Source of the DNA: Dysgonomonas hofstadii
GTDB lineage: Bacteria; Bacteroidota; Bacteroidia; Bacteroidales; Dysgonomonadaceae
NCBI RefSeq assembly: GCF_014196915.1
Contig: NZ_JACIEP010000009.1
Coordinates: forward strand, 62,001-126,000
Length of the DNA: 64,000 bases
Direction of reading: 5' to 3'
The position numbers and the translations under genes were made by a program. The notes beneath the pieces are model-generated. The model worked only from the letters and a program-made list of their open reading frames with translations. It was not told the DNA's origin and did not search any database. Positions 1-64,000 of this stretch are shown here, piece after piece (the first letter of the stretch is position 1; the number at the start of each line of letters is the position of its first letter).

Positions 1-22
1 CAATACAGAAAAAATATTTTTA

Positions 23-904
23 ATGCATAAATCAGGGTTTGTTAATATTGTAGGTAATCCCAACGTAGGGAAGTCAACTTTAATGAATCTCCTTGTTGGA
101 GAGAAAGTTTCTATCATAACATCGAAGGCTCAGACCACACGTCATCGTATATTGGGCATTGTAAATACAGAAGAATACCAGATCGTGTATTCCGACACTC
201 CCGGTGTGCTGCGTCCCAATTATAAATTGCAGGAGTCGATGCTGGGCTTTTCCGAATCGGCGCTAAGCGATGCCGATGTGCTTCTTTATGTGACCGATGT
301 GATAGAGAAGACTTCCAAAAACGAAGAATTTTTGCAGAAAGTGCAAAAGGTGGATGCCCCTGTATTACTATTGATAAACAAAATAGACCAGACAAACCAA
401 AAGGAACTGGAAGAACTTGTTGCCCAGTGGAAAGAGTTATTGCCAAAAGCCGAAATATATCCTATATCGGCATTGAACAAGTTCAATATAGATATTATTA
501 AAAGACGGATTCAGGATTTAATTCCTGAGTCGCCGCCGTATTTCGAAAAAGATGCATTGACCGATCGCCCGGCCCGTTTCTTTGTGACAGAAATTATACG
601 GGAAAAAATCCTGCTTTATTATCAGAAAGAGGTGCCTTATGCTGTTGAGGTAATTGTTGAAGAGTTTAAGGAAGAAAAAGATATAATCAACATACGAGCA
701 CTGATTGTCGTGGAGAGGGATACACAAAAAGGAATAATCATAGGCCACAAAGGAGCAGCCCTGAAAAAGGTTGCGACTGCTGCCCGCAAAGACATTGAAC
801 GTTTCTTCGATAAAAAGATATTCCTGGAAATATTCGTCAAAGTAGAAAAAGACTGGCGAAGCAGGGATAACCTGCTCCGCCAGTTCGGATATCGTTTAGA
901 CTGA
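23..904 (+). CDS. era: GTPase Era, ribosome biogenesis
   Basis: Era binds GTP and the 3' end of 16S rRNA and assists 30S subunit maturation in the cytoplasm. The 293-residue product has the full G-domain set: P-loop GNPNVGKST at residues 11-19, DTPG at 58-61 and NKID at 119-122. A C-terminal KH domain carries the IIGHKGAALK loop. The length is normal for the family. The start at 23 lets the protein begin HKSGFVNIVG, the usual Era N-terminus directly before the P-loop. It is convergent with aroA, with only two bases between the stop codons. The 22 bases before it are too short to show what lies upstream. Identification is secure. Confidence 0.97.
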   Translation: MHKSGFVNIVGNPNVGKSTLMNLLVGEKVSIITSKAQTTRHRILGIVNTEEYQIVYSDTPGVLRPNYKLQESMLGFSESALSDADVLLYVTDVIEKTSKNEEFLQKVQKVDAPVLLLINKIDQTNQKELEELVAQWKELLPKAEIYPISALNKFNIDIIKRRIQDLIPESPPYFEKDALTDRPARFFVTEIIREKILLYYQKEVPYAVEVIVEEFKEEKDIINIRALIVVERDTQKGIIIGHKGAALKKVATAARKDIERFFDKKIFLEIFVKVEKDWRSRDNLLRQFGYRLD

Positions 905-906
905 TT

Positions 907-2133
907 TTATTCAGTTACATCAAAACCTACTTTCTTAAGATCGTTCCAGAATGCCGGATATGATTTAGTCACAACATTCGGATGGGCTATAATTATATTG
1001 CCTAGCATTATTGCGGCAGGAGCAAATGCCATAGCCATACGGTGATCTTCATATGTCTTTATCACAGGATCATTTTCCGTGGTTTCGCATCGTTCGCCAT
1101 CCCATTCCAATATGCTGTTTTCACTGTCTTTTATCAGGTAGCCCAATTTTTTCATTTCGGTTTTCAGAGCCTCTATGCGGTCAGTTTCCTTAATTTTCAG
1201 ACTCTGCAGCCCGGTGAACATAAAATGAACATCCATCAGACAACAAGCTACGACAAAGGTTTGAGCCAAGTCAGGTTCGTTCACAAAATTGTGGAACATC
1301 TTTTTGGTCTTACTATTTTTCTTTGTCAGTACAACTCCCTCATTTGTAAACTCTGTGACCACACCAAGGTCAAGAAACAGTTCAGACACTTTAGAATCAC
1401 CCTGCATACTATTCCTGAAGAGGCCTTTCAGTTCAACTCTCGCCTCTTCTGCAAGCGCAACCATTTCGTACCAATATGATGCTGCCGACCAATCCGATTC
1501 TACCAGGTAATTAGTTGTCGGCCTGTATTCTTCAGGATGAATTTTTATAATATTTCCGTCCCAGTGTGTTTTCACACCATACTGAGCCATCATACCTAAA
1601 GTGAGCTTAATGTAAGGAACCGATATAACGTTACCTTCCAAATGAATAGTCAACCCTTTGCTCATGGTAGGAGCTATCATCAGTAAAGCCGATATAAACT
1701 GAGAACTGACGTCTCCCGATAGATAGATGTCCCCCCCATTGAGGGCCGTACCCTTTATCTTGAGTGGAGGATAACCTATCTTACCCAGATATTCGATCCG
1801 CGCACCAAGGGAAATCAAAGCGTCTACCAGTATATAGATAGGTCGTTCTTTCATCCGCTCGGTACCTGTAATTATCCATTCTCCCGGTGTAATAGCCAAG
1901 AATGCCGTAAGGAAACGCATCGATGTTCCCGCGGCTTTTACGTCTATAAGATTGCTCCCCGATTTGAAAGCATCGACCATAACATTCGTATCATCGCAAT
2001 CGGAAAGATTATCTATACCGAACGGCGCCATACTTAAAGCATTAAGTATAAGGGCTCTGTTACTGATACTCTTCGAGGCAGGTAATAGTATAGACGAATT
2101 TATATTTTCAGGCGCTGTTATTTTATATTGCAT
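907..2133 (-). CDS. aroA: 3-phosphoshikimate 1-carboxyvinyltransferase (EPSP synthase)
   Basis: This enzyme joins phosphoenolpyruvate to shikimate-3-phosphate in the sixth step of the shikimate pathway, in the cytoplasm. The 408-residue protein begins with the substrate-binding PASKSISNR motif near residue 20. It has a GTSMRFLTA segment near residue 70, which corresponds to the PEP-binding NAGTAMR region. A KETDRIEAL segment lies in the C-terminal half and an EDHRMAMAFA segment near the end. It is slightly shorter than the E. coli enzyme. The gene lies downstream of ppc on the same strand with a 139-bp A+T-rich gap, so co-transcription is uncertain. The class is clear from the motifs. Confidence 0.95.
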   Translation of the reverse strand: MQYKITAPENINSSILLPASKSISNRALILNALSMAPFGIDNLSDCDDTNVMVDAFKSGSNLIDVKAAGTSMRFLTAFLAITPGEWIITGTERMKERPIYILVDALISLGARIEYLGKIGYPPLKIKGTALNGGDIYLSGDVSSQFISALLMIAPTMSKGLTIHLEGNVISVPYIKLTLGMMAQYGVKTHWDGNIIKIHPEEYRPTTNYLVESDWSAASYWYEMVALAEEARVELKGLFRNSMQGDSKVSELFLDLGVVTEFTNEGVVLTKKNSKTKKMFHNFVNEPDLAQTFVVACCLMDVHFMFTGLQSLKIKETDRIEALKTEMKKLGYLIKDSENSILEWDGERCETTENDPVIKTYEDHRMAMAFAPAAIMLGNIIIAHPNVVTKSYPAFWNDLKKVGFDVTE

Positions 2134-2272
2134 AAACTTAAAATGAAGAATTAAGAATTAAAAATGAAGAATAATTTTTTTCCTCTCATCATAGGTTCTG
2201 CCGATTCTTCGAAACAACGTTCGGCGTTAGCCAATTCATAACTCATAATTTATAACTTATAATTCTTTTACA

Positions 2273-4912
2273 TCATCCTGTATTACGCATTCCTGCAGCA
2301 ATACCCGATATGGTAATCATTAGTGCCAGTTCAAGTTCTGAAGAATGTTCTTCTTCTTTTCTTGTCCTGTGCAATAATTCTACCTGCAACAGATTCAACG
2401 GATTCGTATAGATATTACGCATCGCTATATTTTCTGCTACATCAGGCAAGGCTTCCATCAGGAATTCATCTTCGGAAATGCGTAAGATCGTTTTGATATC
2501 GCTTTCCAGCTGGCTTCTCAACTTCTTACCCAGATGAAGCAGGCTGTTGTCTACCAAACGTTCATCATAATATTCTGCCATCCGCAAGTCGGCTTTTGCA
2601 AAGACCATTTCAAGCATACTGATGCGTGTGCCAAAGAAAGGCCAGTCTTTGTACATCGTTTTCAGGGTTTCCATTTTCCCATTATCGATGGTTTCCTGCA
2701 GAGCCTGCCCTGCACCCAGCCACGCCGGAAGCATAAGACGGTTTTGTGTCCAGCCGAATATCCAAGGAATTGCACGAAGGCTTTCTACTCCTCCGTTCGG
2801 ACGGCGTTTCGCCGGGCGCGAACCAAGCGGCAGACGTGCCAGTTCGGCTTCGGGTGTCGCCTGATAGAAATACGGGATAAAATCTTCATCGCCCCGCACT
2901 ATGCCCTGATATATCTTACATGAAATGCCAGACAACTCGTCCATCAGCTCTCTCCATTCCTGTTTTGGCGCAGGAGGTGGAAGTAGGTTAGCTTCGAGTA
3001 TAGCGTCGGTATATAATGATAATGTTTTGATCGCCAGATCGGGTAGTCCCAGTTTGAAACGGATCATTTCTCCTTGTTCAGTAACACGGAGCCCACCTTT
3101 CAATGATCCCGGAGGTTGTGAGAACAATGCCACTTTGGCGGGACCGCCACCACGGCCAACAGTTCCTCCCCGTCCATGGAAAAGCGTAAGGGCAATCCCG
3201 GCCTCTCCACAAGTTTTTATCAGAGCTTCCTGTGCCCTGTATTGTGCCCATCCTGCGGCAAGCGATCCGGCATCTTTAGCCGAATCGGAGTAGCCTATCA
3301 TTATCATTTGCTTACCTTCGATAACTCCTCTATACCAGCTGATATTGAATAGTTGGCGCATGATATCGTTGGCATTGTTCAAGTCATTCAAAGTCTCGAA
3401 CAATGGTGTTACAGGCAAAGTATAAGGGCATTCCGCTTCCTTAAGAAGCAGGTACACAGCCATGATATCAGACGGCGTGCGTGTCATCGATATCACGTAA
3501 GTGGGAATAACTCCTTTTGGTGTTTCTGCAATGACCTGGCAGGTGTCCAGCACTTCTTTTGTTTGCGGACTAGGTTGCCAGTTATGAGGTATAAGCGGAC
3601 GCTTCGAGTTAAGCTCTTTGATAAGGAAAGCTTGTTTTTCGTCTTCGTTCCATGTTTCATAATCACCTAGACCCAGGTAGCGGGTTATCTCTGATAAGGC
3701 TTCCGTATGAACCGTGCTTTCCTGACGGATATCTACCTGCACCAGTGTCAGTCCGAAACAACGTACACGGCGCATGGTATCCAGCAACTTATCTTCAGCA
3801 ATTATCTCCATTTTGCACTCTACAAGCGATTTGTAGCACTCATGTAAAGGTTCCCATATCTGTTCGTTATGAATAAGTATATCTTCTGTCAACTCAGGAT
3901 TTTTACCTTCAATCTTTCCATCCAGATAGGTGATTGTTTTTTTCAGCTTAGAGCGCAGCCTTTTCATTAGTTCCCTGTATGGCTCCTGTACCTCATAGTC
4001 GTTGATGTAATCGCGAAGTTCTTTGGTACATGCTGCCATAGAAAGTTCCTTCACCAGTATTTCAATGTCTTCAAGAAATAGCTTGGCAGCTCTTTTACGG
4101 CTATCGAACAATATATCATGCGTTACTTTTGCCGTTACATTAGGATTTCCGTCACGGTCTCCCCCCATCCATGATGAGAAATGTATCGGACGGGCATCGA
4201 TCGGCAACTTATAAGGAATTGTATTCCTTATCTGTTCGTCAAGTTCACGTATAAATGCAGGTACAGCCACCCAAAGGCTATTCTCTATAGCATCGTACCC
4301 CCATTTGGCTTCTTCATTCGGCGTAGGACGGTTCTGTCTTATTTCGTCAGTGTACCAATACTGGGCCACGAGTTGTTTAAGCCTCCTTAGTATTTGCGTT
4401 TTCTGATGGTCGGCCAGGTCATCATGATCGAGCATCCCCAGGCAATGATCTACCTGATTGAGGTTGTTGATCAGCGAACGTCTGTTGATCTCGGTGGGAT
4501 GGGCTGTCAATACAAGATCGATAGATATGTTTTCTATCTCCTTTATGATATCACCATCACTTAATCCGGCATCTTTCAGTTTTGCATATATTTTAGGGAA
4601 ATCAACAGGATTTTCCGATCCCTGAGCATGCGGCGATACACTATTGTATTGTTCTGCTGTATTTGTCAGATTCAGGAACTGGTTGAATGCCCTGGCCACC
4701 GGAAGAAATTGCCCGTCATTAAGATTTTGCAATGTCTTAACCAATGATTTATGGGCTTCGATGTCTCCTGAATGTGATGCTTTGGATAGTCGTCGTACGG
4801 TTTCGACAAGGTCTACCACATCCTGCCCTTTGGCATCGCCTATGGTTTTACCCAGCAGATCGCCCAAAAGCTTGATGTTGTTATGCATCAACGATTGTTG
4901 CAAATTATTCAT
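2273..4912 (-). CDS. ppc: phosphoenolpyruvate carboxylase
   Basis: PEP carboxylase fixes bicarbonate onto PEP to give oxaloacetate, the anaplerotic route to fumarate and succinate in fermenting Bacteroidota. The 879-residue length is nearly that of the E. coli enzyme. Visible catalytic motifs are TAHPTE at residues 136-141 (His138 is the expected catalytic histidine), the [10 protein letters not shown] loop, [14 protein letters not shown], and [13 protein letters not shown]. The C-terminus ends [10 protein letters not shown], where the family usually has QNTG. It follows the PEPCK/HprK-like gene on the same strand across a 144-bp gap. Many Bacteroidales rely on PEP carboxykinase, so a bacterial-type PPC is a useful lineage character. 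Confidence 0.96.
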
Positions 4913-5056
4913 ATTATATCGTTAATTATTGTTTTATCAGATAAGTACACAATATAAAACGTTAAAAACAGTCGAATGTTCATTATTTCAAGACAATCTT
5001 CCTTACCGGGATGATAAGAAAGATCGTCATAGTGCCTTTATTTTCTGTAATAATGA

Positions 5057-6787
5057 TTATTCATTTATCAAAGTAAACAATTCTTCTGCAGCCATTTGAG
5101 GGCCATCTTTACTATGTCCTTCTATAGCCAGGGAAGTATGTATTTCGCCTATTTTCACTCCATTTTTATTCATATCAGTGAAGTATTGCTTTATCAGTTT
5201 TCCTGCCGGCTCTTTTTCCTGTACAGGGCCAAACGGATTGGCGAAGTATGATGTCACAAGTCCTTTTTCGGTTGTTGTACCTTTGGCTTTGCGCGCACCG
5301 GCTTCGAAAACGGTGATCGCCTCATCCAGATTGTCGAAGAATTTAATCTTCTGCTCTGTCTCGGTATAATTATTGGCATAAAGGAAGTAATCCACTTTAT
5401 ATCCTTTCATTATCACGTCGTAGGTCGCAGCTGGTATGGTGATACGGGCATTTACTTTGTCAGGATTGGTATAGATACCTCTTTCCAATTGCTGGAACGC
5501 ATACATTGGATCGAGGTCATCGATACGGACAAATGCACCGATCTCTGTACCATAGCCCTTAATGGTGCCGTCTTCTTCTTTCTTTAGGTATCCCATATCA
5601 TCGAATACAATACGCATATGACGGATATATTTTTCGTTCAGTGTACGGAAGGCTTCGAGGCTTTCCGATTTTCCGGCACCGCTGTCTCCCATGATAATGA
5701 TATTGGCTTCCTTACCGTTTTTGAGGAGGATATTTACCATCGCTCCGTGGATAGGAAGACATCCGTACTCCATTTGCTTCACATTGTGGAGGGTCAGCAA
5801 CATCTTTTTCATGTAACCGAAATAGTCTATGTCGTCACAATGATTGGCATAACCGATCAGTATGTTGTTAACTTTATCTTTGTAGTAGAATGTACGTTTT
5901 TCTTCATGTCCGTCAGGATAACCGAATACATAAATGATATCCGGTTTTTTACCGATATATTCGCTTTCCTTTGCCAGTTCGAACAGGTTGGACAGGGCAA
6001 ATCCGTGTACCATAAAGTCTTTATGGAAATAAACAAAAGTAAGCATATTACCTACTTTAGCAGGATAAAGGAACCAGTCATCTTCGTTCAAGACAATGTT
6101 TTCTATCGGATTTGTTTGATGCTCCTGGAATATGCCGTCGCGGGTATTCCTTTTTGTGTAAGAAATAAAAGGCGGCTTAAACATGGCAGCTGTAATAAAC
6201 GGTATAGCTGACAGACCGTTGTATTCAACAGGGCAGTTCCAGTTGATATCGCTAAGTGTAAGCGCTGCATTTGCTCCGGCTGTAAGCTGACGGTATACCC
6301 TGTGCTGATAGCCCATAACTGTTTCTTCGACACGGCGGTAGATAGACAGAACCAGTTCGTTGAAAAGTTCGTTAGCCTGCATGAAACGCACATTCTGCAA
6401 ACCGTTTCCTATCTCGCTGTTATGTACAATAGCATATCTTTCAAGACTTCTCCAGAATGTGTAAAGAAGTTCGATCAGTTCGATGAACATATCTTTGTCA
6501 TTGAAGAATATGGCATATTTATTATGTACATTTTTTATTTCGTTGGGATTCAAAACTGTAAGTAGTTTGAATGCTTCAATAAGCGTTTTTTCAAACTCTT
6601 CATCGGTTTTAAATTCTTTCATGTAATATTCGTAAATGATGATCTCGTTTTTCTTCAATTTCTGAACAAAAACCTCGATTACCCTACGGAATCCGTAACT
6701 GTCTAGTATCTTCTGACGTGTATCGCAAAATTTAAGAGTGTAGTTGATTATTGCTTTCCCTTCGCTTAGCGTAAATTCTTGTAGCAT
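5057..6787 (-). CDS. PEPCK/HPr-kinase-like P-loop protein of unknown function
   Basis: I do not recognise a characterised ortholog. The 576-residue protein has a helical, charged N-terminal half (about 1-180). Its C-terminal half carries a Walker-A-like GDSGAGKSE at 367-375, preceded by the hydrophobic strand ANIIIM. A FDDMG segment follows at 395-399. This arrangement (GxSGxGKSE, then paired aspartates) is shared by HPr kinases and the ATP-type PEP carboxykinase fold, but the full PEPCK active site is not evident. It has no signal peptide and is predicted cytoplasmic. It lies directly upstream of ppc on the same strand, and aroA, another PEP user, comes next, so a role in sensing or phosphorylating around the PEP node is an inference only. 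Confidence 0.6.
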   Translation of the reverse strand: MLQEFTLSEGKAIINYTLKFCDTRQKILDSYGFRRVIEVFVQKLKKNEIIIYEYYMKEFKTDEEFEKTLIEAFKLLTVLNPNEIKNVHNKYAIFFNDKDMFIELIELLYTFWRSLERYAIVHNSEIGNGLQNVRFMQANELFNELVLSIYRRVEETVMGYQHRVYRQLTAGANAALTLSDINWNCPVEYNGLSAIPFITAAMFKPPFISYTKRNTRDGIFQEHQTNPIENIVLNEDDWFLYPAKVGNMLTFVYFHKDFMVHGFALSNLFELAKESEYIGKKPDIIYVFGYPDGHEEKRTFYYKDKVNNILIGYANHCDDIDYFGYMKKMLLTLHNVKQMEYGCLPIHGAMVNILLKNGKEANIIIMGDSGAGKSESLEAFRTLNEKYIRHMRIVFDDMGYLKKEEDGTIKGYGTEIGAFVRIDDLDPMYAFQQLERGIYTNPDKVNARITIPAATYDVIMKGYKVDYFLYANNYTETEQKIKFFDNLDEAITVFEAGARKAKGTTTEKGLVTSYFANPFGPVQEKEPAGKLIKQYFTDMNKNGVKIGEIHTSLAIEGHSKDGPQMAAEELFTLINE

Positions 6788-7223
6788 GTCGATTCTTTTA
6801 TTATATTATTGTTTACTTAATAATTCTTTTTTCTACTACTATTATTTCCTTAACTAACACTGTAGCATTAAAAACAACCAAAGTGCTTTATCTTTATGTC
6901 CGAACTCGCTTCAGACTACAGATACTTTCTAGCTTCAAATTTACACAATCTTGCTTATACATTTGAATGATTAAGCTACATATTTTATAATATTTTGTAA
7001 ATTAAAAATAAGATTTTACTATTTTGTTGTTTTGTAGAGGCTTATCTTACTTTTATTTTTATACAATTTGAGCATAATACGAATTAACGGTTGATAAGGC
7101 AATTAACATCCCTAAAACTCAAAAGTAGTTAAGTTGCCAACAAACTTTAATAACCAGATAAATACGGCAAAGCTTTAGTATTTATCATTTTCGTCAGCCA
7201 AAGATGATCATTCTGACTTTCCC

Positions 7224-7254
7224 ATACCATATTCACGGTATATAAATACCATAT
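7224..7254 (+). promoter_or_regulatory. 9-bp direct repeat upstream of susC, possible activator site
   Basis: ATACCATAT occurs exactly at 7224-7232 and 7246-7254, 22 bp centre to centre, or two helical turns. The pair ends about 30 bp before a candidate -7 box at 7286-7293. Tandem same-face half-sites at this distance are typical of activator-binding sites. The regulator is not in the neighbourhood and is unknown. Confidence 0.4.
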
Positions 7255-7285
7255 AAAAGGGATTTCACACCCTATCCGGTCATTA

Positions 7286-7293
7286 TAATTTTG
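7286..7293 (+). promoter_or_regulatory. candidate -7 promoter box for susC/susD
   Basis: TAATTTTG matches the Bacteroidota housekeeping -7 consensus TAnnTTTG. Transcription would start near 7300, giving a leader of about 65 nt before the ATG at 7367. No clear TTTG -33 box is present, which fits a promoter needing an activator at the upstream ATACCATAT repeat. Confidence 0.4.
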
Positions 7294-7366
7294 TAGCAAA
7301 TATTATCGGTTTTTAACAGGATCAGTATTAAGTAAACGATTGTTGGTATAAAATTAATGAATTACT

Positions 7367-10300
7367 ATGTGGAAATTGAAAAGAATCAAACTACTCTTAT
7401 TATTTAATGTCTTTTTGTTGGCCGGGTTTGCGCAAGGAAGCGGCACCTATATAATAAAAGGACAAGTAACAGACGCATCCGGAACAGGACTACCGGGTGT
7501 AACTATCTATCTGAAAAGTGATATACGTACAGGAACCATAACCGATATAGACGGTAATTACAGTATTCCTGCAAAGAGAAATGACTATCTGGTTTACACC
7601 TTTGTCGGGTTCGAACAATATGAGGTACAAGTATTATCGGGTAATCCTATCAACGTTACATTGAAAGAAAACGAAACCGAACTGGACGAAGTTATAATAA
7701 CAGTTCCTTACGGTACGGCCCGGAAATCGACTTTCACAGGTTCTGCGGGAGTTATAAGTGGCAATATAATAGAAAAATCGCAGGTAAGTAATGTATCGAA
7801 AGCTTTGCAAGGGACAGTTGCCGGTTTGCAATCATTTTCATCCACTGGGCAGCCTGGTTCGGACGCTACCATACGAATCAGAGGTATTGGCTCTGTCAAT
7901 GCGTCCAGTTCTCCTCTCTATGTAGTAGACGGAGTCCCTTACGACGGAAGTTTGTCTTCTATCGCCTCATCAGATATAGAGTCTATATCTGTATTGAAAG
8001 ACGCTGCTTCAGCCACATTGTACGGATCAAGGGCTGCCAATGGGGTTATCATGATCACAACCAAACAAGGACAAAAAGGAGAAGCTCCCACTGTGGAGCT
8101 TACGTCCAAATTTGGTTTCTCGGACAGAGCCCGCCGCGATTATGACCAACTAACAACAAACCAATATTTTGAACTATTCTGGGAGGCATTGCGAAATAAC
8201 AGGCTCGACAATGGCTTAAACGCCGCTGATGCCGCCGCATACGCATCATCAAATATAGCTGGGATGATTGGTATAAACCCTTATGGAACAGGTAATCCCG
8301 AACCGGTAGGCCTCGACGGAAAACTAAAGGCAGGGCTTAACCCCTTGTGGAATGACGATTGGAATGACGCACTCTCTCAAAATGCGCACTATACAGATAT
8401 CAATGTAAAAGTTAGCGGGGGAAGCAGTAATTCCAAATATTACGTATCGGCAGGCTACCTTGACGACCAGGGAGCAGTGATAGAATCCGGATTTAAACGC
8501 TATACACTCAGAGCCAATATATCTTCGGATATAAAGAAGTGGTTGCAAATAGGAGTAAATGTATCAGGCACGCATTCCGTTCAGGACTATCCGAAACAAG
8601 ACGACTCGGCTATCTCTAATGTAATCTTGTTCGGACGGGCTGTACCATCGTTCTATCCGGTATATGAGCGCGATCTGGCAACAGGAGCATACTTAACCGA
8701 TCCTGAAACAGGGGAGCGTATATTTGACTACGGGGCATACCGGGCAACCTCCTATGCACGCTACAATCTACTTGGTTCCATGCCGCATGATCTTAACCGT
8801 ATCAAACGAGATGCCGCATCTATCAGAGGATATATCCAAATAGAGCCGGTAAAAGACCTTACACTGCGATCTTCGGTCAATATTGACTACAATAGCCGTT
8901 TCGATCATTATTATACAAACCCTACATATGGCCCCAGCGCCGTATCGGGAGGTAGTGTAAGCAAATCGAATACACGTACGACAGGGACAACTATCAACAA
9001 TGTAATCAATTATTCAAAAGATATAAACAGTGTGCATAAGATACATCTGCTTGCCGGACATGAATATTACGAGTTCAATACTTCCAACTTTGGCGGATCA
9101 CGTCAGAAAGTAATTATGGATGGATTCTATGAACCGGACGCCGCCTCTTTGCTTAGTAGTTTCTATGGCAACAGTGACCAATACAAATTGCTGAGCTTCT
9201 TCGGAAGCGGTGAATATTCTTTCGATAACAGGTATTTCCTTTCTGCCTCGGTACGCTCCGACGGATCGTCACGCTTCCATCCTGATAAACGCTGGGGAAC
9301 ATTCTGGTCGGTTGGCGGTTCATGGAGATTGATTGAAGAGTCATTCCTGGTGAATGCCAAAAATACATGGTTATCTAACCTGATGCTAAGAACCAGCTAT
9401 GGTGCGCAAGGAAACGATAATATCGGCTATTACGCCTATCAGGCACTCTATTCTATACAAAACAATCTGGGTGAATCAGGTCTGATCGCATCACGTCTGG
9501 CAACACCGGATCTGAGTTGGGAAACCAACCTGAACCTGAATATCGGTCTCGACTTCGGTTTCTTCAATAACCGTCTGAGTGGCTCGGTTGAATTCTTTGA
9601 GCGCAAATCAAAAGACTTGCTGTTCAGCAAAAACTTAGTTCCATCTTCCGGATTTTCATCTACAAGCCAGAATATAGGCGCCGTGAAAAACTACGGTTGG
9701 GAGTTCACTCTCGAAGGCTATCCGGTATCTACCAAAGACTGGAAATGGAAACTGTCGGCAAATGCTACTACATACAAAAATAAAATAACCTCCCTGCCAT
9801 CGGCAGAAATGTGGAGTGGAACAAAAAAATGGGTAAAAGACGGCTCTCTTTACGATTTCTATCTGGTCGAATGGGCAGGAGTAAATCCGGAGAACGGCGA
9901 GCCTCAATGGTACAAATACAATGACGCAGGCGAAAAAATAATTACTGAAGATTATTCTTCCACAGCTACTAAGGACAGGGTAAAGAGTGGTTCTTCCTTA
10001 CCCGACTTATCGGGAGGATTCCAGTCCGACCTATCGTTTAAAGGCTTCGAGTTGTCTGCCTTGTTCGCATATACAATAGGCGGTAAGATATACAATGGAG
10101 ATAAACTATCGCTACAACATCAGGGATCGGCAGGCAGGACATGGAGTGTGGATATGCTCGACAGGTGGACTCCGGAGAACAGGGACACAGATATCCCTCG
10201 CCTGACAACAGAACCTAAAAGCTCCTGGACTAATCAATCTACCCGCTTTCTTGTAGATCGCTCATACCTGCGCCTAAAGACTGTAACACTCTCATATACA

Positions 10301-10483
10301 TTCCCTAAAAGTTGGTTGATTCCGGTTGGAGTGAAAAATGCGAATATATTTGTACAAGCTGAGAACCTGTTTACAATAACAAAAGAGCAAGGATTAGATC
10401 CCGAACAGACATTCGACGGAACAACTTATTACAGATATCCGACAATGAGAACGATCTCTTTCGGCCTGAACGTAAAACTATAA
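7367..10483 (+). CDS. SusC/RagA-family TonB-dependent outer-membrane transporter
   Basis: This 1038-residue protein imports oligomeric nutrients through the outer membrane with energy from TonB/ExbBD. It has a signal peptide (about 1-23), then a carboxypeptidase-regulatory-like domain (about 30-105, beginning IIKGQVTDASG). The plug domain has the SusC signatures IRIRGIGSV and VLKDAASATLYG, followed by a beta-barrel that ends in aromatic residues (FGLNVKL). It lacks the N-terminal STN domain, so direct FecR/ECF signalling is not expected; the second SusC in this window has one. A SusD partner starts 21 bp downstream. No glycoside hydrolase is adjacent, so the substrate cannot be inferred. Confidence 0.95.
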   Translation: MWKLKRIKLLLLFNVFLLAGFAQGSGTYIIKGQVTDASGTGLPGVTIYLKSDIRTGTITDIDGNYSIPAKRNDYLVYTFVGFEQYEVQVLSGNPINVTLKENETELDEVIITVPYGTARKSTFTGSAGVISGNIIEKSQVSNVSKALQGTVAGLQSFSSTGQPGSDATIRIRGIGSVNASSSPLYVVDGVPYDGSLSSIASSDIESISVLKDAASATLYGSRAANGVIMITTKQGQKGEAPTVELTSKFGFSDRARRDYDQLTTNQYFELFWEALRNNRLDNGLNAADAAAYASSNIAGMIGINPYGTGNPEPVGLDGKLKAGLNPLWNDDWNDALSQNAHYTDINVKVSGGSSNSKYYVSAGYLDDQGAVIESGFKRYTLRANISSDIKKWLQIGVNVSGTHSVQDYPKQDDSAISNVILFGRAVPSFYPVYERDLATGAYLTDPETGERIFDYGAYRATSYARYNLLGSMPHDLNRIKRDAASIRGYIQIEPVKDLTLRSSVNIDYNSRFDHYYTNPTYGPSAVSGGSVSKSNTRTTGTTINNVINYSKDINSVHKIHLLAGHEYYEFNTSNFGGSRQKVIMDGFYEPDAASLLSSFYGNSDQYKLLSFFGSGEYSFDNRYFLSASVRSDGSSRFHPDKRWGTFWSVGGSWRLIEESFLVNAKNTWLSNLMLRTSYGAQGNDNIGYYAYQALYSIQNNLGESGLIASRLATPDLSWETNLNLNIGLDFGFFNNRLSGSVEFFERKSKDLLFSKNLVPSSGFSSTSQNIGAVKNYGWEFTLEGYPVSTKDWKWKLSANATTYKNKITSLPSAEMWSGTKKWVKDGSLYDFYLVEWAGVNPENGEPQWYKYNDAGEKIITEDYSSTATKDRVKSGSSLPDLSGGFQSDLSFKGFELSALFAYTIGGKIYNGDKLSLQHQGSAGRTWSVDMLDRWTPENRDTDIPRLTTEPKSSWTNQSTRFLVDRSYLRLKTVTLSYTFPKSWLIPVGVKNANIFVQAENLFTITKEQGLDPEQTFDGTTYYRYPTMRTISFGLNVKL

Positions 10484-10503
10484 CTATTAAAGAAGAATAA
10501 GCA

Positions 10504-12039
10504 ATGAAACAGATTATCAAATATATATTTGCCGGAATACTCTCTATATCGTCGTTCACAGCCTGCGATCTGGATACAAACCCGACTACATCAGTCAACT
10601 CAGGAGCTGTGTTCAATACGACCAACGATGCCGAAAAAGTAATAATCGGAGCATGGTCGTACCTGATGGAAACATTCAACTCTTATGCAAACCCCGGATA
10701 CGGAGCTATGTTGAGAGCCAACGATGCCATGAGTTCTGATGTTGTAGTGAATACACGCTATGGTTTCAGAGATCACTACACCTTTACTGCTATATATGGC
10801 AAGGGCGGAACTAATACATTGAGCTGGCTGCTGGCATACCGCATAATAAACAACGTCAACGGCGTTATTAAATACATTGACGGATCCACAGGCAGTCAGG
10901 AAGAAAAGAACAGAATCAAAGGACAGGCTTATGCCTTGCGTGGATTCATGTACCTGCATCTGGCATCAAGTTATTCTTTTGCTATTGACAAAGATCCCGA
11001 CGCCGTGTGCGCCCCGATCTATACAGAACCTTCGGATGCGAGTACAGAAGGCAAACCTGCAGCCAGTGTAAGCGAAGTATATGCTCAATCTATCAGCGAT
11101 CTCGAAGAAGCTCTAAAACTTATACCTGCAAACTATTCCCGTACATCAAAGTATAAAGTAGATACACAGGTGGTTCTTGGATTGTTGTCCCGGGCTGCAC
11201 TCTATTCCCGTGATTGGGAAAAGGCCGAAGACTATTCGGATCAACTATTGGCTCTGAATGATTATCTGATGGGAGAAAGTGAGTATAAATCGGGCTTCAA
11301 CAGCGTAGATAACAAAGAATGGATATGGGGACACCCTCAAACAGCAGATCAAAGCGATGCCAGCTACCAGTTCCATTATCTGGACGTAACCACAAACGGA
11401 AGTTATTACTTCAGTTTCAATGCCGATCCTTATTTCCGCGATTACTTCAACGATGGCGATTACAGGAAAGACCTGATCTTTTGGGCTACCGATCCGGGAA
11501 AAGACCCTGCCAGCGAAGCTTTTGTGTGGATGCGCTATGCTAAGTTCAAGTTCAGGGAAGATTTCACCGGAGATATTGTACTGATGCGAACATCCGAGAT
11601 TTACCTGATCAACGCAGAGGCAAAAGCCAGACTGAATGATGCCGGAGCAATAACCATACTCAATGATCTGAAATCGGCCAGAGGTGCCACAACCGTATCG
11701 GGATTGACCGGACAGGACTTGTTAGATGCGATCTGGCTGGAACGCCGCAAGGAACTTTTCGGAGAAGGTTTTGGACTGATAGATATCATCCGCAACCAAC
11801 AAAATGTGGTAAGGGAAAATTATCCTCAAACGCCCAAGATAGACTATACTTACAAAGACGGAAATGGGGCAGAACAAACTGTCGCTATAACTCCACAGGG
11901 ACACCGTATCTTTAACTTCCCTGATAAGAGTGAGTTTGTCGTAAACAGCAAGTATTATTTATACCGTATACCAGACTCTGAGGAACTGGCCAATACCAAT
12001 ATATACAGTGTACATCCTAAGTTGAGTATATACAATTAA
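10504..12039 (+). CDS. SusD/RagB-family surface lipoprotein
   Basis: SusD proteins cap the SusC barrel and bind the ligand at the cell surface. The 511-residue product has a lipoprotein signal peptide with its lipobox cysteine at residue 21 (SSFTAC). It has the RagB/SusD helical core, with the family-typical YALRGFMYLHLASSYSF segment near residue 140. A C-terminal region contains EIYLINAEAKARL and the LDAIWLERRKELFGEGF stretch. The start is 21 bp after the susC stop, so the two form one transcription unit. They end opposite a minus-strand DUF2867 gene with only 59 bp between, and no clear terminator hairpin was found there. Confidence 0.94.
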   Translation: MKQIIKYIFAGILSISSFTACDLDTNPTTSVNSGAVFNTTNDAEKVIIGAWSYLMETFNSYANPGYGAMLRANDAMSSDVVVNTRYGFRDHYTFTAIYGKGGTNTLSWLLAYRIINNVNGVIKYIDGSTGSQEEKNRIKGQAYALRGFMYLHLASSYSFAIDKDPDAVCAPIYTEPSDASTEGKPAASVSEVYAQSISDLEEALKLIPANYSRTSKYKVDTQVVLGLLSRAALYSRDWEKAEDYSDQLLALNDYLMGESEYKSGFNSVDNKEWIWGHPQTADQSDASYQFHYLDVTTNGSYYFSFNADPYFRDYFNDGDYRKDLIFWATDPGKDPASEAFVWMRYAKFKFREDFTGDIVLMRTSEIYLINAEAKARLNDAGAITILNDLKSARGATTVSGLTGQDLLDAIWLERRKELFGEGFGLIDIIRNQQNVVRENYPQTPKIDYTYKDGNGAEQTVAITPQGHRIFNFPDKSEFVVNSKYYLYRIPDSEELANTNIYSVHPKLSIYN

Positions 12040-12098
12040 TGCATGTAGTTACTATTTGTCTGGAGGTTCTGAAAACCGATAATGGAAAAAGATAGAGT

Positions 12099-12605
12099 TC
12101 ATTTACCTGTCAGCCTTTCCATCGTGCTTTTCAGCAACCTCCTTACAACAATATGATGGAACGGGTATATGGTGTAAAAATACATATACCCTATCTTTTT
12201 ATGAAAACTTACTAAAGTCGTGGCATATACGTTTCTACGGCCTTCTATATAGACAGAGATATAAGCCGTAAGATGTTTATCCGTCAACTTAAGGATTGTT
12301 TCATCATGCGACTTTCCGGGTACGGATACCATTCCGGCTTCACCTCCTGTCCTTATACATCTTTCCAAATCGGCAAATTTAGATTCTTCTTCTGTTTTCA
12401 GGCCTAAAGGTTTAACCAACAGGTTTCGTAGTTTGAATAAATTGTCTACCCATTTAGGCATTGCAGTCCAAAAAGAAACCATAATATCATCGGGGGTTAT
12501 ATCTTTCAAATCATCCACCTGACAAACATATACATCCGAATAATCAACCGGCAGATAACCTTCTGTCAAAGACCCTGACGGTATATTCCCTTTACAAACT
12601 TTCAT
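12099..12605 (-). CDS. DUF2867 domain protein
   Basis: The 168-residue protein resembles the DUF2867 family, whose biochemical role is unknown. The visible features are FWTAMPKWVDNLFKLRN in the first half and a C-terminal stretch of aromatic and basic residues (TIYPFHHIVVRRLLKSTMER), which is typical of that family. No signal peptide or transmembrane helix is obvious. It is the last gene of a three-gene minus-strand group (SPFH-GYF protein, zinc-ribbon protein, DUF2867) with gaps of only 3-4 bp, so it is almost certainly translated from the same message. The family assignment rests on pattern recognition. Confidence 0.7.
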   Translation of the reverse strand: MKVCKGNIPSGSLTEGYLPVDYSDVYVCQVDDLKDITPDDIMVSFWTAMPKWVDNLFKLRNLLVKPLGLKTEEESKFADLERCIRTGGEAGMVSVPGKSHDETILKLTDKHLTAYISVYIEGRRNVYATTLVSFHKKIGYMYFYTIYPFHHIVVRRLLKSTMERLTGK

Positions 12606-12609
12606 ACTT

Positions 12610-13701
12610 TCAACTTTGAGTATTTATAAACCATATAAAAGCTGCCAATGCTATCAGTCCGGCAATTACAGCAAAAGTTATTTTCACCGCACTATATGGA
12701 CGGTCGCCCGTAGTACGGCCTGTACGTCCATTTACAAAAAAGTGGTATAGCTTATTCTTATAGGTATAGGACGACATATACACAGGCAATAATATCAGTT
12801 TGAATTTTATATCACTTATCCTTGTCCGTTTCGAATCGATCTGTTGCCTGTCCCCGCCGATATCCCTTCTGATAGCGTAATCTATTTCCGATTCCATCAT
12901 CTGCTTGGCATATTCGTAGCCATCTGTCATATTCATCACATACTTTTCTGTGATGAAGCCGCTGAGGAAACGGTTATCGGCTTCCACCATATTCATCGTG
13001 TCCCAGTTATGGATCTTATTCATTATTGCCATGGGGATCATCCGTGAAGCTGTCACGAGTATATCATCGAAAAACAGGGATATGTGGCCACTACGATACG
13101 ACCAGCGCGTGCGTGTGACAGTACGCCTGTTTTTACCGGAACCAACGGTAGTGGTATAAGTGTCGCCCCTTTGCCCGGTATAATCTGTTTCGGTCTGGGC
13201 ATCATATGTCCAGCATGGAATATATACACCTTGTTTTTTAGCAGAAAGCAAGGCCATTTTTTTCAATTTATTAGGTGCAAACCATAAAGATTTGATCCAT
13301 GAGTTCATATGAAGCTGCATCTCGTTATCAGCAAGCTTGAACGGCAACAGATAAGACGGCTGAATAAGCCGCTCTTCGTGCACATTCGATTCTACAAAAG
13401 GGGTATTGCAATAAGGACATGCCGCCGATTTCAGATTCTCTTCAAAATTAGATTCCGCACCGCATTTACTACACGAAATAACTTTAGTCGTGGAAGAAAC
13501 CAGCTTCTCTACATTTTGAGCATATTGCTCAAAATCAAGCTCTTCAACTTCATCCACAACTTTGGCATCAATAGGTGTATCAACCCCACAGTAATCGCAA
13601 TGAAGAAAGTTTGTTCCCGGCTTATATTTCAGAGGAGCACCACAATTCGAGCACTGGTATGAATCACTCCCCAGAGGTATATTTTCTGTTAGTCCGGACA
13701 T
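12610..13701 (-). CDS. double zinc-ribbon membrane protein (YdjG-like)
   Basis: The 363-residue protein has two N-terminal zinc ribbons with cysteines at 17, 20, 35 and 38 and at 77, 80, 95 and 98. A middle domain contains WTYDAQTETDYTGQRG, and one C-terminal transmembrane helix (about 340-358) is followed by a very short tail. Such proteins are often mislabelled as helicase or primosomal fragments because of the ribbons. The gene starts 3 bp after the stop of the SPFH-GYF gene. In Bacillus subtilis a comparable zinc-ribbon membrane protein (YdjG) and SPFH protein (YdjI) work with PspA at a stressed membrane. A similar role here is inferred from this pairing; no PspA gene is in the window. 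Confidence 0.75.
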   Translation of the reverse strand: MSGLTENIPLGSDSYQCSNCGAPLKYKPGTNFLHCDYCGVDTPIDAKVVDEVEELDFEQYAQNVEKLVSSTTKVISCSKCGAESNFEENLKSAACPYCNTPFVESNVHEERLIQPSYLLPFKLADNEMQLHMNSWIKSLWFAPNKLKKMALLSAKKQGVYIPCWTYDAQTETDYTGQRGDTYTTTVGSGKNRRTVTRTRWSYRSGHISLFFDDILVTASRMIPMAIMNKIHNWDTMNMVEADNRFLSGFITEKYVMNMTDGYEYAKQMMESEIDYAIRRDIGGDRQQIDSKRTRISDIKFKLILLPVYMSSYTYKNKLYHFFVNGRTGRTTGDRPYSAVKITFAVIAGLIALAAFIWFINTQS

Positions 13702-13704
13702 TTA

Positions 13705-14820
13705 TCAATCTTGTTTTGGAATCGGAGGAGGTGTCATTGTCCACAAATCCTGCAAATCGGTTTGGCCTCCGGCCAATACCCAATCAGACATTCCTTGTTT
13801 CCACACCAATGTTTCCCTTGTAAGCACACTTCTGGCAGCAAGATCTTTCATACTGTTCTTATCAAATGGCCCGGCCTGTTTTCCGTCTATTACAACATAA
13901 TATGCTACCGTACCCGGTATTGGAGGAGGTGTCTGTGCATTCTGATTGGTTTGATTATTCTGCGCCTGTCCGGCCATAGCCTGAGTCATCTGATTGGCCA
14001 TTGCCATACCTGCCCCCAGACCGATACCCATTCCGGCTGTTCCCGATGGGTTTTCCGCAGCGGCCTCCAGCGATTTGGCTGCTTTCAGTTTCATCAGCTT
14101 ATCCAGATCGATCTTATCCAGGCGGCTAAGTTCGAATATCTCTTTCTTAACTTCTTCCGGCATCGATACGTTCTCGATCAGGAATTTGGTAACGTCCATA
14201 CCATAAGCCGCAAAATCATCTTTCATATAACCAAAAATGGCTGCTGAAAGCTCGTTGAGGTTGGCCGCATACGATTCTATTGGCAAGTTAGTTTCTCCGA
14301 CAGAATCGCTGAAACGGGTTACTATGATACTTTTCAGCTGCTCCTGGATATGTTCGGTCGTGAAAGTCTGGTTAGTACCTACGATTTCACGGATAAACAC
14401 CGGAGCGTCAGTTATTTTGAATGAGTAAATACCGAATGCTCTGATCTCTACCATGCCGAAACGGCTATCATTGAGTATCAGGGCATTTTTAGTTCCCCAT
14501 TTCTGATCGATAAAATTCTTCGTACTTACAAAGTAGACCTCTGCCTTGAACGGGCTGTTAAAACCATATTTCCATCCTTGTAATGTACTAAGGATAGGAA
14601 GGTTCTGTGTATTCAGGTTATATGTTCCCGGAGAGAAAGTATCGGCTATCTGGCCTTCATTCACAAAAACAGCCATCTGGCCTTCACGCACGATCAGTTT
14701 GGCATTGTTCTTTATCTCATTATTGTGGCGTTCGAACCGGTATACTATCGTATCCTGCGTATTATCAAGAAATTCGATAATATCTATCAGTTCGCCTTTC
14801 AGTTTATTCCAAAAGCTCAT
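13705..14820 (-). CDS. SPFH-domain protein with C-terminal GYF_2 domain (YdjI-like)
   Basis: The 371-residue protein has an SPFH/band-7-like domain (about 40-250), including VREGQMAVFVNEGQIAD near the N-terminus and a coiled helical segment with LDKIDLDKLMKLKAAKS. A Gly/Ala/Met/Gln-rich linker with a PPPIPG turn follows. The C-terminal GYF_2-like domain (about 305-360) has YYVVIDGKQAGPF and VWKQGMSDW. It belongs to the virion-core/YdjI branch of SPFH proteins rather than flotillins, as there is no N-terminal membrane anchor. It is the first gene of the three-gene minus-strand operon and probably scaffolds the zinc-ribbon membrane protein encoded next. A GYF_2 domain suggests binding to proline-rich peptides; its own tail ends PPPIPKQD, a possible self-ligand. 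Confidence 0.8.
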   Translation of the reverse strand: MSFWNKLKGELIDIIEFLDNTQDTIVYRFERHNNEIKNNAKLIVREGQMAVFVNEGQIADTFSPGTYNLNTQNLPILSTLQGWKYGFNSPFKAEVYFVSTKNFIDQKWGTKNALILNDSRFGMVEIRAFGIYSFKITDAPVFIREIVGTNQTFTTEHIQEQLKSIIVTRFSDSVGETNLPIESYAANLNELSAAIFGYMKDDFAAYGMDVTKFLIENVSMPEEVKKEIFELSRLDKIDLDKLMKLKAAKSLEAAAENPSGTAGMGIGLGAGMAMANQMTQAMAGQAQNNQTNQNAQTPPPIPGTVAYYVVIDGKQAGPFDKNSMKDLAARSVLTRETLVWKQGMSDWVLAGGQTDLQDLWTMTPPPIPKQD

Positions 14821-15819
14821 AACTCTATTATATTTTATTTGTTAGTAATAATCTTTCAAATATAAGTCATTTTCAGTTATCGGTTAACAAAAAACATGCA
14901 AATCTTATCGGTTTTAGGCAACTAACCACCGGCTTATAGTCATAAGTTTTTTCCATTTCACGCCGAAGAAGAATAATTAATAACGCGGATCAGTAGTTAA
15001 ATTTAATTGTTCTATTATTTTTTACTACGCGCAATCAAAGATTGCTTGTGTTCCTTTTGCCCAAAGCCGCAAAAGGAACCAAAAACGCTTTGGTGGCTCA
15101 TCCTCCGTGCGACCCGTTACAGGCTCACGGGCTAAATGGAAAGATTGTCCTGCGGACGCTTCCCATTTCACGCCCCTTTCGCCTGACGGGTGCCCCGCAC
15201 TTCGGACTAATGCCACCGGGCGGACGCCTGACAAGGGTGTGGTAACCTTTGTCGCCGCATTGCGACTCCGGCATACGTTCCGCAGGCGGGGCACCCAATC
15301 CGGCAGTGAAGGCGTAGAACAAAAAGCTGTTCGAGCTTACACGTAAGATTCGTATTTAGCCCTGCTGATGAGCGAGTTCTTTTTGTTCAGCCGCAACGCC
15401 GGTTTTGGGTCGCCGGAGGAATGAAGCCTTGATTTTTTGTAACTTTTGTATCAAGACAAAAGTTGAGAAAACAAGCCGACAGGCGCGTTAGTAAAATAGA
15501 ACAATTAAATTTAACTACTGATTCGCATTAACAACCGGATTCTTATATTTTCAAATATCTTAGTATTATAGAATTCTCCAATTAACACAATTTCAGATTT
15601 TTGTTTGAAAAAACCAATCCGGATAAAGAGTTTTTTCTTATTTTTAATTGCTTTTGCAGAGATCAGTTCAAGGCTGGATCATATCAAAATTTTCAGTGAT
15701 TTTTTATCAGGATTTCAGATAACATCTTGTAATCCGATTCAGAAAAACATAAACAGAAAAGACACTAAAATATAAGACTTCTATAAAAATAAAAATAGAA
15801 TATTAAAAGACAGTATATT
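14821..15819. other. intergenic region around repeat copy A
   Basis: About 1 kb lies between the SPFH gene (minus) and glycerate kinase (plus). Apart from the repeat at 14985-15526, the flanks (14821-14984 and 15527-15819) are A+T-rich. I saw no ORF, tRNA or convincing promoter with both boxes. Confidence 0.5.
14985..15526. repeat. structured TIR-bearing repeat, copy A (MITE-like)
   Basis: This 542-bp element is bounded by inverted termini reading GCGRATCAGTAGTTAAATTT inward from both ends, extending about 30 bp with one mismatch. It is flanked by ATTAATAAC on the left and ATTAACAAC on the right, a probable 9-bp target duplication with one mismatch. The interior is much richer in G+C than the surroundings. 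It contains perfect hairpins at 15050-15079 (GTTCCTTTTGC arms), 15441-15464 (AACTTTTGT arms) and a long-range pair at 15317-15326 with 15379-15388. It is inverted relative to copies B and C. ORFs run on both strands, but none looks like a conventional gene. No transposase is encoded, so it would be a non-autonomous element. Confidence 0.8.
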
Positions 15820-16968
15820 ATGAAAAAACCGGTATTTGTATTAGCACCCGATTCGTTTAAAGGTTCGTTAACCGCCGGACAGGTTTGCCTGGCAATGGAA
15901 CGAGGAATAAAAAAAGTGATGCCCGACGCAGAATGTATTAAAGTTCCCATGGCCGATGGAGGAGAAGGCACCGTACAATCACTTGTCGACGCAACCGGGG
16001 GTAAGATATATGAGCTGGAAGTTACCGGGCCTTTAGGCACACCAGTGATGGCTAAATATGGAATAATGGGAGACGGAAAAACCGCTGCTATCGAAATGGC
16101 TTCGGCCAGCGGTATTCATTTTGTAAATAAGGATACACGAAACCCACTTATCACTACGACTTACGGAACAGGTGAATTAGTAAAGGCATGTCTGGATAAG
16201 GGTATCAAGAAAATCATACTGGGAATCGGAGGTAGTGCGACAAATGACGGAGGAGCAGGTTTCGCACAAGCTTTGGGTGTAAGGTTTTTAGATAATCAGG
16301 GAAAAGAGTTACCTTCGGGAGGCGCAGCATTAAAGAATTTATCCGTAATAGATATTTCAGCTATTGACTCCCGCCTTCGGGACGTGGATATCGAAGTAGC
16401 CTGTGATGTAACCAATCCTCTTTGCGGAGAGACGGGTGCGTCTTATGTGTTCAGCCCACAAAAAGGTGCGACACCCGATATGGTCATTGAACTTGACAAT
16501 GCTTTGGAGCATTATGCCGAAATGATAAAGATGCAACTATTAAAAGACGTAAAAAATGTTCCCGGGGCTGGAGCTGCCGGAGGCTTAGGCGCCGGATTGC
16601 TGACTTTTGCCAATGCCCGTCTTGAAAAAGGAGTAGAGATTATTATCAGCTATACAAACCTGCGGGAAATAGTAAAGAAAGCCAATATTGTATTCACTGG
16701 TGAAGGAGGTATCGATTTCCAGACCCAATACGGAAAAACGCCTTATGGCGTGGCAAAAGTAGCCAAAGAAGAGGGTAAAAGTGTAATAGCCATAGCCGGA
16801 TATATAGGAAAAGGAGTTGAACAACTATACTCTTTCGGGTTTGACGCTATCTTAGGTATTATGCCGGGAGTGATGACAATGGAAGAGGCCATTGAGTCTG
16901 CGTCTGATAATGTGGAGAGGACAATTGAGAATATAGTAAGAATATTGAAACTGAACAATGCAGATTGA
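15820..16968 (+). CDS. glycerate kinase (type I, GlxK/GarK family)
   Basis: The 382-residue enzyme phosphorylates D-glycerate with ATP (to 2-phosphoglycerate in this family), feeding lower glycolysis from glycerate, glyoxylate or sugar-acid breakdown. Family motifs are LAPDSFKGSLTA at the N-terminus, PMADGGEGT near residue 45, GIGGSATNDGGAGFAQALG near 134-152, PGAGAAGGLGAG near 247 and TGEGGID near 296. Its length is standard. It stands alone on the plus strand, convergent with the GH89 gene. A hairpin at 17001-17040 lies between them. The ATG at 15820 directly precedes the conserved N-terminus, so the start is secure. Confidence 0.94.
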   Translation: MKKPVFVLAPDSFKGSLTAGQVCLAMERGIKKVMPDAECIKVPMADGGEGTVQSLVDATGGKIYELEVTGPLGTPVMAKYGIMGDGKTAAIEMASASGIHFVNKDTRNPLITTTYGTGELVKACLDKGIKKIILGIGGSATNDGGAGFAQALGVRFLDNQGKELPSGGAALKNLSVIDISAIDSRLRDVDIEVACDVTNPLCGETGASYVFSPQKGATPDMVIELDNALEHYAEMIKMQLLKDVKNVPGAGAAGGLGAGLLTFANARLEKGVEIIISYTNLREIVKKANIVFTGEGGIDFQTQYGKTPYGVAKVAKEEGKSVIAIAGYIGKGVEQLYSFGFDAILGIMPGVMTMEEAIESASDNVERTIENIVRILKLNNAD

Positions 16969-17000
16969 GTGTAAATATACACTTGCCTGATCGCCCTATA

Positions 17001-17040
17001 ATATATACAGTGAAAAGAAGTCTCTTTCCACTGTATATAT
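17001..17040. terminator. hairpin between convergent glycerate kinase and GH89 genes
   Basis: ATATATACAGTGAAAAG and CTTTCCACTGTATATAT form a 17-bp stem with one mismatch around a 6-nt loop. It sits 33 bp after the glycerate kinase stop and 48 bp after the GH89 stop. There is no strong T-tract, but a shared bidirectional terminator is the simplest reading. Confidence 0.6.
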
Positions 17041-17087
17041 CAAAATAAAAATTCTGCTAAAATCAACAATGCTTAACAAACTAAACT

Positions 17088-19295
17088 CTATTCGTTTTCG
17101 GTTTTATTTATTCTGTCGGCATACTTATTCATTAGCTCACAGACAACATCTACTGCCGGGATGGAATGATCGTAGACAGGCATAGGCTTTGTCGATTTAG
17201 CCCATTGTCTTTCATATATATCCAGTTCTTTCACAAAAGCTTTTTCATCAAATTTACGCCCGGCTTTTACATTGCTGATTACCTTATCTGTAAACATCTT
17301 CCAACGTGGCGCATAATAGGTAGACGTCAATCCCGCCCATGACCGGCGGGCATAATCGACCAAACGGTCGGTATCGCCCCATACAGAAAGAAGTGTACGG
17401 GCATTTCCTTCATAGAAATTCTTCGAAATATCATCTTTACCCATCGCACGGGCATCACCGATCCATTTCTCCAGAGAGAATGAAGGATGGTATGACAACA
17501 TCATATCCATGTCGTAAAGCAATGCCTGTAATTCTGTTGCCTTCTGCTCCATTAACGGAACTTCCTTTTTAAGATATGCCTGAGTAAACTCTTTCCTTAT
17601 TTCTACTGAATAATTGTCAAGCACTTGCCTTCCCACATTAATCACGTCGAATATGTAAGATTCCCGGTCAATAGATTTATCTCTCAGCAAGTTTTGCCAG
17701 ACCAGTAACAACGCTTTGTTATCGTAACCTATTTTCACATGCGAATTATCGAATCCCTCACCAGCAAATGTGGGGCGTATAGCTGCTGTTCCATACCGTG
17801 TATGTACTCCCTGGATATATATTTTATTGTACATATCGCGCCATGCCTTGCGCACAGGTTCACTTTGTTTTCCTATGCGCCTGTCAGCCAGCTTCTGAAT
17901 CCACAATTCATCCGAAACATTGTAGTTCCATGCTTTCTCCAAAACATATTCATACATGAACGGATTGATATCCAAGCCTTCGAGAGTACATCCTAGGCCG
18001 GCAAAGTTATCTCCACCAGATTTATAAACATTCCTGATCTTTTCGCCTGTTTCTTTCAGATTGCCGATCAGTGTGGTATTTTCTCCGAAATTGCCGAGAT
18101 AGCACCAGATAAACGGCCTGCCGTGATAACTGTCCGTACGCTTCCAGACTTCAGTATTATCGCAATAATAATCGAGCAGCAACATTTTGTCAGATGGTGG
18201 AGCGGTTATATATGATTCTATACGGTCGTCTGTCCATTTCTTCTGGGCGAAGTAGAACAGCCAGGTCATTTGCAGCCAGACTGCATCCTTATCCACCGCT
18301 TCTATCGACTTATACATATTTCCGGAATATGAAGCCAATGAATCGAGTCTCCAACTGGGCGGATCGATTTCATTGAACGGATCGATGCCATAAATATGAT
18401 CTGTGCCGAACAAACGGGTCTGCTCTTGAAGATAATCCTTCTGGATAGTAGCAAACAACGGATCAAGAGGATCGAGGAAGTGACATCTGTACTGATCTCC
18501 AAAACGAGCCCAATATTTTACCTGGGTCATCTTCAGGTCGGGGTAAATACGTTTGAGAGCAGGGGGTATGTGACCTGCAAAAGCCGGCAGTACGGGCTTC
18601 ATATTGAATTGCCGTTCCCGGGCTACAATTTTCTTTTGTAGTTCTTCCTGATCATCCATCCATTCCTCGGGCAAAGGGCCTTGCCATGAATCGATATTAG
18701 CCATACGGTGCCACGGCAAATAAGCCGGACCGGTAAAATAATTCCTTATCTCGTCATCGGTCAGTCCCAATCTGAACCATACCCTATGCCATACTGATTC
18801 CTGCCCGGTTGTAGCTAACGGCATATTTACTCCATTAAGCGCCATCCAGTCGATGAAACGTTCCCACTGTTCCCACTTCCACCACGGCATAGAGTATCCG
18901 AAAGTACAATAATTGAGAAAAAAGCGGTTGGCCGTTCTGGCTTCTATCCGCACTTTTGCCGGAACAGGCGGTAGCTTATCCGGCATACGGATGGAATCGT
19001 ATGAATGCCACGAGACTGTTGTAAGACAATAGTATTTAAGATAGTGATTCAATCCTACGGCCATTGAATTCTCATTATTTCCCCGGATCACAATATTTCT
19101 GTTGGAAGACTCAACTTCGAATACATCGATAGTATCTTCCTGTAAAACTTCGAACAGAAATTTGTCAGCATGAGCCGGGATCAGACGGATCACCATAGAG
19201 CGCATCACTTCATTATCCTTATTGTCCGTACAGGAAACATGGAACAACATCAGAGACAATAGAAAGATAACAATAGATATATTCAAATACTTCAT
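17088..19295 (-). CDS. alpha-N-acetylglucosaminidase, GH89 (NAGLU-like) lipoprotein
   Basis: GH89 enzymes remove terminal alpha-linked GlcNAc, for example from heparan sulfate ends or alpha-1,4-GlcNAc-capped mucin O-glycans. The 735-residue protein has a lipoprotein signal peptide (LFHVSC, Cys22), an N-terminal alpha/beta domain to about residue 115 and a GH89 catalytic barrel. Characteristic stretches are WWKWEQWERFIDWMALNG, GQESVWHRVW, PAFAGHIPPALK and GIDPFNEIDPP, the last holding an acidic residue in the expected active-site region. A helical C-terminal domain follows. It is the last gene of the minus-strand PUL and is separated from the preceding lipoprotein gene by a hairpin. The enzyme is probably anchored in the outer membrane or periplasm. 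Confidence 0.93.
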   Translation of the reverse strand: MKYLNISIVIFLLSLMLFHVSCTDNKDNEVMRSMVIRLIPAHADKFLFEVLQEDTIDVFEVESSNRNIVIRGNNENSMAVGLNHYLKYYCLTTVSWHSYDSIRMPDKLPPVPAKVRIEARTANRFFLNYCTFGYSMPWWKWEQWERFIDWMALNGVNMPLATTGQESVWHRVWFRLGLTDDEIRNYFTGPAYLPWHRMANIDSWQGPLPEEWMDDQEELQKKIVARERQFNMKPVLPAFAGHIPPALKRIYPDLKMTQVKYWARFGDQYRCHFLDPLDPLFATIQKDYLQEQTRLFGTDHIYGIDPFNEIDPPSWRLDSLASYSGNMYKSIEAVDKDAVWLQMTWLFYFAQKKWTDDRIESYITAPPSDKMLLLDYYCDNTEVWKRTDSYHGRPFIWCYLGNFGENTTLIGNLKETGEKIRNVYKSGGDNFAGLGCTLEGLDINPFMYEYVLEKAWNYNVSDELWIQKLADRRIGKQSEPVRKAWRDMYNKIYIQGVHTRYGTAAIRPTFAGEGFDNSHVKIGYDNKALLLVWQNLLRDKSIDRESYIFDVINVGRQVLDNYSVEIRKEFTQAYLKKEVPLMEQKATELQALLYDMDMMLSYHPSFSLEKWIGDARAMGKDDISKNFYEGNARTLLSVWGDTDRLVDYARRSWAGLTSTYYAPRWKMFTDKVISNVKAGRKFDEKAFVKELDIYERQWAKSTKPMPVYDHSIPAVDVVCELMNKYADRINKTENE

Positions 19296-19388
19296 ATAAG
19301 ATATATTTAATCAGGCAACAGCAAACTTATCGACAATGGTATTGCCGTTACCAATTCAGTTCTCTTAAAAAATCTGATTAGAAAAGAA

Positions 19389-19411
19389 GTGCAGAACGTT
19401 AAGTTCTGCAC
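19389..19411 (-). terminator. terminator/attenuator before GH89
   Basis: GTGCAGAAC and GTTCTGCAC are perfect 9-bp arms around a 5-nt loop. On the minus strand the stem is followed by a T-rich run (TTCTTTTCT). It lies just after the stop of the 503-residue lipoprotein gene and about 95 bp before the GH89 start. It probably lowers read-through from the SusC/SusD message into GH89. Confidence 0.65.
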
Positions 19412-19424
19412 ATCCTTTTATGAT

Positions 19425-20936
19425 TTATTTCTGAACGATTATTTTCAGTTTACACTTTTTGCCATATAAAGAGGCTACACCTGTATAATTAAATCCAGAT
19501 AGTCCGGAGCCTGTATAATAATCATTTGCTCCGCCACCGGTTGTTACATCGTCAATCTTACATCCATCGGATGATGCACCCGAATCGTCTGCCGCTGTAA
19601 TAACTTTTATAATACCATATTTATAATTACCTCCGGTTTGACGTTTAAACGCAATATACGTGCCATCCTGAATTTGAAGGCTGCATGTCCCGCTTGATCC
19701 CGCATTAATACGTTGTACGAGCAATTTGTCGTTAGCAGTTTCAGGAACATAGCTAGCCAGCAGATCGAGTGTTTCGTATGTTTGCCAGTTACCTGTGGTA
19801 TTTTCAAAGAAATCATCCAAATTCATAGATGCAACCAGATCATCAGTTATGACTTTGAAGAATGCCATATTTTTAGTCACCGGAGCTAACCAGCTTTCAT
19901 CTTTTTGGCGGCCTACCGGTCCTCCAAGTATACGTTCGGCTCCCACAAAAGCAAAACCCCTGTTAGCAACTCTACCAAAAGTCGTTTGATTTCGCCATAG
20001 ATTTGCAAACATGAAATCAACGCTTCCTCCTGAAGAGCCGGATATTTCGCGTAGAGACAGTACATTTTTGACTGTTCCTCCCACAGTTATACCATCCACA
20101 GAGAATACATACGGTTGGTCAGGATTAGACGGATTCTCCCATTCCGGAGCCATCTCAACATTGTCAAATATAGACGCTCTTCCCGATGGTATTCCCGTAA
20201 TCCTCTTTATATCTACGAAAGCGGTTGTTACTATACCTTTATTGTCGGTAACAATAATAGCGACAGCTTCTGCGTTTTCATCATCTACATTTACTGTAAA
20301 CTGGATATCCTTCTCCATTTCACCCGACACTGAAATGCTTGTAAGAGGATGTAATTCCTTATACGGTGATTTCTGCACAAGTGTGTATGTCAGTGTTTTC
20401 AATCCCTCGGTAGTTGTTATTTTTGCTTTTACCGTCACATCAGCATTAAGTTCCACTGTAGCTATTTCAGTTGGATCTGTCGTTACTTTAGGAGGGATGC
20501 CCGAGATATGGCTTATCGGGATTATCTGCTCACTTTCTTTGGTAAGGATATCCGTGGCCACGATCTTAAAGGCGGCAACATCTTCATAATTCACCGGTAT
20601 ATTGATCGAAAATTCCAATTTCTTGGGGAATTCATCCAGTTTAAAAGGAATACGCTTATCCTTATCTATCTCTTCATAACTATCGCCCACTTTCCGTAAA
20701 ACGGTTCCGTATACATCGCGTAATCCATTCGGGGATTCGACTACACCCGTCACAGTTTCTTCATTTGCATATACCACCTCATCTAATGATGCAGACGATG
20801 TGATACTGACCGACGGCGGCGGATATGCATTATCATCAAGATAGTTGATCTCTTTATCATCACTGCAACCGGTAAACAGTGTCGCAATGATCAACGGAAT
20901 ACAAAAAAGCGCATATCGTATATATCTATTTTTCAT
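19425..20936 (-). CDS. PUL-associated surface lipoprotein of unknown function
   Basis: I do not recognise the family. The 503-residue product has a lipobox (ATLFTGC, Cys24) followed by SDDKE, an acidic start typical of surface-exported Bacteroidota lipoproteins. Residues of about 45-245 look like two or three beta-sandwich repeats, including VTTDPTEIATVELNADVTV and a later repeat of similar composition. The C-terminal 240 residues are rich in Gly, Thr and aromatics. It sits between an EEP hydrolase gene and GH89. Position and architecture suggest a SusE/SusF-like glycan-binding role, but no binding residues can be pointed to. Confidence 0.65.
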   Translation of the reverse strand: MKNRYIRYALFCIPLIIATLFTGCSDDKEINYLDDNAYPPPSVSITSSASLDEVVYANEETVTGVVESPNGLRDVYGTVLRKVGDSYEEIDKDKRIPFKLDEFPKKLEFSINIPVNYEDVAAFKIVATDILTKESEQIIPISHISGIPPKVTTDPTEIATVELNADVTVKAKITTTEGLKTLTYTLVQKSPYKELHPLTSISVSGEMEKDIQFTVNVDDENAEAVAIIVTDNKGIVTTAFVDIKRITGIPSGRASIFDNVEMAPEWENPSNPDQPYVFSVDGITVGGTVKNVLSLREISGSSGGSVDFMFANLWRNQTTFGRVANRGFAFVGAERILGGPVGRQKDESWLAPVTKNMAFFKVITDDLVASMNLDDFFENTTGNWQTYETLDLLASYVPETANDKLLVQRINAGSSGTCSLQIQDGTYIAFKRQTGGNYKYGIIKVITAADDSGASSDGCKIDDVTTGGGANDYYTGSGLSGFNYTGVASLYGKKCKLKIIVQK

Positions 20937-20966
20937 AACTTATTTACTTTTTTTATTTATAATCAA

Positions 20967-21752
20967 TCAGTTTAAGGTCAAAATGGATATGACTGGCAGA
21001 TGATCCGATAATTGTACTTTCGGGGTATAAGCATCTTCAATCGTCCATATATTCTTAGGATAACAAAAAATATAATCGATTTTTGATTTCGGTGCTTTGG
21101 CCGGAATCGTATAGTCTGAACTGGCAGCCTGCAGCCAGTCATTCATATCGATATTGATTTCTTTCGAATCGGGCTTTGCATTGAAATCGCCACACAAGAT
21201 AGCCGGGCTCTCACTTTGCAGCAGGATATTATTAATAAATTTCACCTGCGCCTGCCTAACTTCCGAGGTCGTGTAATCGAGATGAGTACAGGCGAACGTT
21301 ATAGTTTGCTTTTCAGGTAGTTCTACCTCGCTGATTAAAACAGCCCTTTGCTCCTTCGCCCCTTCCGGCATCGGCAATAATATGCGTTTCGAGGAAGCAA
21401 ACGGATATTTGGAAAGAATCCCAATACCATAATATCCTCCTGCATACGGGATAGTCTTCCCATATAATGACAACATACCTGTACGAAAAGCCAGTTCGGA
21501 AATAAAATTCTTCCCGTTCTGGTGCGGAGCTCTTGTGCGCATTGTATTCACATCGACCTCCTGTAAAGCAACTATATCAGGATTCTCCTTCTTTATAAAC
21601 TCAGCCAGTTCTTCAAGGGATGCCAGTTCGCCAAAACGGAGATTATAGCACATTATTTTCAATGTTGTCTTTTCCTGTGCTGTGGCATAGCCCGTAGAAA
21701 TAAAGAAAAGTATGAGGAATCCAATCCAGAGGTTATATTTCTTATACATCAT
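20967..21752 (-). CDS. secreted endonuclease/exonuclease/phosphatase (EEP) family hydrolase, copy 2
   Basis: The 261-residue protein has a signal peptide (about 1-25) and the whole EEP fold: MCYNLRFG, VALQEVDV, the FACTHLDYTTSEVRQAQ histidine segment, LCGDFNAKPDS, KIDYIFC and LSDHLPV at the C-terminus. These supply the metal-binding and catalytic Asn, Glu, Asp and His residues of DNase I/sphingomyelinase-type phosphodiesterases. Secreted members cleave phosphodiesters in nucleic acids, lipids or phosphorylated glycans; the substrate is not visible from sequence. It lies 4 bp after a lipoprotein gene that separates it from a paralog (22561-23331), all inside the SusC/SusD operon. I infer action on a phosphodiester in the imported glycan. 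Confidence 0.88.
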   Translation of the reverse strand: MMYKKYNLWIGFLILFFISTGYATAQEKTTLKIMCYNLRFGELASLEELAEFIKKENPDIVALQEVDVNTMRTRAPHQNGKNFISELAFRTGMLSLYGKTIPYAGGYYGIGILSKYPFASSKRILLPMPEGAKEQRAVLISEVELPEKQTITFACTHLDYTTSEVRQAQVKFINNILLQSESPAILCGDFNAKPDSKEINIDMNDWLQAASSDYTIPAKAPKSKIDYIFCYPKNIWTIEDAYTPKVQLSDHLPVISILTLN

Positions 21753-21756
21753 CGCT

Positions 21757-22557
21757 TTATTTTAAATATTCTACTTGTACAAGGAAGCTCTTAATATTAC
21801 CCGACACTGTTGCCTCGGTCAATTCCCTGAACTTCCATTTTGGAGAACCCAGTACATAGATACTGTAAACACTGTTAGCATCTGAATTTTTCATAAGTTC
21901 CAGTGTATAGTTTCCCTTACCGAATGATTCGGATATTTTAGACTCAAACGCTGATGAGAGATTCCTTTTCACAACTCCGATTATCAGAGTAGAATTTCCC
22001 ACCGAACTCTTAATCAAACTAACACCTGCATCGAGCTGGCTTTCGGCATTGAAGGATACTGTCGAAAAATTCATAACCAGGCTTGATGTAAAATTCACAT
22101 CCTGCTTCATCAACCAGCAATAATCGGTTACTTTCCGTTGTTCCAAAGATTGTATCGGTTGATCGAACAGAACAGTGTTTCCTGTATAAGTATTATTACC
22201 CTTATCAACAGGGACAAAGACAGGGATATGTTTTGAAAGAGATGCTACATTTACACCCGGATTGGCCATTATTGCCCCTGTAAAAGAAACATTGCTCCGG
22301 TCGAGAAGTACGACCGCATGCTCCGTATTCTTAACAGTGTTGACTACAGTAGTATAATCCGTTCCGGAAAACAAGTTTCCTTCCGACAAAGTGGAAATAA
22401 CCAGCACTTTGGCTGTTCTGGATTTATCCCAGGGCTTTTCCTGCCCATTGCCGTTACCATTACCCGTATCGTCATCGTCACTGCCCGAACATGACATTAC
22501 TAAAAAGCAAAATGATAATAATAATGATGATATTTTCAATAAACTTTTCATATCCAT
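21757..22557 (-). CDS. surface lipoprotein between two EEP hydrolases
   Basis: The family is unknown to me. The 266-residue product has a lipobox (FLVMSC, Cys23) followed by SGSDDDD, an acidic export signal typical of Bacteroidota surface lipoproteins, then a Gly/Asn linker. The mature part alternates hydrophobic beta-strands with polar loops, and I see no catalytic motif. An internal Met codon two residues in is an alternative start with the same signal peptide. Spacings to both neighbouring EEP genes are 3-4 bp, so the three genes are translationally linked and probably work as a surface set. Confidence 0.7.
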   Translation of the reverse strand: MDMKSLLKISSLLLSFCFLVMSCSGSDDDDTGNGNGNGQEKPWDKSRTAKVLVISTLSEGNLFSGTDYTTVVNTVKNTEHAVVLLDRSNVSFTGAIMANPGVNVASLSKHIPVFVPVDKGNNTYTGNTVLFDQPIQSLEQRKVTDYCWLMKQDVNFTSSLVMNFSTVSFNAESQLDAGVSLIKSSVGNSTLIIGVVKRNLSSAFESKISESFGKGNYTLELMKNSDANSVYSIYVLGSPKWKFRELTEATVSGNIKSFLVQVEYLK

Positions 22558-22560
22558 TTC

Positions 22561-23331
22561 TTATTTAAGTTCCACTTCGGCTACCAAAGCAATATGATCG
22601 GACAAATCGGTCCTGATTACCCGCTGATAACTTACAACATTCCACCCGTTAAGAGGTTTGGCAAATATATAATCGATCTTACTGGTCGGATTCGAAGCCG
22701 AGATAGTAGGCAGATTGTCACAGATCTTTTGCCACGAGTTCATACCGTTGGTAATCGTTTGCTCAGTCGGATAAGCATTAAAATCACCAGCCAGAATAAC
22801 AGGTACTCCTCCATTGCTGAGATAAGAATTCATCTGATTCACCATATCAGTTCTTACATCGGCTGTCGAATTATCGAGGTGCGTAGACGCTACCCGCAGC
22901 TTTTGTCCGTCAACAGTTACATCGATATACAAAACCGTACGCTTTTCTTTTATATCAGAGCGGCTGCTTGTCAACTGATTATTGGATATTTTTTCGATCG
23001 GATACTTTGATAAAATACCAACTCCATACTCACCATTCTGATAATCGATAGCTTTACCAAAAGCCGAAAACATGCCTAATTCGGCAGCCAGTTCGGTAAG
23101 GAAGTCCTTATTCCCGTTGCGGGTAGTATTGAAATCAACTTCCTGCAACATTACAAAATCAGGATTCTGCTGTTTGATAAGCTCGGCGAATGGTTTCGCT
23201 GAATAATTAACCATCTGTCCGGACATCCGCACATTATAGTTGAATATTTTAAGCTTTGTCTGCGCACCTGCCGCCATCACAACAACGGCAAGTACCAGTA
23301 CACATATCAGTTTTTTCATCATATTATCCAT
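22561..23331 (-). CDS. secreted EEP-family hydrolase, copy 1
   Basis: This 256-residue paralog of the product of 20967-21752 has a signal peptide (about 1-23) and the same EEP catalytic series: IFNYNVRM, VMLQEVDFN, the STHLDNSTADVRTDM histidine segment, LAGDFNAYPTEQ, KIDYIFA and LSDHIALV. The divergence between the two copies, mostly outside the motifs, suggests an old duplication with possibly different substrates. It follows susD by 37 bp and is the first enzyme gene of the operon. The nucleic-acid, lipid or phospho-glycan substrate cannot be decided from sequence. Confidence 0.88.
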   Translation of the reverse strand: MDNMMKKLICVLVLAVVVMAAGAQTKLKIFNYNVRMSGQMVNYSAKPFAELIKQQNPDFVMLQEVDFNTTRNGNKDFLTELAAELGMFSAFGKAIDYQNGEYGVGILSKYPIEKISNNQLTSSRSDIKEKRTVLYIDVTVDGQKLRVASTHLDNSTADVRTDMVNQMNSYLSNGGVPVILAGDFNAYPTEQTITNGMNSWQKICDNLPTISASNPTSKIDYIFAKPLNGWNVVSYQRVIRTDLSDHIALVAEVELK

Positions 23332-23368
23332 TTTGTTTATTTTTAGTAATAATCCGGTATCCGGGTAT

Positions 23369-25135
23369 TTAATCCCATCCCTGATTGTTCGGTTTCAGAT
23401 TAGGATTTAGTTCCATCTGCCTGTATGGTAAAGAGAACAGATAATTTTTAGGATTGGAGAAAATACGTGCATCGTCGAATATCATATATCCCTTATCATC
23501 GAAACGCTGATCGGATATCTGCGACTGGTTATAAGCATTATCCTTGCGCAATCCCCTCATTATACCCATAGCTTGTTTTTCGGCTGACTCCGATGGGTCT
23601 ACGCCTAAACGGTAACCTTCTTTCCAGCGGACGAGATCGAACCAGCGCATACCCTCCATAAACATTTCCACTCTGCGTTCGCGATGTAGTTCATATTCCA
23701 GATCCATTCCGTTTGCAGTAAGTTCTGTCAGCACCATTCTCTTCATCCCTACCCTGTCTCTCAGTAGATTTATACTTTGGTCTACTACACTTTGTGTAAG
23801 CTTACCCTGCTTGAACATGGCTTCGGCATACATCAGTAAAACATCCCCATAACGCAATATAACAATATCATTATCGTCACGGTTGTAAGTAGGCACTTTA
23901 GTTGGTTCACAATATTTGAGTACATAATAACCGGTCAGAGTAGTCGCTCCTTTTTTATCGTTATTGAATTTAGGAGACATAAATATTTTAGAATTGATGG
24001 CTGCTGTTCCACGCCCGTCTTCTTTTCCTTCCCATTTATCGTATCCCGGATATAGGATAGATTGTTTCATACGTGGATCACGGCTGACAAATATACTGTC
24101 ATAGGCACTATATGCCGGAGTATATGTCCCGTTTCCTTTATATTTAGGCGATTTTTCGATAGGCAATCCGTCATCACACAAGTAGGAATCGATATGTGCC
24201 TGAGTAGGATTGAAACGTATAATCTGGTCAGGCACCATAAGTTCGCGACTCAGGTTATGATATGTACGTGCCGTAGCAGCCAGGTCATAGTTATACACAT
24301 AAGCAAGGATCGTTTCCTTATTATGCGGCATACGTGATGCACGGCCTGCAAATGTAAACAGGTCAAAATAATCTTTGGCGGGATTACCTGTCGAATACAG
24401 TTCATGATATGCCAGATCTCCCCCCGGCATCAGTCTCAGGCAAGCCTGTTCGGCAACATCCCAGCGTTCATTCTGCAAAGCAATACGTGCCTTCAGGGCG
24501 ATAGCAGCAGTGGCTGATATACGGCCAAAGTTGCTTGTTGCAGGTGCGATGTATCCTGGTAATACTTCAGCAGCATCGTCAAGGTCTTTCAATATATAAT
24601 CTATAATTTCCGAACGTGGTGCACGTGAATCATAGACTTCGGGCTCATCAGTCTTGATGGTTCTCATTACCATCGGCACATCGCCCCAGAATGAAGTAAG
24701 ATAGAAGTAGTTGAACGCACGCAGGAATTTTACTTCTCCTGCATATTTCTCCAGGGTAGATGAACTCACTTCGGTAGCTCTCTGGTAATTTTCCAGGAAA
24801 TAATTACACCTCCTTATTTTTGCATAGAAGGCAATCCAGTTGGTATTCAATGTTCCGAAATCGGAACCGTAGAGCCCGCTACCAATCTGACGCCATGCAT
24901 TCAACTGATACCACATTGTATTATCGCCGAGCAATTCTCCATAGTTAACAACATCTTTTCCGATAAGTGAAGCATAACATGCATTAGCTGCACTTTTCAC
25001 ATGCTGTTCTGTCTGCCAGAAATTTTCATCGGTCAGTTCAGATACAGGAGGTCTCTCCAGAAAAGAATCGTTACAGGAGGACAAACTAAATAAACAGGCT
25101 ATGACACCCAAAAGGATATATTTTTTCGTTTTCAT
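23369..25135 (-). CDS. SusD/RagB-family surface lipoprotein (GH89 PUL)
   Basis: The 588-residue product has a lipobox at Cys21 (FSLSSC) and then the SusD core: RPPVSELTDENFWQTEQHV, the KFLRAFNYFYLTSFWGDVPM helix near residue 140 and a C-terminal HRERRVEMFMEGMRWFDLVRW stretch, which is nearly diagnostic. It should form the lid of the SusC transporter encoded 11 bp upstream. With that gene it heads the operon that continues into the EEP hydrolases and GH89, so its ligand is presumably the glycan those enzymes act on. Confidence 0.95.
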   Translation of the reverse strand: MKTKKYILLGVIACLFSLSSCNDSFLERPPVSELTDENFWQTEQHVKSAANACYASLIGKDVVNYGELLGDNTMWYQLNAWRQIGSGLYGSDFGTLNTNWIAFYAKIRRCNYFLENYQRATEVSSSTLEKYAGEVKFLRAFNYFYLTSFWGDVPMVMRTIKTDEPEVYDSRAPRSEIIDYILKDLDDAAEVLPGYIAPATSNFGRISATAAIALKARIALQNERWDVAEQACLRLMPGGDLAYHELYSTGNPAKDYFDLFTFAGRASRMPHNKETILAYVYNYDLAATARTYHNLSRELMVPDQIIRFNPTQAHIDSYLCDDGLPIEKSPKYKGNGTYTPAYSAYDSIFVSRDPRMKQSILYPGYDKWEGKEDGRGTAAINSKIFMSPKFNNDKKGATTLTGYYVLKYCEPTKVPTYNRDDNDIVILRYGDVLLMYAEAMFKQGKLTQSVVDQSINLLRDRVGMKRMVLTELTANGMDLEYELHRERRVEMFMEGMRWFDLVRWKEGYRLGVDPSESAEKQAMGIMRGLRKDNAYNQSQISDQRFDDKGYMIFDDARIFSNPKNYLFSLPYRQMELNPNLKPNNQGWD

Positions 25136-25146
25136 AGTTATTCGCC

Positions 25147-28100
25147 TTATTTTAATGTGAAATTAATACCAAAAACAAATGTCTTAACCTGAGGATAATT
25201 TCCTCCTCCCTGTACCGCTGATTCCGGATCGCAGGTTGAGAAGTAGTCGGAAACCGTAAACAGGTTGTCAGCAGAAACATAGAAACGGCAATTCGACAAT
25301 CTTAACGGATTGATGATTTTCGCAGGCAGGCTGTATCCTATCTGAATATTTTTCAATCGGAGGTAAGATGCGTCTTCCATCCAGAATGTCGAGAAGTTTT
25401 TAGAATTCAGGTTCGAGTTATATGTAAAACGCGGATAAACAGCATCCGGGTTCGGATTAGAAGCCTGATAACGTCCTTCATGAAATTTCTGAGGATAAGT
25501 GGACTGGTCGATAAAAGCATGGCGTGCCGGCCCGTAGATATATCCGTCGGCTTTCCCTACTCCCTGTAATAAGAAACTGAAATCTATACCTTTATAATTC
25601 AGATACCCCCTGAAAGAGAATGTATAACGAGGGAAAGGATTACCTACTATTTTACGGTCATTATCCAGATCTATATCACCACTGTTATCCAGGTCTTTAT
25701 ATTTAATATCTCCGGGCTGCACAAGGTCTTTGTCGCCTGACATTACCGGGAATAACGGATTCTTATATTTTCCTGAAGTGGGATCGTAATATTCAAAATC
25801 GGAAGGCATTGCCAATCCATCGGCAACAAGGCCGTACAGGGCATTGATAGGATCACCTTCACGCTTAATATTATAAGTACCATACTGAGGATCACCAAAC
25901 CGGGTTATCTTATTCTTAACATCGGATAAAGTAAATGTTGCTCCATAACGGAGATCCTTACCTATCCTGTCATTCCAGTCGATCTGAATATCCCAGCCTT
26001 TATTCTGTACATGTCCCGCATTCTCCTGCAAACTGGAGAAGCCGATCTGATTAGGGTAGTATTTGTCTATAACCATCCCTTTTGTTGTTCGTACGTAGTA
26101 GTCGGCTGTGAGGCTTAACCTGCTGTTCAACACCGAAACATCGACACCGATATTCGTACTGTACGACTTTTCCCAGATGAGGTTTGGATTCCCTATATAG
26201 ATCTCTGTATACACATCATTAGCCTGACCACCAATAGTAACCCGGTCGGTAGCTCCGGTCAGCTCACCGATGGTCGATATATATGGATAGTCGTTGCTGC
26301 TTGTTGAAAACTGATTACCCAGGATACCCCATGAAGCTCTGACTTTCAGTTGATCGAGCCAGCTTCGGCTTTTTTCCATAAAAGCTTCTTCCGAAATACG
26401 CCAGGCACCCGAAAACGAAGGGAACCAACCACCCCGGTTGCTTTTGACAAAACGGGAAGTAAGGTCGTAGCGCAGGTTAGCTTCCAGTAAATATTTATCG
26501 TTGAAATTATAATTTATACGCCCGAATCCTGAACGCATAGCCCACTGATCTCCACCTCCGCTATTCGACTGATAGTTATTCGAACCCAGACTTAACACAG
26601 GGTCCATTTCTGTTATCAAACTATCGCGGCGGGCTGTAAATGATGTATTTCTGTTCCACTCTTGTTGGAATCCGGCCATTACATGCAATGTATGCTTTCC
26701 TATTTTAAGATCGTAATCCGTTTGGGCAAACAGTGTCTGCTGCAGGTTCGTATAATCCCTGTTCTCGTAAGCATTGGTCGGTGTAGTGGCATACCAGAAA
26801 TCTTCTGTTTCGGGATAATAGTATTTTATCGTCTTCCATAATATTTCACGTAACGAATTTGATTTTCGCATCGTATAGTTTGCAGAAGCAGTCCAACCTT
26901 TAATTATATCTACCTTAGCCGAAAAATTACCTGTAAACTCCTGTGATGCAAAAACCTGAGATCCACCATCGTTAAGCACCGCAACCTGATTAGACTGGCC
27001 TCCGCCATATCCCCATCTTCCATCGGTAAATCTGACAGGAGTAAGCGGAGATGTCCGCATCGCATTATAGATAGCACCCTCTGCGATTCCCAGAGTACCT
27101 GTAGGAGCCGAATATTTACGATCGACGTACGCTATATTAGCATCCAGATCGATCAGGTCTGCAACTTTCGTATTCAATTTCAAACGGATATTATGGCGGG
27201 TAGTTGTAGCGGCATTGCCTGTAAGCAATCCTTCCTGATCAAGATATCCATAGGAAATCAGATATCCCATATTATTCCCTTTTCCATTGATACTTATGTT
27301 ATAATTTTGCTGAGGAGCGCTCGACCGGAATAGAGCATCCACCCAGTCGGTGTTGGCATAATAGTTCGGATCAGAGCCAGTCAGCACTTTCTGTATATCA
27401 TCTTCAGAGAAGTTCGGAGAAGTACCCACATTCCTGTTGGCTTCTATATCCCATCGCATATATGTAGGCGAATCGGCCATTTCCGGCAGTTTCGTCGGTT
27501 GCTGGAATCCTATATATCCATTAAAATTGATCTGCGGTTTGGCTTCATTTCCTTTTACACTCTTGGTGGTAATGAGAATAACCCCATTCGCAGCGCGGTT
27601 TCCGTATATAGAAGCGGAAGCTGCGTCTTTCAGAACGGAAATATTCTCTATATCATTCGGATTAATTATATTCATGTCTCCTTCGACACCATCGATGAGC
27701 ACCAAAGGGTTTGTATTTGCAATAGTACCTATACCACGTACCCGTATAGTCGCATTCGATTGTCCTGGTAATCCGCCGTTGGCACTACCCTGAATGGTAA
27801 GTCCGGGAACAAGACCCTGTAGTCCGGAAGATACGTTTGTTATCGGGCGTTTTTGTATATCCTCGGCTGTTACCACACCTACCGCACCTGTCAGGTTTAT
27901 CTTTTTCTGCGTGCCATATCCTACAATAACTACCTCATCCAAAGCCTGTGATTTTGAGGATAATATTATATCTATGGGGGCATTATTTGTTACTTTGCTT
28001 TCAACTGTATTGTAACTCACATACGAGAACTCAAGAGTAGATCCCAATGGCACATTTATGGTAAAAGCCCCGTCGACATCGGTAAGGGTGGCCGTGGTTG

Positions 28101-28518
28101 TGCCTAGAATTTTCACCGTTGCACCAATCAATGGTTCTCCCGCATCATCTCTTACTGTACCTTTTATCAGCCTGCCCTGGGTAATCTGCGTTGGGGAAAC
28201 TGCAGCATTTTTAAGTATAATCTGTGTGCCGATAAATTCGTAGCTTATACCTTTTCCTTCAAATGCCTTCTTCAATATATCTATAACATTCTCATTCCGG
28301 AAGTTGGCCGAGACCAGTTGGTTCAGATCAACAGAAGTATTAAAAACGAATGTGTAACTGGTTTTCTGCTCTATTTGCTCAACCAGGCTTTTAAGGGACA
28401 TATCTCCGGTAATCGTTACTTTCGGGTTGGCCTGCAAGGCCTCTCCCTTGAGTGATACCGTCGACAGCATAAACATTACGGACAATAATGTTATTATGAA
28501 TTGTGTTGATTTAGTCAT
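25147..28518 (-). CDS. SusC-family TonB-dependent transporter with STN signalling domain
   Basis: The 1123-residue transporter has a signal peptide, then an STN domain (about 35-110) of the kind that touches a FecR anti-sigma factor. A carboxypeptidase-regulatory-like domain begins GTVRDDAGEPLIGATVK (about 125-200). The plug has IRVRGIGTIANTNP and SVLKDAASASIYGNRAANG, and a large barrel ends FVFGINFTLK. The STN domain and the adjacent fecR and ECF sigma genes indicate trans-envelope induction of the locus by substrate. The leader region between it and fecR contains a predicted antisense RNA (28563-28683). Confidence 0.95.
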   Translation of the reverse strand: MTKSTQFIITLLSVMFMLSTVSLKGEALQANPKVTITGDMSLKSLVEQIEQKTSYTFVFNTSVDLNQLVSANFRNENVIDILKKAFEGKGISYEFIGTQIILKNAAVSPTQITQGRLIKGTVRDDAGEPLIGATVKILGTTTATLTDVDGAFTINVPLGSTLEFSYVSYNTVESKVTNNAPIDIILSSKSQALDEVVIVGYGTQKKINLTGAVGVVTAEDIQKRPITNVSSGLQGLVPGLTIQGSANGGLPGQSNATIRVRGIGTIANTNPLVLIDGVEGDMNIINPNDIENISVLKDAASASIYGNRAANGVILITTKSVKGNEAKPQINFNGYIGFQQPTKLPEMADSPTYMRWDIEANRNVGTSPNFSEDDIQKVLTGSDPNYYANTDWVDALFRSSAPQQNYNISINGKGNNMGYLISYGYLDQEGLLTGNAATTTRHNIRLKLNTKVADLIDLDANIAYVDRKYSAPTGTLGIAEGAIYNAMRTSPLTPVRFTDGRWGYGGGQSNQVAVLNDGGSQVFASQEFTGNFSAKVDIIKGWTASANYTMRKSNSLREILWKTIKYYYPETEDFWYATTPTNAYENRDYTNLQQTLFAQTDYDLKIGKHTLHVMAGFQQEWNRNTSFTARRDSLITEMDPVLSLGSNNYQSNSGGGDQWAMRSGFGRINYNFNDKYLLEANLRYDLTSRFVKSNRGGWFPSFSGAWRISEEAFMEKSRSWLDQLKVRASWGILGNQFSTSSNDYPYISTIGELTGATDRVTIGGQANDVYTEIYIGNPNLIWEKSYSTNIGVDVSVLNSRLSLTADYYVRTTKGMVIDKYYPNQIGFSSLQENAGHVQNKGWDIQIDWNDRIGKDLRYGATFTLSDVKNKITRFGDPQYGTYNIKREGDPINALYGLVADGLAMPSDFEYYDPTSGKYKNPLFPVMSGDKDLVQPGDIKYKDLDNSGDIDLDNDRKIVGNPFPRYTFSFRGYLNYKGIDFSFLLQGVGKADGYIYGPARHAFIDQSTYPQKFHEGRYQASNPNPDAVYPRFTYNSNLNSKNFSTFWMEDASYLRLKNIQIGYSLPAKIINPLRLSNCRFYVSADNLFTVSDYFSTCDPESAVQGGGNYPQVKTFVFGINFTLK

Positions 28519-28548
28519 AGTTAATGTACTTAAAGTTAAATAAACTAT

Positions 28549-28556
28549 TATCTTTG
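28549..28556 (+). promoter_or_regulatory. -7 box for a plus-strand transcript opposite the susC leader
   Basis: TATCTTTG is an excellent match to the Bacteroidota -7 consensus and points away from susC, towards a plus-strand terminator hairpin at 28644-28683. No good -33 TTTG is visible 19-21 bp upstream. Initiation would be near 28563. Confidence 0.45.
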
Positions 28557-28562
28557 TCCTTA

Positions 28563-28683
28563 CAATTATGTGAATACGCGAAACTTATGTTTTAATAAAA
28601 CATAAATGTTTGTGCACGGTTTTCTATAATTGAAAGAGTTTCTCCGGGTTAAGAAATGGCAGTTTCTTAATCCGGTATTTTTT
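28563..28683 (+). ncRNA. predicted antisense small RNA opposite the susC leader
   Basis: A plus-strand transcript of about 120 nt is suggested by a -7 box at 28549-28556 and by a strong intrinsic terminator. The terminator arms are CCGGGTTAAGAAA (28644-28656) and TTTCTTAATCCGG (28663-28675), followed by TATTTTTT. The transcript would also contain a perfect hairpin with TTATGTTTT/AAAACATAA arms at 28585-28605. No plus-strand protein gene exists here, so the T-tract on this strand needs another explanation. Antisense RNAs in this position, between the anti-sigma gene and susC (the DonS type of Bacteroides fragilis), repress their PUL. The ends given are estimates. Confidence 0.5.
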
Positions 28684-28688
28684 GTGGC

Positions 28689-29741
28689 TTATTTGTATCT
28701 GATTGTCACCTCCTCTCCTTTTATCTGATATCTTATAGGTGTAATCTTATTTATAAGTTCCAGTATCTCGGTCAGCGACTCCGTTTTGATTGTTAACCAA
28801 TACCGCTCGCTACGTTGTTCTCCTTCCAACTGAATATTTACACCATACCACCTTTCCATTTTTGCAATAACCTGAGACATCGGATCGTTATTGATCTTCA
28901 ATTGTCCATAGCGCCATATACCGTCCATATCGGCATCACAGCTTAATAGCTCATATTTCTTTGTTTGCTTATCTATTACCAGTTTTTGTTGAGGCGATAG
29001 CCCGGACAATAACTCATTATTATTTGCATCCATTACAGCAACCTTGCCTTCGAGCAAGGAAACAGCCACATAATCTTCGGTTCCATAAGCGTTTACATTA
29101 AATGAGGTTCCCAAAACTTCAACCTTCACCCCGTCGGCAAGTATATCGAAGGCCAATTGTGGATTCTTCGAGACATCAAAAAAGGCTTCTCCCTGTAATT
29201 GCACATTCCGGTTTTTTACATTAAAGTCGGTGTAATAAGTCAGATTCGAACCGGAATTTAACCACACCAGGGTTCCATCGGGTAAATAAACCTTGGTCTT
29301 TTGCCCCGGAGGTGATTCCACCAATACTTTACCGGGTGCTGCCAGTTTCCCAGGCATGCTGATAAAGGAGAAAGACAATCCGATCAGTAAGGCTAAAGAG
29401 GCTGCTATGCCGGCGATCCAAATCAGTGTCTTCCGTGTGTATTGTTTTTCCTGATTGTAATGAATATCTGTTTCATTATCGTTTACAGCCCGGTTTTCCT
29501 CAGTCCTTATACGGTGGAGAAATATATTATATGCTTTATCTTTATCGAATTCCGATTTATTCTTGACCACCTCGACCGAATAATAAATCATTTTTACCTG
29601 TTCGAAAAAATCCTTATTTTCCTGTGAAACGTCCATCCAATTATCTAATAAGAGTTTATCCTCTTCAGAGATCGTCCCTGACAGATAATCGACAATTAGT
29701 CCTAACCAGTATTCTTCGTTAATTTTATTATTCATTGTCAT
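28689..29741 (-). CDS. FecR-family anti-sigma factor
   Basis: FecR proteins hold an ECF sigma factor at the inner membrane and read the state of an STN-type transporter through a periplasmic domain. The product has a cytoplasmic N-terminal anti-sigma segment (YWLGLIVDYLSGTISEED), a transmembrane helix (about 105-130) and a periplasmic FecR domain with LPDGTLVWLNSGSNLTY and LQGEAFFDVSKNPQLAFDI. A C-terminal secretin/STN-like domain ends IRYQIKGEEVTIRY. A longer frame opening with a TTG at 29762 would place its start inside the ECF promoter motif. I prefer the ATG at 29741 (or 29735). It lies between the sigma gene and susC. Confidence 0.92.
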   Translation of the reverse strand: MTMNNKINEEYWLGLIVDYLSGTISEEDKLLLDNWMDVSQENKDFFEQVKMIYYSVEVVKNKSEFDKDKAYNIFLHRIRTEENRAVNDNETDIHYNQEKQYTRKTLIWIAGIAASLALLIGLSFSFISMPGKLAAPGKVLVESPPGQKTKVYLPDGTLVWLNSGSNLTYYTDFNVKNRNVQLQGEAFFDVSKNPQLAFDILADGVKVEVLGTSFNVNAYGTEDYVAVSLLEGKVAVMDANNNELLSGLSPQQKLVIDKQTKKYELLSCDADMDGIWRYGQLKINNDPMSQVIAKMERWYGVNIQLEGEQRSERYWLTIKTESLTEILELINKITPIRYQIKGEEVTIRYK

Positions 29742-29755
29742 TCTGTTACAATTAT

Positions 29756-29786
29756 AAGACAATCAGAAAAGGGAGAAGGGTAAATG
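29756..29786 (-). promoter_or_regulatory. ECF-sigma-type promoter before fecR
   Basis: Read on the minus strand, this 31-bp segment starts CATTTACCCTT and ends ATTGTCTT, with the spacing of ECF promoters (ACCC as -35, GTCTT as -10). The same 31-bp arrangement, identical at 26 positions, precedes the GH97 gene at 32890-32920. It lies between the sigma stop and the fecR start, as expected for auto-induction by the adjacent sigma factor. Confidence 0.6.
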
Positions 29787-29799
29787 AGAAGTGTAATTT

Positions 29800-30387
29800 T
29801 TATAGAAAAAATAATAAAAACAGGGTTATAAAGCAATTTTTCAGGTCATCCCGTAGCTTTGCCAAAGCTGATTTTATATGATATTTTATACTATCAACTG
29901 ATAATCCGGTAATTTTAGCTATTTCCTGATACTTCATATCGGAAAAACGACTAAGTTCAAATATTTTCCGTGTCAGCTCAGGTAGTTTATTCAGGCTATC
30001 CTGTAATTTCAGGTCGAGCTCTTCCTCTATTATTCTTGATAAGGGATATGTATATTCGCCTTCATAATATGCCTCATTGAGCTTCATTTCGGTTTTCAGT
30101 TCCGACTTTATTTCTTCCAGACGGTTTTGCCTGACAAAATAGTTTAAACACTGGTTTTTTACAGACTTAGCCAGATAGCTTCGGAGCGAGTAATTAATAT
30201 TTAGTTCCTCCCGCTTCTGCCAGATATTAAATATAACATCACCAACAATTGTTTCAGCGATAAACGAATCCTTTACATATTGAGCTGCATACAGGCATAA
30301 CGCGCCATAATGAGAATCATACAAATACTTATATGCATCCTCATCCCCCGATTTGAGCCCTTTTATAATCTCGTTTTCAGTACACAT
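29800..30387 (-). CDS. ECF-type RNA polymerase sigma factor
   Basis: The 195-residue product has sigma region 2 in its N-terminal half (LCLYAAQYVKDSFIAE and the VIFNIWQKREEL core). Region 4 is C-terminal (LPELTRKIFELSRF, YQEIAKITGLSVDSIKYHI and ALAKLRDDL). It belongs to the FecI-like group paired with FecR and SusC(STN) in Bacteroidota. Its last 15 residues are unusually hydrophobic (ITLFLLFFL). The fecR gene follows 58 bp away with an ECF promoter between them. A housekeeping-type -7 box is upstream at 30464-30471. Confidence 0.93.
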   Translation of the reverse strand: MCTENEIIKGLKSGDEDAYKYLYDSHYGALCLYAAQYVKDSFIAETIVGDVIFNIWQKREELNINYSLRSYLAKSVKNQCLNYFVRQNRLEEIKSELKTEMKLNEAYYEGEYTYPLSRIIEEELDLKLQDSLNKLPELTRKIFELSRFSDMKYQEIAKITGLSVDSIKYHIKSALAKLRDDLKNCFITLFLLFFL

Positions 30388-30837
30388 CTATATAGTTTGA
30401 AAGCTGTAACACACAGTCTTTATGCTTATTAATTACAATTATTCATTAACCGGACATAAGTTACAAATATATAGAAATATAAATTCGTTGTCTAAACATA
30501 AAAGTTAAAAGCCTGTTATTTATATATTACAGTTTTGTTTAGTTCACTGCACTTCCAGATGTTCGTTCTTTAGTAGGTCTTATATAGCTAATGTTTTATT
30601 AGTCGTTGAGTGATATAAATTAGCTTAGACTACGAAGATAGTATTGATGAGGTCTGCACGAAATGAAGCGGAAGATATTCATTTTAGAAAACAGTAGAAC
30701 TAAATCTAAAATATCCAAAGGAATGTGTAATGTGCCACAAGTAAAATATACGACCTGAAAGATTGTAAAAATTACTTGTGACACACCATTTTTGGATGGA
30801 ATGCTAATAAGATTTTTATCAAGATCAACTACAATCC
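30388..30837. other. intergenic region with a hairpin downstream of GH97
   Basis: No ORF is supported in this 450-bp gap. It holds the sigma-gene promoter near 30464. Nearer the GH97 stop there is an inverted repeat with arms GTGCCACAAGTAA (30732-30744) and TTACTTGTGACAC (30772-30784), 13 bp with one G-T pair and a 27-nt loop. That repeat may end the GH97 transcript, though the loop is long for a terminator. The remainder shows nothing I can name. Confidence 0.45.
30464..30471 (-). promoter_or_regulatory. candidate housekeeping promoter for the ECF sigma gene
   Basis: On the minus strand this reads TATATTTG, a full match to TAnnTTTG. A partial -33 box (TTTA) lies 21 bp upstream. Transcription would start about 70 nt before the ATG at 30387. 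Confidence 0.5.
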
Positions 30838-32847
30838 CTATTTGACCTTTGATATTTTTGCAATATAACCGCCTCCCGGAGCCATGTTTATCTTTATAGT
30901 CTGATCTGATGATACTTTTATGATTTCTCTTTTATAATCGCTGGCTATACGGTCTGCATTTATCCCATCCCGAAAGATTTCTGCTTCATATTCTCCTTTA
31001 TCCAGGAAGGAGAGGTCGATCACTATTTCCCGGTTATCCCAATTTGTGAGCGAACCCAGATACCATGTATTTCCTTTCCGGCGTGCAATAGTCACATATC
31101 GGCTTATTTCTCCGTTTATGGCTTTAGTTTCGTCCCATACAGTAGGTATGGAAGCTATAAAACGGGTGCATTCCTCTTCTTTCATATAGTTGGACGGACT
31201 ATCACACATCATATTTAAGGGAGATTCGAAAATAACATACTGAGCCAATTGCCGGCAACGTGTCCCCTGGCTTATCGGTTCGGAATAGATCGGATAATAG
31301 TTTTTCTTTATCCCGTTTCGCATAGCTCCCTGAGTATAATCCATAGGGCCTGCCACCATACGGATGAACGGTACGGTTACGTCATACTCCACCTGATCGA
31401 CAGACGTATCAGACCATTTCATTTCTTCGAGGCCAAATACTCCTTCAAAATTTATTACATTAGGGTATGTCCGCTGCAATCCTGTCGGTTTGTATGACCC
31501 GTGAAAGTCCATCAGCATTTTATACTTTGCCCCTATGCGGGCAGCACGATGGTGAAAATCAACCATGGATTGATCGTCCCTGTCCATAAAATCGACCTTA
31601 AACCCTTTGACTCCCATTGCGGCGTAATGCTTACAAAGACCTTCAATATCTTTATCGAATGCATAATAACCGGCCCAAAGAATGATATCTACATTACGTT
31701 TTGCCGCATATGCAATGAGTTCTTCCAGATCGATTTCGGGTACTACCTGATAAAGATCCGCCTCTCCATTGACCGACCATCCTTCGTCTAAGATAACATA
31801 CCCGATACCATGTTGGGATGCAAAATCAATATAATACTTATAGGTATCGTTATTGACTCCCGCACGAAAATCAACATTATACAGCCCCCAGGCGTTCCAC
31901 CAGTCCCAGGCTACCTTTCCGGGCTTGATCCATGATGCATCCGGTATCTGAGAAGGGGTCGCCAGCTTATACACCATATCGTTATTGAGTAATTCCGCAT
32001 CATTTTCAGAAATTATAATTGCCCGCCAGGGAAAATTCGTCTTACCTTCAACTTTTGCTATATACTCTTCGCGGGAATTTATGATCCCCTGGAGTTTATT
32101 ATGTCCCCCCTGTACGACTTCTTTAGGATAAGGAGCAAATACTCCTTTCAAGGAGGTAGTTTTATCGGAATTGTGAAGAAACATTCCCGGATAATTTAAC
32201 AGATCCGACTCTGTAATACATATTTTTTTACCATTCGCACCTTCTACGATCAACGGCAAGAATGCAATTTTCTGTGTATCCCATTCCGATAGTTTGATAT
32301 TGTTATATGTATTTTGAAAATTTCCGAAAAACTGGTCTTCAAACTTTTCAGTCTTACGCCCACGGGCATAAGGAATATATGCTTTTGTATCGGAAGGGAA
32401 ATTAAATGTGGCCTGTTCGTTTTGTACAATAAAAGGATAGTTACTATCCGACACAAAACGATAAGCGACTCCATCGTTATAGGCTCTGAATATGATGCTG
32501 TAATCGCCTTTGAAACGGATGGTCAATTCATTAAATTGATTCCGGACTGTTGCCTTTTTGTAGATAGGTGAATTTATGTCTTCGTCGACCTGCCGCTCTG
32601 TAACCTTAGATACTTTCGGGTTAACTCCCCAAGTAGTTCCATCACCCAATGTCATAGATACAGGAGATTTATCAATCATCAGGTCTTTCCCGTGACTGAC
32701 AGAATAAACTATATCTGATTGTCCGATGCTTATATCTATCTGCAGTATTCCTGCCGGCGCCTTTAGATTATATTGTTTTTGGGCAATTACGGCGGAAGAG
32801 AAACCTGAAATTAAAAGTAAAAGAGAAATCAATCTGTACTTTTTCAT
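30838..32847 (-). CDS. glycoside hydrolase family 97, retaining alpha-galactosidase-like
   Basis: The 669-residue secreted enzyme (signal peptide about 1-22) has the three GH97 parts: an N-terminal beta-supersandwich (to about 290), a catalytic barrel (about 300-580) and a C-terminal beta-domain. Barrel motifs are AWDWWNAWG, GYVILDEGWS and GFKVDFMDRDDQ. The Asp in KVDF (about residue 419) is the likely nucleophile of the retaining GH97b branch, with a Glu in FGLEEMKW (about 474) as acid/base. SusB-type inverting members lack this Asp, so alpha-galactosidase is favoured over alpha-glucosidase. An ECF-type promoter like the one before fecR lies upstream, so it probably belongs to the adjacent GH89 PUL. 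Confidence 0.9.
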   Translation of the reverse strand: MKKYRLISLLLLISGFSSAVIAQKQYNLKAPAGILQIDISIGQSDIVYSVSHGKDLMIDKSPVSMTLGDGTTWGVNPKVSKVTERQVDEDINSPIYKKATVRNQFNELTIRFKGDYSIIFRAYNDGVAYRFVSDSNYPFIVQNEQATFNFPSDTKAYIPYARGRKTEKFEDQFFGNFQNTYNNIKLSEWDTQKIAFLPLIVEGANGKKICITESDLLNYPGMFLHNSDKTTSLKGVFAPYPKEVVQGGHNKLQGIINSREEYIAKVEGKTNFPWRAIIISENDAELLNNDMVYKLATPSQIPDASWIKPGKVAWDWWNAWGLYNVDFRAGVNNDTYKYYIDFASQHGIGYVILDEGWSVNGEADLYQVVPEIDLEELIAYAAKRNVDIILWAGYYAFDKDIEGLCKHYAAMGVKGFKVDFMDRDDQSMVDFHHRAARIGAKYKMLMDFHGSYKPTGLQRTYPNVINFEGVFGLEEMKWSDTSVDQVEYDVTVPFIRMVAGPMDYTQGAMRNGIKKNYYPIYSEPISQGTRCRQLAQYVIFESPLNMMCDSPSNYMKEEECTRFIASIPTVWDETKAINGEISRYVTIARRKGNTWYLGSLTNWDNREIVIDLSFLDKGEYEAEIFRDGINADRIASDYKREIIKVSSDQTIKINMAPGGGYIAKISKVK

Positions 32848-32889
32848 GTATTATTCATTTATTAAATTATGGTTATGCTTCTATAATAG

Positions 32890-32920
32890 AAGACAATTAA
32901 AAAAGAGCAAAGGGTAAATG
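32890..32920 (-). promoter_or_regulatory. ECF-sigma-type promoter before GH97
   Basis: On the minus strand this starts CATTTACCCTT and ends ATTGTCTT. It has the same length and spacing as the motif at 29756-29786 before fecR, with 26 of 31 positions identical. It lies 43 bp upstream of the GH97 ATG. Use by the nearby ECF sigma factor is inferred. Confidence 0.6.
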
Positions 32921-32992
32921 TGAAATCATTTTTTTTACGAGAAACCATACAAAGCGTAACATTTGTGACGTTTTCTTTAATGACAGAACATG

Positions 32993-33000
32993 TATTTTTG
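32993..33000 (+). promoter_or_regulatory. candidate promoter for the DUF438 gene
   Basis: TATTTTTG matches the TAnnTTTG box. The upstream -33 region has TTTT rather than TTTG, at about 18 bp. The start would be near 33007, about 73 nt before the ATG at 33080. Confidence 0.4.
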
Positions 33001-33079
33001 TATTAAACTAGAAGCAGATGATAATTATCAACATATTATTTCTGCTATTGTCATAAAATTATAATTATAAGATACTATT

Positions 33080-34312
33080 ATGAGCGAAATAATCAATAAT
33101 TCCCAACACAGGAGAGACCTTCTAAAACACCTTATCTTGCAGTTACACAAAGGTGAAGCCCCCGATGTAGTGAAAAGCAGATTAGTAGAACTGTTGCGCA
33201 CCATTCCCTACAATGAGGTGGTAATTGTCGAACAGGAACTAATCGCAGAAGGATTACCCGAAGAGGAGGTCCTCAGATTTTGTGATATACATACCGCAGT
33301 TCTCGATGGCAGTATAGATACCTCTGCACAAAAAGGCGTACCTGCCGGACACCCTGTAGATACATTAAAAAAAGAGAACATTGAACTAACTAAAGTAATA
33401 GCCCAGATAAGGGAGATGTTCTCGCAACTAAAAGATATTGAAAGCCAAGGAGTGAAAAAATATCTGATAAACCTGAAAGGTCTACTTAACCAGCTTTCGG
33501 ATGTAGATAAGCATTACAGACGCAAAGAATATCTGCTATTCCCGTTTCTTGAGAAACATGGAATAACGGGTCCTCCTAAGGTGATGTGGGGAAAACATGA
33601 CGAAACCCGCGAATTATTGAAAGCTGCACATGAGGCCATTAATGTAAATAATGAAGTAACCGCAGATGAATTGCGTACAGCAATAGCTTATGCCATACAA
33701 CCTGCATTGTCGGCAGTAGAAGGCATGATAATGAAAGAGGAAGAAATACTGCTGCCGATGACAATGGACACATTGACCGAAGATGAATGGTTGCAGATAT
33801 ATAAACAAAGTCCCGAAATTGGGTTCTGCATTTATGATCCTAAAAACGAATGGCATATCGATGATACAACTGTAAGCGATGTGGAATACATGAATGGAAC
33901 CGGCCGCATAGTCCTGCCTACCGGCAGTTTCAGTATCGAGGAACTGAGTACATTCTTTAAATACCTGCCTATGGATATAACTTTTGTAGATAAGGATGAT
34001 AAAGTACGTTTTTTCTCGCTGGGCGAACATCGTATATTCGACCGAAACAGAGCAATTATCGGGCGCGATGTCCAGCTCTGCCATCCGCCGGGAAGCGTTC
34101 ATATTGTGGAACAGATTTTATCTGACTTTAAAAGTGGTAAAGAGTCGAAAGCAGCTTTCTGGATCAATTTCAAGGGTATGTTTGTCTATATAGAGTATAT
34201 TGCTCTACGAAACGGAAAAGGAGAATATCTTGGAGTTATAGAATGTACTCAGGACCTGACAAAATACCGCCAGCTGGAGGGAGAACAACGGTTACTATCT
34301 TACTCCAAATAG
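33080..34312 (+). CDS. DUF438-hemerythrin-PAS protein
   Basis: The 410-residue cytoplasmic protein has an N-terminal DUF438 domain (about 10-85, with EEVLRFCDIHTAVL). A hemerythrin HHE domain (about 95-245) carries the spaced His/Glu ligands in DVDKHYRRKEYLLFPFLEKHG, WGKHDETRELL and MIMKEEEILLPM. The C-terminal PAS domain (about 295-400) has VDKDDKVRFFSLGEHRIF. Such proteins are thought to sense oxygen, NO or redox state through the di-iron site and PAS domain; the output is unknown because no kinase or DNA-binding domain follows. It is monocistronic and convergent with maeB. The N-terminal MSEIINNSQHRRDLLK supports this start. Confidence 0.9.
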   Translation: MSEIINNSQHRRDLLKHLILQLHKGEAPDVVKSRLVELLRTIPYNEVVIVEQELIAEGLPEEEVLRFCDIHTAVLDGSIDTSAQKGVPAGHPVDTLKKENIELTKVIAQIREMFSQLKDIESQGVKKYLINLKGLLNQLSDVDKHYRRKEYLLFPFLEKHGITGPPKVMWGKHDETRELLKAAHEAINVNNEVTADELRTAIAYAIQPALSAVEGMIMKEEEILLPMTMDTLTEDEWLQIYKQSPEIGFCIYDPKNEWHIDDTTVSDVEYMNGTGRIVLPTGSFSIEELSTFFKYLPMDITFVDKDDKVRFFSLGEHRIFDRNRAIIGRDVQLCHPPGSVHIVEQILSDFKSGKESKAAFWINFKGMFVYIEYIALRNGKGEYLGVIECTQDLTKYRQLEGEQRLLSYSK

Positions 34313-34347
34313 AAATACTATTTTATACAGAAAAGGATAGTTATATG

Positions 34348-34387
34348 AAAGATATAAAGATTACTCAATTATAATCCTTATATCTTT
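34348..34387. terminator. bidirectional terminator between DUF438 gene and maeB
   Basis: AAAGATATAAAGATTA and TAATCCTTATATCTTT form a 16-bp stem with one mismatch between two convergent genes. It starts 36 bp after one stop and ends 10 bp before the other. Confidence 0.6.
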
Positions 34388-34396
34388 GTTTAACTA

Positions 34397-36679
34397 TTAA
34401 ATTTTCTCCTTATTACTTACTATAGCTTCGACCACTGCGACCGTAGTGATATTGATAATATCCCTCACAGGGCTTTCCACATCCATAAAATGTACGGATT
34501 TGCGCAATCCCATCTGGATAGGGCCAATGCTTTCTCCACCTATCCCCAATTCTATAAGTAATTTACTTGCTATATTAGAAGAGCTAAGATTGGGAAAGAT
34601 CAGTGTATTCACCTCTTTTCCCTTTATCGTATTAAATGGAAACTTTTCATCCCTCAGTTCCTTGTTCATTGCAAAATTCAGCTGCATTTCACCATCAATA
34701 TTATACTCAGGATAATTTTCGTGGAAATATTTTATTACATCAGAAACTATTTTAGGTGTGCCATCGTCCTCTGTTCCGAAATTGGAGAAAGAAAGCATTG
34801 CCATAACAGGGTCTGTTGCAAAATATTTGACAGACTCGTGCGTTAGCCTGACTATATCTCTTAGTACTTCTTCATTTGGCCAGCGATTGATCAATGTATC
34901 AGCTAAAAAGTAAGGTCCGCGCCTTGTTTGTACTATATGCATTGCTGCAAAATGATTGTATCCGGGTTTAAGACCGATAACCTCGAGGGCAGTCCGTGCA
35001 AAATCCCTGTACTGGCTATATATACCTGTTATCACAGCATCTGCATCTCCGGTCTCGACCATCATCATACCAAAATAATTGCGATCATTCATCTTTTCGA
35101 ATGCTTCCTGATAAAAAATACCTTCACGTGATTTTCTTTCACTTAATATCCTGGCATAATGTGACCGGCGTGTATCTTCTCTGATACAACGGTGATCGAT
35201 GATCTCTATGCCGGTCAGATCCAATCCGTTTTCTTTAGCCAGATTATTTATCCTGTCTATGCTTCCCAATAAAACAGGTTGGCATATCTGGCTTTTTAAT
35301 GCAAACACAGCGGCTTTCATCATATTGATATGATTGCCCTCACAATATACAACACGCTTAGGTGAACTTTTTGCCAGATTGGTTAACCTGTGTATCAGCT
35401 TATTACTATAGCCTAACATATCAGACAAGCTGTTTTCGTAAGCCTCCCAATCTGTAATCTTTCGCTGGGCGACTTCTGTAGCTATTGCCGCTTTGGCCAC
35501 AGCAGAAGATACAACTGTCAAAAGTCTAGGATCCATTGGTTTTGGTATGATGTATTCTTTACCGAAACTGACACGCTTGAGCTCGTAAGCCGTATTTATG
35601 ACGTCGGGCACAGGCTCTTTTGCAAGTTGAGCAATAGCTCTTGCAGCAGCCAGTTCCATTTCCAGGTTTATTGTCGTAGCACGCACATCGAGTGCCCCCC
35701 TGAAAATGTATGGAAAGCCCAGTACATTGTTTACCTGATTAGGATAATCGGATCGTCCTGTGGCGAAAATAATATCATTGCGCGAAGCCATGGCATCTTC
35801 GTAAGAAATTTCGGGATCAGGATTTGCCAGAGCAAAAACTATTGGGTTATCATTCATGGTCTGTACCATTTCTTTCTTAAGCACGTTCCCTACTGATAAC
35901 CCAATGAAGACATCAGCACCCTTGATAGCATCTTCTAATGTATCGAATGGGGTGTCTGCCGCAAAATATATTTTCGATTCATCCAAGTCGCCACGTCTCG
36001 TATTCAGTACTCCGTTGCGGTCACACATAATGATATTTTCTTTGCGTAACCCGAATTTCATATATAACCTGGTACAAGCTATAGCCGAAGCTCCTGCTCC
36101 GTTAACCACAATACGGACTTTCGAGATGTCTTTGTTTGCAAGATCAAGAGCATTCAGGAGCGCCGCCGCCGATATGATGGCAGTTCCATGCTGGTCATCG
36201 TGCATCACAGGAATATTCAATTCCTCTTTGAGCCGTCTTTCTATTTCGAAGCACTCGGGAGATTTTATATCTTCAAGATTGATACCGCCGAAAGTTGGAG
36301 AGATGGCTTTTACTGTCTGAATAAATTTTTCAGGATCGGTTTCGTCCACTTCTATGTCGAAAACATCGATGCCCGCAAATATTTTAAATAACAAGCCCTT
36401 ACCTTCCATTACAGGTTTACCGGCCAATGCGCCGATATTCCCCAGCCCTAATACTGCTGTTCCGTTCGATATTACAGCGACAAGATTTCCTTTTGCTGTA
36501 TAGTCATAAGCGGTCTGAGGGTCTTTTTCTATTTCCAGACATGGTTCTGCGACTCCCGGTGAATAAGCCAGGGAGAGATCGGTCTGCGTACTATGTGGTT
36601 TTGTCGGTATTACTTCTATTTTCCCGGGTTTTCCTGATGCATGGTATTTAAGCGCTGCATCTCTTGTTACTTTAGACAT
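34397..36679 (-). CDS. maeB: malic enzyme with C-terminal phosphotransacetylase-like domain
   Basis: MaeB oxidatively decarboxylates malate to pyruvate, usually with NADP. The 760-residue product has the malic enzyme part (about 1-425): [64 protein letters not shown] and [11 protein letters not shown] phosphotransacetylase-like domain (about 430-755) has [13 protein letters not shown] and [16 protein letters not shown]. In MaeB that domain is regulatory, responding to acetyl-CoA, rather than catalytic. With ppc in the same window it links the PEP-oxaloacetate-malate-pyruvate nodes. A 10-bp GC-rich hairpin at 36721-36751 insulates it from the upstream operon. Confidence 0.95.
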
Positions 36680-36720
36680 AATATAAGGTTTTTGTTCGAA
36701 ATAAATATATAATTTCTATA

Positions 36721-36751
36721 CCCTGTCCGGTTTATTAATATCCGGACAGGG
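36721..36751 (-). terminator. strong hairpin terminator at the end of the peptide/dicarboxylate operon
   Basis: CCCTGTCCGG (36721-36730) and CCGGACAGGG (36742-36751) are perfect 10-bp arms around an 11-nt loop. It lies 37 bp after the lipoprotein hydrolase stop and 41 bp before the maeB start. There is no long T-tract. Confidence 0.7.
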
Positions 36752-36788
36752 GAAATGTATGTTGAAACTGACTAGTATTTATTATTAA

Positions 36789-37685
36789 TTAATCGAAGAA
36801 AATGCTCGCCGCATCTTTTGCCATTGCCGCCTGCTCGTGGGCTACATTGGGAACTTTCCGTAATTTCCAGTTGAATTGATACCCACTCACCTCTGCCATT
36901 GCTTCGCTGTTTTCATAAAAATATTGTCCTCTGGCATAACGGTGGTCTCCCTGCACCATTGCCTCAGATGTTGTACGTAGCGATGAGTCGTTGGGGTCAT
37001 TATCCTTTTCCCCCAGATGAACAGTCATGTCTGTTTTTAATGCTGAAATTACATCTGTTCTCGAGAGCTGTGTGTTCTTCAATCCGTAAGGAAATTCGAC
37101 ATTGAACAACGGCATTGTATACCAGCCAGCATTCGCAGCAACAGCCTTATCTATTTTTGCATTCGGATTGAATAATACATACCGGTGTACAAACTGCGAG
37201 CCGGCCGAGTGTCCAAACAGGTTATACTTAGCATTTTTATTTCCGGTCTCCGATTTGATATATTCAAAAAGAGGTTCGATCAGTGAAAAAGTCCATTTCT
37301 CCTTATCGACAAATGCCCCCGATTTGTCAATAACATTTCCTGTGATATACTCGTCGCTGGTATAATATTTCTCGGGAAACTCGATTGAAAACACCATGCA
37401 TTGGTGGTCCTTTGATATCTCTGTCCAGGGAAGGATGTAATTATCCGCATCCCTGTTGGTTCCCGGGAAAACAAAGATAACCGGCATTGTAGACATATCG
37501 CCATCGCTTATCGAATAATAGATATTCACAGGTTTGTCTTTCAAAGGAGTGTATGAACTGTATTCGAATCTACCGTTACCATTTGTTATTACACCTCCGG
37601 GATTATTATCTATTCCATCATCGTCGTTACTACACGAGAATAGCATTAAGACAGAGAATAATATGACGTGAAATATATATTTCAT
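36789..37685 (-). CDS. alpha/beta-hydrolase lipoprotein
   Basis: The 298-residue product has a lipobox (LMLFSC, Cys18) followed by SNDDDG, which suggests export to the cell surface. The hydrolase core shows an early strand with FVFPGTNRDADNYILPW, an oxyanion-type PGTN turn and a nucleophile elbow GHSAGS with Ser160. The C-terminal His is probably the one in VAHEQAAMA. It resembles polyhydroxybutyrate-depolymerase/esterase-like hydrolases more than peptidases; the substrate is not predictable. It is the last gene of the operon that starts with dcuC, about 50 bp after a porin gene, and a strong terminator follows. Confidence 0.8.
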   Translation of the reverse strand: MKYIFHVILFSVLMLFSCSNDDDGIDNNPGGVITNGNGRFEYSSYTPLKDKPVNIYYSISDGDMSTMPVIFVFPGTNRDADNYILPWTEISKDHQCMVFSIEFPEKYYTSDEYITGNVIDKSGAFVDKEKWTFSLIEPLFEYIKSETGNKNAKYNLFGHSAGSQFVHRYVLFNPNAKIDKAVAANAGWYTMPLFNVEFPYGLKNTQLSRTDVISALKTDMTVHLGEKDNDPNDSSLRTTSEAMVQGDHRYARGQYFYENSEAMAEVSGYQFNWKLRKVPNVAHEQAAMAKDAASIFFD

Positions 37686-37734
37686 TACTTATCAATTAAG
37701 TATTTAATGATGGTTATTATCGATTTATTATTAT

Positions 37735-38958
37735 TTAAAATATTACCTGTAACAAAAGCTCTGCCTGTATATGGTTTCTTATATTGTTTTCTTTTTTATA
37801 ATCGAGGTACGAAAAACCACCTTGTATTTTCAACCTGTTATCGACAAAATATTTTGTAAGGGTAACATCGTAAGCGCTCACATCTTTCAGTACTGATTCT
37901 GAGTCTTCATATTCGGGCTTGATCTTGGTATAACGGAGGTCTAAAGCAAATCCGTTACGCAGGGCATAACCCATTTGTATATTATAGCTATCGCCCAGGT
38001 AAAGGAAAGAACTAATGTCACCGGGAAGTAATTCCCCTGTTCCGTTAGTTGCTGTATGAAGCCCTTTAATGCGGGTAGCAGACGTATTACCATATTCGCC
38101 TAATAAAGAGAATCCCTGGAATTTGAACATGATATCAGCATATAATTTACGGTAATCCGGTAATTTTTCTTTTCCTTCGGCAGTGTACAGGGCGAAATCA
38201 CCGTGCCCTTCTCCAAAAGCGTTGCTTACACCCGAATTATAACTTCCAGCCACACCGACTTTGACCTTAGGACTCTTTTCGTGAGCCAGATCGGCACCTA
38301 TCTTATCGTTTCCCGGGGTAAACATTCCCAAAGGAGCTATATCGAAACGTCCGCCATATTTCAAACCACCTTTATCGACATCGGTAGAGCTAGATCCAAA
38401 AGAATTACGCCCGTCACCAGTTGTTACAGCAAATTGAGGTAATATACCAACGTTTCCCAACATGAACTCACTTTCCAGAAACAATCCCAGTTCGCGGCCT
38501 GTACTAGCCAGATTGCGGCTCATAATGCTGCGATCAACCATCGACAGCCTGTTTTCGAGGAATGTCATTTCCCTGTTATTGGTAAAGGTCTGCTTTTGCC
38601 CTGCACTGATCGTCAGGAATTTAATCGGCTTATAAGCGATCCAAGCATCCAGCAAAGGCTTACTATCTGCAAAATCGAGTTGTAAGAGGAAGCTTACCTT
38701 CTCCTTTTTGGCATTTCCAGCCAGCGAAAGATAACCGTATTTTATATCGAACCGGTTTTCGGCCTTAGAGCCTTCATCTTTCAGGTATTGCGCTCCAGCT
38801 TGTATAAATCCGCCGAGGTTGAATGTGTAATCGCCATCATTTAATTGTATGTCCAGACCATTTCCCAGCCTGAAGTCTGCTTTTCCGTGAGATTTCCCCT
38901 GTGCGAAAATACCTCCTGATATCAGAACTGAAATACATATAATAAATATTTTTTTCAT
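37735..38958 (-). CDS. OprO/OprP-type outer-membrane porin, copy 2
   Basis: The 407-residue product has a signal peptide (about 1-19, cleaved after FAQ) and a 16-strand-like porin barrel. Typical features are GLDIQLNDGDYTFNLGGFIQAG, FLLQLDFADSKPLLDAW with ISAGQKQTFTNNREMTF, GRFDIAPLGM and a C-terminal phenylalanine (AELLLQVIF). It belongs to the phosphate-selective porin O/P family, whose Bacteroidota members carry varied anions or peptides. It is a paralog of the product of 40513-41814. Both flank the M14 peptidase gene, so the pair probably admits small peptides or their products. Gaps to its neighbours are 25-49 bp. Confidence 0.88.
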   Translation of the reverse strand: MKKIFIICISVLISGGIFAQGKSHGKADFRLGNGLDIQLNDGDYTFNLGGFIQAGAQYLKDEGSKAENRFDIKYGYLSLAGNAKKEKVSFLLQLDFADSKPLLDAWIAYKPIKFLTISAGQKQTFTNNREMTFLENRLSMVDRSIMSRNLASTGRELGLFLESEFMLGNVGILPQFAVTTGDGRNSFGSSSTDVDKGGLKYGGRFDIAPLGMFTPGNDKIGADLAHEKSPKVKVGVAGSYNSGVSNAFGEGHGDFALYTAEGKEKLPDYRKLYADIMFKFQGFSLLGEYGNTSATRIKGLHTATNGTGELLPGDISSFLYLGDSYNIQMGYALRNGFALDLRYTKIKPEYEDSESVLKDVSAYDVTLTKYFVDNRLKIQGGFSYLDYKKENNIRNHIQAELLLQVIF

Positions 38959-38983
38959 AATTATAGTGTTTTGTTTTTTCGAT

Positions 38984-40501
38984 TTAATAGTTATTCATAA
39001 TCCGGTATACAGGTAGTTCTTCATCTTGTTTTACCGGTAGAAGATGGTAGCGTACAAATCCGTTTTCGGCTTCGGGTTCAAGAACCATTGCCGCCAGATT
39101 GCTGTTGCGCTGGTTCATCTTTACAATGAATGAACCTTTGGGTAAATAAAACTTCTTCTGTATAATATCTGTTTTTACAATTTGTTCGTAAAAACCTTCA
39201 AATTTTTCTTCACTTTCCCTGTAATCCTTTATAATATATGCTTCTGCATCTATACTTTTGGCATCATCTAACGTTTCTACCGATATTCCCAGATCCCTCA
39301 GCTTATCGGCTAAAATGGTCTGGTTTGGCATCAGTGCGTATGCATATGGTCTTTTCCTTACAATCCCTTTTTTGCGTTTTGCAACATCCCGTACCGGGAT
39401 TTCCACATCGATCAATTTATTTTCATGAATATCAATGAATGGTATTGTGCGTAGTTCTTCTGTCCGGCGCTGGGTAACGATAATGTCTGTGTTTGCTTCT
39501 GTAGACTTCTTTATTGCAGATCTGATTTCCGCTGCTTTTTCATCGGCCGTTTTCAATGTATTAAGGGCTATCAGGTAGGCTGTATATACCCTACGCTTGA
39601 AATTAGCCTTACCTATATTAGTTCCCCTGACTTCTATCAGTAACGATACTGTATTGGCCAAACCAAATGCCGTCGCAGAAGAGCGGGGACTGCCTCCACC
39701 CATGTTCAAATGGACTTCACCGTTTTGCTCACTGGAGGTGAAATATTTACAATGAGTAAGGTTATTTTCATCCAATGCATTTTCCAACAATGGAAGATAC
39801 GTTTTGCTGACAAAATTCTTCAGAGGTTTTTGATAATTGGGATTTTCACAATATAAAAACATAACGTCTGCATAACCCGACACCCCGAATTTACCATATT
39901 TAAGATAGTCAACCCGAAAAGGATTATATTCGTGAAGATCTAATTCCACATCTGGTGCAAAGTCATTGAAAAACCCGCGTAAAGCCTGATTTTCGGGTGT
40001 TGCCAGTTTACTCATATCTCTGTTCAGGTCGAGCCCGCCTGCTGTCTGTCGCCTCAGCTTATCTCCCCCGTCTATATTTATCATTGGCAGAATGGCGATA
40101 TCGAGTTTATCAGCGTATCCGGATACATCCGGATCATTTATCAACCTGTCCAGCAGGAATAACAAAGCTTCCGTACTTCCGGGTTCATCGCCATGCACAC
40201 GGCCTGTAAACATAACCTTTGCTTTTGCGTTTTTATTTTTTCTGAATACAATAGCGGGAATTTTCTTGCCTTTCTGGCTTACTCCAATATATTGCAGTGA
40301 AATATAATCTTTACCTGCAATTGTCTTTTCCACATATTTTATCAGTTCTTCGTAATGTATATACCCTTTCTGCTGAAAAGAGGGCGTATTTATCTCCACA
40401 TCAGGAGCAGGGAAGAACTTCTTAATCATTTTTCCGGGTTGCTGTGCCATAGCTACTGAAACCATGCAAAACAGCGTAAAAAATATTTTTAGTCTCATCA
40501 T
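38984..40501 (-). CDS. secreted M14-family zinc carboxypeptidase
   Basis: The 505-residue protein has a signal peptide (cleaved near residue 20, AMAQ). Its M14 domain carries zinc ligands His103 and Glu106 in GRVHGDEPGS and a third His at 190 in ELDLHEYN. Substrate-binding Asn160-Arg161 are in LDLNRDM, and the general base Glu is near 290 in LLIEVRGTN. The C-terminal 180 residues form an extra beta-rich domain. M14 enzymes release C-terminal residues or act on peptidoglycan stem peptides. Between two porin genes and near an isoaspartyl dipeptidase, it is probably the periplasmic or surface trimming step of a peptide uptake route. Confidence 0.9.
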   Translation of the reverse strand: MMRLKIFFTLFCMVSVAMAQQPGKMIKKFFPAPDVEINTPSFQQKGYIHYEELIKYVEKTIAGKDYISLQYIGVSQKGKKIPAIVFRKNKNAKAKVMFTGRVHGDEPGSTEALLFLLDRLINDPDVSGYADKLDIAILPMINIDGGDKLRRQTAGGLDLNRDMSKLATPENQALRGFFNDFAPDVELDLHEYNPFRVDYLKYGKFGVSGYADVMFLYCENPNYQKPLKNFVSKTYLPLLENALDENNLTHCKYFTSSEQNGEVHLNMGGGSPRSSATAFGLANTVSLLIEVRGTNIGKANFKRRVYTAYLIALNTLKTADEKAAEIRSAIKKSTEANTDIIVTQRRTEELRTIPFIDIHENKLIDVEIPVRDVAKRKKGIVRKRPYAYALMPNQTILADKLRDLGISVETLDDAKSIDAEAYIIKDYRESEEKFEGFYEQIVKTDIIQKKFYLPKGSFIVKMNQRNSNLAAMVLEPEAENGFVRYHLLPVKQDEELPVYRIMNNY

Positions 40502-40512
40502 AGTATTTGTAT

Positions 40513-41814
40513 TTAAAATGAAACCTGTAAAAGCGTCTGAAATATCATCTCATTCTTATTTTCCATATCGTTGCCGAGCAGATTACGGCTGCCATCCCTT
40601 GCATCTGCATAAATAAAAGATGCCTGTACTTTCACCGCATGTGAACGGGTAAGATATTTAGCTGCCGATATTTCATAAAAATTACGGCGGTTGTTGTATA
40701 ACGTATTATGCATATACGAATCCTTATCCGGTTTCAGGTGTGTATATCTTGCACCTACCAGAAATAACTGCGGGAAAAGGTAAGAAGCTTCTATATTAAA
40801 TCCCGAACCGAGCATCATGCGCCCTTTTACATATTCTTCTACTCCTCCTTCGAATGTTGTAGCCAATGTGCCGTCGTTGCGTACACGATACATTATATCA
40901 TCAGGAACGCCAGCCCATGTTTTTGCATATTCGCCGAGTATGGAAAACCCTTTATACTTGAAAATGAAATCAGCTACCAGTTTACTGTAAGACGGTAAAG
41001 AAGGTTCCTCATTTTCATCGAGGTACATGATCGACCCTGTGGTACGTCCCCCACGGCGGTCGCTAGTTGCATTGTTGTAGCTAAAAGCTGCTCCGACAGA
41101 CAGTTTTGGAGTTAATTCCCTAACCAGATCAGCGCCGCGGAATTCTCCGAATTCACGAAAACGCCCGAGTGGCAGATAGTTGAGGCGTCCGCCATATTTA
41201 AGGCCTCCGGTACGCTTTCCTTTCGAAAAACTTCCGTCACCGTCGGTTATAATAAGTGAAGGACGCAGATAGGAATTGTTACCAACCCTTACAGTTCCTT
41301 CAACAAAAACTCCTACTTCACGAATTGTACTGAACGCCGAAGACAATTTACTTCTATCTACAAAAGCAAGGGTGTTTGAGCCTATTGTCATCTCACGACT
41401 GTCTGTACCCAATGATCTCTGCCCTATACTTATATTCCAGTTCGATCCAGGATTGTATCTTATGTAGGCATCTTTAAGAATGCTGTTGGCTTCTTCTTCG
41501 CCCGCCAGCGATTCTGAAAAATCAGCGGATAAAACATAAGATATCTTTTTACTGAATGCATCACCGGATAGACGAAGACGGGCTCTGCGTATGCGGAAGC
41601 GGTGGTGGGAATCATCTTCGCCTCCTTCGTAAAAACGCGAATCGGATTGAGTCTGGACAAATCCGCGCAGGTTTATGCTATAACTTTCGCTGTTGGACTT
41701 CATCGTAACACCCTCGCCTAGTGTATATTTGTCGAAAGTGATGCCATCCTGAGAAAACAGATGGGCAGGGAGAAGCAACAGTAACAGGCTAACTAATTTT
41801 GTTACGTTTCTCAT
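40513..41814 (-). CDS. OprO/OprP-type outer-membrane porin, copy 1
   Basis: The mature protein is a porin O/P barrel with ITFDKYTLGEGVTMKSN, FVQTQSDSRFYEGG, VLSADFSESL, ISIGQRSLGTDSREMTIGSN and a terminal QTLLQVSF. An upstream in-frame ATG at 41838 would give 441 residues and overlap the iadA 3' end. I prefer the ATG at 41814 because the protein then opens MRNVTKLVSLLLLL, a proper signal peptide. It is followed 11 bp later by the M14 peptidase gene. A paralogous porin lies on the other side of that gene. Role inferred from the operon: outer-membrane entry for small acidic peptides or dicarboxylates. Confidence 0.87.
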   Translation of the reverse strand: MRNVTKLVSLLLLLLPAHLFSQDGITFDKYTLGEGVTMKSNSESYSINLRGFVQTQSDSRFYEGGEDDSHHRFRIRRARLRLSGDAFSKKISYVLSADFSESLAGEEEANSILKDAYIRYNPGSNWNISIGQRSLGTDSREMTIGSNTLAFVDRSKLSSAFSTIREVGVFVEGTVRVGNNSYLRPSLIITDGDGSFSKGKRTGGLKYGGRLNYLPLGRFREFGEFRGADLVRELTPKLSVGAAFSYNNATSDRRGGRTTGSIMYLDENEEPSLPSYSKLVADFIFKYKGFSILGEYAKTWAGVPDDIMYRVRNDGTLATTFEGGVEEYVKGRMMLGSGFNIEASYLFPQLFLVGARYTHLKPDKDSYMHNTLYNNRRNFYEISAAKYLTRSHAVKVQASFIYADARDGSRNLLGNDMENKNEMIFQTLLQVSF

Positions 41815-41827
41815 ATATTTAGATTTT

Positions 41828-42973
41828 TTATTTTTCATAAGTACCTTTTTTAAGGATTACCTTGTCTTTCATCATCGTTTCCCCTTTTGCAATAACATCA
41901 CATAGTGTGTAATCATCTTCGAGGAAACAAAAGTCGGCATCGTTACCTACAGCTATTGTGCCTTTGTATGGCAAAGACAGGTTCTTAGCAGGACTGCTTG
42001 TTATCAGTTTAAATGCTTCGGATGTATTTACGCCGCCTTCGTTTATTAGTTTGACAACCTGTTTGAAATTAAGATCGATAGGAGCTTTCCTGTACCCTGT
42101 AATTTCCCCTTCTTCATTCTTTATCATTACGCCGGCATTCCCATCACTACTGAAGGTTATGTTATCCATAGATACACCCTGATCCAAAGCTAATAACACC
42201 TGCTTGTAAGGTTCATCGAATTTCGTGCCTCCTGTCGAGATATCAATCATACCACCTAACCGGGCAAAACGGATCGCTTCATCGAACAGTGGACGGGTAC
42301 GCCCTACATGAGTAGGAGATATGCGACGGATAGGCGCCTGGTATTTTTCAACGAGCTCTAATAAGAGAGCCATACCCGATTTTTGTCCTCCCAGATGTAC
42401 ATGAAGTATTGCTTTCTTCTGAGATAAGAGACCGGCGACTTGGATATCACCTAACAATCGTAACAGCTCTTTAGCATCTGGATAAGAAGATCGCTCATCG
42501 CTGATAGCGATCTTACAGCCTATAATCTTATCTACAAACATTATATCCTGCCGTACATCACCAGTAATGGTTATTGGCGGATACGCAAAATAACTGGTCA
42601 ACATATAGGTAGAAATACCTTCCTGCTCCAGTCCCTGTATTTTTGCATACAGGTTTTGCAGGCTTTTTGTTGTCCCGTCTGTTCCCAGTAATCCCATTAC
42701 TGTAGTTGTCCCGCATGCAATGAGTTCGCCCATTTCGATAGGTGGAGTCATAGAAGCATATCCTGTTTGACCGCCTGCACCTGTAACATGAATGTGCTGG
42801 TCTATAAAACCAGGGAATACCATTTTGCCCTGAGCATCGATAATCTCCACATCAGAAAGATTAATGTCGATTTTATCATCTATCTGTAATATTTTTCCTG
42901 CACCTGTCAATATATCTTTATGTCCTATATAGTAAGGTGTATATACATTAGCGTTCTTTATTATTTTCATCAT
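41828..42973 (-). CDS. iadA: beta-aspartyl-peptidase (isoaspartyl dipeptidase)
   Basis: IadA splits L-isoaspartyl (beta-aspartyl) dipeptides to free aspartate plus another amino acid. It is a two-metal amidohydrolase. Visible motifs are DQHIHVTGAGG (first metal His pair), GCKIAISDERSS whose Lys fits the carboxylated bridging lysine, HVHLGG, SPTHVGRT and SSDGNAGV with the catalytic Asp. An in-frame ATG at 43012 exists but would overlap the dcuC 3' end and add a non-conserved leader. The ATG at 42973 (or 42970) gives the normal MKIIKNANVYTP start. Aspartate made here could be turned into fumarate and exchanged by the DcuC encoded upstream. Confidence 0.92.
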   Translation of the reverse strand: MMKIIKNANVYTPYYIGHKDILTGAGKILQIDDKIDINLSDVEIIDAQGKMVFPGFIDQHIHVTGAGGQTGYASMTPPIEMGELIACGTTTVMGLLGTDGTTKSLQNLYAKIQGLEQEGISTYMLTSYFAYPPITITGDVRQDIMFVDKIIGCKIAISDERSSYPDAKELLRLLGDIQVAGLLSQKKAILHVHLGGQKSGMALLLELVEKYQAPIRRISPTHVGRTRPLFDEAIRFARLGGMIDISTGGTKFDEPYKQVLLALDQGVSMDNITFSSDGNAGVMIKNEEGEITGYRKAPIDLNFKQVVKLINEGGVNTSEAFKLITSSPAKNLSLPYKGTIAVGNDADFCFLEDDYTLCDVIAKGETMMKDKVILKKGTYEK

Positions 42974-42986
42974 GTTTTTCAGCTTT

Positions 42987-44357
42987 TTATATTGAAATGG
43001 AATGATATACAAGGATAAAGATCAATCCTGTAACCAATGGTATCAGATTTCTCTTTGCGAGGTCGAAAGCCGATACTCCCGCAATTTCTGATATGGCGAC
43101 TATAATGCCTGCAATAGGGGAGGTAGCCCGTCCCATGCTCGATGCAAGCTGCATAGGTAAGATCATATCCGCGGCTTTAACCCCAAGTTTTGTAGCTATA
43201 TCCGGTACGAGCGGCCCGAATGAGAAGAACGAGGCATTACCACTTCCCATAAGCATGGACGCAAGGAAAATAATAACGGCGATAAGGATCCCTATACCGA
43301 CTGCTCCTAAACCAAGATGAGTAGATATATCTACCAGCCCGTCGATAAATCCGAGGCTTATCAGTCCAGTTGAAAATATTTCGGCAGCAACTATCAGTGT
43401 TATCACGGTTGCAAAGACTTTCCCCATTCCTTCCCAGAAGATTTTGAGTGAAGAAAATACTTCTTTTGCCTTGCGTTTACGTATCAGTTCGAATACGAAA
43501 GCGATGGTCACAGAGATAAATATAGCAGTTGTTGTATCCAGTATGATCGGATTATCGGGGAAGAGCTCTATAAAACGGGAGAATATGATCAACAGGATCA
43601 ATGGCAATATCGGTAGAATAGCATAAATAAGAGGTGCATTAAGTTTAAAGTCCTCTTTTTTCACGGTTTCTTTCTCGGTCTTTTCTTTCTTATCGAAATA
43701 CTTGTTGCTGAAATAATATATTATCATCAGTACAATAGTTGCCGGAATGGTAACAGGAAGCTGATCCTCGATGAAATAGGCTACATTACTCTTCCCTATA
43801 AGCTCTGCCGCACGGGCAGTGTTAGCTGAAGCCGGCCCCATATCGAATACCGTGCATGCTGATATAACCGAAACGGCAGTCAAACGGCTTACGCCCAGTC
43901 CGACCAGAACGGGATAGATGGATGCGACTAAAAGCAAACCCAATCCTGTTGCCGACGGTGTACAGATGAAAAGAAGCTGTCCGATAGGTATTACGAGAAT
44001 AGAAGCCAGATATGGATACTTTTTCATTACCGATAAAGGCTGCATGGAAATATACACTAAAGCTTCACTGGCTCCTATATGTTTCATATAAGCGACAAAT
44101 CCACCTATCGCCATAATCATTAGCCCTACGCCCGACAAACGGCCGATCATCGATTCCTGAATGCGGCGAAAAAGGTCGAAAAAAGCTGACCCCGTGCTTT
44201 CGTTGAGTTCGGGAACAGAAAAATTCATGAGCATACCTATACCGACCATCATCAGCCCGCAAATCATAAGAACAGCTTGCGGATGGTATTTCTTAAATAA
44301 CAGGTATGCTGCTATTATTATAAACTGCAAGGATAATATTATTCCTATAATTGTCAT
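42987..44357 (-). CDS. dcuC: DcuC-family anaerobic C4-dicarboxylate transporter
   Basis: The 456-residue inner-membrane protein has about 12 hydrophobic segments. DcuC/ion-transporter signatures include LFICTPSATGLGLLLVAS, CTVFDMGPASANTARAAEL and SMLMGSGNASFFSFGPL. DcuC proteins move succinate, fumarate, malate or aspartate in anaerobic metabolism. It is the first gene of a minus-strand operon with iadA, two porins, an M14 peptidase and a hydrolase. Its 3' end is 13 bp from the iadA start. Succinate efflux or aspartate/succinate exchange is the likely role; some relatives move short peptides or amino acids, so direct dipeptide import is possible. Confidence 0.88.
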   Translation of the reverse strand: MTIIGIILSLQFIIIAAYLLFKKYHPQAVLMICGLMMVGIGMLMNFSVPELNESTGSAFFDLFRRIQESMIGRLSGVGLMIMAIGGFVAYMKHIGASEALVYISMQPLSVMKKYPYLASILVIPIGQLLFICTPSATGLGLLLVASIYPVLVGLGVSRLTAVSVISACTVFDMGPASANTARAAELIGKSNVAYFIEDQLPVTIPATIVLMIIYYFSNKYFDKKEKTEKETVKKEDFKLNAPLIYAILPILPLILLIIFSRFIELFPDNPIILDTTTAIFISVTIAFVFELIRKRKAKEVFSSLKIFWEGMGKVFATVITLIVAAEIFSTGLISLGFIDGLVDISTHLGLGAVGIGILIAVIIFLASMLMGSGNASFFSFGPLVPDIATKLGVKAADMILPMQLASSMGRATSPIAGIIVAISEIAGVSAFDLAKRNLIPLVTGLIFILVYHSISI

Positions 44358-44374
44358 AACTAATCAGATTTTAT

Positions 44375-46195
44375 TTATTCGGATACTACACCTTTTGCTG
44401 TTGTTAGATTATTGAATATAGCCGCCGGAATGGAAAACGGGGCTCCCGAATGACTGGACAGATCTACTGATGTCAGGTTCACGTTTTTAGACAAATCGAT
44501 CGTCGTTAGCTTTTGGGCGTCGGTTGCTTTCGAACTGGCAGTATAGGACAATGTCTTAAGCTCCGTATTTTTAGTCAAATCTAAAGAACCGATGAAATTG
44601 TTATTTAGATTCAATGTTTCCAGTTTTGTGAGTTCAGTGAGGTCTATACTTTCTACTTCATTAGATGTCAGGGTTATCCCTGTTATATTTATGAAATATT
44701 GAAGACCATCCACATTTTTTATTTTTGTACTTGCAGTACGCACTCCGGCTGTAGTTAATGTTGTTATATATGAAGCGGCTTTGCTCATATTTAATGCTCC
44801 TGTTTGAGATTTAGCAGCTTCTATATCTATATAATATTTATAAGTAGAATTCTCTTCTTTTTCACTAACTCCGGACACGTTCAGATATTTCAGGTATTCA
44901 CCGAATGCTTCGTCTGCTATTTCATATTCATTACTTGCAACTTCTTCTGGCGTAACTCCTTTAGCGGTCGTTAACTGGTTATAAATAGCAGCAGGTATGG
45001 GAAAAGGCGCTCCCGGATGACTGGACAGGTCTACTGATGTCAGGTTCACGTTTTCAGACAAGTCGATCGTCGTTAGCTTTTGGGCATCGGTTGCCTTACT
45101 GCTTGCTGTATAAGAGAGGGTTGTCAGTGCTGTGTTCTTAGTTAAATCCAGCGAACCTATAAAGTTATTATTCAGATTGAGGGTTTCCAGCTTGGTCAGT
45201 TTGGTTAAATCAATGCTTTCCACTTCGTTGGAGGTTAATACTATTCCTGTAATATTTATAAAATATTGAAGTCCGTCAACATCTGTGATCTTTGTTGAAG
45301 CTGTTGCCAATCCGGCAGTTTCTAATGTATTAATGGCATTTGCCGATTTGCTCAGGCTCAGTTCTCCTGTTTGTGCTTTTGCCGCTTCGATATCGATATA
45401 GTAAGCTGTTCCTGAAGTATTGTCTACTATTTCTGTTACACCTGCCACGTTCAGGAATAACAGATATTCACCAAACGCCTCGTCCTCTATCTTATAACCT
45501 TGACTTTCACCACTTCCGTCATCTATTGTCACACCCTTAGCTGTAGTTAACTGGTTGAATATAGCCTCTGGTATAGGAAATGGTGCTCCCGGGTGATTAG
45601 AAAGATCCACCGATGTCAGGTTTACATTTTTAGACAGGTCTATCGATGAAAGCTTTTGAGTGTCGGTCGCTTTGCTGCTTGCTGTATAAGAAAGGGTTGT
45701 CAGTGCTGTGTTTTTAGTTAAATCCAGCGAACCTATAAAGTTGTTGTTCAAATTTAGTGTCTGCAGTTTGGTCAGCCGGGTCAGGTCTATACTTTCTATT
45801 TCGTTAGAAGTAAAAGTAAGCCCTGTAACATTTACAAAATACTGTAAGCCGTCTACATCAGTGATCTTTATAGCTGCAGTTGCCAATCCGGCAGTTTCTA
45901 ATGTACTAATGGAGTTTGCCGATTTACTCAGGTTTAACGCTTCTGTTTGTTTCAGTGCCAAAACTGTATCTACATAGTATTTGGTTACTTCATTTCCACT
46001 TACATCTACTTTCACCTTCTTCACTCCGGCAGCTCCTAAATAATATAGATATTCGCCGAATGCTTCATTTTTTATTTCATAATTCGTATCGGTTTCGCTT
46101 GTGTCAGAAAAATCAACATCATTGGTCGAACATGAAGTTGTCAGAAAGCTGACTAAGGCCATCAGTAAGAGTTGGCAGAAGAAAAATCTTTTCAT
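44375..46195 (-). CDS. lipoprotein of three tandem leucine-rich-repeat modules
   Basis: The 606-residue product has a lipobox (FLTTSC, Cys22) followed by an acidic linker (STNDVDF), so it is probably surface-exposed. The mature protein is three copies of a module of about 185-190 residues, starting at 39, 234 and 424 (YEIKNEAFGEYL, YKIEDEAFGEYL, YEIADEAFGEYL). Each module has a short alpha/beta lead, then LRRs such as NVTGLTFTSNEIESIDL and LETLNLNNNFIGSLDLTKN, and a PGAPFPIP-type cap. The DNA repeats are strongly similar as well, so copy number could change by recombination. It is divergent from the membrane regulator at 46385, a likely controlling partner. Surface LRR proteins often mediate adhesion; that is inference. 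Confidence 0.85.
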   Translation of the reverse strand: MKRFFFCQLLLMALVSFLTTSCSTNDVDFSDTSETDTNYEIKNEAFGEYLYYLGAAGVKKVKVDVSGNEVTKYYVDTVLALKQTEALNLSKSANSISTLETAGLATAAIKITDVDGLQYFVNVTGLTFTSNEIESIDLTRLTKLQTLNLNNNFIGSLDLTKNTALTTLSYTASSKATDTQKLSSIDLSKNVNLTSVDLSNHPGAPFPIPEAIFNQLTTAKGVTIDDGSGESQGYKIEDEAFGEYLLFLNVAGVTEIVDNTSGTAYYIDIEAAKAQTGELSLSKSANAINTLETAGLATASTKITDVDGLQYFINITGIVLTSNEVESIDLTKLTKLETLNLNNNFIGSLDLTKNTALTTLSYTASSKATDAQKLTTIDLSENVNLTSVDLSSHPGAPFPIPAAIYNQLTTAKGVTPEEVASNEYEIADEAFGEYLKYLNVSGVSEKEENSTYKYYIDIEAAKSQTGALNMSKAASYITTLTTAGVRTASTKIKNVDGLQYFINITGITLTSNEVESIDLTELTKLETLNLNNNFIGSLDLTKNTELKTLSYTASSKATDAQKLTTIDLSKNVNLTSVDLSSHSGAPFSIPAAIFNNLTTAKGVVSE

Positions 46196-46222
46196 GGTAT
46201 TAATAGTTTAAATTTCTTATCA

Positions 46223-46230
46223 CAAATATA
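46223..46230 (-). promoter_or_regulatory. candidate promoter for the LRR lipoprotein gene
   Basis: On the minus strand this reads TATATTTG, a full TAnnTTTG match, 28 bp from the ATG. No TTTG -33 box is at the proper distance, which would fit activator dependence on the divergent regulator. Confidence 0.45.
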
Positions 46231-46384
46231 TACCGACAGTTAAACAGAGCTCTTAATAAATCGTGAACAAGTCTATTAATGCTCCATTTTATCTTAATTT
46301 TTATGTATATAATTACTAAAAATACCGTTACAATCATTTTTTTGTATTAATATTGTTATACGATTAAGTCTAGTTTCAATTATA

Positions 46385-47905
46385 ATGATTTCAAAAAAAC
46401 CGATACTTCGCCTGTTATTATTTTTTACTTTATTACTAACAGGTATGGGTCTGTCTGCCGATGATAAAGCTACGCAAATAGAACAGGAAACCGTATCTGG
46501 TATAGAATTAAACAAAAATAGGTTTTTCAGATTCAATAACAGCATAAAACTATCATTCGATGCTTCCCTTCAAAAAGGTTATCAGCAATATTTGGAGTAT
46601 TTGGTTCGTATTACAGATATAAACAAACAGGAAATAAACGTTATATTGAGCCTGCAAAACGATACTCCCAGCGAGTTGTTGATCATATCGAAAGATAAGC
46701 TTTCCAAACATGCAATCGGCATATCGAAAGATGAATTCCTGAATAATGTAATCCCTTTTAATTTCATTATCGACCTGAAGTCGGATCAATTGACGATCGG
46801 CATAAAAGATACGGTGCTCATAGAAAACCGTCTGGGGCTGAAATCGCATACCGATTATAAGATTGTACTGGGCACTGTTAATAACAGATATAATACAAAC
46901 CAGAATACCCTTTCTTCTATAAAATTGTCCAATATTAGCTCTGATCCTGACCTTACAGGAGAGAAAGAGATAAATGAAAGTGGTAATTCCACTCTTCTTT
47001 GGGTTATTATAATCGTTATTCTAGATATTCTCATCTTTGCATACATTATAATAAAGAAGAGAAAGCAGAAGATACTGAAACGGGAACAGCAAGCTGTTAT
47101 TGACGGGACAGACCCGGAGGACGATAATATAATATTCCATCCCGAAATTGATATTAATGAAATAATAAAAGTGGATAGAAGTGCAGTTTTTCTATTCAAA
47201 CAGTTTGAGGTACTGGACAAAGAGAGGAATGATATTTCTTTCCGTTTCACACCATTGCTTAAAGAGTTATTCCTTATTTTACTATTGTTCTCTCAAAAAG
47301 ACAGCAAGGGTATTAGCACCGGATTACTCAGGGATTTATTGTGGTTTGACAAGGAACTACAAAGTGCAAATAACAACAGGGCTGTGAATATAGGCAAACT
47401 CAAAGGCATATTGGATGCCGTGGGGGGATATGAAATAGTTTCAAATCCTCATAATATCAGGATCGAAATAAGAGATGATATATATTGCGATTATATAAGG
47501 ATTATCTCTTTGCTTCATAACGAGAGTTTAAACAGGGAACAGATTCTGGAACTTGTGGCTATTGCCGGACGGGGAGCCTTTCTTCCGGAATGTAGCTATG
47601 AATGGCTCGATCCGTTCAAAGCAGAAATTTCGGATAAACTTATCGACAATCTCCTTAATCTCTCTGAATTGCCCAATATAAAAGAGGATAATAAACTGCT
47701 TGTACAAATTGCAGATACCATATTCAATATGGACGAACTTAATGAAAAGGCATTGGCTATAAAGTGTATCGCACTCGTAAATATGGGGAAACGCTCCATA
47801 GCTAATATAAGTTATAACCGGTTTTCGAAAGATTATGAAAATCTTTATGCTATGCCATATCCTATTTCCTTTTCTGAGATATTAAACCTATCCTTATTAA
47901 AATAA
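46385..47905 (+). CDS. membrane-spanning winged-helix regulator (ToxR-like layout)
   Basis: No named family is certain. The 506-residue product has a signal peptide/anchor (about 1-24) and a periplasmic beta-sandwich-like domain (about 35-185, resembling LamG-type folds). One transmembrane helix (203-223) is followed by a basic KKRKQK stop-transfer. The cytoplasmic part has a winged-helix-like segment (about 270-365, with FRFTPLLKELFLILLLFS and NIGKLKGILDAVGGYEIVS), like the DNA-binding wing of OmpR/SARP proteins, and a helical C-terminal domain (about 370-506). This suggests direct trans-membrane transcription control. The divergently transcribed LRR lipoprotein gene, 189 bp away, is the obvious target. 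Confidence 0.65.
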   Translation: MISKKPILRLLLFFTLLLTGMGLSADDKATQIEQETVSGIELNKNRFFRFNNSIKLSFDASLQKGYQQYLEYLVRITDINKQEINVILSLQNDTPSELLIISKDKLSKHAIGISKDEFLNNVIPFNFIIDLKSDQLTIGIKDTVLIENRLGLKSHTDYKIVLGTVNNRYNTNQNTLSSIKLSNISSDPDLTGEKEINESGNSTLLWVIIIVILDILIFAYIIIKKRKQKILKREQQAVIDGTDPEDDNIIFHPEIDINEIIKVDRSAVFLFKQFEVLDKERNDISFRFTPLLKELFLILLLFSQKDSKGISTGLLRDLLWFDKELQSANNNRAVNIGKLKGILDAVGGYEIVSNPHNIRIEIRDDIYCDYIRIISLLHNESLNREQILELVAIAGRGAFLPECSYEWLDPFKAEISDKLIDNLLNLSELPNIKEDNKLLVQIADTIFNMDELNEKALAIKCIALVNMGKRSIANISYNRFSKDYENLYAMPYPISFSEILNLSLLK

Positions 47906-47928
47906 GCAATTCATCTATTGAAAATAGA

Positions 47929-48600
47929 TTAACAATATCCAAATCTTTGAGGGCAGACCTCACGGCATTTCCAGCATTTCAGGTCGAGAACTCCTTTTGA
48001 CACAATATAACATGTCTTGCGGCAGGCTTTTGCGTCGAGATTACCTTTACCATCGAGTGCTGATGCAGGACATGAATCGGCACAAAGAGTGCATCCTTCG
48101 CAAAAAGAATAATTTACCAAGGGATCCGACTCCAATTCCAGATCTGTCAATAATGTACTAAACCATAACAGATTACCATATTTATCGTTGCACAACAGGT
48201 AATTGCGCCCTATAACTCCAAGGCCTGCCAATTCTGCAGCATGTTTCATCGAAATATTGCCGTAAAAACCACCGTTCTTTTCGTATTTACCACCTAACGA
48301 CCGAAAAACTTTTGTCCGGACTTTATGCGTTTTCAGTTCCGCAGACAGTTGCTCTGCCAGCGAATCAAGTTTTTCAACCATTCCATTGCGTATTGCGGTA
48401 TAGGAGACCGTATCCAAATTAAGAGTTTCTTGGGGAAATGTACACCCCAAAACAATGACTGACCTACATGCAGGAAACTTATCGACAGGTGAATGACCTT
48501 CCGGAGAGCTCGCAAATCTGTCAGTTGCCGCCACTCCGACAACATCAGCACCTAAAGACATTGCCAGTTCTTTTATAGCCTTTTTGTCCATCATACCCAC
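47929..48600 (-). CDS. 4Fe-4S double-cluster protein, short QueG-like
   Basis: The 223-residue protein begins like epoxyqueuosine reductase relatives (LAMSLGADVVGVAATDRF and ACRSVIVLGCTFP). It carries two cysteine clusters near the C-terminus: CEGCTLCADSCP and a second set ending LKCWKCREVCPQ. True QueG enzymes exceed 300 residues and have a cobalamin-binding domain. This one is shorter, so queuosine function is unlikely; an uncharacterised electron-transfer or reductive role is more plausible. It is monocistronic, with a weak hairpin (ATCTATT/AATAGAT, 47913-47929) overlapping its stop codon and facing the convergent membrane regulator. Confidence 0.8.
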   Translation of the reverse strand: MGMMDKKAIKELAMSLGADVVGVAATDRFASSPEGHSPVDKFPACRSVIVLGCTFPQETLNLDTVSYTAIRNGMVEKLDSLAEQLSAELKTHKVRTKVFRSLGGKYEKNGGFYGNISMKHAAELAGLGVIGRNYLLCNDKYGNLLWFSTLLTDLELESDPLVNYSFCEGCTLCADSCPASALDGKGNLDAKACRKTCYIVSKGVLDLKCWKCREVCPQRFGYC

Positions 48601-48634
48601 TCCCTTATAAAATAATGACTCAATATTGTAATTC

Positions 48635-48666
48635 GGGCTGTACCTGTTTTATAGCACAGCCCTTTT
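48635..48666. terminator. hairpin downstream of the GyrI-like gene
   Basis: GGGCTGT (48635-48641) and ACAGCCC (48656-48662) form a perfect 7-bp stem with a T-run on the plus strand. It lies 31 bp after the minus-strand stop at 48697 and upstream of the 4Fe-4S gene, so it probably ends the VOC/WYL/GyrI operon. Confidence 0.55.
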
Positions 48667-48696
48667 ACTTATCTTACTAAATTAAATGAATGAATT

Positions 48697-49170
48697 TTAC
48701 TTCACAGGAATACACAGATTCACTATCCATGGAGCATCAGCATCCTGTGTATCACCGGCGCAACTCATATACAGTTCATAGTGATCGCGGGTGTCACATT
48801 CATACCCTTTTTCACTTAAAACAGTATATACATTCTGCCAGGCTTCATTGTACTCAGCCATTGTCACCTCTACCTGCATCACGAAATACTTGCCTCCGCT
48901 TATTGTATAATCTTTCATTCCTTCGCCGGGTTCAATGCCTGAAAGGTTTTCCAGACAGGCTTCTGACCGCAACTCTCCGGCAGGAGTACTAGCCGGATCA
49001 TCATGGTAAACACCAGCCATTTTGGGAGAAGCGGCCCAAAGATTATTTGCTCCTGCCCATCCGGCCAATTTCTCAAATGCGCCACAAATACCTGAATAAT
49101 CTCCAATGTGTGAGATCGCAATTGTTCTTACCGGATCAAGATTCTTTATTTCTGTACTATTAATTTTCAT
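48697..49170 (-). CDS. GyrI-like small-molecule-binding protein
   Basis: The 157-residue protein matches the GyrI-like/AraC effector-binding fold. It has an opening TEIKNLDPVRTIAISHIGDYSG, a central GVYHDDPASTP and a GGKYFVMQVE strand, and ends WIVNLCIPVK. These stand-alone domains bind hydrophobic cationic compounds or drugs; some inhibit DNA gyrase. Its start codon overlaps the stop of the WYL regulator gene by 4 bp, so the two are translationally coupled. It may be the ligand sensor or a detoxifying partner for that regulator, which is an inference from coupling. Confidence 0.85.
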   Translation of the reverse strand: MKINSTEIKNLDPVRTIAISHIGDYSGICGAFEKLAGWAGANNLWAASPKMAGVYHDDPASTPAGELRSEACLENLSGIEPGEGMKDYTISGGKYFVMQVEVTMAEYNEAWQNVYTVLSEKGYECDTRDHYELYMSCAGDTQDADAPWIVNLCIPVK

Positions 49171-50108
49171 AAGTCTAATTTTTGAATGATTTGTTTTATA
49201 ATATCTTTTATTTCAACAGGTTTAACCACCGTTGTTGTGTCGGCATTTGCCAATACCCACCTTGCCAGGCCTTCGAGAGAGTAAGCCATGAAGGTTTGTT
49301 CTATTTTGTCATCTGCAAGTTCTTTCTCCGCAGTCAATCCCATATAATGGCACCTGTCGGCAAAATGCTTAGACACCTCTTTACTCGTATGCAGAACCAC
49401 TTCTATCAGACATTGAGGAGCATCGCATTCAAGAAGCGAGTCTAAAGGCGGATGTACTTTCGTATGTTTGTTAGCCGTTATTTTTATATTACCAATACGG
49501 TTGAGCCTGAACATCCGGTATTCTTTCCGCAAGTGACACCAGGCCGAAAGATACCAGTGGGGATGCGAATAGCTGATACCGACAGCTTCCAAAGGCCTTC
49601 TACTCTTATGGTCACCGGCATTGGTGTAGTCTATTTCGATAATCAGCTTTTCATTTATACTACTCAATATTACTTGCATCAGGTTGGGCAGGCTTTCACC
49701 TGCATTACGGCTTTTGTACACAGCAATGGAGTCGTCCATATCGTAGAGATATTTTTTATCTACTGCCCGCAAAGCGGCACGGATCTTATCCATTCCCTGA
49801 CGAAAATAGTTACTGTTCTGGGTATCGGTAAGCTGCTCGATAATCTTTTCGGCGGTAAGGAAAGCCATCGCTTCCTCCTTTGTGAACATCAATGAAGGTA
49901 ACCTGTAACCTTCAACTAAAGAATAACCGACTCCCGAATTACCGCATATAGGCACTCCTGCTTCCGACAGGGTATTCATGTCACGATAGATGGTACGCAA
50001 GCTGACCCCGAAACGTTCTGCCATTTCAGAAGCCTTAACAATCGGTCGCGACTGTAATTGCACCAATAGTGCCGATATGCGGTCAATCCGGTTTAAGTCT
50101 TTATCCAC
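49167..50108 (-). CDS. YafY-type HTH/WYL-domain transcriptional regulator
   Basis: The 313-residue product has an N-terminal HTH_11 domain (about 5-60) with KASEMAERFGVSLRTIYRDM and an effector-binding WYL domain (about 140-215) with YSHPHWYLSAWCHLRKEYRMF and RLNRIGNI. A WCX-like C-terminal extension ends EIKDIIKQIIQKL. WYL regulators respond to nucleotide or small-molecule ligands and repress or activate adjacent genes. It lies 9 bp after the VOC gene and overlaps the GyrI-like gene, forming a three-gene minus-strand operon that it probably controls. Confidence 0.93.
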   Translation of the reverse strand: MDKDLNRIDRISALLVQLQSRPIVKASEMAERFGVSLRTIYRDMNTLSEAGVPICGNSGVGYSLVEGYRLPSLMFTKEEAMAFLTAEKIIEQLTDTQNSNYFRQGMDKIRAALRAVDKKYLYDMDDSIAVYKSRNAGESLPNLMQVILSSINEKLIIEIDYTNAGDHKSRRPLEAVGISYSHPHWYLSAWCHLRKEYRMFRLNRIGNIKITANKHTKVHPPLDSLLECDAPQCLIEVVLHTSKEVSKHFADRCHYMGLTAEKELADDKIEQTFMAYSLEGLARWVLANADTTTVVKPVEIKDIIKQIIQKLDL

Positions 50109-50117
50109 TCTGTTATC

Positions 50118-50522
50118 TTATTCTATAATCAATGCCCAAGATACGCCAAATTTATCTATAATTTCAGCATATAGTTTAGCATAGTCGGGCTGACAAAGTT
50201 CGCATTTTATTTGTCCGCCGGCAGATAATTTTGCATAAATGTCTTTAAGTTGTTGATCTGTATCGCAAAATACAGTGATTGTATGCCCTAAAGAACCAAA
50301 ATCGGCCTTTGTACCGGGCATTGTATCTGCCACGCTAATGGTGCAGCCATTAAAGGTGAGGCAGGAATGGATTATTTTGTCCTTGTATTCTGCGGGACAT
50401 TCCATTTCCTGATATTCTCCATAGCGGTAGATTTCTCCGACAGTTCCGTTAAATACTCCGGCGTAGAAGTTTAGTGCTTCTTCCGCATTGCCGTTAAAGG
50501 CTAAATAAGGTTTAATTTTCAT
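50118..50522 (-). CDS. VOC/PhnB-like glyoxalase-fold protein
   Basis: The 134-residue protein is of the PhnB/DUF3598-like VOC type: KIKPYLAFNGNAEEALNFYAGVF at the N-terminus, then SCLTFNGCTISVADTMPG and a C-terminal KFGVSWALIIE. This fold binds small ligands or a metal in resistance and modification enzymes; the specific reaction is not predictable. It is the first gene of the VOC/WYL/GyrI-like operon. The beginning, MKIKPYLAFNGN, is standard for the family, so the start is firm. The upstream side is occupied by repeat copy B. Confidence 0.88.
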   Translation of the reverse strand: MKIKPYLAFNGNAEEALNFYAGVFNGTVGEIYRYGEYQEMECPAEYKDKIIHSCLTFNGCTISVADTMPGTKADFGSLGHTITVFCDTDQQLKDIYAKLSAGGQIKCELCQPDYAKLYAEIIDKFGVSWALIIE

Positions 50523-50633
50523 ATTCTAATATTTTTAGTTTAACTACAATGCAAAAGTATTATGCCGATTTGACAACAGTATGTCAACAAGTTTTTGAGT
50601 ATATAAGATTTTTATTAAATAAGTTTAGTTTAT

Positions 50634-51250
50634 GCGAATCAGTAGTTAGATTTAATCGTTGGATTATTACTAACGCGCCAGCCTGCTTGTTTTCTTTCAA
50701 CTTTTTTCTTGATAAAAAAGTTACAAAAACTAATTAAGATTGAATACACTACGTTCGGTAAATTTCAAGCAAGCTTGGCTTTACTCTCACTTAAACGTGT
50801 ATTTCAAGGCTTCATTCCTCCGGCGACCCAAAACCGGCGTTGCGGCTGAACAAAAAGAACTCGCTCATCAGCAAAGCTAAATACGAATCTTATACTTGAG
50901 CTCGGACAGCTTTTTGTTCTACGCCTCCACTGCCGGATTGGGTGCCCCGCCTGCGGAACGGATGCCGGAGTCGCAATGCGACGGCAAGGATTACTCTGCC
51001 TTGAGGTGGCTTTGCCCGGTGGCATTGATCCGTAGTGCGGGGCACCCGTCAGGCGAGAGGGGCGTGAAATGGAAAGCGTCCGCAGGACAATCTTTCCATT
51101 TAGCTCCTGAGCCTGTAACGGGTCGCACGAAGGATGAGCCACCAAAGCGTTTTTGGTTCCTTTTGCGGCTTTGGGAAAAAGGAACACAAGCAATCTTCGA
51201 TTGCGCGTAGTTAAAAATAATAGAACGATTAAATTTAACTACTGATTCGC
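50634..51250. repeat. structured TIR-bearing repeat, copy B (MITE-like)
   Basis: This 617-bp copy starts GCGAATCAGTAGTTAGATTT and ends with the inverted counterpart ACTACTGATTCGC. TTAGTTTAT lies immediately left and AAAGTTTAT immediately right, sharing the last seven of nine bases, a probable target duplication. Relative to copy A it is inverted. Internal hairpins recur: AACTTTTTT/AAAAAAGTT (50699-50722), GAACAAAAAG (50848-50857) with CTTTTTGTTC (50910-50919), and GGGTGCCCCGC with GCGGGGCACCC. Where the first hairpin differs from copy A (G-C replaced by T-A) both arms change. Long frames on both strands look incidental. Confidence 0.8.
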
Positions 51251-51687
51251 AAAGTTTATATGTGAGTATCAAATACAAACATATGAAAACCAATAATACC
51301 ATTTTGTCAAAAAAACAACCCCAATGCCCGGATTAATATTTCGATCACACAAATGTAACATATATTGAAAATCACCCTTAAGCCAGTCAGCTTTTTAATC
51401 AATAAATGAATACATCCAGATTTATGATTATCAGTATTATATCGACTCTATCATTCTTTTCTATTTACATTTGCCAACAACATATATACAACGCAATTAA
51501 GTAATCAGAACTAAATTTTAATAGAATAAAAGCTCAATATTATCTATAATGATAAGAAATATAAAATCGTTCAATGTCCTGGAGCACGGGTAGTTTGTCT
51601 TTATTTGTTTTTTTTAATAATAGCTTGGGAAAGTTTTTATTAAAGCCGGGACATTGAATATTTTATAAACAATCACAATTTAATATT
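51251..51687. other. intergenic region upstream of the secreted 651-residue protein
   Basis: This is A+T-rich. A 32-codon frame at 51406-51504 (+), with a hydrophobic stretch STLSFFSIYIC, might encode a tiny membrane peptide but has no other support. Nearer the gene lies the 10-bp inverted repeat listed separately (51570-51658). No complete -33/-7 promoter was found. Confidence 0.4.
51570..51658. repeat. 10-bp inverted repeat bracketing the leader of the 651-residue gene
   Basis: TTCAATGTCC (51570-51579) and GGACATTGAA (51649-51658) are perfect inverted arms separated by 69 bp and end 29 bp before the ATG. The bracketed segment contains a T8 run but no full TAnnTTTG box. The two HTH regulator genes nearby have a comparable arrangement. 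Confidence 0.5.
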
Positions 51688-53643
51688 ATGAAGACAAAAA
51701 TATTTGCCCTACTTAGCCTATTCCTTCTTATAAAAGGAAGCATGAATTCTTATTCACAAGTGACGATAGGATTAGGAGAGTCTCCCGAGAAATATGCCAC
51801 ATTACAAGTTAAAGATAAAGCAAGGGAAGTTTCAGCATCATTAGACGGAGCCACAGCAGACAAAGGAGGAATATTATTACCTCGTGTCGAATTGCAAAAA
51901 AGATATCAGTTATTGCCCTTTGTCGCCCAGGATATAGTCGATGCCAACGATCAGGATTATCAAGATGCAAAGCTAGTCCATACCGGACTGATTGTTTATA
52001 ATCTTACGGAGAATGATGATGAAGAGCTTTGCTTAGGACTAAACCAATGGGATGGGGAAAAATGGAATTGCTTCCAGACAAAACTGGGAAATGCCACTGC
52101 AATTTTGGGAAACTGCGATTCGCTTACATTTACGGGACAATATCAAAGCAATGTAGCATTAACTTCAGCCAACTACATGACAATGCCATTGCATGTAAAG
52201 AAAGCAGGAGCATACACGATTACAGCAGCGCCCAGTCCTGACAATGGCTATTATTTTACTGCTTCAGGTGTGTTTTTAACTGCTGGTTATTACTATCTGA
52301 CGATACCAGGCACCGGCATGCCGATAGATTATACTCCAGTAAATTCTGAAGGAGATTTAATAAAGATATCGTTCAATGGTAACTCGCTGGAAACCTGCGA
52401 TCCCTTACGTATAAAAATAGAAGATTCTTCGAAAAAACCTCTATATACGATGAATTGCAGTTCGGTCAGTGTCAAAGGCGTATATAAAATTGACATTCCA
52501 CTGGATAATACTAATTTTATCGACATCACATTAAATGCAGATATTGAAGCGGTAGGTTCTACATATACCATCGAAACCAATACTGTAGATGGTATATATT
52601 TCAAGGATTCGGGGCTTATAACGGGGATATCGCAGCCGGTCAAACTGATGGGACACGGAATACCCACAAGTTTAGACAACAAAGAATTTACTATAACATC
52701 CAATAGCAGCAAATCTGTGGCAACATGCCATGCCACGGTTGTTATGGTTATCCCTAAAAAAAGAATATATACCATCGGGCACGATGCTACTTTCGGTTAT
52801 AATCTTGCCGCAGGAGGGGGAGCCAGAAAGGTGCTGACCGCTCCTGCAAATTTTGGGACAAATGAATCCAGTATAGTGAAAACCGATATGGAAAACTATA
52901 CTTTCGTGATCAGTGACATTACAGGTGATGTTGCCAACTCGGTAGTACAGCAAATCAAAGATGAGCTGGCAAACAATAAGCCCGATATTCTATATATCAC
53001 TCAGGATGTTTATATCACAGCGATAAATGGCTTGGCAACTTCAATAATTGATTACCTGAACAAAGGTGGCGTCGTTGTATGCATGTGGGAAGCCAATCCC
53101 TACCTCAATGGCGGAGCCCAGATATTATTCAGGCAACTATTTGGAAACCAAACCATCACACAAACGAAAGGAATTGGCGCGTCCGGCGGTTCCGTTTATA
53201 CTTTCTCAAATGTGAACGATGAAATATTAAACGGCCCGTTTGGTGATGTCAGGGGCAAATATTGGGGAGAAGATGCCTCATGGGCTATGACATTATCTAA
53301 TCTGCCTGTAGGAGACCTTGAAATTTACACTTATGCAACTGATTATGGCAAAACGGGTACAGATGCCCCGGACCCGGGCAATGTAATAGCATTTAAGCAT
53401 AAGAAACTGAATCTGATATATGTGGGTGACGGTGGGTTTACTTCTTCTCCCAGTGGTGTTCCGGGAGGAAGTAATCTGATTTGTCCGTTCTATTGGAATA
53501 CCAATACCATGGCTCCTATTCCTAAACCAAATTATGGAGCCGGTACGACAAAATATGATGTTTACAACTCCCAAATGTGGTGTAACGTTATGGCATGGGC
53601 AATAAAACAAGCTCAATTTAATGGAATAAACACAATAAAATAA
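51688..53643 (+). CDS. secreted protein with Bacteroidota fibre-type leader domain and GATase-like C-terminus
   Basis: Function is unknown. The 651-residue product has a signal peptide (about 1-23). Its leader domain (24-130) is QVTIG at the start, GGILLPRVELQ in the middle and LCLGLNQWDGEKWNCF at the end. This pattern is common at the N-terminus of Bacteroidota surface proteins and is shared with the product of 58049. Residues of about 130-345 look like two beta-rich domains. The C-terminal part (about 350-640) has DILYITQDVYITAI and YLNKGGVVVCMWEANP, resembling a ThuA/GATase-1-like alpha/beta fold; I see no clear catalytic triad. It sits alone between repeat copies B and C, with an intrinsic terminator after it. 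Confidence 0.75.
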   Translation: MKTKIFALLSLFLLIKGSMNSYSQVTIGLGESPEKYATLQVKDKAREVSASLDGATADKGGILLPRVELQKRYQLLPFVAQDIVDANDQDYQDAKLVHTGLIVYNLTENDDEELCLGLNQWDGEKWNCFQTKLGNATAILGNCDSLTFTGQYQSNVALTSANYMTMPLHVKKAGAYTITAAPSPDNGYYFTASGVFLTAGYYYLTIPGTGMPIDYTPVNSEGDLIKISFNGNSLETCDPLRIKIEDSSKKPLYTMNCSSVSVKGVYKIDIPLDNTNFIDITLNADIEAVGSTYTIETNTVDGIYFKDSGLITGISQPVKLMGHGIPTSLDNKEFTITSNSSKSVATCHATVVMVIPKKRIYTIGHDATFGYNLAAGGGARKVLTAPANFGTNESSIVKTDMENYTFVISDITGDVANSVVQQIKDELANNKPDILYITQDVYITAINGLATSIIDYLNKGGVVVCMWEANPYLNGGAQILFRQLFGNQTITQTKGIGASGGSVYTFSNVNDEILNGPFGDVRGKYWGEDASWAMTLSNLPVGDLEIYTYATDYGKTGTDAPDPGNVIAFKHKKLNLIYVGDGGFTSSPSGVPGGSNLICPFYWNTNTMAPIPKPNYGAGTTKYDVYNSQMWCNVMAWAIKQAQFNGINTIK

Positions 53644-53738
53644 TAAATATACCCTATTAAAAAAATACTAGACTAGATCGAACTATCTATATTGCAAAAA
53701 CAAATTAGTGTAGTGTTGTAAAGTTTGTGTAAAGTTTG

Positions 53739-53773
53739 AAGCCCTGTAGGTCGTGAGATCAAACAGGGCTTTT
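53739..53773 (+). terminator. intrinsic terminator of the 651-residue gene
   Basis: AAGCCCTG (53739-53746) and CAGGGCTT (53764-53771) form a perfect 8-bp stem followed by TTATATTT. It lies about 95 bp after the stop codon and directly before repeat copy C. Confidence 0.8.
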
Positions 53774-53781
53774 ATATTTAT

Positions 53782-54225
53782 GTGAATCAGGAGTTAGATT
53801 TAAATGTTCAATTTTACTAACGCACCCTCCGGGTTTGTTTTTCATTTTAGCATTGCCCAAAACGAAACAAAAGGCTAGTGCCTGGTTCCCCGCCGACCTG
53901 TCATCGGCTTGCCGGCTAAACCAAATAAACTCGCCTGCGGCTCAGACAGTATTTGGTTTCACGCCGTCTTCACCGGACAGGTGCCCGTCGTAGGAACCTA
54001 TGCACGGAAAGCTGCCGCACGACAGGGGATTACCCTGCCTTGAGGTGGCTTCGCCCGGTGGCATTAAGCCGTAGTGCGGGGCACCCGTCAGGCGAGAGGG
54101 GCGTGAAATGGAAAGCGTCCGCAGGACAATCTTTCCATTTAGCCCGTGAGCCTGTAACGGGTCGCACGGAGGATGAGCCACCAAAGCGTTTTTAGTAGTA
54201 TAAGAGAAATGAACAATTATTTATT
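53782..54225. repeat. structured repeat, copy C, right end decayed
   Basis: This copy is in the same orientation as copy B. The left terminus (GTGAATCAGGAGTTAGATTT) is a diverged TIR. The core at 54034-54193 is nearly identical to copy B 50995-51154. After 54193 it departs, and only GAACAATTA remains of the right TIR, so it is a damaged copy. Its 5' part is quite different in sequence but keeps the long-range hairpin: AAACCAAATA (53918-53927) pairs with TATTTGGTTT (53950-53959) where B has GAACAAAAAG and CTTTTTGTTC. The conserved AACTCGC follows the first arm and GACAG precedes the second, as in B. Confidence 0.75.
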
Positions 54226-54239
54226 ATAATTATAATAAT

Positions 54240-55220
54240 TCATAAATACACAACCCGCTCTTCCTTCAGTTTCATGATGGTTTCCCGTTGTTTTTTGAAA
54301 AAAATAGAACGGCTGAATTCATTACATTGTGTAATCAGTGTAGAATATTTTTTTAAAGACAGCATCCATTTCTTTTGAACAGAGCAAATATTATGATTGA
54401 ATATGGTCACTGGTTCTGTCGAATTTATCCAGATCACAAAACATGTATTATTTTCATTTTCCAGAAGGATACAATTAGACTCGATATTCAAAGAGGATAA
54501 ATAAATATTGACTTCCGAACCAGATTTGTAATGCCCTGTTGTTGCCAGAACCTCCAATTCATCCACAATCTGTAATAATTCTTCCTGCAAAACACTCAAT
54601 TCATCATCATTAATCATATTCCTCTCGTAATAATAGCTGATTTCCTTGAGGATCGGTTTTAATATATTCGGGTCCAAAAGCAGAGTGTACTTACTTATAA
54701 GTGTGCCATTATAAATAATTCTCTTACTTTCCGACACAATTGATGAAGGCATTTTGAACTCACTGAATGTCAATTCTGTGAAATATTCCTGCCGCTGGTG
54801 ATACCATTTATAGTATTCCATCTTGGTAAGATTCTCATAAGCAGCCGTATATATATACGGTAATTTGTTTGTTGCCGCTATGATTGTCGAACCTTTATCT
54901 TTCCTCATTTTCTCCAGTAATTGATTTACTTTGTATCTTGAACCCAGATACAGATCCTGGGATGCTAACTGAGAATCGTTCCTCTTTTCAGCAACTTCAT
55001 CGTTTTGATTTAGCTGGCCCACAATTTCATCTACCGAGAAACCTATACTTGAAGATAGGAGCATAACTTCTTCGAAAGTAAAAGGTATTTCGTTTCTGAG
55101 TCTTCTGTATACCGATTGTTTCCCCAGATTCAACAGGGACATTAAGAGAGGGACAAGATCTTTTTCATTGCGAATGAAATTGCGAATTGCCAATATTAGT
55201 ATTTCGTTTGAGTGTTTCAT
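54240..55220 (-). CDS. HTH regulator, paralog 1 (uncharacterised family)
   Basis: The 326-residue product has an N-terminal Cro/CI-like helix-turn-helix (about 22-68) with LLNLGKQSVYRRLRNEIPF and TFEEVMLLSSSIGFSVDEIV. A long helical C-terminal domain (about 85-326) has no recognisable ligand or kinase signature. It includes SLKKYSTLITQCNEFSRSIF, which is shared with the paralog at 55654. No signal peptide or transmembrane helix is seen. It is 434 bp from its paralog on the same strand. An 11-bp inverted repeat lies 25 bp upstream of its start, and its 3' end abuts repeat copy C. Control of the neighbouring secreted-protein genes is inferred from location. Confidence 0.75.
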   Translation of the reverse strand: MKHSNEILILAIRNFIRNEKDLVPLLMSLLNLGKQSVYRRLRNEIPFTFEEVMLLSSSIGFSVDEIVGQLNQNDEVAEKRNDSQLASQDLYLGSRYKVNQLLEKMRKDKGSTIIAATNKLPYIYTAAYENLTKMEYYKWYHQRQEYFTELTFSEFKMPSSIVSESKRIIYNGTLISKYTLLLDPNILKPILKEISYYYERNMINDDELSVLQEELLQIVDELEVLATTGHYKSGSEVNIYLSSLNIESNCILLENENNTCFVIWINSTEPVTIFNHNICSVQKKWMLSLKKYSTLITQCNEFSRSIFFKKQRETIMKLKEERVVYL

Positions 55221-55245
55221 TATATAATCCTAATACATTAAAAAC

Positions 55246-55330
55246 TTATCAGCTAAATGAACACAAACCGTGGCTATGGAAATAAGTGCTAAAATATCTT
55301 TGTAGAACAATATTATGACTTAGCTGATAA
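55246..55330. repeat. 11-bp inverted repeat bracketing a promoter-like box
   Basis: TTATCAGCTAA (55246-55256) and TTAGCTGATAA (55320-55330) are perfect inverted arms 63 bp apart, starting 25 bp before the ATG of the regulator at 55220. Between them, TATCTTTG at 55295-55302 (+) matches the -7 consensus but points away from the gene. Inversion would turn it towards the gene. An overlapping hairpin AATATTAT/ATAATATT (55309-55334) followed by T4 is an alternative reading. Confidence 0.5.
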
Positions 55331-55440
55331 TATTTTTTGATTCAAATTGTTTTTTGTCTTCTTTACTCTATTACAATTACAAAGAAATAATCTTTAATAG
55401 ATATAAATATGTATATTACCGACAATTACACCCAAATCAA

Positions 55441-55590
55441 TTATCAATTATTGATAAAATAATACTTTATTTCATATCTTTATCTTTTATGTATGAATTT
55501 GCAATCAAGAATGATCCATAAAATCCCATTTTACACTAACTAAAATACAATACATACAAATATATACAATGATTATCATTTTATGATAAT
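55441..55590. promoter_or_regulatory. two perfect palindromes in the regulator spacer (possible operators)
   Basis: TTATCAATTATTGATAA (55441-55457) and ATTATCATTTTATGATAAT (55572-55590) are perfect dyads with 8-bp arms. Their half-sites share TTATCA with the inverted repeat at 55246-55330. They lie in the 433-bp A+T-rich gap 55221-55653 between the two HTH regulator genes; nothing else is recognisable there. Confidence 0.45.
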
Positions 55591-55653
55591 AATCTTTAAC
55601 ATACGGGTAAGAAGTTGATTCCGGCGGCCTATCTTATAGCCTGTTTCTCAAAT

Positions 55654-56646
55654 TTAGTGTGCTAATATTATATCCTTTCCCACATTTTCTATATATTCTT
55701 TTTGCCGGTCAAGATATTGCACACGTTGAATTTCATTACTACCGGTAATGAGAGTTGAATACTTCTTTAATGAATCCAGCCATTCTTTTTGTATATTACA
55801 TATCCTTGGATCTGTTATTGTCATCGGGATTTCTGCATATGCCCAGAATTTGACTATCGGTTTATCATTATACTGCATGTATGAGTAATTTGTTTCTATG
55901 TTGAAAGTAGACAGGTAGCAAGTAATCTGTGTGCCAAGATCATCTCCTTGCGACATATGCCTCTCTATAAAATTGATTAGTTCAAATAGTTCGGATTGCA
56001 GTACAGATAAATCAGACGCTGTGATGAGTTTTCTTTTATAAAAATAGGTTATCTCTTTGATCATCGACAATAGCGTATTATCATCAATGATTAACTCTAT
56101 ATTATTGATTTTTCTGTAATTATTTATATATTTTTTCATCAATACTTTATTGTTCAGATCTAAAGAGACTTTAGAAAATTGCAGATTGAAAGATTTAGGG
56201 TCTTGCAGATGCCTTACTTTGAGATACCTGAATCTGGTCAGATTTTCATATCTTAATAAAAGGCTGAGAGGAATCTTATTTCTGGCTGAAATAAGAAGTG
56301 AATCCGGAGCATTAGCTACTTCATGTATGTCATCAACCATTTTAGACGTAAAGTCGTTGTATAAATCTATGATATCCAGTTCATCTTTAAGAAAAGACTC
56401 CATATCCAGAAATGTACCTTTATGATGATGCTTTCCTATAATTTCATCCAAAGAGAAGCTCAGGTTCAAAGCAATCTTCATAACTTCTTCAAAAGTAAAC
56501 GGGATTTCTCCTCTCAATCTCCTGTATATTGACTGTTGCCCAATATGCAATATTTCCTCGAGACGTGAAATAATATTCTCGTCATTCGACACATATTTTC
56601 TGATTGTTTCTATTAACCTGGCATTTATATCTTTCTTTTCTTTCAT
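55654..56646 (-). CDS. HTH regulator, paralog 2 (uncharacterised family)
   Basis: The 330-residue product is a full-length paralog of the product of 54240-55220. The helix-turn-helix (about 28-70) reads ILHIGQQSIYRRLRGEIPF and TFEEVMKIALNLSFSLDEII, close to the other copy. The long helical C-terminal region also corresponds, with SLKKYSTLITGSNE near the end. The two diverge in the middle, so they are an old duplication with possibly different partners. Twelve bp before its start is a 10-bp inverted repeat (56659-56753). Divergently, a phage-like HTH gene and a two-gene secreted-protein operon run on the plus strand. Confidence 0.75.
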   Translation of the reverse strand: MKEKKDINARLIETIRKYVSNDENIISRLEEILHIGQQSIYRRLRGEIPFTFEEVMKIALNLSFSLDEIIGKHHHKGTFLDMESFLKDELDIIDLYNDFTSKMVDDIHEVANAPDSLLISARNKIPLSLLLRYENLTRFRYLKVRHLQDPKSFNLQFSKVSLDLNNKVLMKKYINNYRKINNIELIIDDNTLLSMIKEITYFYKRKLITASDLSVLQSELFELINFIERHMSQGDDLGTQITCYLSTFNIETNYSYMQYNDKPIVKFWAYAEIPMTITDPRICNIQKEWLDSLKKYSTLITGSNEIQRVQYLDRQKEYIENVGKDIILAH

Positions 56647-56658
56647 TGTTTTTTATTT

Positions 56659-56753
56659 ATAAACATCCGATATCCCATATTGTTTGTAGGCAATCACTGA
56701 ATCTAAGTATACGAGTCCGATATAGTCTTTTCATCAAAATCAAGGATGTTTAT
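56659..56753. repeat. 10-bp inverted repeat upstream of HTH paralog 2
   Basis: ATAAACATCC (56659-56668) and GGATGTTTAT (56744-56753) are perfect inverted arms 75 bp apart, 12 bp before the ATG at 56646. The enclosed DNA has only an imperfect minus-strand box (TGATTTTG). Layout resembles 55246-55330. Confidence 0.45.
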
Positions 56754-56771
56754 CTATACTGGAAAACGGCC

Positions 56772-56823
56772 ACCTAACCCCCGTAGGGGGAATAGCCTCC
56801 CCTGTGGGGAAGTTGGAGGGGCC
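56772..56823. repeat. GC-rich palindromic repeat, left of the terminase-like gene
   Basis: This contains CCCCCGTAGGGGG, then TCCCCTGTGGGGA and GGAGGGGCC, each a small dyad in otherwise A+T-rich DNA. The same series recurs in direct orientation at 57384-57448, so the gene between is bracketed. Confidence 0.65.
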
Positions 56824-56839
56824 TCTAAAAACAAAAACT

Positions 56840-57394
56840 ATGGCTAAGTACACAGAAGAACTAGTATCGGAAATCATCTCATTGATCGAATCCGACATTT
56901 ACACAGTAAAAGAACTATGCATGGTGGCACGTATTTCCCGTGAAACCTACTACCAGTGGCTCGACACCAAACCCGAGTTTAAGAAAGCGGTGGATGAAGC
57001 CATGCGCCAGCGGGACGAGATGCTGGTGTCGATTGCCCGTGCTTCGCTTCGCAAGAAACTGGAAGGTTATACACTGGAAGAAGAAAAAGTGGTGTATGAA
57101 CCCGCCAAAAGCAATCCGCATGTACAGATAGAAAAATCACGGGTAGTAAAGAAGAAACAATATCCGCCGAACTTAGCGGCAATCAAGTATGTGTTGGAAC
57201 AGGAGGAAAAACGCAAGGAGAAAGAAGCGGCAGAAAAGCCGAAACTACGGCAGCAAATTATTTATGTAAATAACCAGCATGAGGCCGACTTGTTTATCAA
57301 ACTGGATAAGCACCTGAATGGGGAGGACAGCCAGGTCATCAGGATGGCAACCGAAGAGGAGAGGAAGAGAATTGAGAATCAGAGCCCCCTTTAG
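56840..57394 (+). CDS. orphan phage terminase small subunit-like HTH protein
   Basis: The 184-residue protein has an N-terminal helix-turn-helix (about 5-50) with VKELCMVARISRETYYQWLD, then basic helical segments (MRQRDEMLVSIARASLRKKL) and a coiled C-terminus rich in Glu and Lys. This layout is like small terminase subunits or related phage DNA-binding proteins, but no other phage gene is near. An upstream in-frame ATG at 56804 lies inside the GC-rich repeat; the start MAKYTEELVSEI at 56840 avoids repeat-encoded residues. Its last codons and stop lie in the matching right repeat. It may be a domesticated or repeat-mobilised single gene. Confidence 0.7.
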   Translation: MAKYTEELVSEIISLIESDIYTVKELCMVARISRETYYQWLDTKPEFKKAVDEAMRQRDEMLVSIARASLRKKLEGYTLEEEKVVYEPAKSNPHVQIEKSRVVKKKQYPPNLAAIKYVLEQEEKRKEKEAAEKPKLRQQIIYVNNQHEADLFIKLDKHLNGEDSQVIRMATEEERKRIENQSPL

Positions 57395-57448
57395 TTCCCC
57401 CGGCGGGGGAAAACAGGTCCTCCCCTGCGGGGAGGTCAGGAGGGGCTT
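57384..57448. repeat. GC-rich palindromic repeat, right of the terminase-like gene
   Basis: This contains TTCCCCCGGCGGGGGAA (57395-57411), CCTCCCCTGCGGGGAGG (57419-57435) and AGGAGGGGCTT. It is a direct-orientation counterpart of 56772-56823. The stop codon of the enclosed gene (57392-57394) lies inside it. The hairpins may also terminate transcription. Confidence 0.65.
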
Positions 57449-58048
57449 GATTTTGTCAGGTTTGTCAGGTTTTTGGAAAGCTTTCTGCATATATGCTAAA
57501 AAAGCTCTATTCATAATTGACTCCGTCGAACATTGTTCCTTTATTTTTCATCAGGTTTCAGCTTTATATTGGCAATTCTACATTACGATTGAAAGATAAA
57601 ACACAGTTGCATTTTCAAAAGATGACAAAATGTGATTTTATTACAACATTTCAATGTAGGACCCGGCTTATATTATACATTATTGATTCGATCATAATCA
57701 ATATTGGACAATATTGTCACTGATAAAAAACAAGACTCCATTCTTATTTAAAATATGATAAAAATAAGATCAGGATTGTCTCAAATATATCAGCTTATCT
57801 TTTTTATTTTCTTTTACTTCGTCTTCGCAAAGTAGGGTTGACAAACAGAATTATATAACATATAAATGATACAAAACTCACATCTTCACAAAAAATGGAC
57901 AACCATTTTTCCACCATTATTTTTTTAAAAAATATAATTTATTCCCTTTTATAAAATAGAAGAGGAGTGTTGGTTTATGTAGCATTTAACCATGCCAATT
58001 AATTGTAGTATTAAAGTAAAACTTAACTAGGATTTAAAACTAAATTAC
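57449..58048. other. intergenic region upstream of the two-gene secreted operon
   Basis: This 600-bp A+T-rich gap has no supported ORF. The dyad CAATATTG occurs twice, two bases apart, at 57699-57716, next to ATTGATT/AATCAAT arms, and could be an operator cluster. No full promoter with both boxes was found before 58049. Confidence 0.4.
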
Positions 58049-58735
58049 ATGAAACAAGCGATTTTTAAACTTAAACAGCAGACATTCAGAATTGCATTTT
58101 TATTTATTACCGTGTGTTTTTTCGTTGTGTCAGGCCAGGCTCAGGTGACAATCGGTTCCAGCGTTTCTCCTCATGACGATGCTTTACTGGATCTGAAAGA
58201 AACTGATGGCGGAACATCAGGCAAAGGGCTTTTGTTGCCACGCGTTTCCTTAACGTCATCACTTTTAGCTTCACCAATGGTTTCTCATGTAGAAGGTATG
58301 ACTATTTACAACGTGGCTGCAACAGCTGATGTGACTCCGGGTTACTATTACAATGACGGCAACAAGTGGGTACGCCTTGCTATAGAAGACCCGGCATCAT
58401 CTAAATTCTTTTATATGCCATCTATTGTCCTGCCCACAGACCCTGACAGTCCGGAATATGATCTTAATACCGAAACCTTTACAGTCGATCTGTACAATGC
58501 TTATGCCACACAGTTTGACATGATGAATCCAACCAGTTCGGTATCCAATGCTTCGGCAACGACATCCATTCCGGTACTATCCAGTACCGATTTAGATTAT
58601 TATGTGATCTACTACGATAATGATGTTTTCGAGAATGTACAGGTCACTGATGCCGGCGTGATGACATATAAGTTAGTCTCAGGCTACACGATTACCAAAA
58701 AGACATTTATGAATATAGTATTTAAAGAAAAGTAA
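58049..58735 (+). CDS. secreted protein with Bacteroidota fibre-type leader domain
   Basis: The family function is unknown. The 228-residue product has a signal peptide (about 1-31, ending SGQAQ), then a leader domain (32-110) with QVTIGSSVSPHDDALLDLK, GKGLLLPRVSL, VEGMTIYN and PGYYYNDGNKWVRL. This pattern starts many Bacteroidota surface proteins, and the 651-residue protein at 51688 has it too. Residues 111-228 are a beta-rich tail. The next gene starts 2 bp later, so both are one unit. A surface fibre or anchor role is inferred from the leader domain only. Confidence 0.78.
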   Translation: MKQAIFKLKQQTFRIAFLFITVCFFVVSGQAQVTIGSSVSPHDDALLDLKETDGGTSGKGLLLPRVSLTSSLLASPMVSHVEGMTIYNVAATADVTPGYYYNDGNKWVRLAIEDPASSKFFYMPSIVLPTDPDSPEYDLNTETFTVDLYNAYATQFDMMNPTSSVSNASATTSIPVLSSTDLDYYVIYYDNDVFENVQVTDAGVMTYKLVSGYTITKKTFMNIVFKEK

Positions 58736-58737
58736 GG

Positions 58738-60357
58738 ATGAAAAGATATATACTTACTATAATAACTTTTTGTGTCTTTTCTCAATTGTGGGCACAAAAA
58801 GAATTGAGCAACTGGTTTTTTGGGAACAATGATGCATTGACATGGAATTCCAAACGTAGCCTTTCGGTAAAAGGCGTAGCCGGAACCCCTGATGCCGTGT
58901 TGAAGGGAGTCCCCGAAGAAATCAAAGGTTCGGTACTAACAACTGCCGAAGGCTGCTTTACAATGTCTGACAAATGGGGAAACCTGCTTTTTTATTCGGA
59001 TGGTTCTACCGTATGGAATAAGGACAACCAGATAATGGTGAATGGCACAGGGCTGGGAGGTTCTTATACTTCGGCTCAATCAGGAATTGTCATTAATTAT
59101 CCGGGAAGTTCCACTAAGTATATTGCATTCGCAGTTGATCAGTGGTATAGAAACACATTGAATTACGCAATAATAGACATGTCCCTTCAGGGAGGACTAG
59201 GAGAAGTAACAGAAAAAGGCACACTCGGAGACAAAGGGGAGCATCAGGGCCTGCTTGGCGAAAGCGTATCAGCCGTCAGACATAGCAATTTCAAGGACTT
59301 CTGGCTCGTGGCTCCGGGTAAAAGTACAGCTCCGGGGCTGCCTACCTACATGAATGTATGGAAAATAGATGAGACAGGAATATCTTTTTCCGGAGCATCT
59401 GCGTTCAACCTCGATACCAGCGAAACTTCTACTACCAGCCCTACTTCTACCCAGGGAATAGCCATTAATGGCTATTTGACTTTCAATGCCCGGGGTAATA
59501 ATTTTGTATGGCCTCTTGCAGCATTCGAGGTTCCTGTAATAGAAGAAATTACAGTATTCGGAGAATTCAATCCTACAGATGGGACATTCGGAACTATTAA
59601 GTATTTTTCTCCCGGAATGGGTTACGGAGCAGAATTTACCCTCTCCGGCAAATATGTGTATTTACCTTCGATACATGATGGTGATACCCGCAGGACCTAT
59701 TATCCTTCCCCTACATATATAAAAATATATGATTTTGAAGAGCTTCTTTCGGCTTCCGATCCAGATGCCGTCGCTCCTTATAAAGAGATTATAACAGATG
59801 TTCCCGCTCAGGGAGCTGCCCAAATGGGTATGAACGGACGTATCTACATTATATCGAACGGATATTATAACGATATAGATGCCGTGACCGGCAACAGACA
59901 GCCTAACGGAATGGTAATTATCGATAATCCGGAAGAAGTTGATAATCTCAGGATATATTATGCCGATAATATACTTTCAAATCCCTCTAACTATACTAGC
60001 GGTTTACCCACTTTTTCAAAATCATGGTTATATGTGAAGATAGAAGGAGAGGAACAACCATGTAGAGGAACCATCCAAACATATACTATCGATTTGGATG
60101 GATTTGCTTCAAGTGCCGACTTCCTTATCTGGGATTGGGGCGATGGAGTACGTTCTGCACAAATCCCGGTCTCATCGGGCAGTCAATACTACTCTGCCAG
60201 TCATAAATATGATGCAGCCGGATTTTACTCCATTTCGGTTGAGGTATACAGTAACGATGACCCCTCCTATCCGACACATCTATATTCCCACGAAGTAGAA
60301 GCAATAAACTGCGGAATATACGTAAACCCGCATCTGCAAACAGTAATAATGCCATAG
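58738..60357 (+). CDS. secreted propeller-like protein with PKD domain
   Basis: The 539-residue product has a signal peptide (about 1-19, LWAQ). A long N-terminal domain (about 20-430) has NWFFGNNDALTWNS, GCFTMSDKWGNLLFYSDGST and VWNKDNQIMVNGTGLGGS, a repeat style seen in large gliding- or surface-associated Bacteroidota proteins that is probably a beta-propeller. A PKD domain (about 445-520) follows with WDWGDGVRS and SHKYDAAGFYSISVEVYS. A type IX sorting tail is not evident. It is translated 2 bp after the leader-domain protein, so the pair probably forms a surface complex. Confidence 0.75.
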   Translation: MKRYILTIITFCVFSQLWAQKELSNWFFGNNDALTWNSKRSLSVKGVAGTPDAVLKGVPEEIKGSVLTTAEGCFTMSDKWGNLLFYSDGSTVWNKDNQIMVNGTGLGGSYTSAQSGIVINYPGSSTKYIAFAVDQWYRNTLNYAIIDMSLQGGLGEVTEKGTLGDKGEHQGLLGESVSAVRHSNFKDFWLVAPGKSTAPGLPTYMNVWKIDETGISFSGASAFNLDTSETSTTSPTSTQGIAINGYLTFNARGNNFVWPLAAFEVPVIEEITVFGEFNPTDGTFGTIKYFSPGMGYGAEFTLSGKYVYLPSIHDGDTRRTYYPSPTYIKIYDFEELLSASDPDAVAPYKEIITDVPAQGAAQMGMNGRIYIISNGYYNDIDAVTGNRQPNGMVIIDNPEEVDNLRIYYADNILSNPSNYTSGLPTFSKSWLYVKIEGEEQPCRGTIQTYTIDLDGFASSADFLIWDWGDGVRSAQIPVSSGSQYYSASHKYDAAGFYSISVEVYSNDDPSYPTHLYSHEVEAINCGIYVNPHLQTVIMP

Positions 60358-60399
60358 ACGATACCATACCAAAGCGGTGCAATAAATGATGTATAATGC

Positions 60400-60489
60400 A
60401 TGAAGAAAATATTATTTGAAAGAATAGACTCAATGGAGCAGATAGTCGAACAAATACTGTTAAATTTGAGTTCTAATAAAAACATATAA
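60400..60489 (+). CDS. possible 29-residue peptide, or remnant
   Basis: A short frame ends 10 bp before the mdaB start. It would encode a small helical peptide (MKKILFERIDSMEQIVEQ and onward) that looks like the helical leader found in small Bacteroidota HTH or excisionase-type proteins. It may be a leader peptide or the remnant of such a gene. There is no independent support for translation. Confidence 0.25.
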   Translation: MKKILFERIDSMEQIVEQILLNLSSNKNI

Positions 60490-60499
60490 TATAGATTTC

Positions 60500-61120
60500 A
60501 TGAAAAAAGTACTCATAATAAACGGTGGCCAACATTTCGCCCATTCGGGAGGAAAGTTCAATAAAACTCTGACCGGATGGACCCGTTATTATTTCGAAAA
60601 CCAGTTGGGAGCAGAAGTTCTGATAACTGATATCAATGATCCGTATACCCCCGAAGAAGAAGTGAAAAAGTATGTATGGGCAGACCTCATTGTTTACCAT
60701 ACGCCCATATGGTGGTTTCAGCTACCACACAAACTGAAAGAGTACATAGATTATGTTTTCACAGCCGGACATCAGAATGGGATTTATAAAAATGATGGGA
60801 GAAGCCGTTCGAAAGATAACCCTAAACTGCATTATGGCACAGGAGGACTGCTCCACGGAAGGAAATATATGTTGACAACAAGCTGGAACGCACCGACAGA
60901 GGCCTTCACGGTCAAAGGGGAATTCTTTGAACAACACAATGTCGACGAAGTATTGATCGGGGTACATAAAATGAATCAGTTTGCAGGATTATCGCAAGCC
61001 GAAAGTTTTCATTTCCACGATATGGAAAAAGAGGTTACACCGGAAAAGATAGAAGAGTACAGACAAGAATATATCAAACATCTTGAGAATATCTTCCCGT
61101 TAGGGGCAAGGGGTTTATAA
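60500..61120 (+). CDS. mdaB: NAD(P)H quinone oxidoreductase, MdaB type
   Basis: The 206-residue flavodoxin-fold protein matches MdaB: MKKVLIINGGQHFAHSGG at the N-terminus, VYHTPIWWFQLPHKLKEYID with DYVFTAGHQNGIYKNDGR, and TTSWNAPTEAF near residue 132. MdaB reduces quinones by two electrons with FAD and NAD(P)H and protects cells from oxidative or drug stress. Length is normal. It is monocistronic or follows the small frame just upstream, and is convergent with a cupin gene. The cupin may share a stress theme, but no regulatory site was recognised. Confidence 0.93.
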   Translation: MKKVLIINGGQHFAHSGGKFNKTLTGWTRYYFENQLGAEVLITDINDPYTPEEEVKKYVWADLIVYHTPIWWFQLPHKLKEYIDYVFTAGHQNGIYKNDGRSRSKDNPKLHYGTGGLLHGRKYMLTTSWNAPTEAFTVKGEFFEQHNVDEVLIGVHKMNQFAGLSQAESFHFHDMEKEVTPEKIEEYRQEYIKHLENIFPLGARGL

Positions 61121-61178
61121 AGAACAACATATATGAAAAAAGTAACAAGAATTCTCTCTGCCAGTTCTGCTATAATTT

Positions 61179-61538
61179 CTACTCCTTTATTATCGTTTCA
61201 TACATATCTTCCCTTATCGGGCTAAATATTTCCAGCAATATACCTTCTTCGATACAGATACATCCATGCAGAATGTCGGGCTTTGCATAATATGCATCTC
61301 CAGCTTGCACCCTAACTGTTTGCCCATCCACAATGGCATCGAATATACCTGAAATAACGTATGTCGATTGAGTATGAGGATGCGTATGCAATGCCCCAAC
61401 TGCTCCTTTCTCAAAAAAGACTCTCACTGTCATAATGTTATTATCATAAGCGAAGAATTGACGGGTAATTCCCTCTCCTGCTTTGTATATTGTTTCTTCT
61501 TTTCCCCGAAAAAAGGTTTTGCTTTGTATCTTATTCAT
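61179..61538 (-). CDS. small cupin-domain protein
   Basis: The 119-residue protein is a single cupin barrel. Motif 1 is GALHTHPHTQSTYVISG, with His ligands, and motif 2 is GDAYYAKPDILHGCICIEEG. The metal-binding residues of both motifs are present, so a metallocupin is likely. The reaction is unknown; small stand-alone cupins of this kind act as isomerases, dioxygenases or sugar-acid binding proteins. It lies 58 bp from the convergent mdaB gene and upstream of nothing obvious on its own strand except the LacI gene 127 bp away. It could belong to the pectin/uronate regulon; that is an inference. Confidence 0.85.
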   Translation of the reverse strand: MNKIQSKTFFRGKEETIYKAGEGITRQFFAYDNNIMTVRVFFEKGAVGALHTHPHTQSTYVISGIFDAIVDGQTVRVQAGDAYYAKPDILHGCICIEEGILLEIFSPIREDMYETIIKE

Positions 61539-61664
61539 ATATTAATATTAAGTAAACTTTTATATTTAATTTCGGACTTAGAAACCATAACTATCGATTA
61601 GTGTTGTATCTGGATGATCAAGGAGTATTCAACGATACTAATATGAGTCTATAAAAAGGAGACC

Positions 61665-62780
61665 TTATTCTGTTAAAACCGAAGTTGTATTTTCCTGCTC
61701 TACATTTTCTTTTATATTACTCGCCACATAATAGTCAACATTATACTTATTAAGGACATCCATCGAGAATAGATTATCTTTAATTACAGGCTTTTTCTTG
61801 AAAACAAGAAAATTAATCAATGCTTGCATACCTTGTTGTACATGTAATGCTGTGCGCTCGGCTATCAGTACCGAAATATATCCGTTTCTTAGCCCTTCCA
61901 TATTTTTCTCAAGCATATCAAATCCTAAAAGCTTTTTATCTTTTATACCGCGCATTTCCAGCCATTCCGATATAATATAAGCCCGGGAATTCAAAGTTAT
62001 AATATGTTTTACCTGCGGATGTTCACTAAAAAATGATTCAAATAGTTTGATATTATACATGAAATCGTAAGGCATCATCGAAAAGTCGTAAATTTTACAC
62101 TTTAAACCATGCTCCTCAATATATGCCAGAAAACCCTTATGGCGGTTTATCATCGAATCATTAGGCGCAGCACCTCCTCTGTCAACATTAAAGTTCACGA
62201 TTTCCGGAATTTCTTTTCCATCAAAGACCAGATGTGCAGCAAGATAACCACTTGCATACAATGGCATCCCATAATATGCCAGATAATTACTGTTATCCAG
62301 TTTGGTATCAATATATACTACAGGTACAGATAATTCTGATAGTGTCGAAACCAAAGCACTGGCTTCTTTCTTATAAATAGGAGCTATGAGCACTGCATTT
62401 GGATCTAAGGCTAACGTGTGCGAACACGCCTTACTGAATGATCCAACGTCAAATTGATTATAATAAATGATATCAATATCGATGTGGATGTTTTTATTCT
62501 GTTCAAGAGATGCCATTATACCATCATACACCATTTCCCAGTAATCACCTTTCTGAAAGTAGGGCATAATAGCTATAATCCTGTACGACCTCTTTTGCGA
62601 TAGTATCGAGGCATATACATTTGGCATATAACCAATTTCCTTTATAACCTCTAATACTTTCTTTTTGGTTTTTTCAGACACACCACTTCTATCATGTAAA
62701 ACCCTGTCTACCGTTCCTTTCGAAACCCCTGATAGACGGGCAACATCATCCATAGTTGCAAATTTTGAATTGTTCTCCAT
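61665..62780 (-). CDS. LacI-family transcriptional regulator
   Basis: The 371-residue product has a LacI HTH (about 8-55) with MDDVARLSGVSKGTVDRVL, a hinge helix near 50-60 and a periplasmic-binding-protein-like effector domain (about 65-350) with RIIAIMPYFQKGDYW, VLIAPIYKKEA and VVYIDTKLD. The ligand is probably a sugar; in this lineage such regulators control uptake loci for plant or host glycans. A palindromic operator candidate lies 89 bp upstream (62869-62880), close to the 3' end of the pectate lyase gene, so it may regulate itself and the lyase locus beyond the window. Confidence 0.93.
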   Translation of the reverse strand: MENNSKFATMDDVARLSGVSKGTVDRVLHDRSGVSEKTKKKVLEVIKEIGYMPNVYASILSQKRSYRIIAIMPYFQKGDYWEMVYDGIMASLEQNKNIHIDIDIIYYNQFDVGSFSKACSHTLALDPNAVLIAPIYKKEASALVSTLSELSVPVVYIDTKLDNSNYLAYYGMPLYASGYLAAHLVFDGKEIPEIVNFNVDRGGAAPNDSMINRHKGFLAYIEEHGLKCKIYDFSMMPYDFMYNIKLFESFFSEHPQVKHIITLNSRAYIISEWLEMRGIKDKKLLGFDMLEKNMEGLRNGYISVLIAERTALHVQQGMQALINFLVFKKKPVIKDNLFSMDVLNKYNVDYYVASNIKENVEQENTTSVLTE

Positions 62781-62868
62781 AATTCAGATATTTTAAACTA
62801 AAAGCATCTCATCTCTTTTTCATTTTTCAAAATTAACAAAAAAAAGAACTACAACCTAAAATAACGTG

Positions 62869-62880
62869 TTCGTTTACGAA
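62869..62880. promoter_or_regulatory. candidate LacI-type operator
   Basis: TTCGTTTACGAA is a perfect 12-bp dyad, and the wider GTGTTCGTTTACGAAAAC pairs at eight of nine positions. Its size fits LacI-family operators. It sits 89 bp before the LacI gene and 8 bp after the pectate lyase stop. Confidence 0.4.
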
Positions 62881-62887
62881 AACTCCG

Positions 62888-64000
62888 TTAATTACCGACA
62901 ATCTTTGTTGCTAATGAGTGTAAATATATCTCAATATTCGTATATTTTCCATCTGGATCTAAAGACCTAGCAACGCCATCGTTTGCATCTGATGGATTTA
63001 AGCCGTTTGCTGTTTCCCAATCATCCGGAATACCATCGTTATCGCTATCGACAGGTACATTTTTTGTCATGTATACCGGCCAGCCACCAACAGCCGACTG
63101 AGTATCTATCAAACCATTCTTGCTAGGTACAGGCCATGTCTCATTTGGTATTCCACCTACCATATAAGTGGCTATTCCGGCATAGGCATCACTTGTAGCT
63201 CTACTATCAACTATATCGCGAGGCCATGCTCCTGCTTGCCGAAGAACAATATCAAATGCCTGCTGTGCAGTGTGTGTTACCGTATGTAAATTACCAGACA
63301 TGCCATTGATAGTTAGTTCTGCAAATAAAGGCATAATTGGGGTTGCTCCATCGTCGTATACATCCACACCCAACCAGTTATTGTCATTTATCCCATTGGG
63401 GTTCCCTTCGTAGATATTACCTGATATATAAAGTTGCGGATGCCCTGCATTAGTAAACGTCCCGTCATAATTATCTATAATACCATAGGTACGAATAAAT
63501 TTTTTCCGCTTAGATGAGGCGGGACCTTCTTTATAGTAATTATTTACCATATTAAATTTTCCACCTTCGCCGCCATAACTATTATTTCCACCCCAATTAT
63601 ATATTACATTGTTCCTGAAATCTACATTTCCCCTATATGATGCTTCCGGATAATCATTTGTATACACATTACTATGGTCAAAGCGGGGGTTGCGACTATC
63701 GTGGCAAGATAGCAAATTGTGATGGAACGAAGCATTTCGACCACCCCATATACCGCCATAACCGTGCGCGCTTTTCTTATCGTGAACAGATTGCCGCAAA
63801 CTTTCGGTCAAGATACACCATTGCATAGTGAAGTTCTCGTTAGCATAAAAAGATGCGCACTCATCGGTGCTCCAGCTCATAGAACAATGATCGATAATTA
63901 TATTCCGACAATAACGTCCCCAAATTGCATCATTCACTTCACCCGACTCATCTCCAAAACGGAATTTCATAAAACGGATAATTACATTATCAGAACGCAC
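62888..64000 (-). CDS. polysaccharide lyase family 1-type pectate lyase, 5' end beyond window
   Basis: 370 residues are visible; the gene is open at the right edge. The parallel beta-helix repeats include IIIDHCSMSWSTDECASFY, NPRFDHSNVYTNDYPEASY with a probable catalytic Arg region, and NVIYNWGGNNSYGG. A C-terminal stretch has DSDNDGIPDDWETANG, a calcium-binding repeat of the thrombospondin-3 type. Such enzymes cleave polygalacturonate by calcium-dependent beta-elimination. The visible start Met is not the true start, because a signal peptide and the first coils must lie further right. With the neighbouring LacI gene it suggests a pectin utilisation locus continuing outside the window. Confidence 0.88.
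   Translation of the reverse strand: MRSDNVIIRFMKFRFGDESGEVNDAIWGRYCRNIIIDHCSMSWSTDECASFYANENFTMQWCILTESLRQSVHDKKSAHGYGGIWGGRNASFHHNLLSCHDSRNPRFDHSNVYTNDYPEASYRGNVDFRNNVIYNWGGNNSYGGEGGKFNMVNNYYKEGPASSKRKKFIRTYGIIDNYDGTFTNAGHPQLYISGNIYEGNPNGINDNNWLGVDVYDDGATPIMPLFAELTINGMSGNLHTVTHTAQQAFDIVLRQAGAWPRDIVDSRATSDAYAGIATYMVGGIPNETWPVPSKNGLIDTQSAVGGWPVYMTKNVPVDSDNDGIPDDWETANGLNPSDANDGVARSLDPDGKYTNIEIYLHSLATKIVGN

Follow-up and report, generated by a model that had tools for sequence, protein, structure and literature searches.

Bacterial MITEs are intergenic, multi-copy elements with TIRs and target duplications, which encode no transposase and are structured if transcribed (PMC10969869). The BrickBuilt MITEs of Porphyromonas gingivalis include an internal minisatellite and have TIRs close to known IS elements (PMC4596501), and the Cardinium MITE is accompanied by intact copies of its parent, an IS982-family element (PMC9769881). 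REP sequences are 20–40 bp long and carry a GTAG or CGTC tag, those with GTAG being tied to a tyrosine transposase (PMC3733652).

The element described here, about 40 copies of a gene-free mobile DNA of 0.5–0.6 kb in the genome of Dysgonomonas hofstadii, resembles such MITEs in its TIRs, its duplications, its intergenic position, its multiple copies, the absence of a transposase and, if it is transcribed, its structure. It differs in its body, which is composed of two divergent, Bacteroidia-wide units covarying in base pairs, between loop and linker and possibly in a triple, and in that a limited search found no parent IS. Like BrickBuilt and the Cardinium element it is a Bacteroidota MITE with TIRs and no transposase; unlike them, in a limited search, neither IS-matching TIRs nor a parent IS were found. 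As in the REP/BIME sequences associated with RAYTs, its palindromic units are dispersed and can be single or paired. They are, however, about 200 nt long with several hairpins, and not tagged palindromes of 20–40 bp; they lie within a TIR element with a 9-bp duplication and none is located beside either of the two Y1_Tnp genes of the genome. Triple-helix pseudoknots occur in telomerase RNA and in the SAM-II and preQ1-II riboswitches, and ENE elements in transposon RNAs. With these the unit shares a predicted topology, with a U-rich strand lodged in the major groove of an H-type stem rich in A-U pairs; its sequence is unrelated, it is a dispersed bacterial repeat with no Rfam match, and its structure is a sequence-based prediction.

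The explanation which we favour, and consider probable as a whole, is a TIR-bounded, MITE-like element with two divergent structured units whose folded form is selected. Such elements would be moved in trans by a transposase, probably of the DDE type, with a 9-bp stagger at ATWAWTWAT.

The window, a stretch of 64,000 nt (positions 62,001 to 126,000 of contig NZ_JACIEP010000009.1, assembly GCF_014196915.1), contains three copies, A, B and C, for which a sequence-only reading had noted shared inverted termini and, in A and B, imperfect 9-bp flanking duplications, and had named a MITE, a mobile structured RNA or an undescribed element as possible readings. The element ends match GCSAATCAGTAGTT. 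Within the window alone the 14-mer (≤3 mismatches) was found seven times against 5.3 expected, which is not significant; genome-wide, the 23-mer TIR (≤3 mismatches) occurs at 35 places and its reversed control at none, and the termini thus recur at other insertion sites. In 31 elements, left from 32 pairs in 46 stretches once L055 had been dropped as a probable wrong TIR pairing, the 9-bp flanks are 73.5% identical, compared with 60.4% (sd 1.8) when partners were permuted, a level reached in 0 of 2000 permutations. The next best duplication length is 8 bp (60 of 2000 permutations), and the flanks match at 8 or 9 of the 9 positions in 11 of the 31 elements. Insertion sites are AT-rich, with the consensus ATWAWTWAT, and are duplicated over 9 bp. 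The duplication test supports mobility and, together with the TIR-matching ends, points to movement in the manner of a non-autonomous TIR transposon: the element has the recurring TIRs, fixed-length target duplication, short size, multiple copies and lack of a transposase gene of a MITE.

Element A (14985..15526, 542 bp) includes two TIRs and two divergent half-units, and is flanked by ATTAATAAC (14976..14984) and ATTAACAAC (15527..15535), which match at 8 of 9 positions. Its left unit, on the minus strand, comprises the small hairpin hp0, GCAATC-TTT-GATTGC (15031..15045), the hairpin hp1, GTTCCTTTTGC..GCAAAAGGAAC (15050..15079), a linker with CCAAAGC, complementary to the hp1 loop GCTTTGG, followed by the T-run TTTTTG (15080..15093), and the core of the long hairpin hp2 (15101..15205; model R1 match G000:C9:77101-77205). 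The right unit, on the plus strand, has its hp2 core at 15279..15421 (R1 match G000:C9:77279-77421), a linker with CTTGAT, complementary to the hp1 loop ATCAAG, and again TTTTTG (15428..15439), and hp1, AACTTTTGT-ATCAAG-ACAAAAGTT, at 15441..15464. Element B (50634..51250, 617 bp) lies between TTAGTTTAT (50625..50633) and AAAGTTTAT (51251..51259), identical at 7 of 9 positions. Its minus-strand half carries hp1 (AACTTTTTT-ATCAAG-AAAAAAGTT, 50699..50722) and an hp2 core (50815..50957; R1 match C9:112815-112957), with an insertion of about 65–75 bases (50739..50803, minus strand) splitting the linker between them. A nearly identical linker insertion is present at locus L206. On the plus strand of B are an hp2 core (51029..51134; R1 match C9:113029-113134) and the linker CCAAAGCG with T-run and hp1 (51142..51185). 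The TIR 14-mer has one mismatch at the left end of A and none at its right end or at either end of B, and the inverted arms are 36 nt long and 94% complementary in A, 42 nt and 88% in B. Both are intact elements with matching inverted termini, flanked by the imperfect repeats previously noted.

Element C (53782..54243) had been taken for a third TIR-bounded copy. Its left TIR is present at 53782 with two mismatches, but there is no right TIR: at 54211..54240 (minus strand) only the inner part of a long-type TIR is found, the terminal 14 or so bases are missing, and the plus-strand unit is without hp1 and hp0. Its minus-strand unit has hp1 at 53843..53864 and an hp2 core at 53885..53995 (R1 match C9:115885-115995), and the plus-strand hp2 core is located at 54069..54173 (R1 match C9:116069-116173). 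The hairpin arm changes quoted earlier are likewise all present, but the change from GAACAAAAAG to AAACCAAATA is a whole-hairpin swap between variants of one half, unlike the single compensatory pairs which are abundant across the family. Besides the lost end of C, the sequence-only reading missed the divergent double-unit build, the predicted pseudoknot and the units beyond the genus.

Two homologous half-units in inverted orientation make up the body of the element. When reverse-complemented left halves were compared with right halves in 23 elements (L071 and those outside 480–660 bp being dropped), the best pair, from different copies, was 74% identical over 220 nt (E 9e-31). Each half-unit includes, in order, the long hairpin hp2, whose asymmetric internal loops are conserved, the second hairpin hp1 and a small hairpin; from the centre outward, we would picture a unit as hp2, a predicted pseudoknot of linker and hp1, and the small hairpin. 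Model R1, which represents the structured half, has at least 83 matches in the genome, a lower bound since 150 of 981 candidates were scored; 70 of these form 35 divergent pairs and 13 are unpaired. Divergent pairs occur in other species too, and copies are present in the laboratory strain D. alginatilytica DSM 100214. Units, whether single, tandem or paired, match in at least 24 of 393 Bacteroidales genomes and at least 18 of 206 sampled Bacteroidales genera, and in another family of the class, counts which are lower bounds obtained with nine candidates scored per genome and strict filters. Four hp1 × hp2 combinations occur among the copies, and recombination probably shuffles modules between them. 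The window has no Rfam 15 match at the gathering threshold, and five loci searched at E up to 1 gave two weak miRNA matches, both outside the element. Plasmid and phage searches gave no match to element A, and IMG/VR none to one exact apex pattern.

At five of 30 G000 loci (L001, L003, L008, L025 and L028), compared with 33 loci of genome G003, an ORF at least 58% identical to a neighbouring one was found in the flank of a G003 element, repeat-internal matches and those of 26–44% identity having been set aside and no chance expectation computed; at one locus (L025/L312, G000/G003) neighbours are shared on both sides. At four of the five sites the copies are far closer to those of their own genome, but in three of the four cases the G003 copy finds its best G000 match in the copy that shares its site; in at least some of these comparisons the windows take in gene sequence. 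These sites fit an old insertion with homogenisation as well as they fit repeated insertion. A rough ORF count at 30 loci, made with no genome baseline, gave 11 divergent, 7 convergent and 12 co-directional flanking gene pairs.

In alignment A1, 86.2% of cells are paired against 35–45% when slid, with a covariation score of 0.449 against 0.219 (sd 0.011). In A3 (114 distinct rows), which was fitted to the model, with training rows supplied by L078, L094 and L099 and with other A3 loci from the same species, 90.3% of pair cells are paired against 35–48% when slid, the score is 0.578 against 0.197 (sd 0.006) and at most 0.099 when slid, and both-sided changes occur in 30 of 31 pairs. Covariation is thus strong, above the shuffled and slid controls in both alignments. 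The hairpin hp1, which lies outside the model, follows hp2 in 111 of 118 A3 matches (shuffle expectation 8.5; upstream control 5 of 116) and in 22 of 25 matches from other genera (2.1; 4 of 25). The asymmetric internal loops, GGGG opposite C, ATTA opposite GA and GTR opposite A, remain unpaired in nearly all folded units of any species, sequences with N having been left out of the folding tests.

These loops weigh on an explanation which we consider unlikely, that of an ordinary MITE whose hairpins are mere DNA palindromes, their arms kept complementary by template switching in replication or by hairpin-tip conversion, which would copy one arm onto the other, and whole hairpins being swapped by recombination, with a functionless fold. 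TIRs, target duplication and absence of genes are all typical of such elements, whole-hairpin swaps and mosaic copies are seen, and each half is a long imperfect palindrome; arm correction would nevertheless erase the internal loops, and their persistence across species argues against it, as does the persistence of single units in other families.

It is also countered by an interaction outside any simple palindrome. The linker preceding hp1 is complementary to the hp1 loop, scoring 4.48 in 54 clusters against 3.60 (sd 0.13) when permuted (0 of 1000), with complementarity of at least 5 in 24 of 38 clusters, hence not in all, a count which leaves out 4 of 25 extra units. Because it covaries, this pairing goes beyond what simple palindrome correction would give, and we predict that linker and loop form an H-type pseudoknot. 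The cross-species covariation and this second covarying interaction sustain the earlier claim that the folded form is selected.

The T-run of the linker might, in addition, lie against the A-rich arm of hp1 and form a third strand there. Its match to the stem scores 4.94 against 4.41 (sd 0.11) when permuted (0 of 1000). Both permutation tests used 180 hand-chosen units (all 121 of A3, 51 from other-genus loci and 8 of 64 from G003), of which 14 without a usable hp1 were dropped. A C breaks the T-run in 7 of the 13 clusters whose arm is of the AAGAA type and in 2 of the other 41 (p 2.7e-4); the six of the 13 without C comprise one wrong hairpin (L093) and five in which the A-run has its G outermost, while L239 and L243, interrupted but missed by the pattern, count against the triple-helix reading. 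In G370 run lengths change together in all five units fetched. Among ten units with C in the T-run, which represent about five lineages, five units being from one genome, the parallel order fits better than the direct one in six, equally well in four and worse in none. Most clusters have an uninterrupted T-run and are uninformative on this point, and in four cases in which the T-run ends in G (L238, L278, L281, L282) the direct-repeat match is equally long or one base longer. Together these observations, drawn from few lineages, suggest that the T-run could act as a parallel third strand in a major-groove triple helix of U.A-U and C+.G-C triples.

From covariation in the hairpins and between linker and loop we infer that the folded form is selected as a single-stranded nucleic acid, more likely RNA than single-stranded DNA. 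Mismatches favour one strand, with 59 G.U against 31 A.C and 69 A.G against 14 C.T cluster-position events, but in 15 representatives with fold-derived mismatches only 7 against 4. An energy difference between strands of −7.7 kcal/mol for outward-read units was rejected as an RNA signal since shuffled sequences give −7.1, so that RNA is a probable reading and not an established one. The alternative of a DNA-level element, whose hairpins would be extruded from the lagging strand or in a cruciform and bound as single-stranded DNA by a protein, like those of REP/BIME or IS200-type systems, the units being complex transposon ends, appears rather improbable. The inverted pairs do resemble BIMEs, and every unit has the same polarity toward its element end. 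The two Y1_Tnp genes of the genome could point the same way, yet neither has an R1 match in its 1.5-kb flanks; moreover, units elsewhere are also single or tandem, and no preference for G.U and A.G over A.C and C.T would be expected of a symmetric cruciform, subject to the 7 against 4 above. IS200/IS605 elements are not known to duplicate 9 bp on insertion, which also argues against this alternative. That the repeat is a small protein-coding ORF with covariation as a by-product is very improbable and was rejected: open frames reach 144 codons in some copies, but the longest differ in strand, position and length between copies, three B frames have no Pfam match and pairing accounts for the changes.

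In the TIR-bounded element with selected folds which we favour, the divergent arrangement would ensure that a read-through transcript from either side carries one unit in folding orientation. The unit would then most likely be an RNA element in such transcripts, serving in RNA-end protection or processing or as a substrate for spread. We advance only tentatively the joint and more specific proposal that it is a new, Bacteroidia-wide structured RNA, an internal-loop hairpin plus triple-helix pseudoknot living as a genomic parasite and paired here in a TIR transposon, and that one folded copy, present in any crossing transcript, protects or processes RNA or aids spread.

Open frames, including the three of B, reveal no transposase inside the element, in agreement with the sequence-only reading, and no transposase or autonomous copy was found among one DDE family, one Y1 family and the TIR pairs of a few genomes. 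No TIR pair 850–4000 bp apart exists in 752 kb of loci (14-mer, ≤2 mismatches). In G003, G015 and G029 (≤1 mismatch) a single pair of IS size, 1.2 kb, was found, at G003 locus L214; it was rejected as the autonomous partner, having a 143-aa ORF which looks as if it carried a signal peptide and has only a sub-threshold cupin match. The genome's one DDE_Tnp_1 gene was rejected as mover since it has different inverted repeats, ACCCGTAGTGCATTT, and the ORFs adjoining three partnerless TIRs (C4, C7, C17) were not transposase-like by eye.

These observations suggest a previously undescribed structured nucleic acid which spreads as a genomic parasite. Bacterial MITEs are usually seen as leftover transposon ends, whereas here it is the element body that is conserved. 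As RNA, the unit would be an undescribed structured RNA with a pseudoknot, possibly holding a triple helix; as single-stranded DNA, it would be an unusual recognition structure. Either way, it provides a sequence-level handle on the role of small structured repeats.

Elements A (14985-15526) and B (50634-51250) of the window are both intact, with inverted ends of 36-42 nt and near-duplicated flanks, as the sequence-only reading described them when it assigned them 9-bp duplications. Element C (53782-54243), presented there as a third copy bounded by terminal inverted repeats (TIRs), has only one complete TIR; on the other side a long-type TIR survives only in its inner portion, its last ~14 bases being gone, and the distal hairpins of that half are missing. 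In the 5.04-Mb D. hofstadii genome, 46 stretches were inspected and TIR pairs were found in 32. For the 31 of these used in a flank test, 9-bp flank identity was 73.5% compared with 60.4% (sd 1.8) when right flanks were permuted among elements, a level reached in 0 of 2000 permutations. The flanks are identical in four elements and agree at 8/9 in seven others, the target consensus is ATWAWTWAT and, among flank lengths of 4-13, only 8 gave a further, slight excess (60/2000). This match above the permuted level indicates insertion with a 9-bp stagger and upholds the supposed mobility of the element. The TIRs have short and long forms, mixed across the two ends. As was also claimed, no transposase was found: the longest open frames differ from copy to copy and three frames of B gave no hit in Pfam. 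A limited search of TIR pairs in the collected loci and a few genomes, and of one DDE gene, yielded no autonomous copy. The element is real and mobile, and belongs to a known general kind, that of non-autonomous TIR elements.

Some loci show other arrangements. Two ~396-bp elements of another genome (G015: L209, L210) have the same TIRs and a single structured unit, the place of the second half being taken by a small palindrome, TTACTAGTTACTT..AAGTTACAAGTAA. In D. hofstadii, divergent pairs L221, L224, L225 and L226 have different, shorter ends, of the GGTCNTTTT rather than the GCSAATCAGTAGTT type, and are perhaps old copies or members of another TIR family. In L046, L221, L307 and L067, hairpins have in or near them an inserted ~40-bp palindromic repeat (like GACTCGCCTNCGCTTCGTCGATCGTTGATT), itself a smaller nested repeat.

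Left halves, when reverse-complemented, are homologous to right halves in the 23 elements compared (best match 74% over 220 nt, E 9e-31, between halves of two different copies), so that each element is a divergent pair of one unit. A 31-pair covariance model of the long hairpin of this unit, hp2, gave 83 matches in D. hofstadii from the 150 of 981 candidates that were scored; by our count, 35 pairs, each led by the minus-strand unit, account for 70 of them and the other 13 stand alone. Unit variants are shuffled between copies: the types of the next hairpin, hp1 (T1, T2), and of hp2 (AATGG, AACCA) are combined in each of the four possible ways (11, 1, 4 and 4 of the 23 elements, the others being two T3 and one untyped). 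The AACCA type faces right halves of variant R1 in 5/7 cases and of variants R2 or R3 in 0/16 (Fisher 6e-4, for copies that are not independent). R2 and R3 halves have nearly the same arm as AACCA, and we interpret this distribution as a sign that identical arms on opposite sides are avoided.

From the centre outward, hp2 consists of stem0-[ATTA/GA]-stem a-[GGGG/C]-stem b-[often GAAA or GAGA/GA]-stem c-[GTR/A]-stem d-apex, followed by hp1 and then a small hairpin. Nearly all units folded have this order, a few minimum-energy folds (e.g. L044_R) deviating from it, and the fold is common to units of different species whose sequences share little else. A first alignment of 22 units has standard pairs in 86.2% of pair cells, compared with 35-45% when partners are slid by 1-3 columns, and a covariation score of 0.449 (0.219, sd 0.011, in shuffles). 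The model found 121 matches in 81 further loci, including species outside its training set (D. alginatilytica, G029, D. sp. 216 and a MAG labelled Prevotella Hs463). In this model-fitted alignment, which includes some loci from training species, 90.3% of cells are paired (35-48% slid), the covariation score is 0.578 (at most 0.099 slid) and 30 of the 31 pairs have changed on both sides; this supports the proposal, made from three copies, that the folded form is kept by paired-arm changes. In units of several families and in some Dysgonomonas units the hp2 apex carries CTGTTTGAGC..GCGAGTT (L244, L247, L278 and L281; L280 with one change), which leaves room for tandem G.A pairs and is absent from the AATGG type.

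With strict filters, which make these lower bounds, model matches occur in at least 24 of 393 Bacteroidales genomes (D. hofstadii included), at least 18 of 206 genera, and at least 7 of 395 genomes phylum-wide, the other six belonging to one family of the same class. A 28-base hp1 pattern hit 99 contig stretches; apart from two MAGs labelled Prevotella and one 'Bacteroidia bacterium', the sources of the 80 listed ones are all Dysgonomonas species. In other genera, units often stand alone at dispersed sites (G028, G115), and divergent pairs (L278, L289) and, in other families, direct arrays of three copies also occur, 800-840 bp apart in G248 (L257, where no ORF reaches 70 aa) and 293 bp apart in G480 (L280). 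Element A had no match in plasmids or phages, nor one apex pattern in IMG/VR.

Five of 30 D. hofstadii loci share a neighbouring gene with an element of a second species (G003), one on both sides: L025 and L312 lie between the same two orthologous genes. Element A likewise has a counterpart pair in G003 upstream of the same gene, presumably glycerate kinase-like; six other relatives with this gene have no pair there. Copies at four common sites, L025/L312 included, are closest to copies of their own genome, although for three of four G003 copies the best D. hofstadii match is the same-site copy, and in at least some of these cases the compared stretches include gene sequence. Either gene conversion has homogenised old sites or insertion struck these gaps more than once.

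Although hp1 was left out of the model, a hairpin with a stem of at least 9 follows hp2 in 111/118 matches (8.5 expected from mononucleotide shuffles; 5/116 in an upstream control) and in 22/25 matches, some of them weak, in other genera (2.1 expected; 4/25 in the control), which supports the weak matches too. The hp2-hp1 linker is complementary to the hp1 loop in changing sequence: CTTGAT/ATCAAG, CTTGAC/GTCAAG, CTTGAG/CTCAAG, CTTGAA/TTCAAG, CCAAAGC/GCTTTGG, CTGAT/ATCAG and ACAGCG/CGCTGT. The mean longest match is 4.48 in 54 clusters (3.60, sd 0.13, with linkers permuted; 0/1000) and 4.84 in 38 clusters (3.80; 0/2000), reaching at least 5 in 24/38, and the matched piece ends 5-9 bases upstream of hp1 in 25/36 distinct cases. 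This complementarity and its position predict an H-type pseudoknot between linker and hp1 loop.

A run of at least four T lies between the matched piece and hp1 in 42/54 clusters, and the 3′ arm of hp1 has at least four A in 46/54. In the telomerase-type pseudoknot geometry, the T-run would lie parallel to the A-rich strand of hp1, within the major groove of that hairpin. AAAGAAA-like arms often go with a TTTCTTT-like T-run (7/13 clusters, 2/41 others, p 2.7e-4); both exceptions among the 41 also have interrupted arms, missed by the pattern, and 6 of the 13 lack a true interruption. In G370, where five of six listed matches were fetched (L239, L267-L270), arm AAAAGAAAG goes with T-run TTTTCTTTC in three units and arm AAAAGAAAA or AAAAGAAAAG with TTTTCTTTTC in two, run length and C/G position co-varying in parallel (mirror) order, as a parallel third strand would give. 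Parallel order is better in six of ten informative units, equal in four and worse in none; G370 supplies half of these, so independent support is limited. An insertion in the linker of B (50739-50803) parts the loop-complementary piece from the T-run; L206 (G000:C16, about 79600-80000) carries a nearly identical one, and its element copy contains another dispersed-looking sequence, CTTTGTCATCCTGACCGCAGGGAAGAATCTC.

Mismatch types (29 clusters: G.U 59, A.C 31; A.G 69, C.T 14) favour one strand, that read outward; on 15 representatives the count is 7 to 4, and folding energies do not discriminate between strands. Because of the pseudoknot and the U.A-U pattern we lean to RNA as the folded strand. 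The conserved part of the element is a structured single-strand unit; it has no match in Rfam, none of the titles and abstract openings listed by searches of the open-access literature of PMC describes the element, and the element possibly carries a new class of structured RNA.
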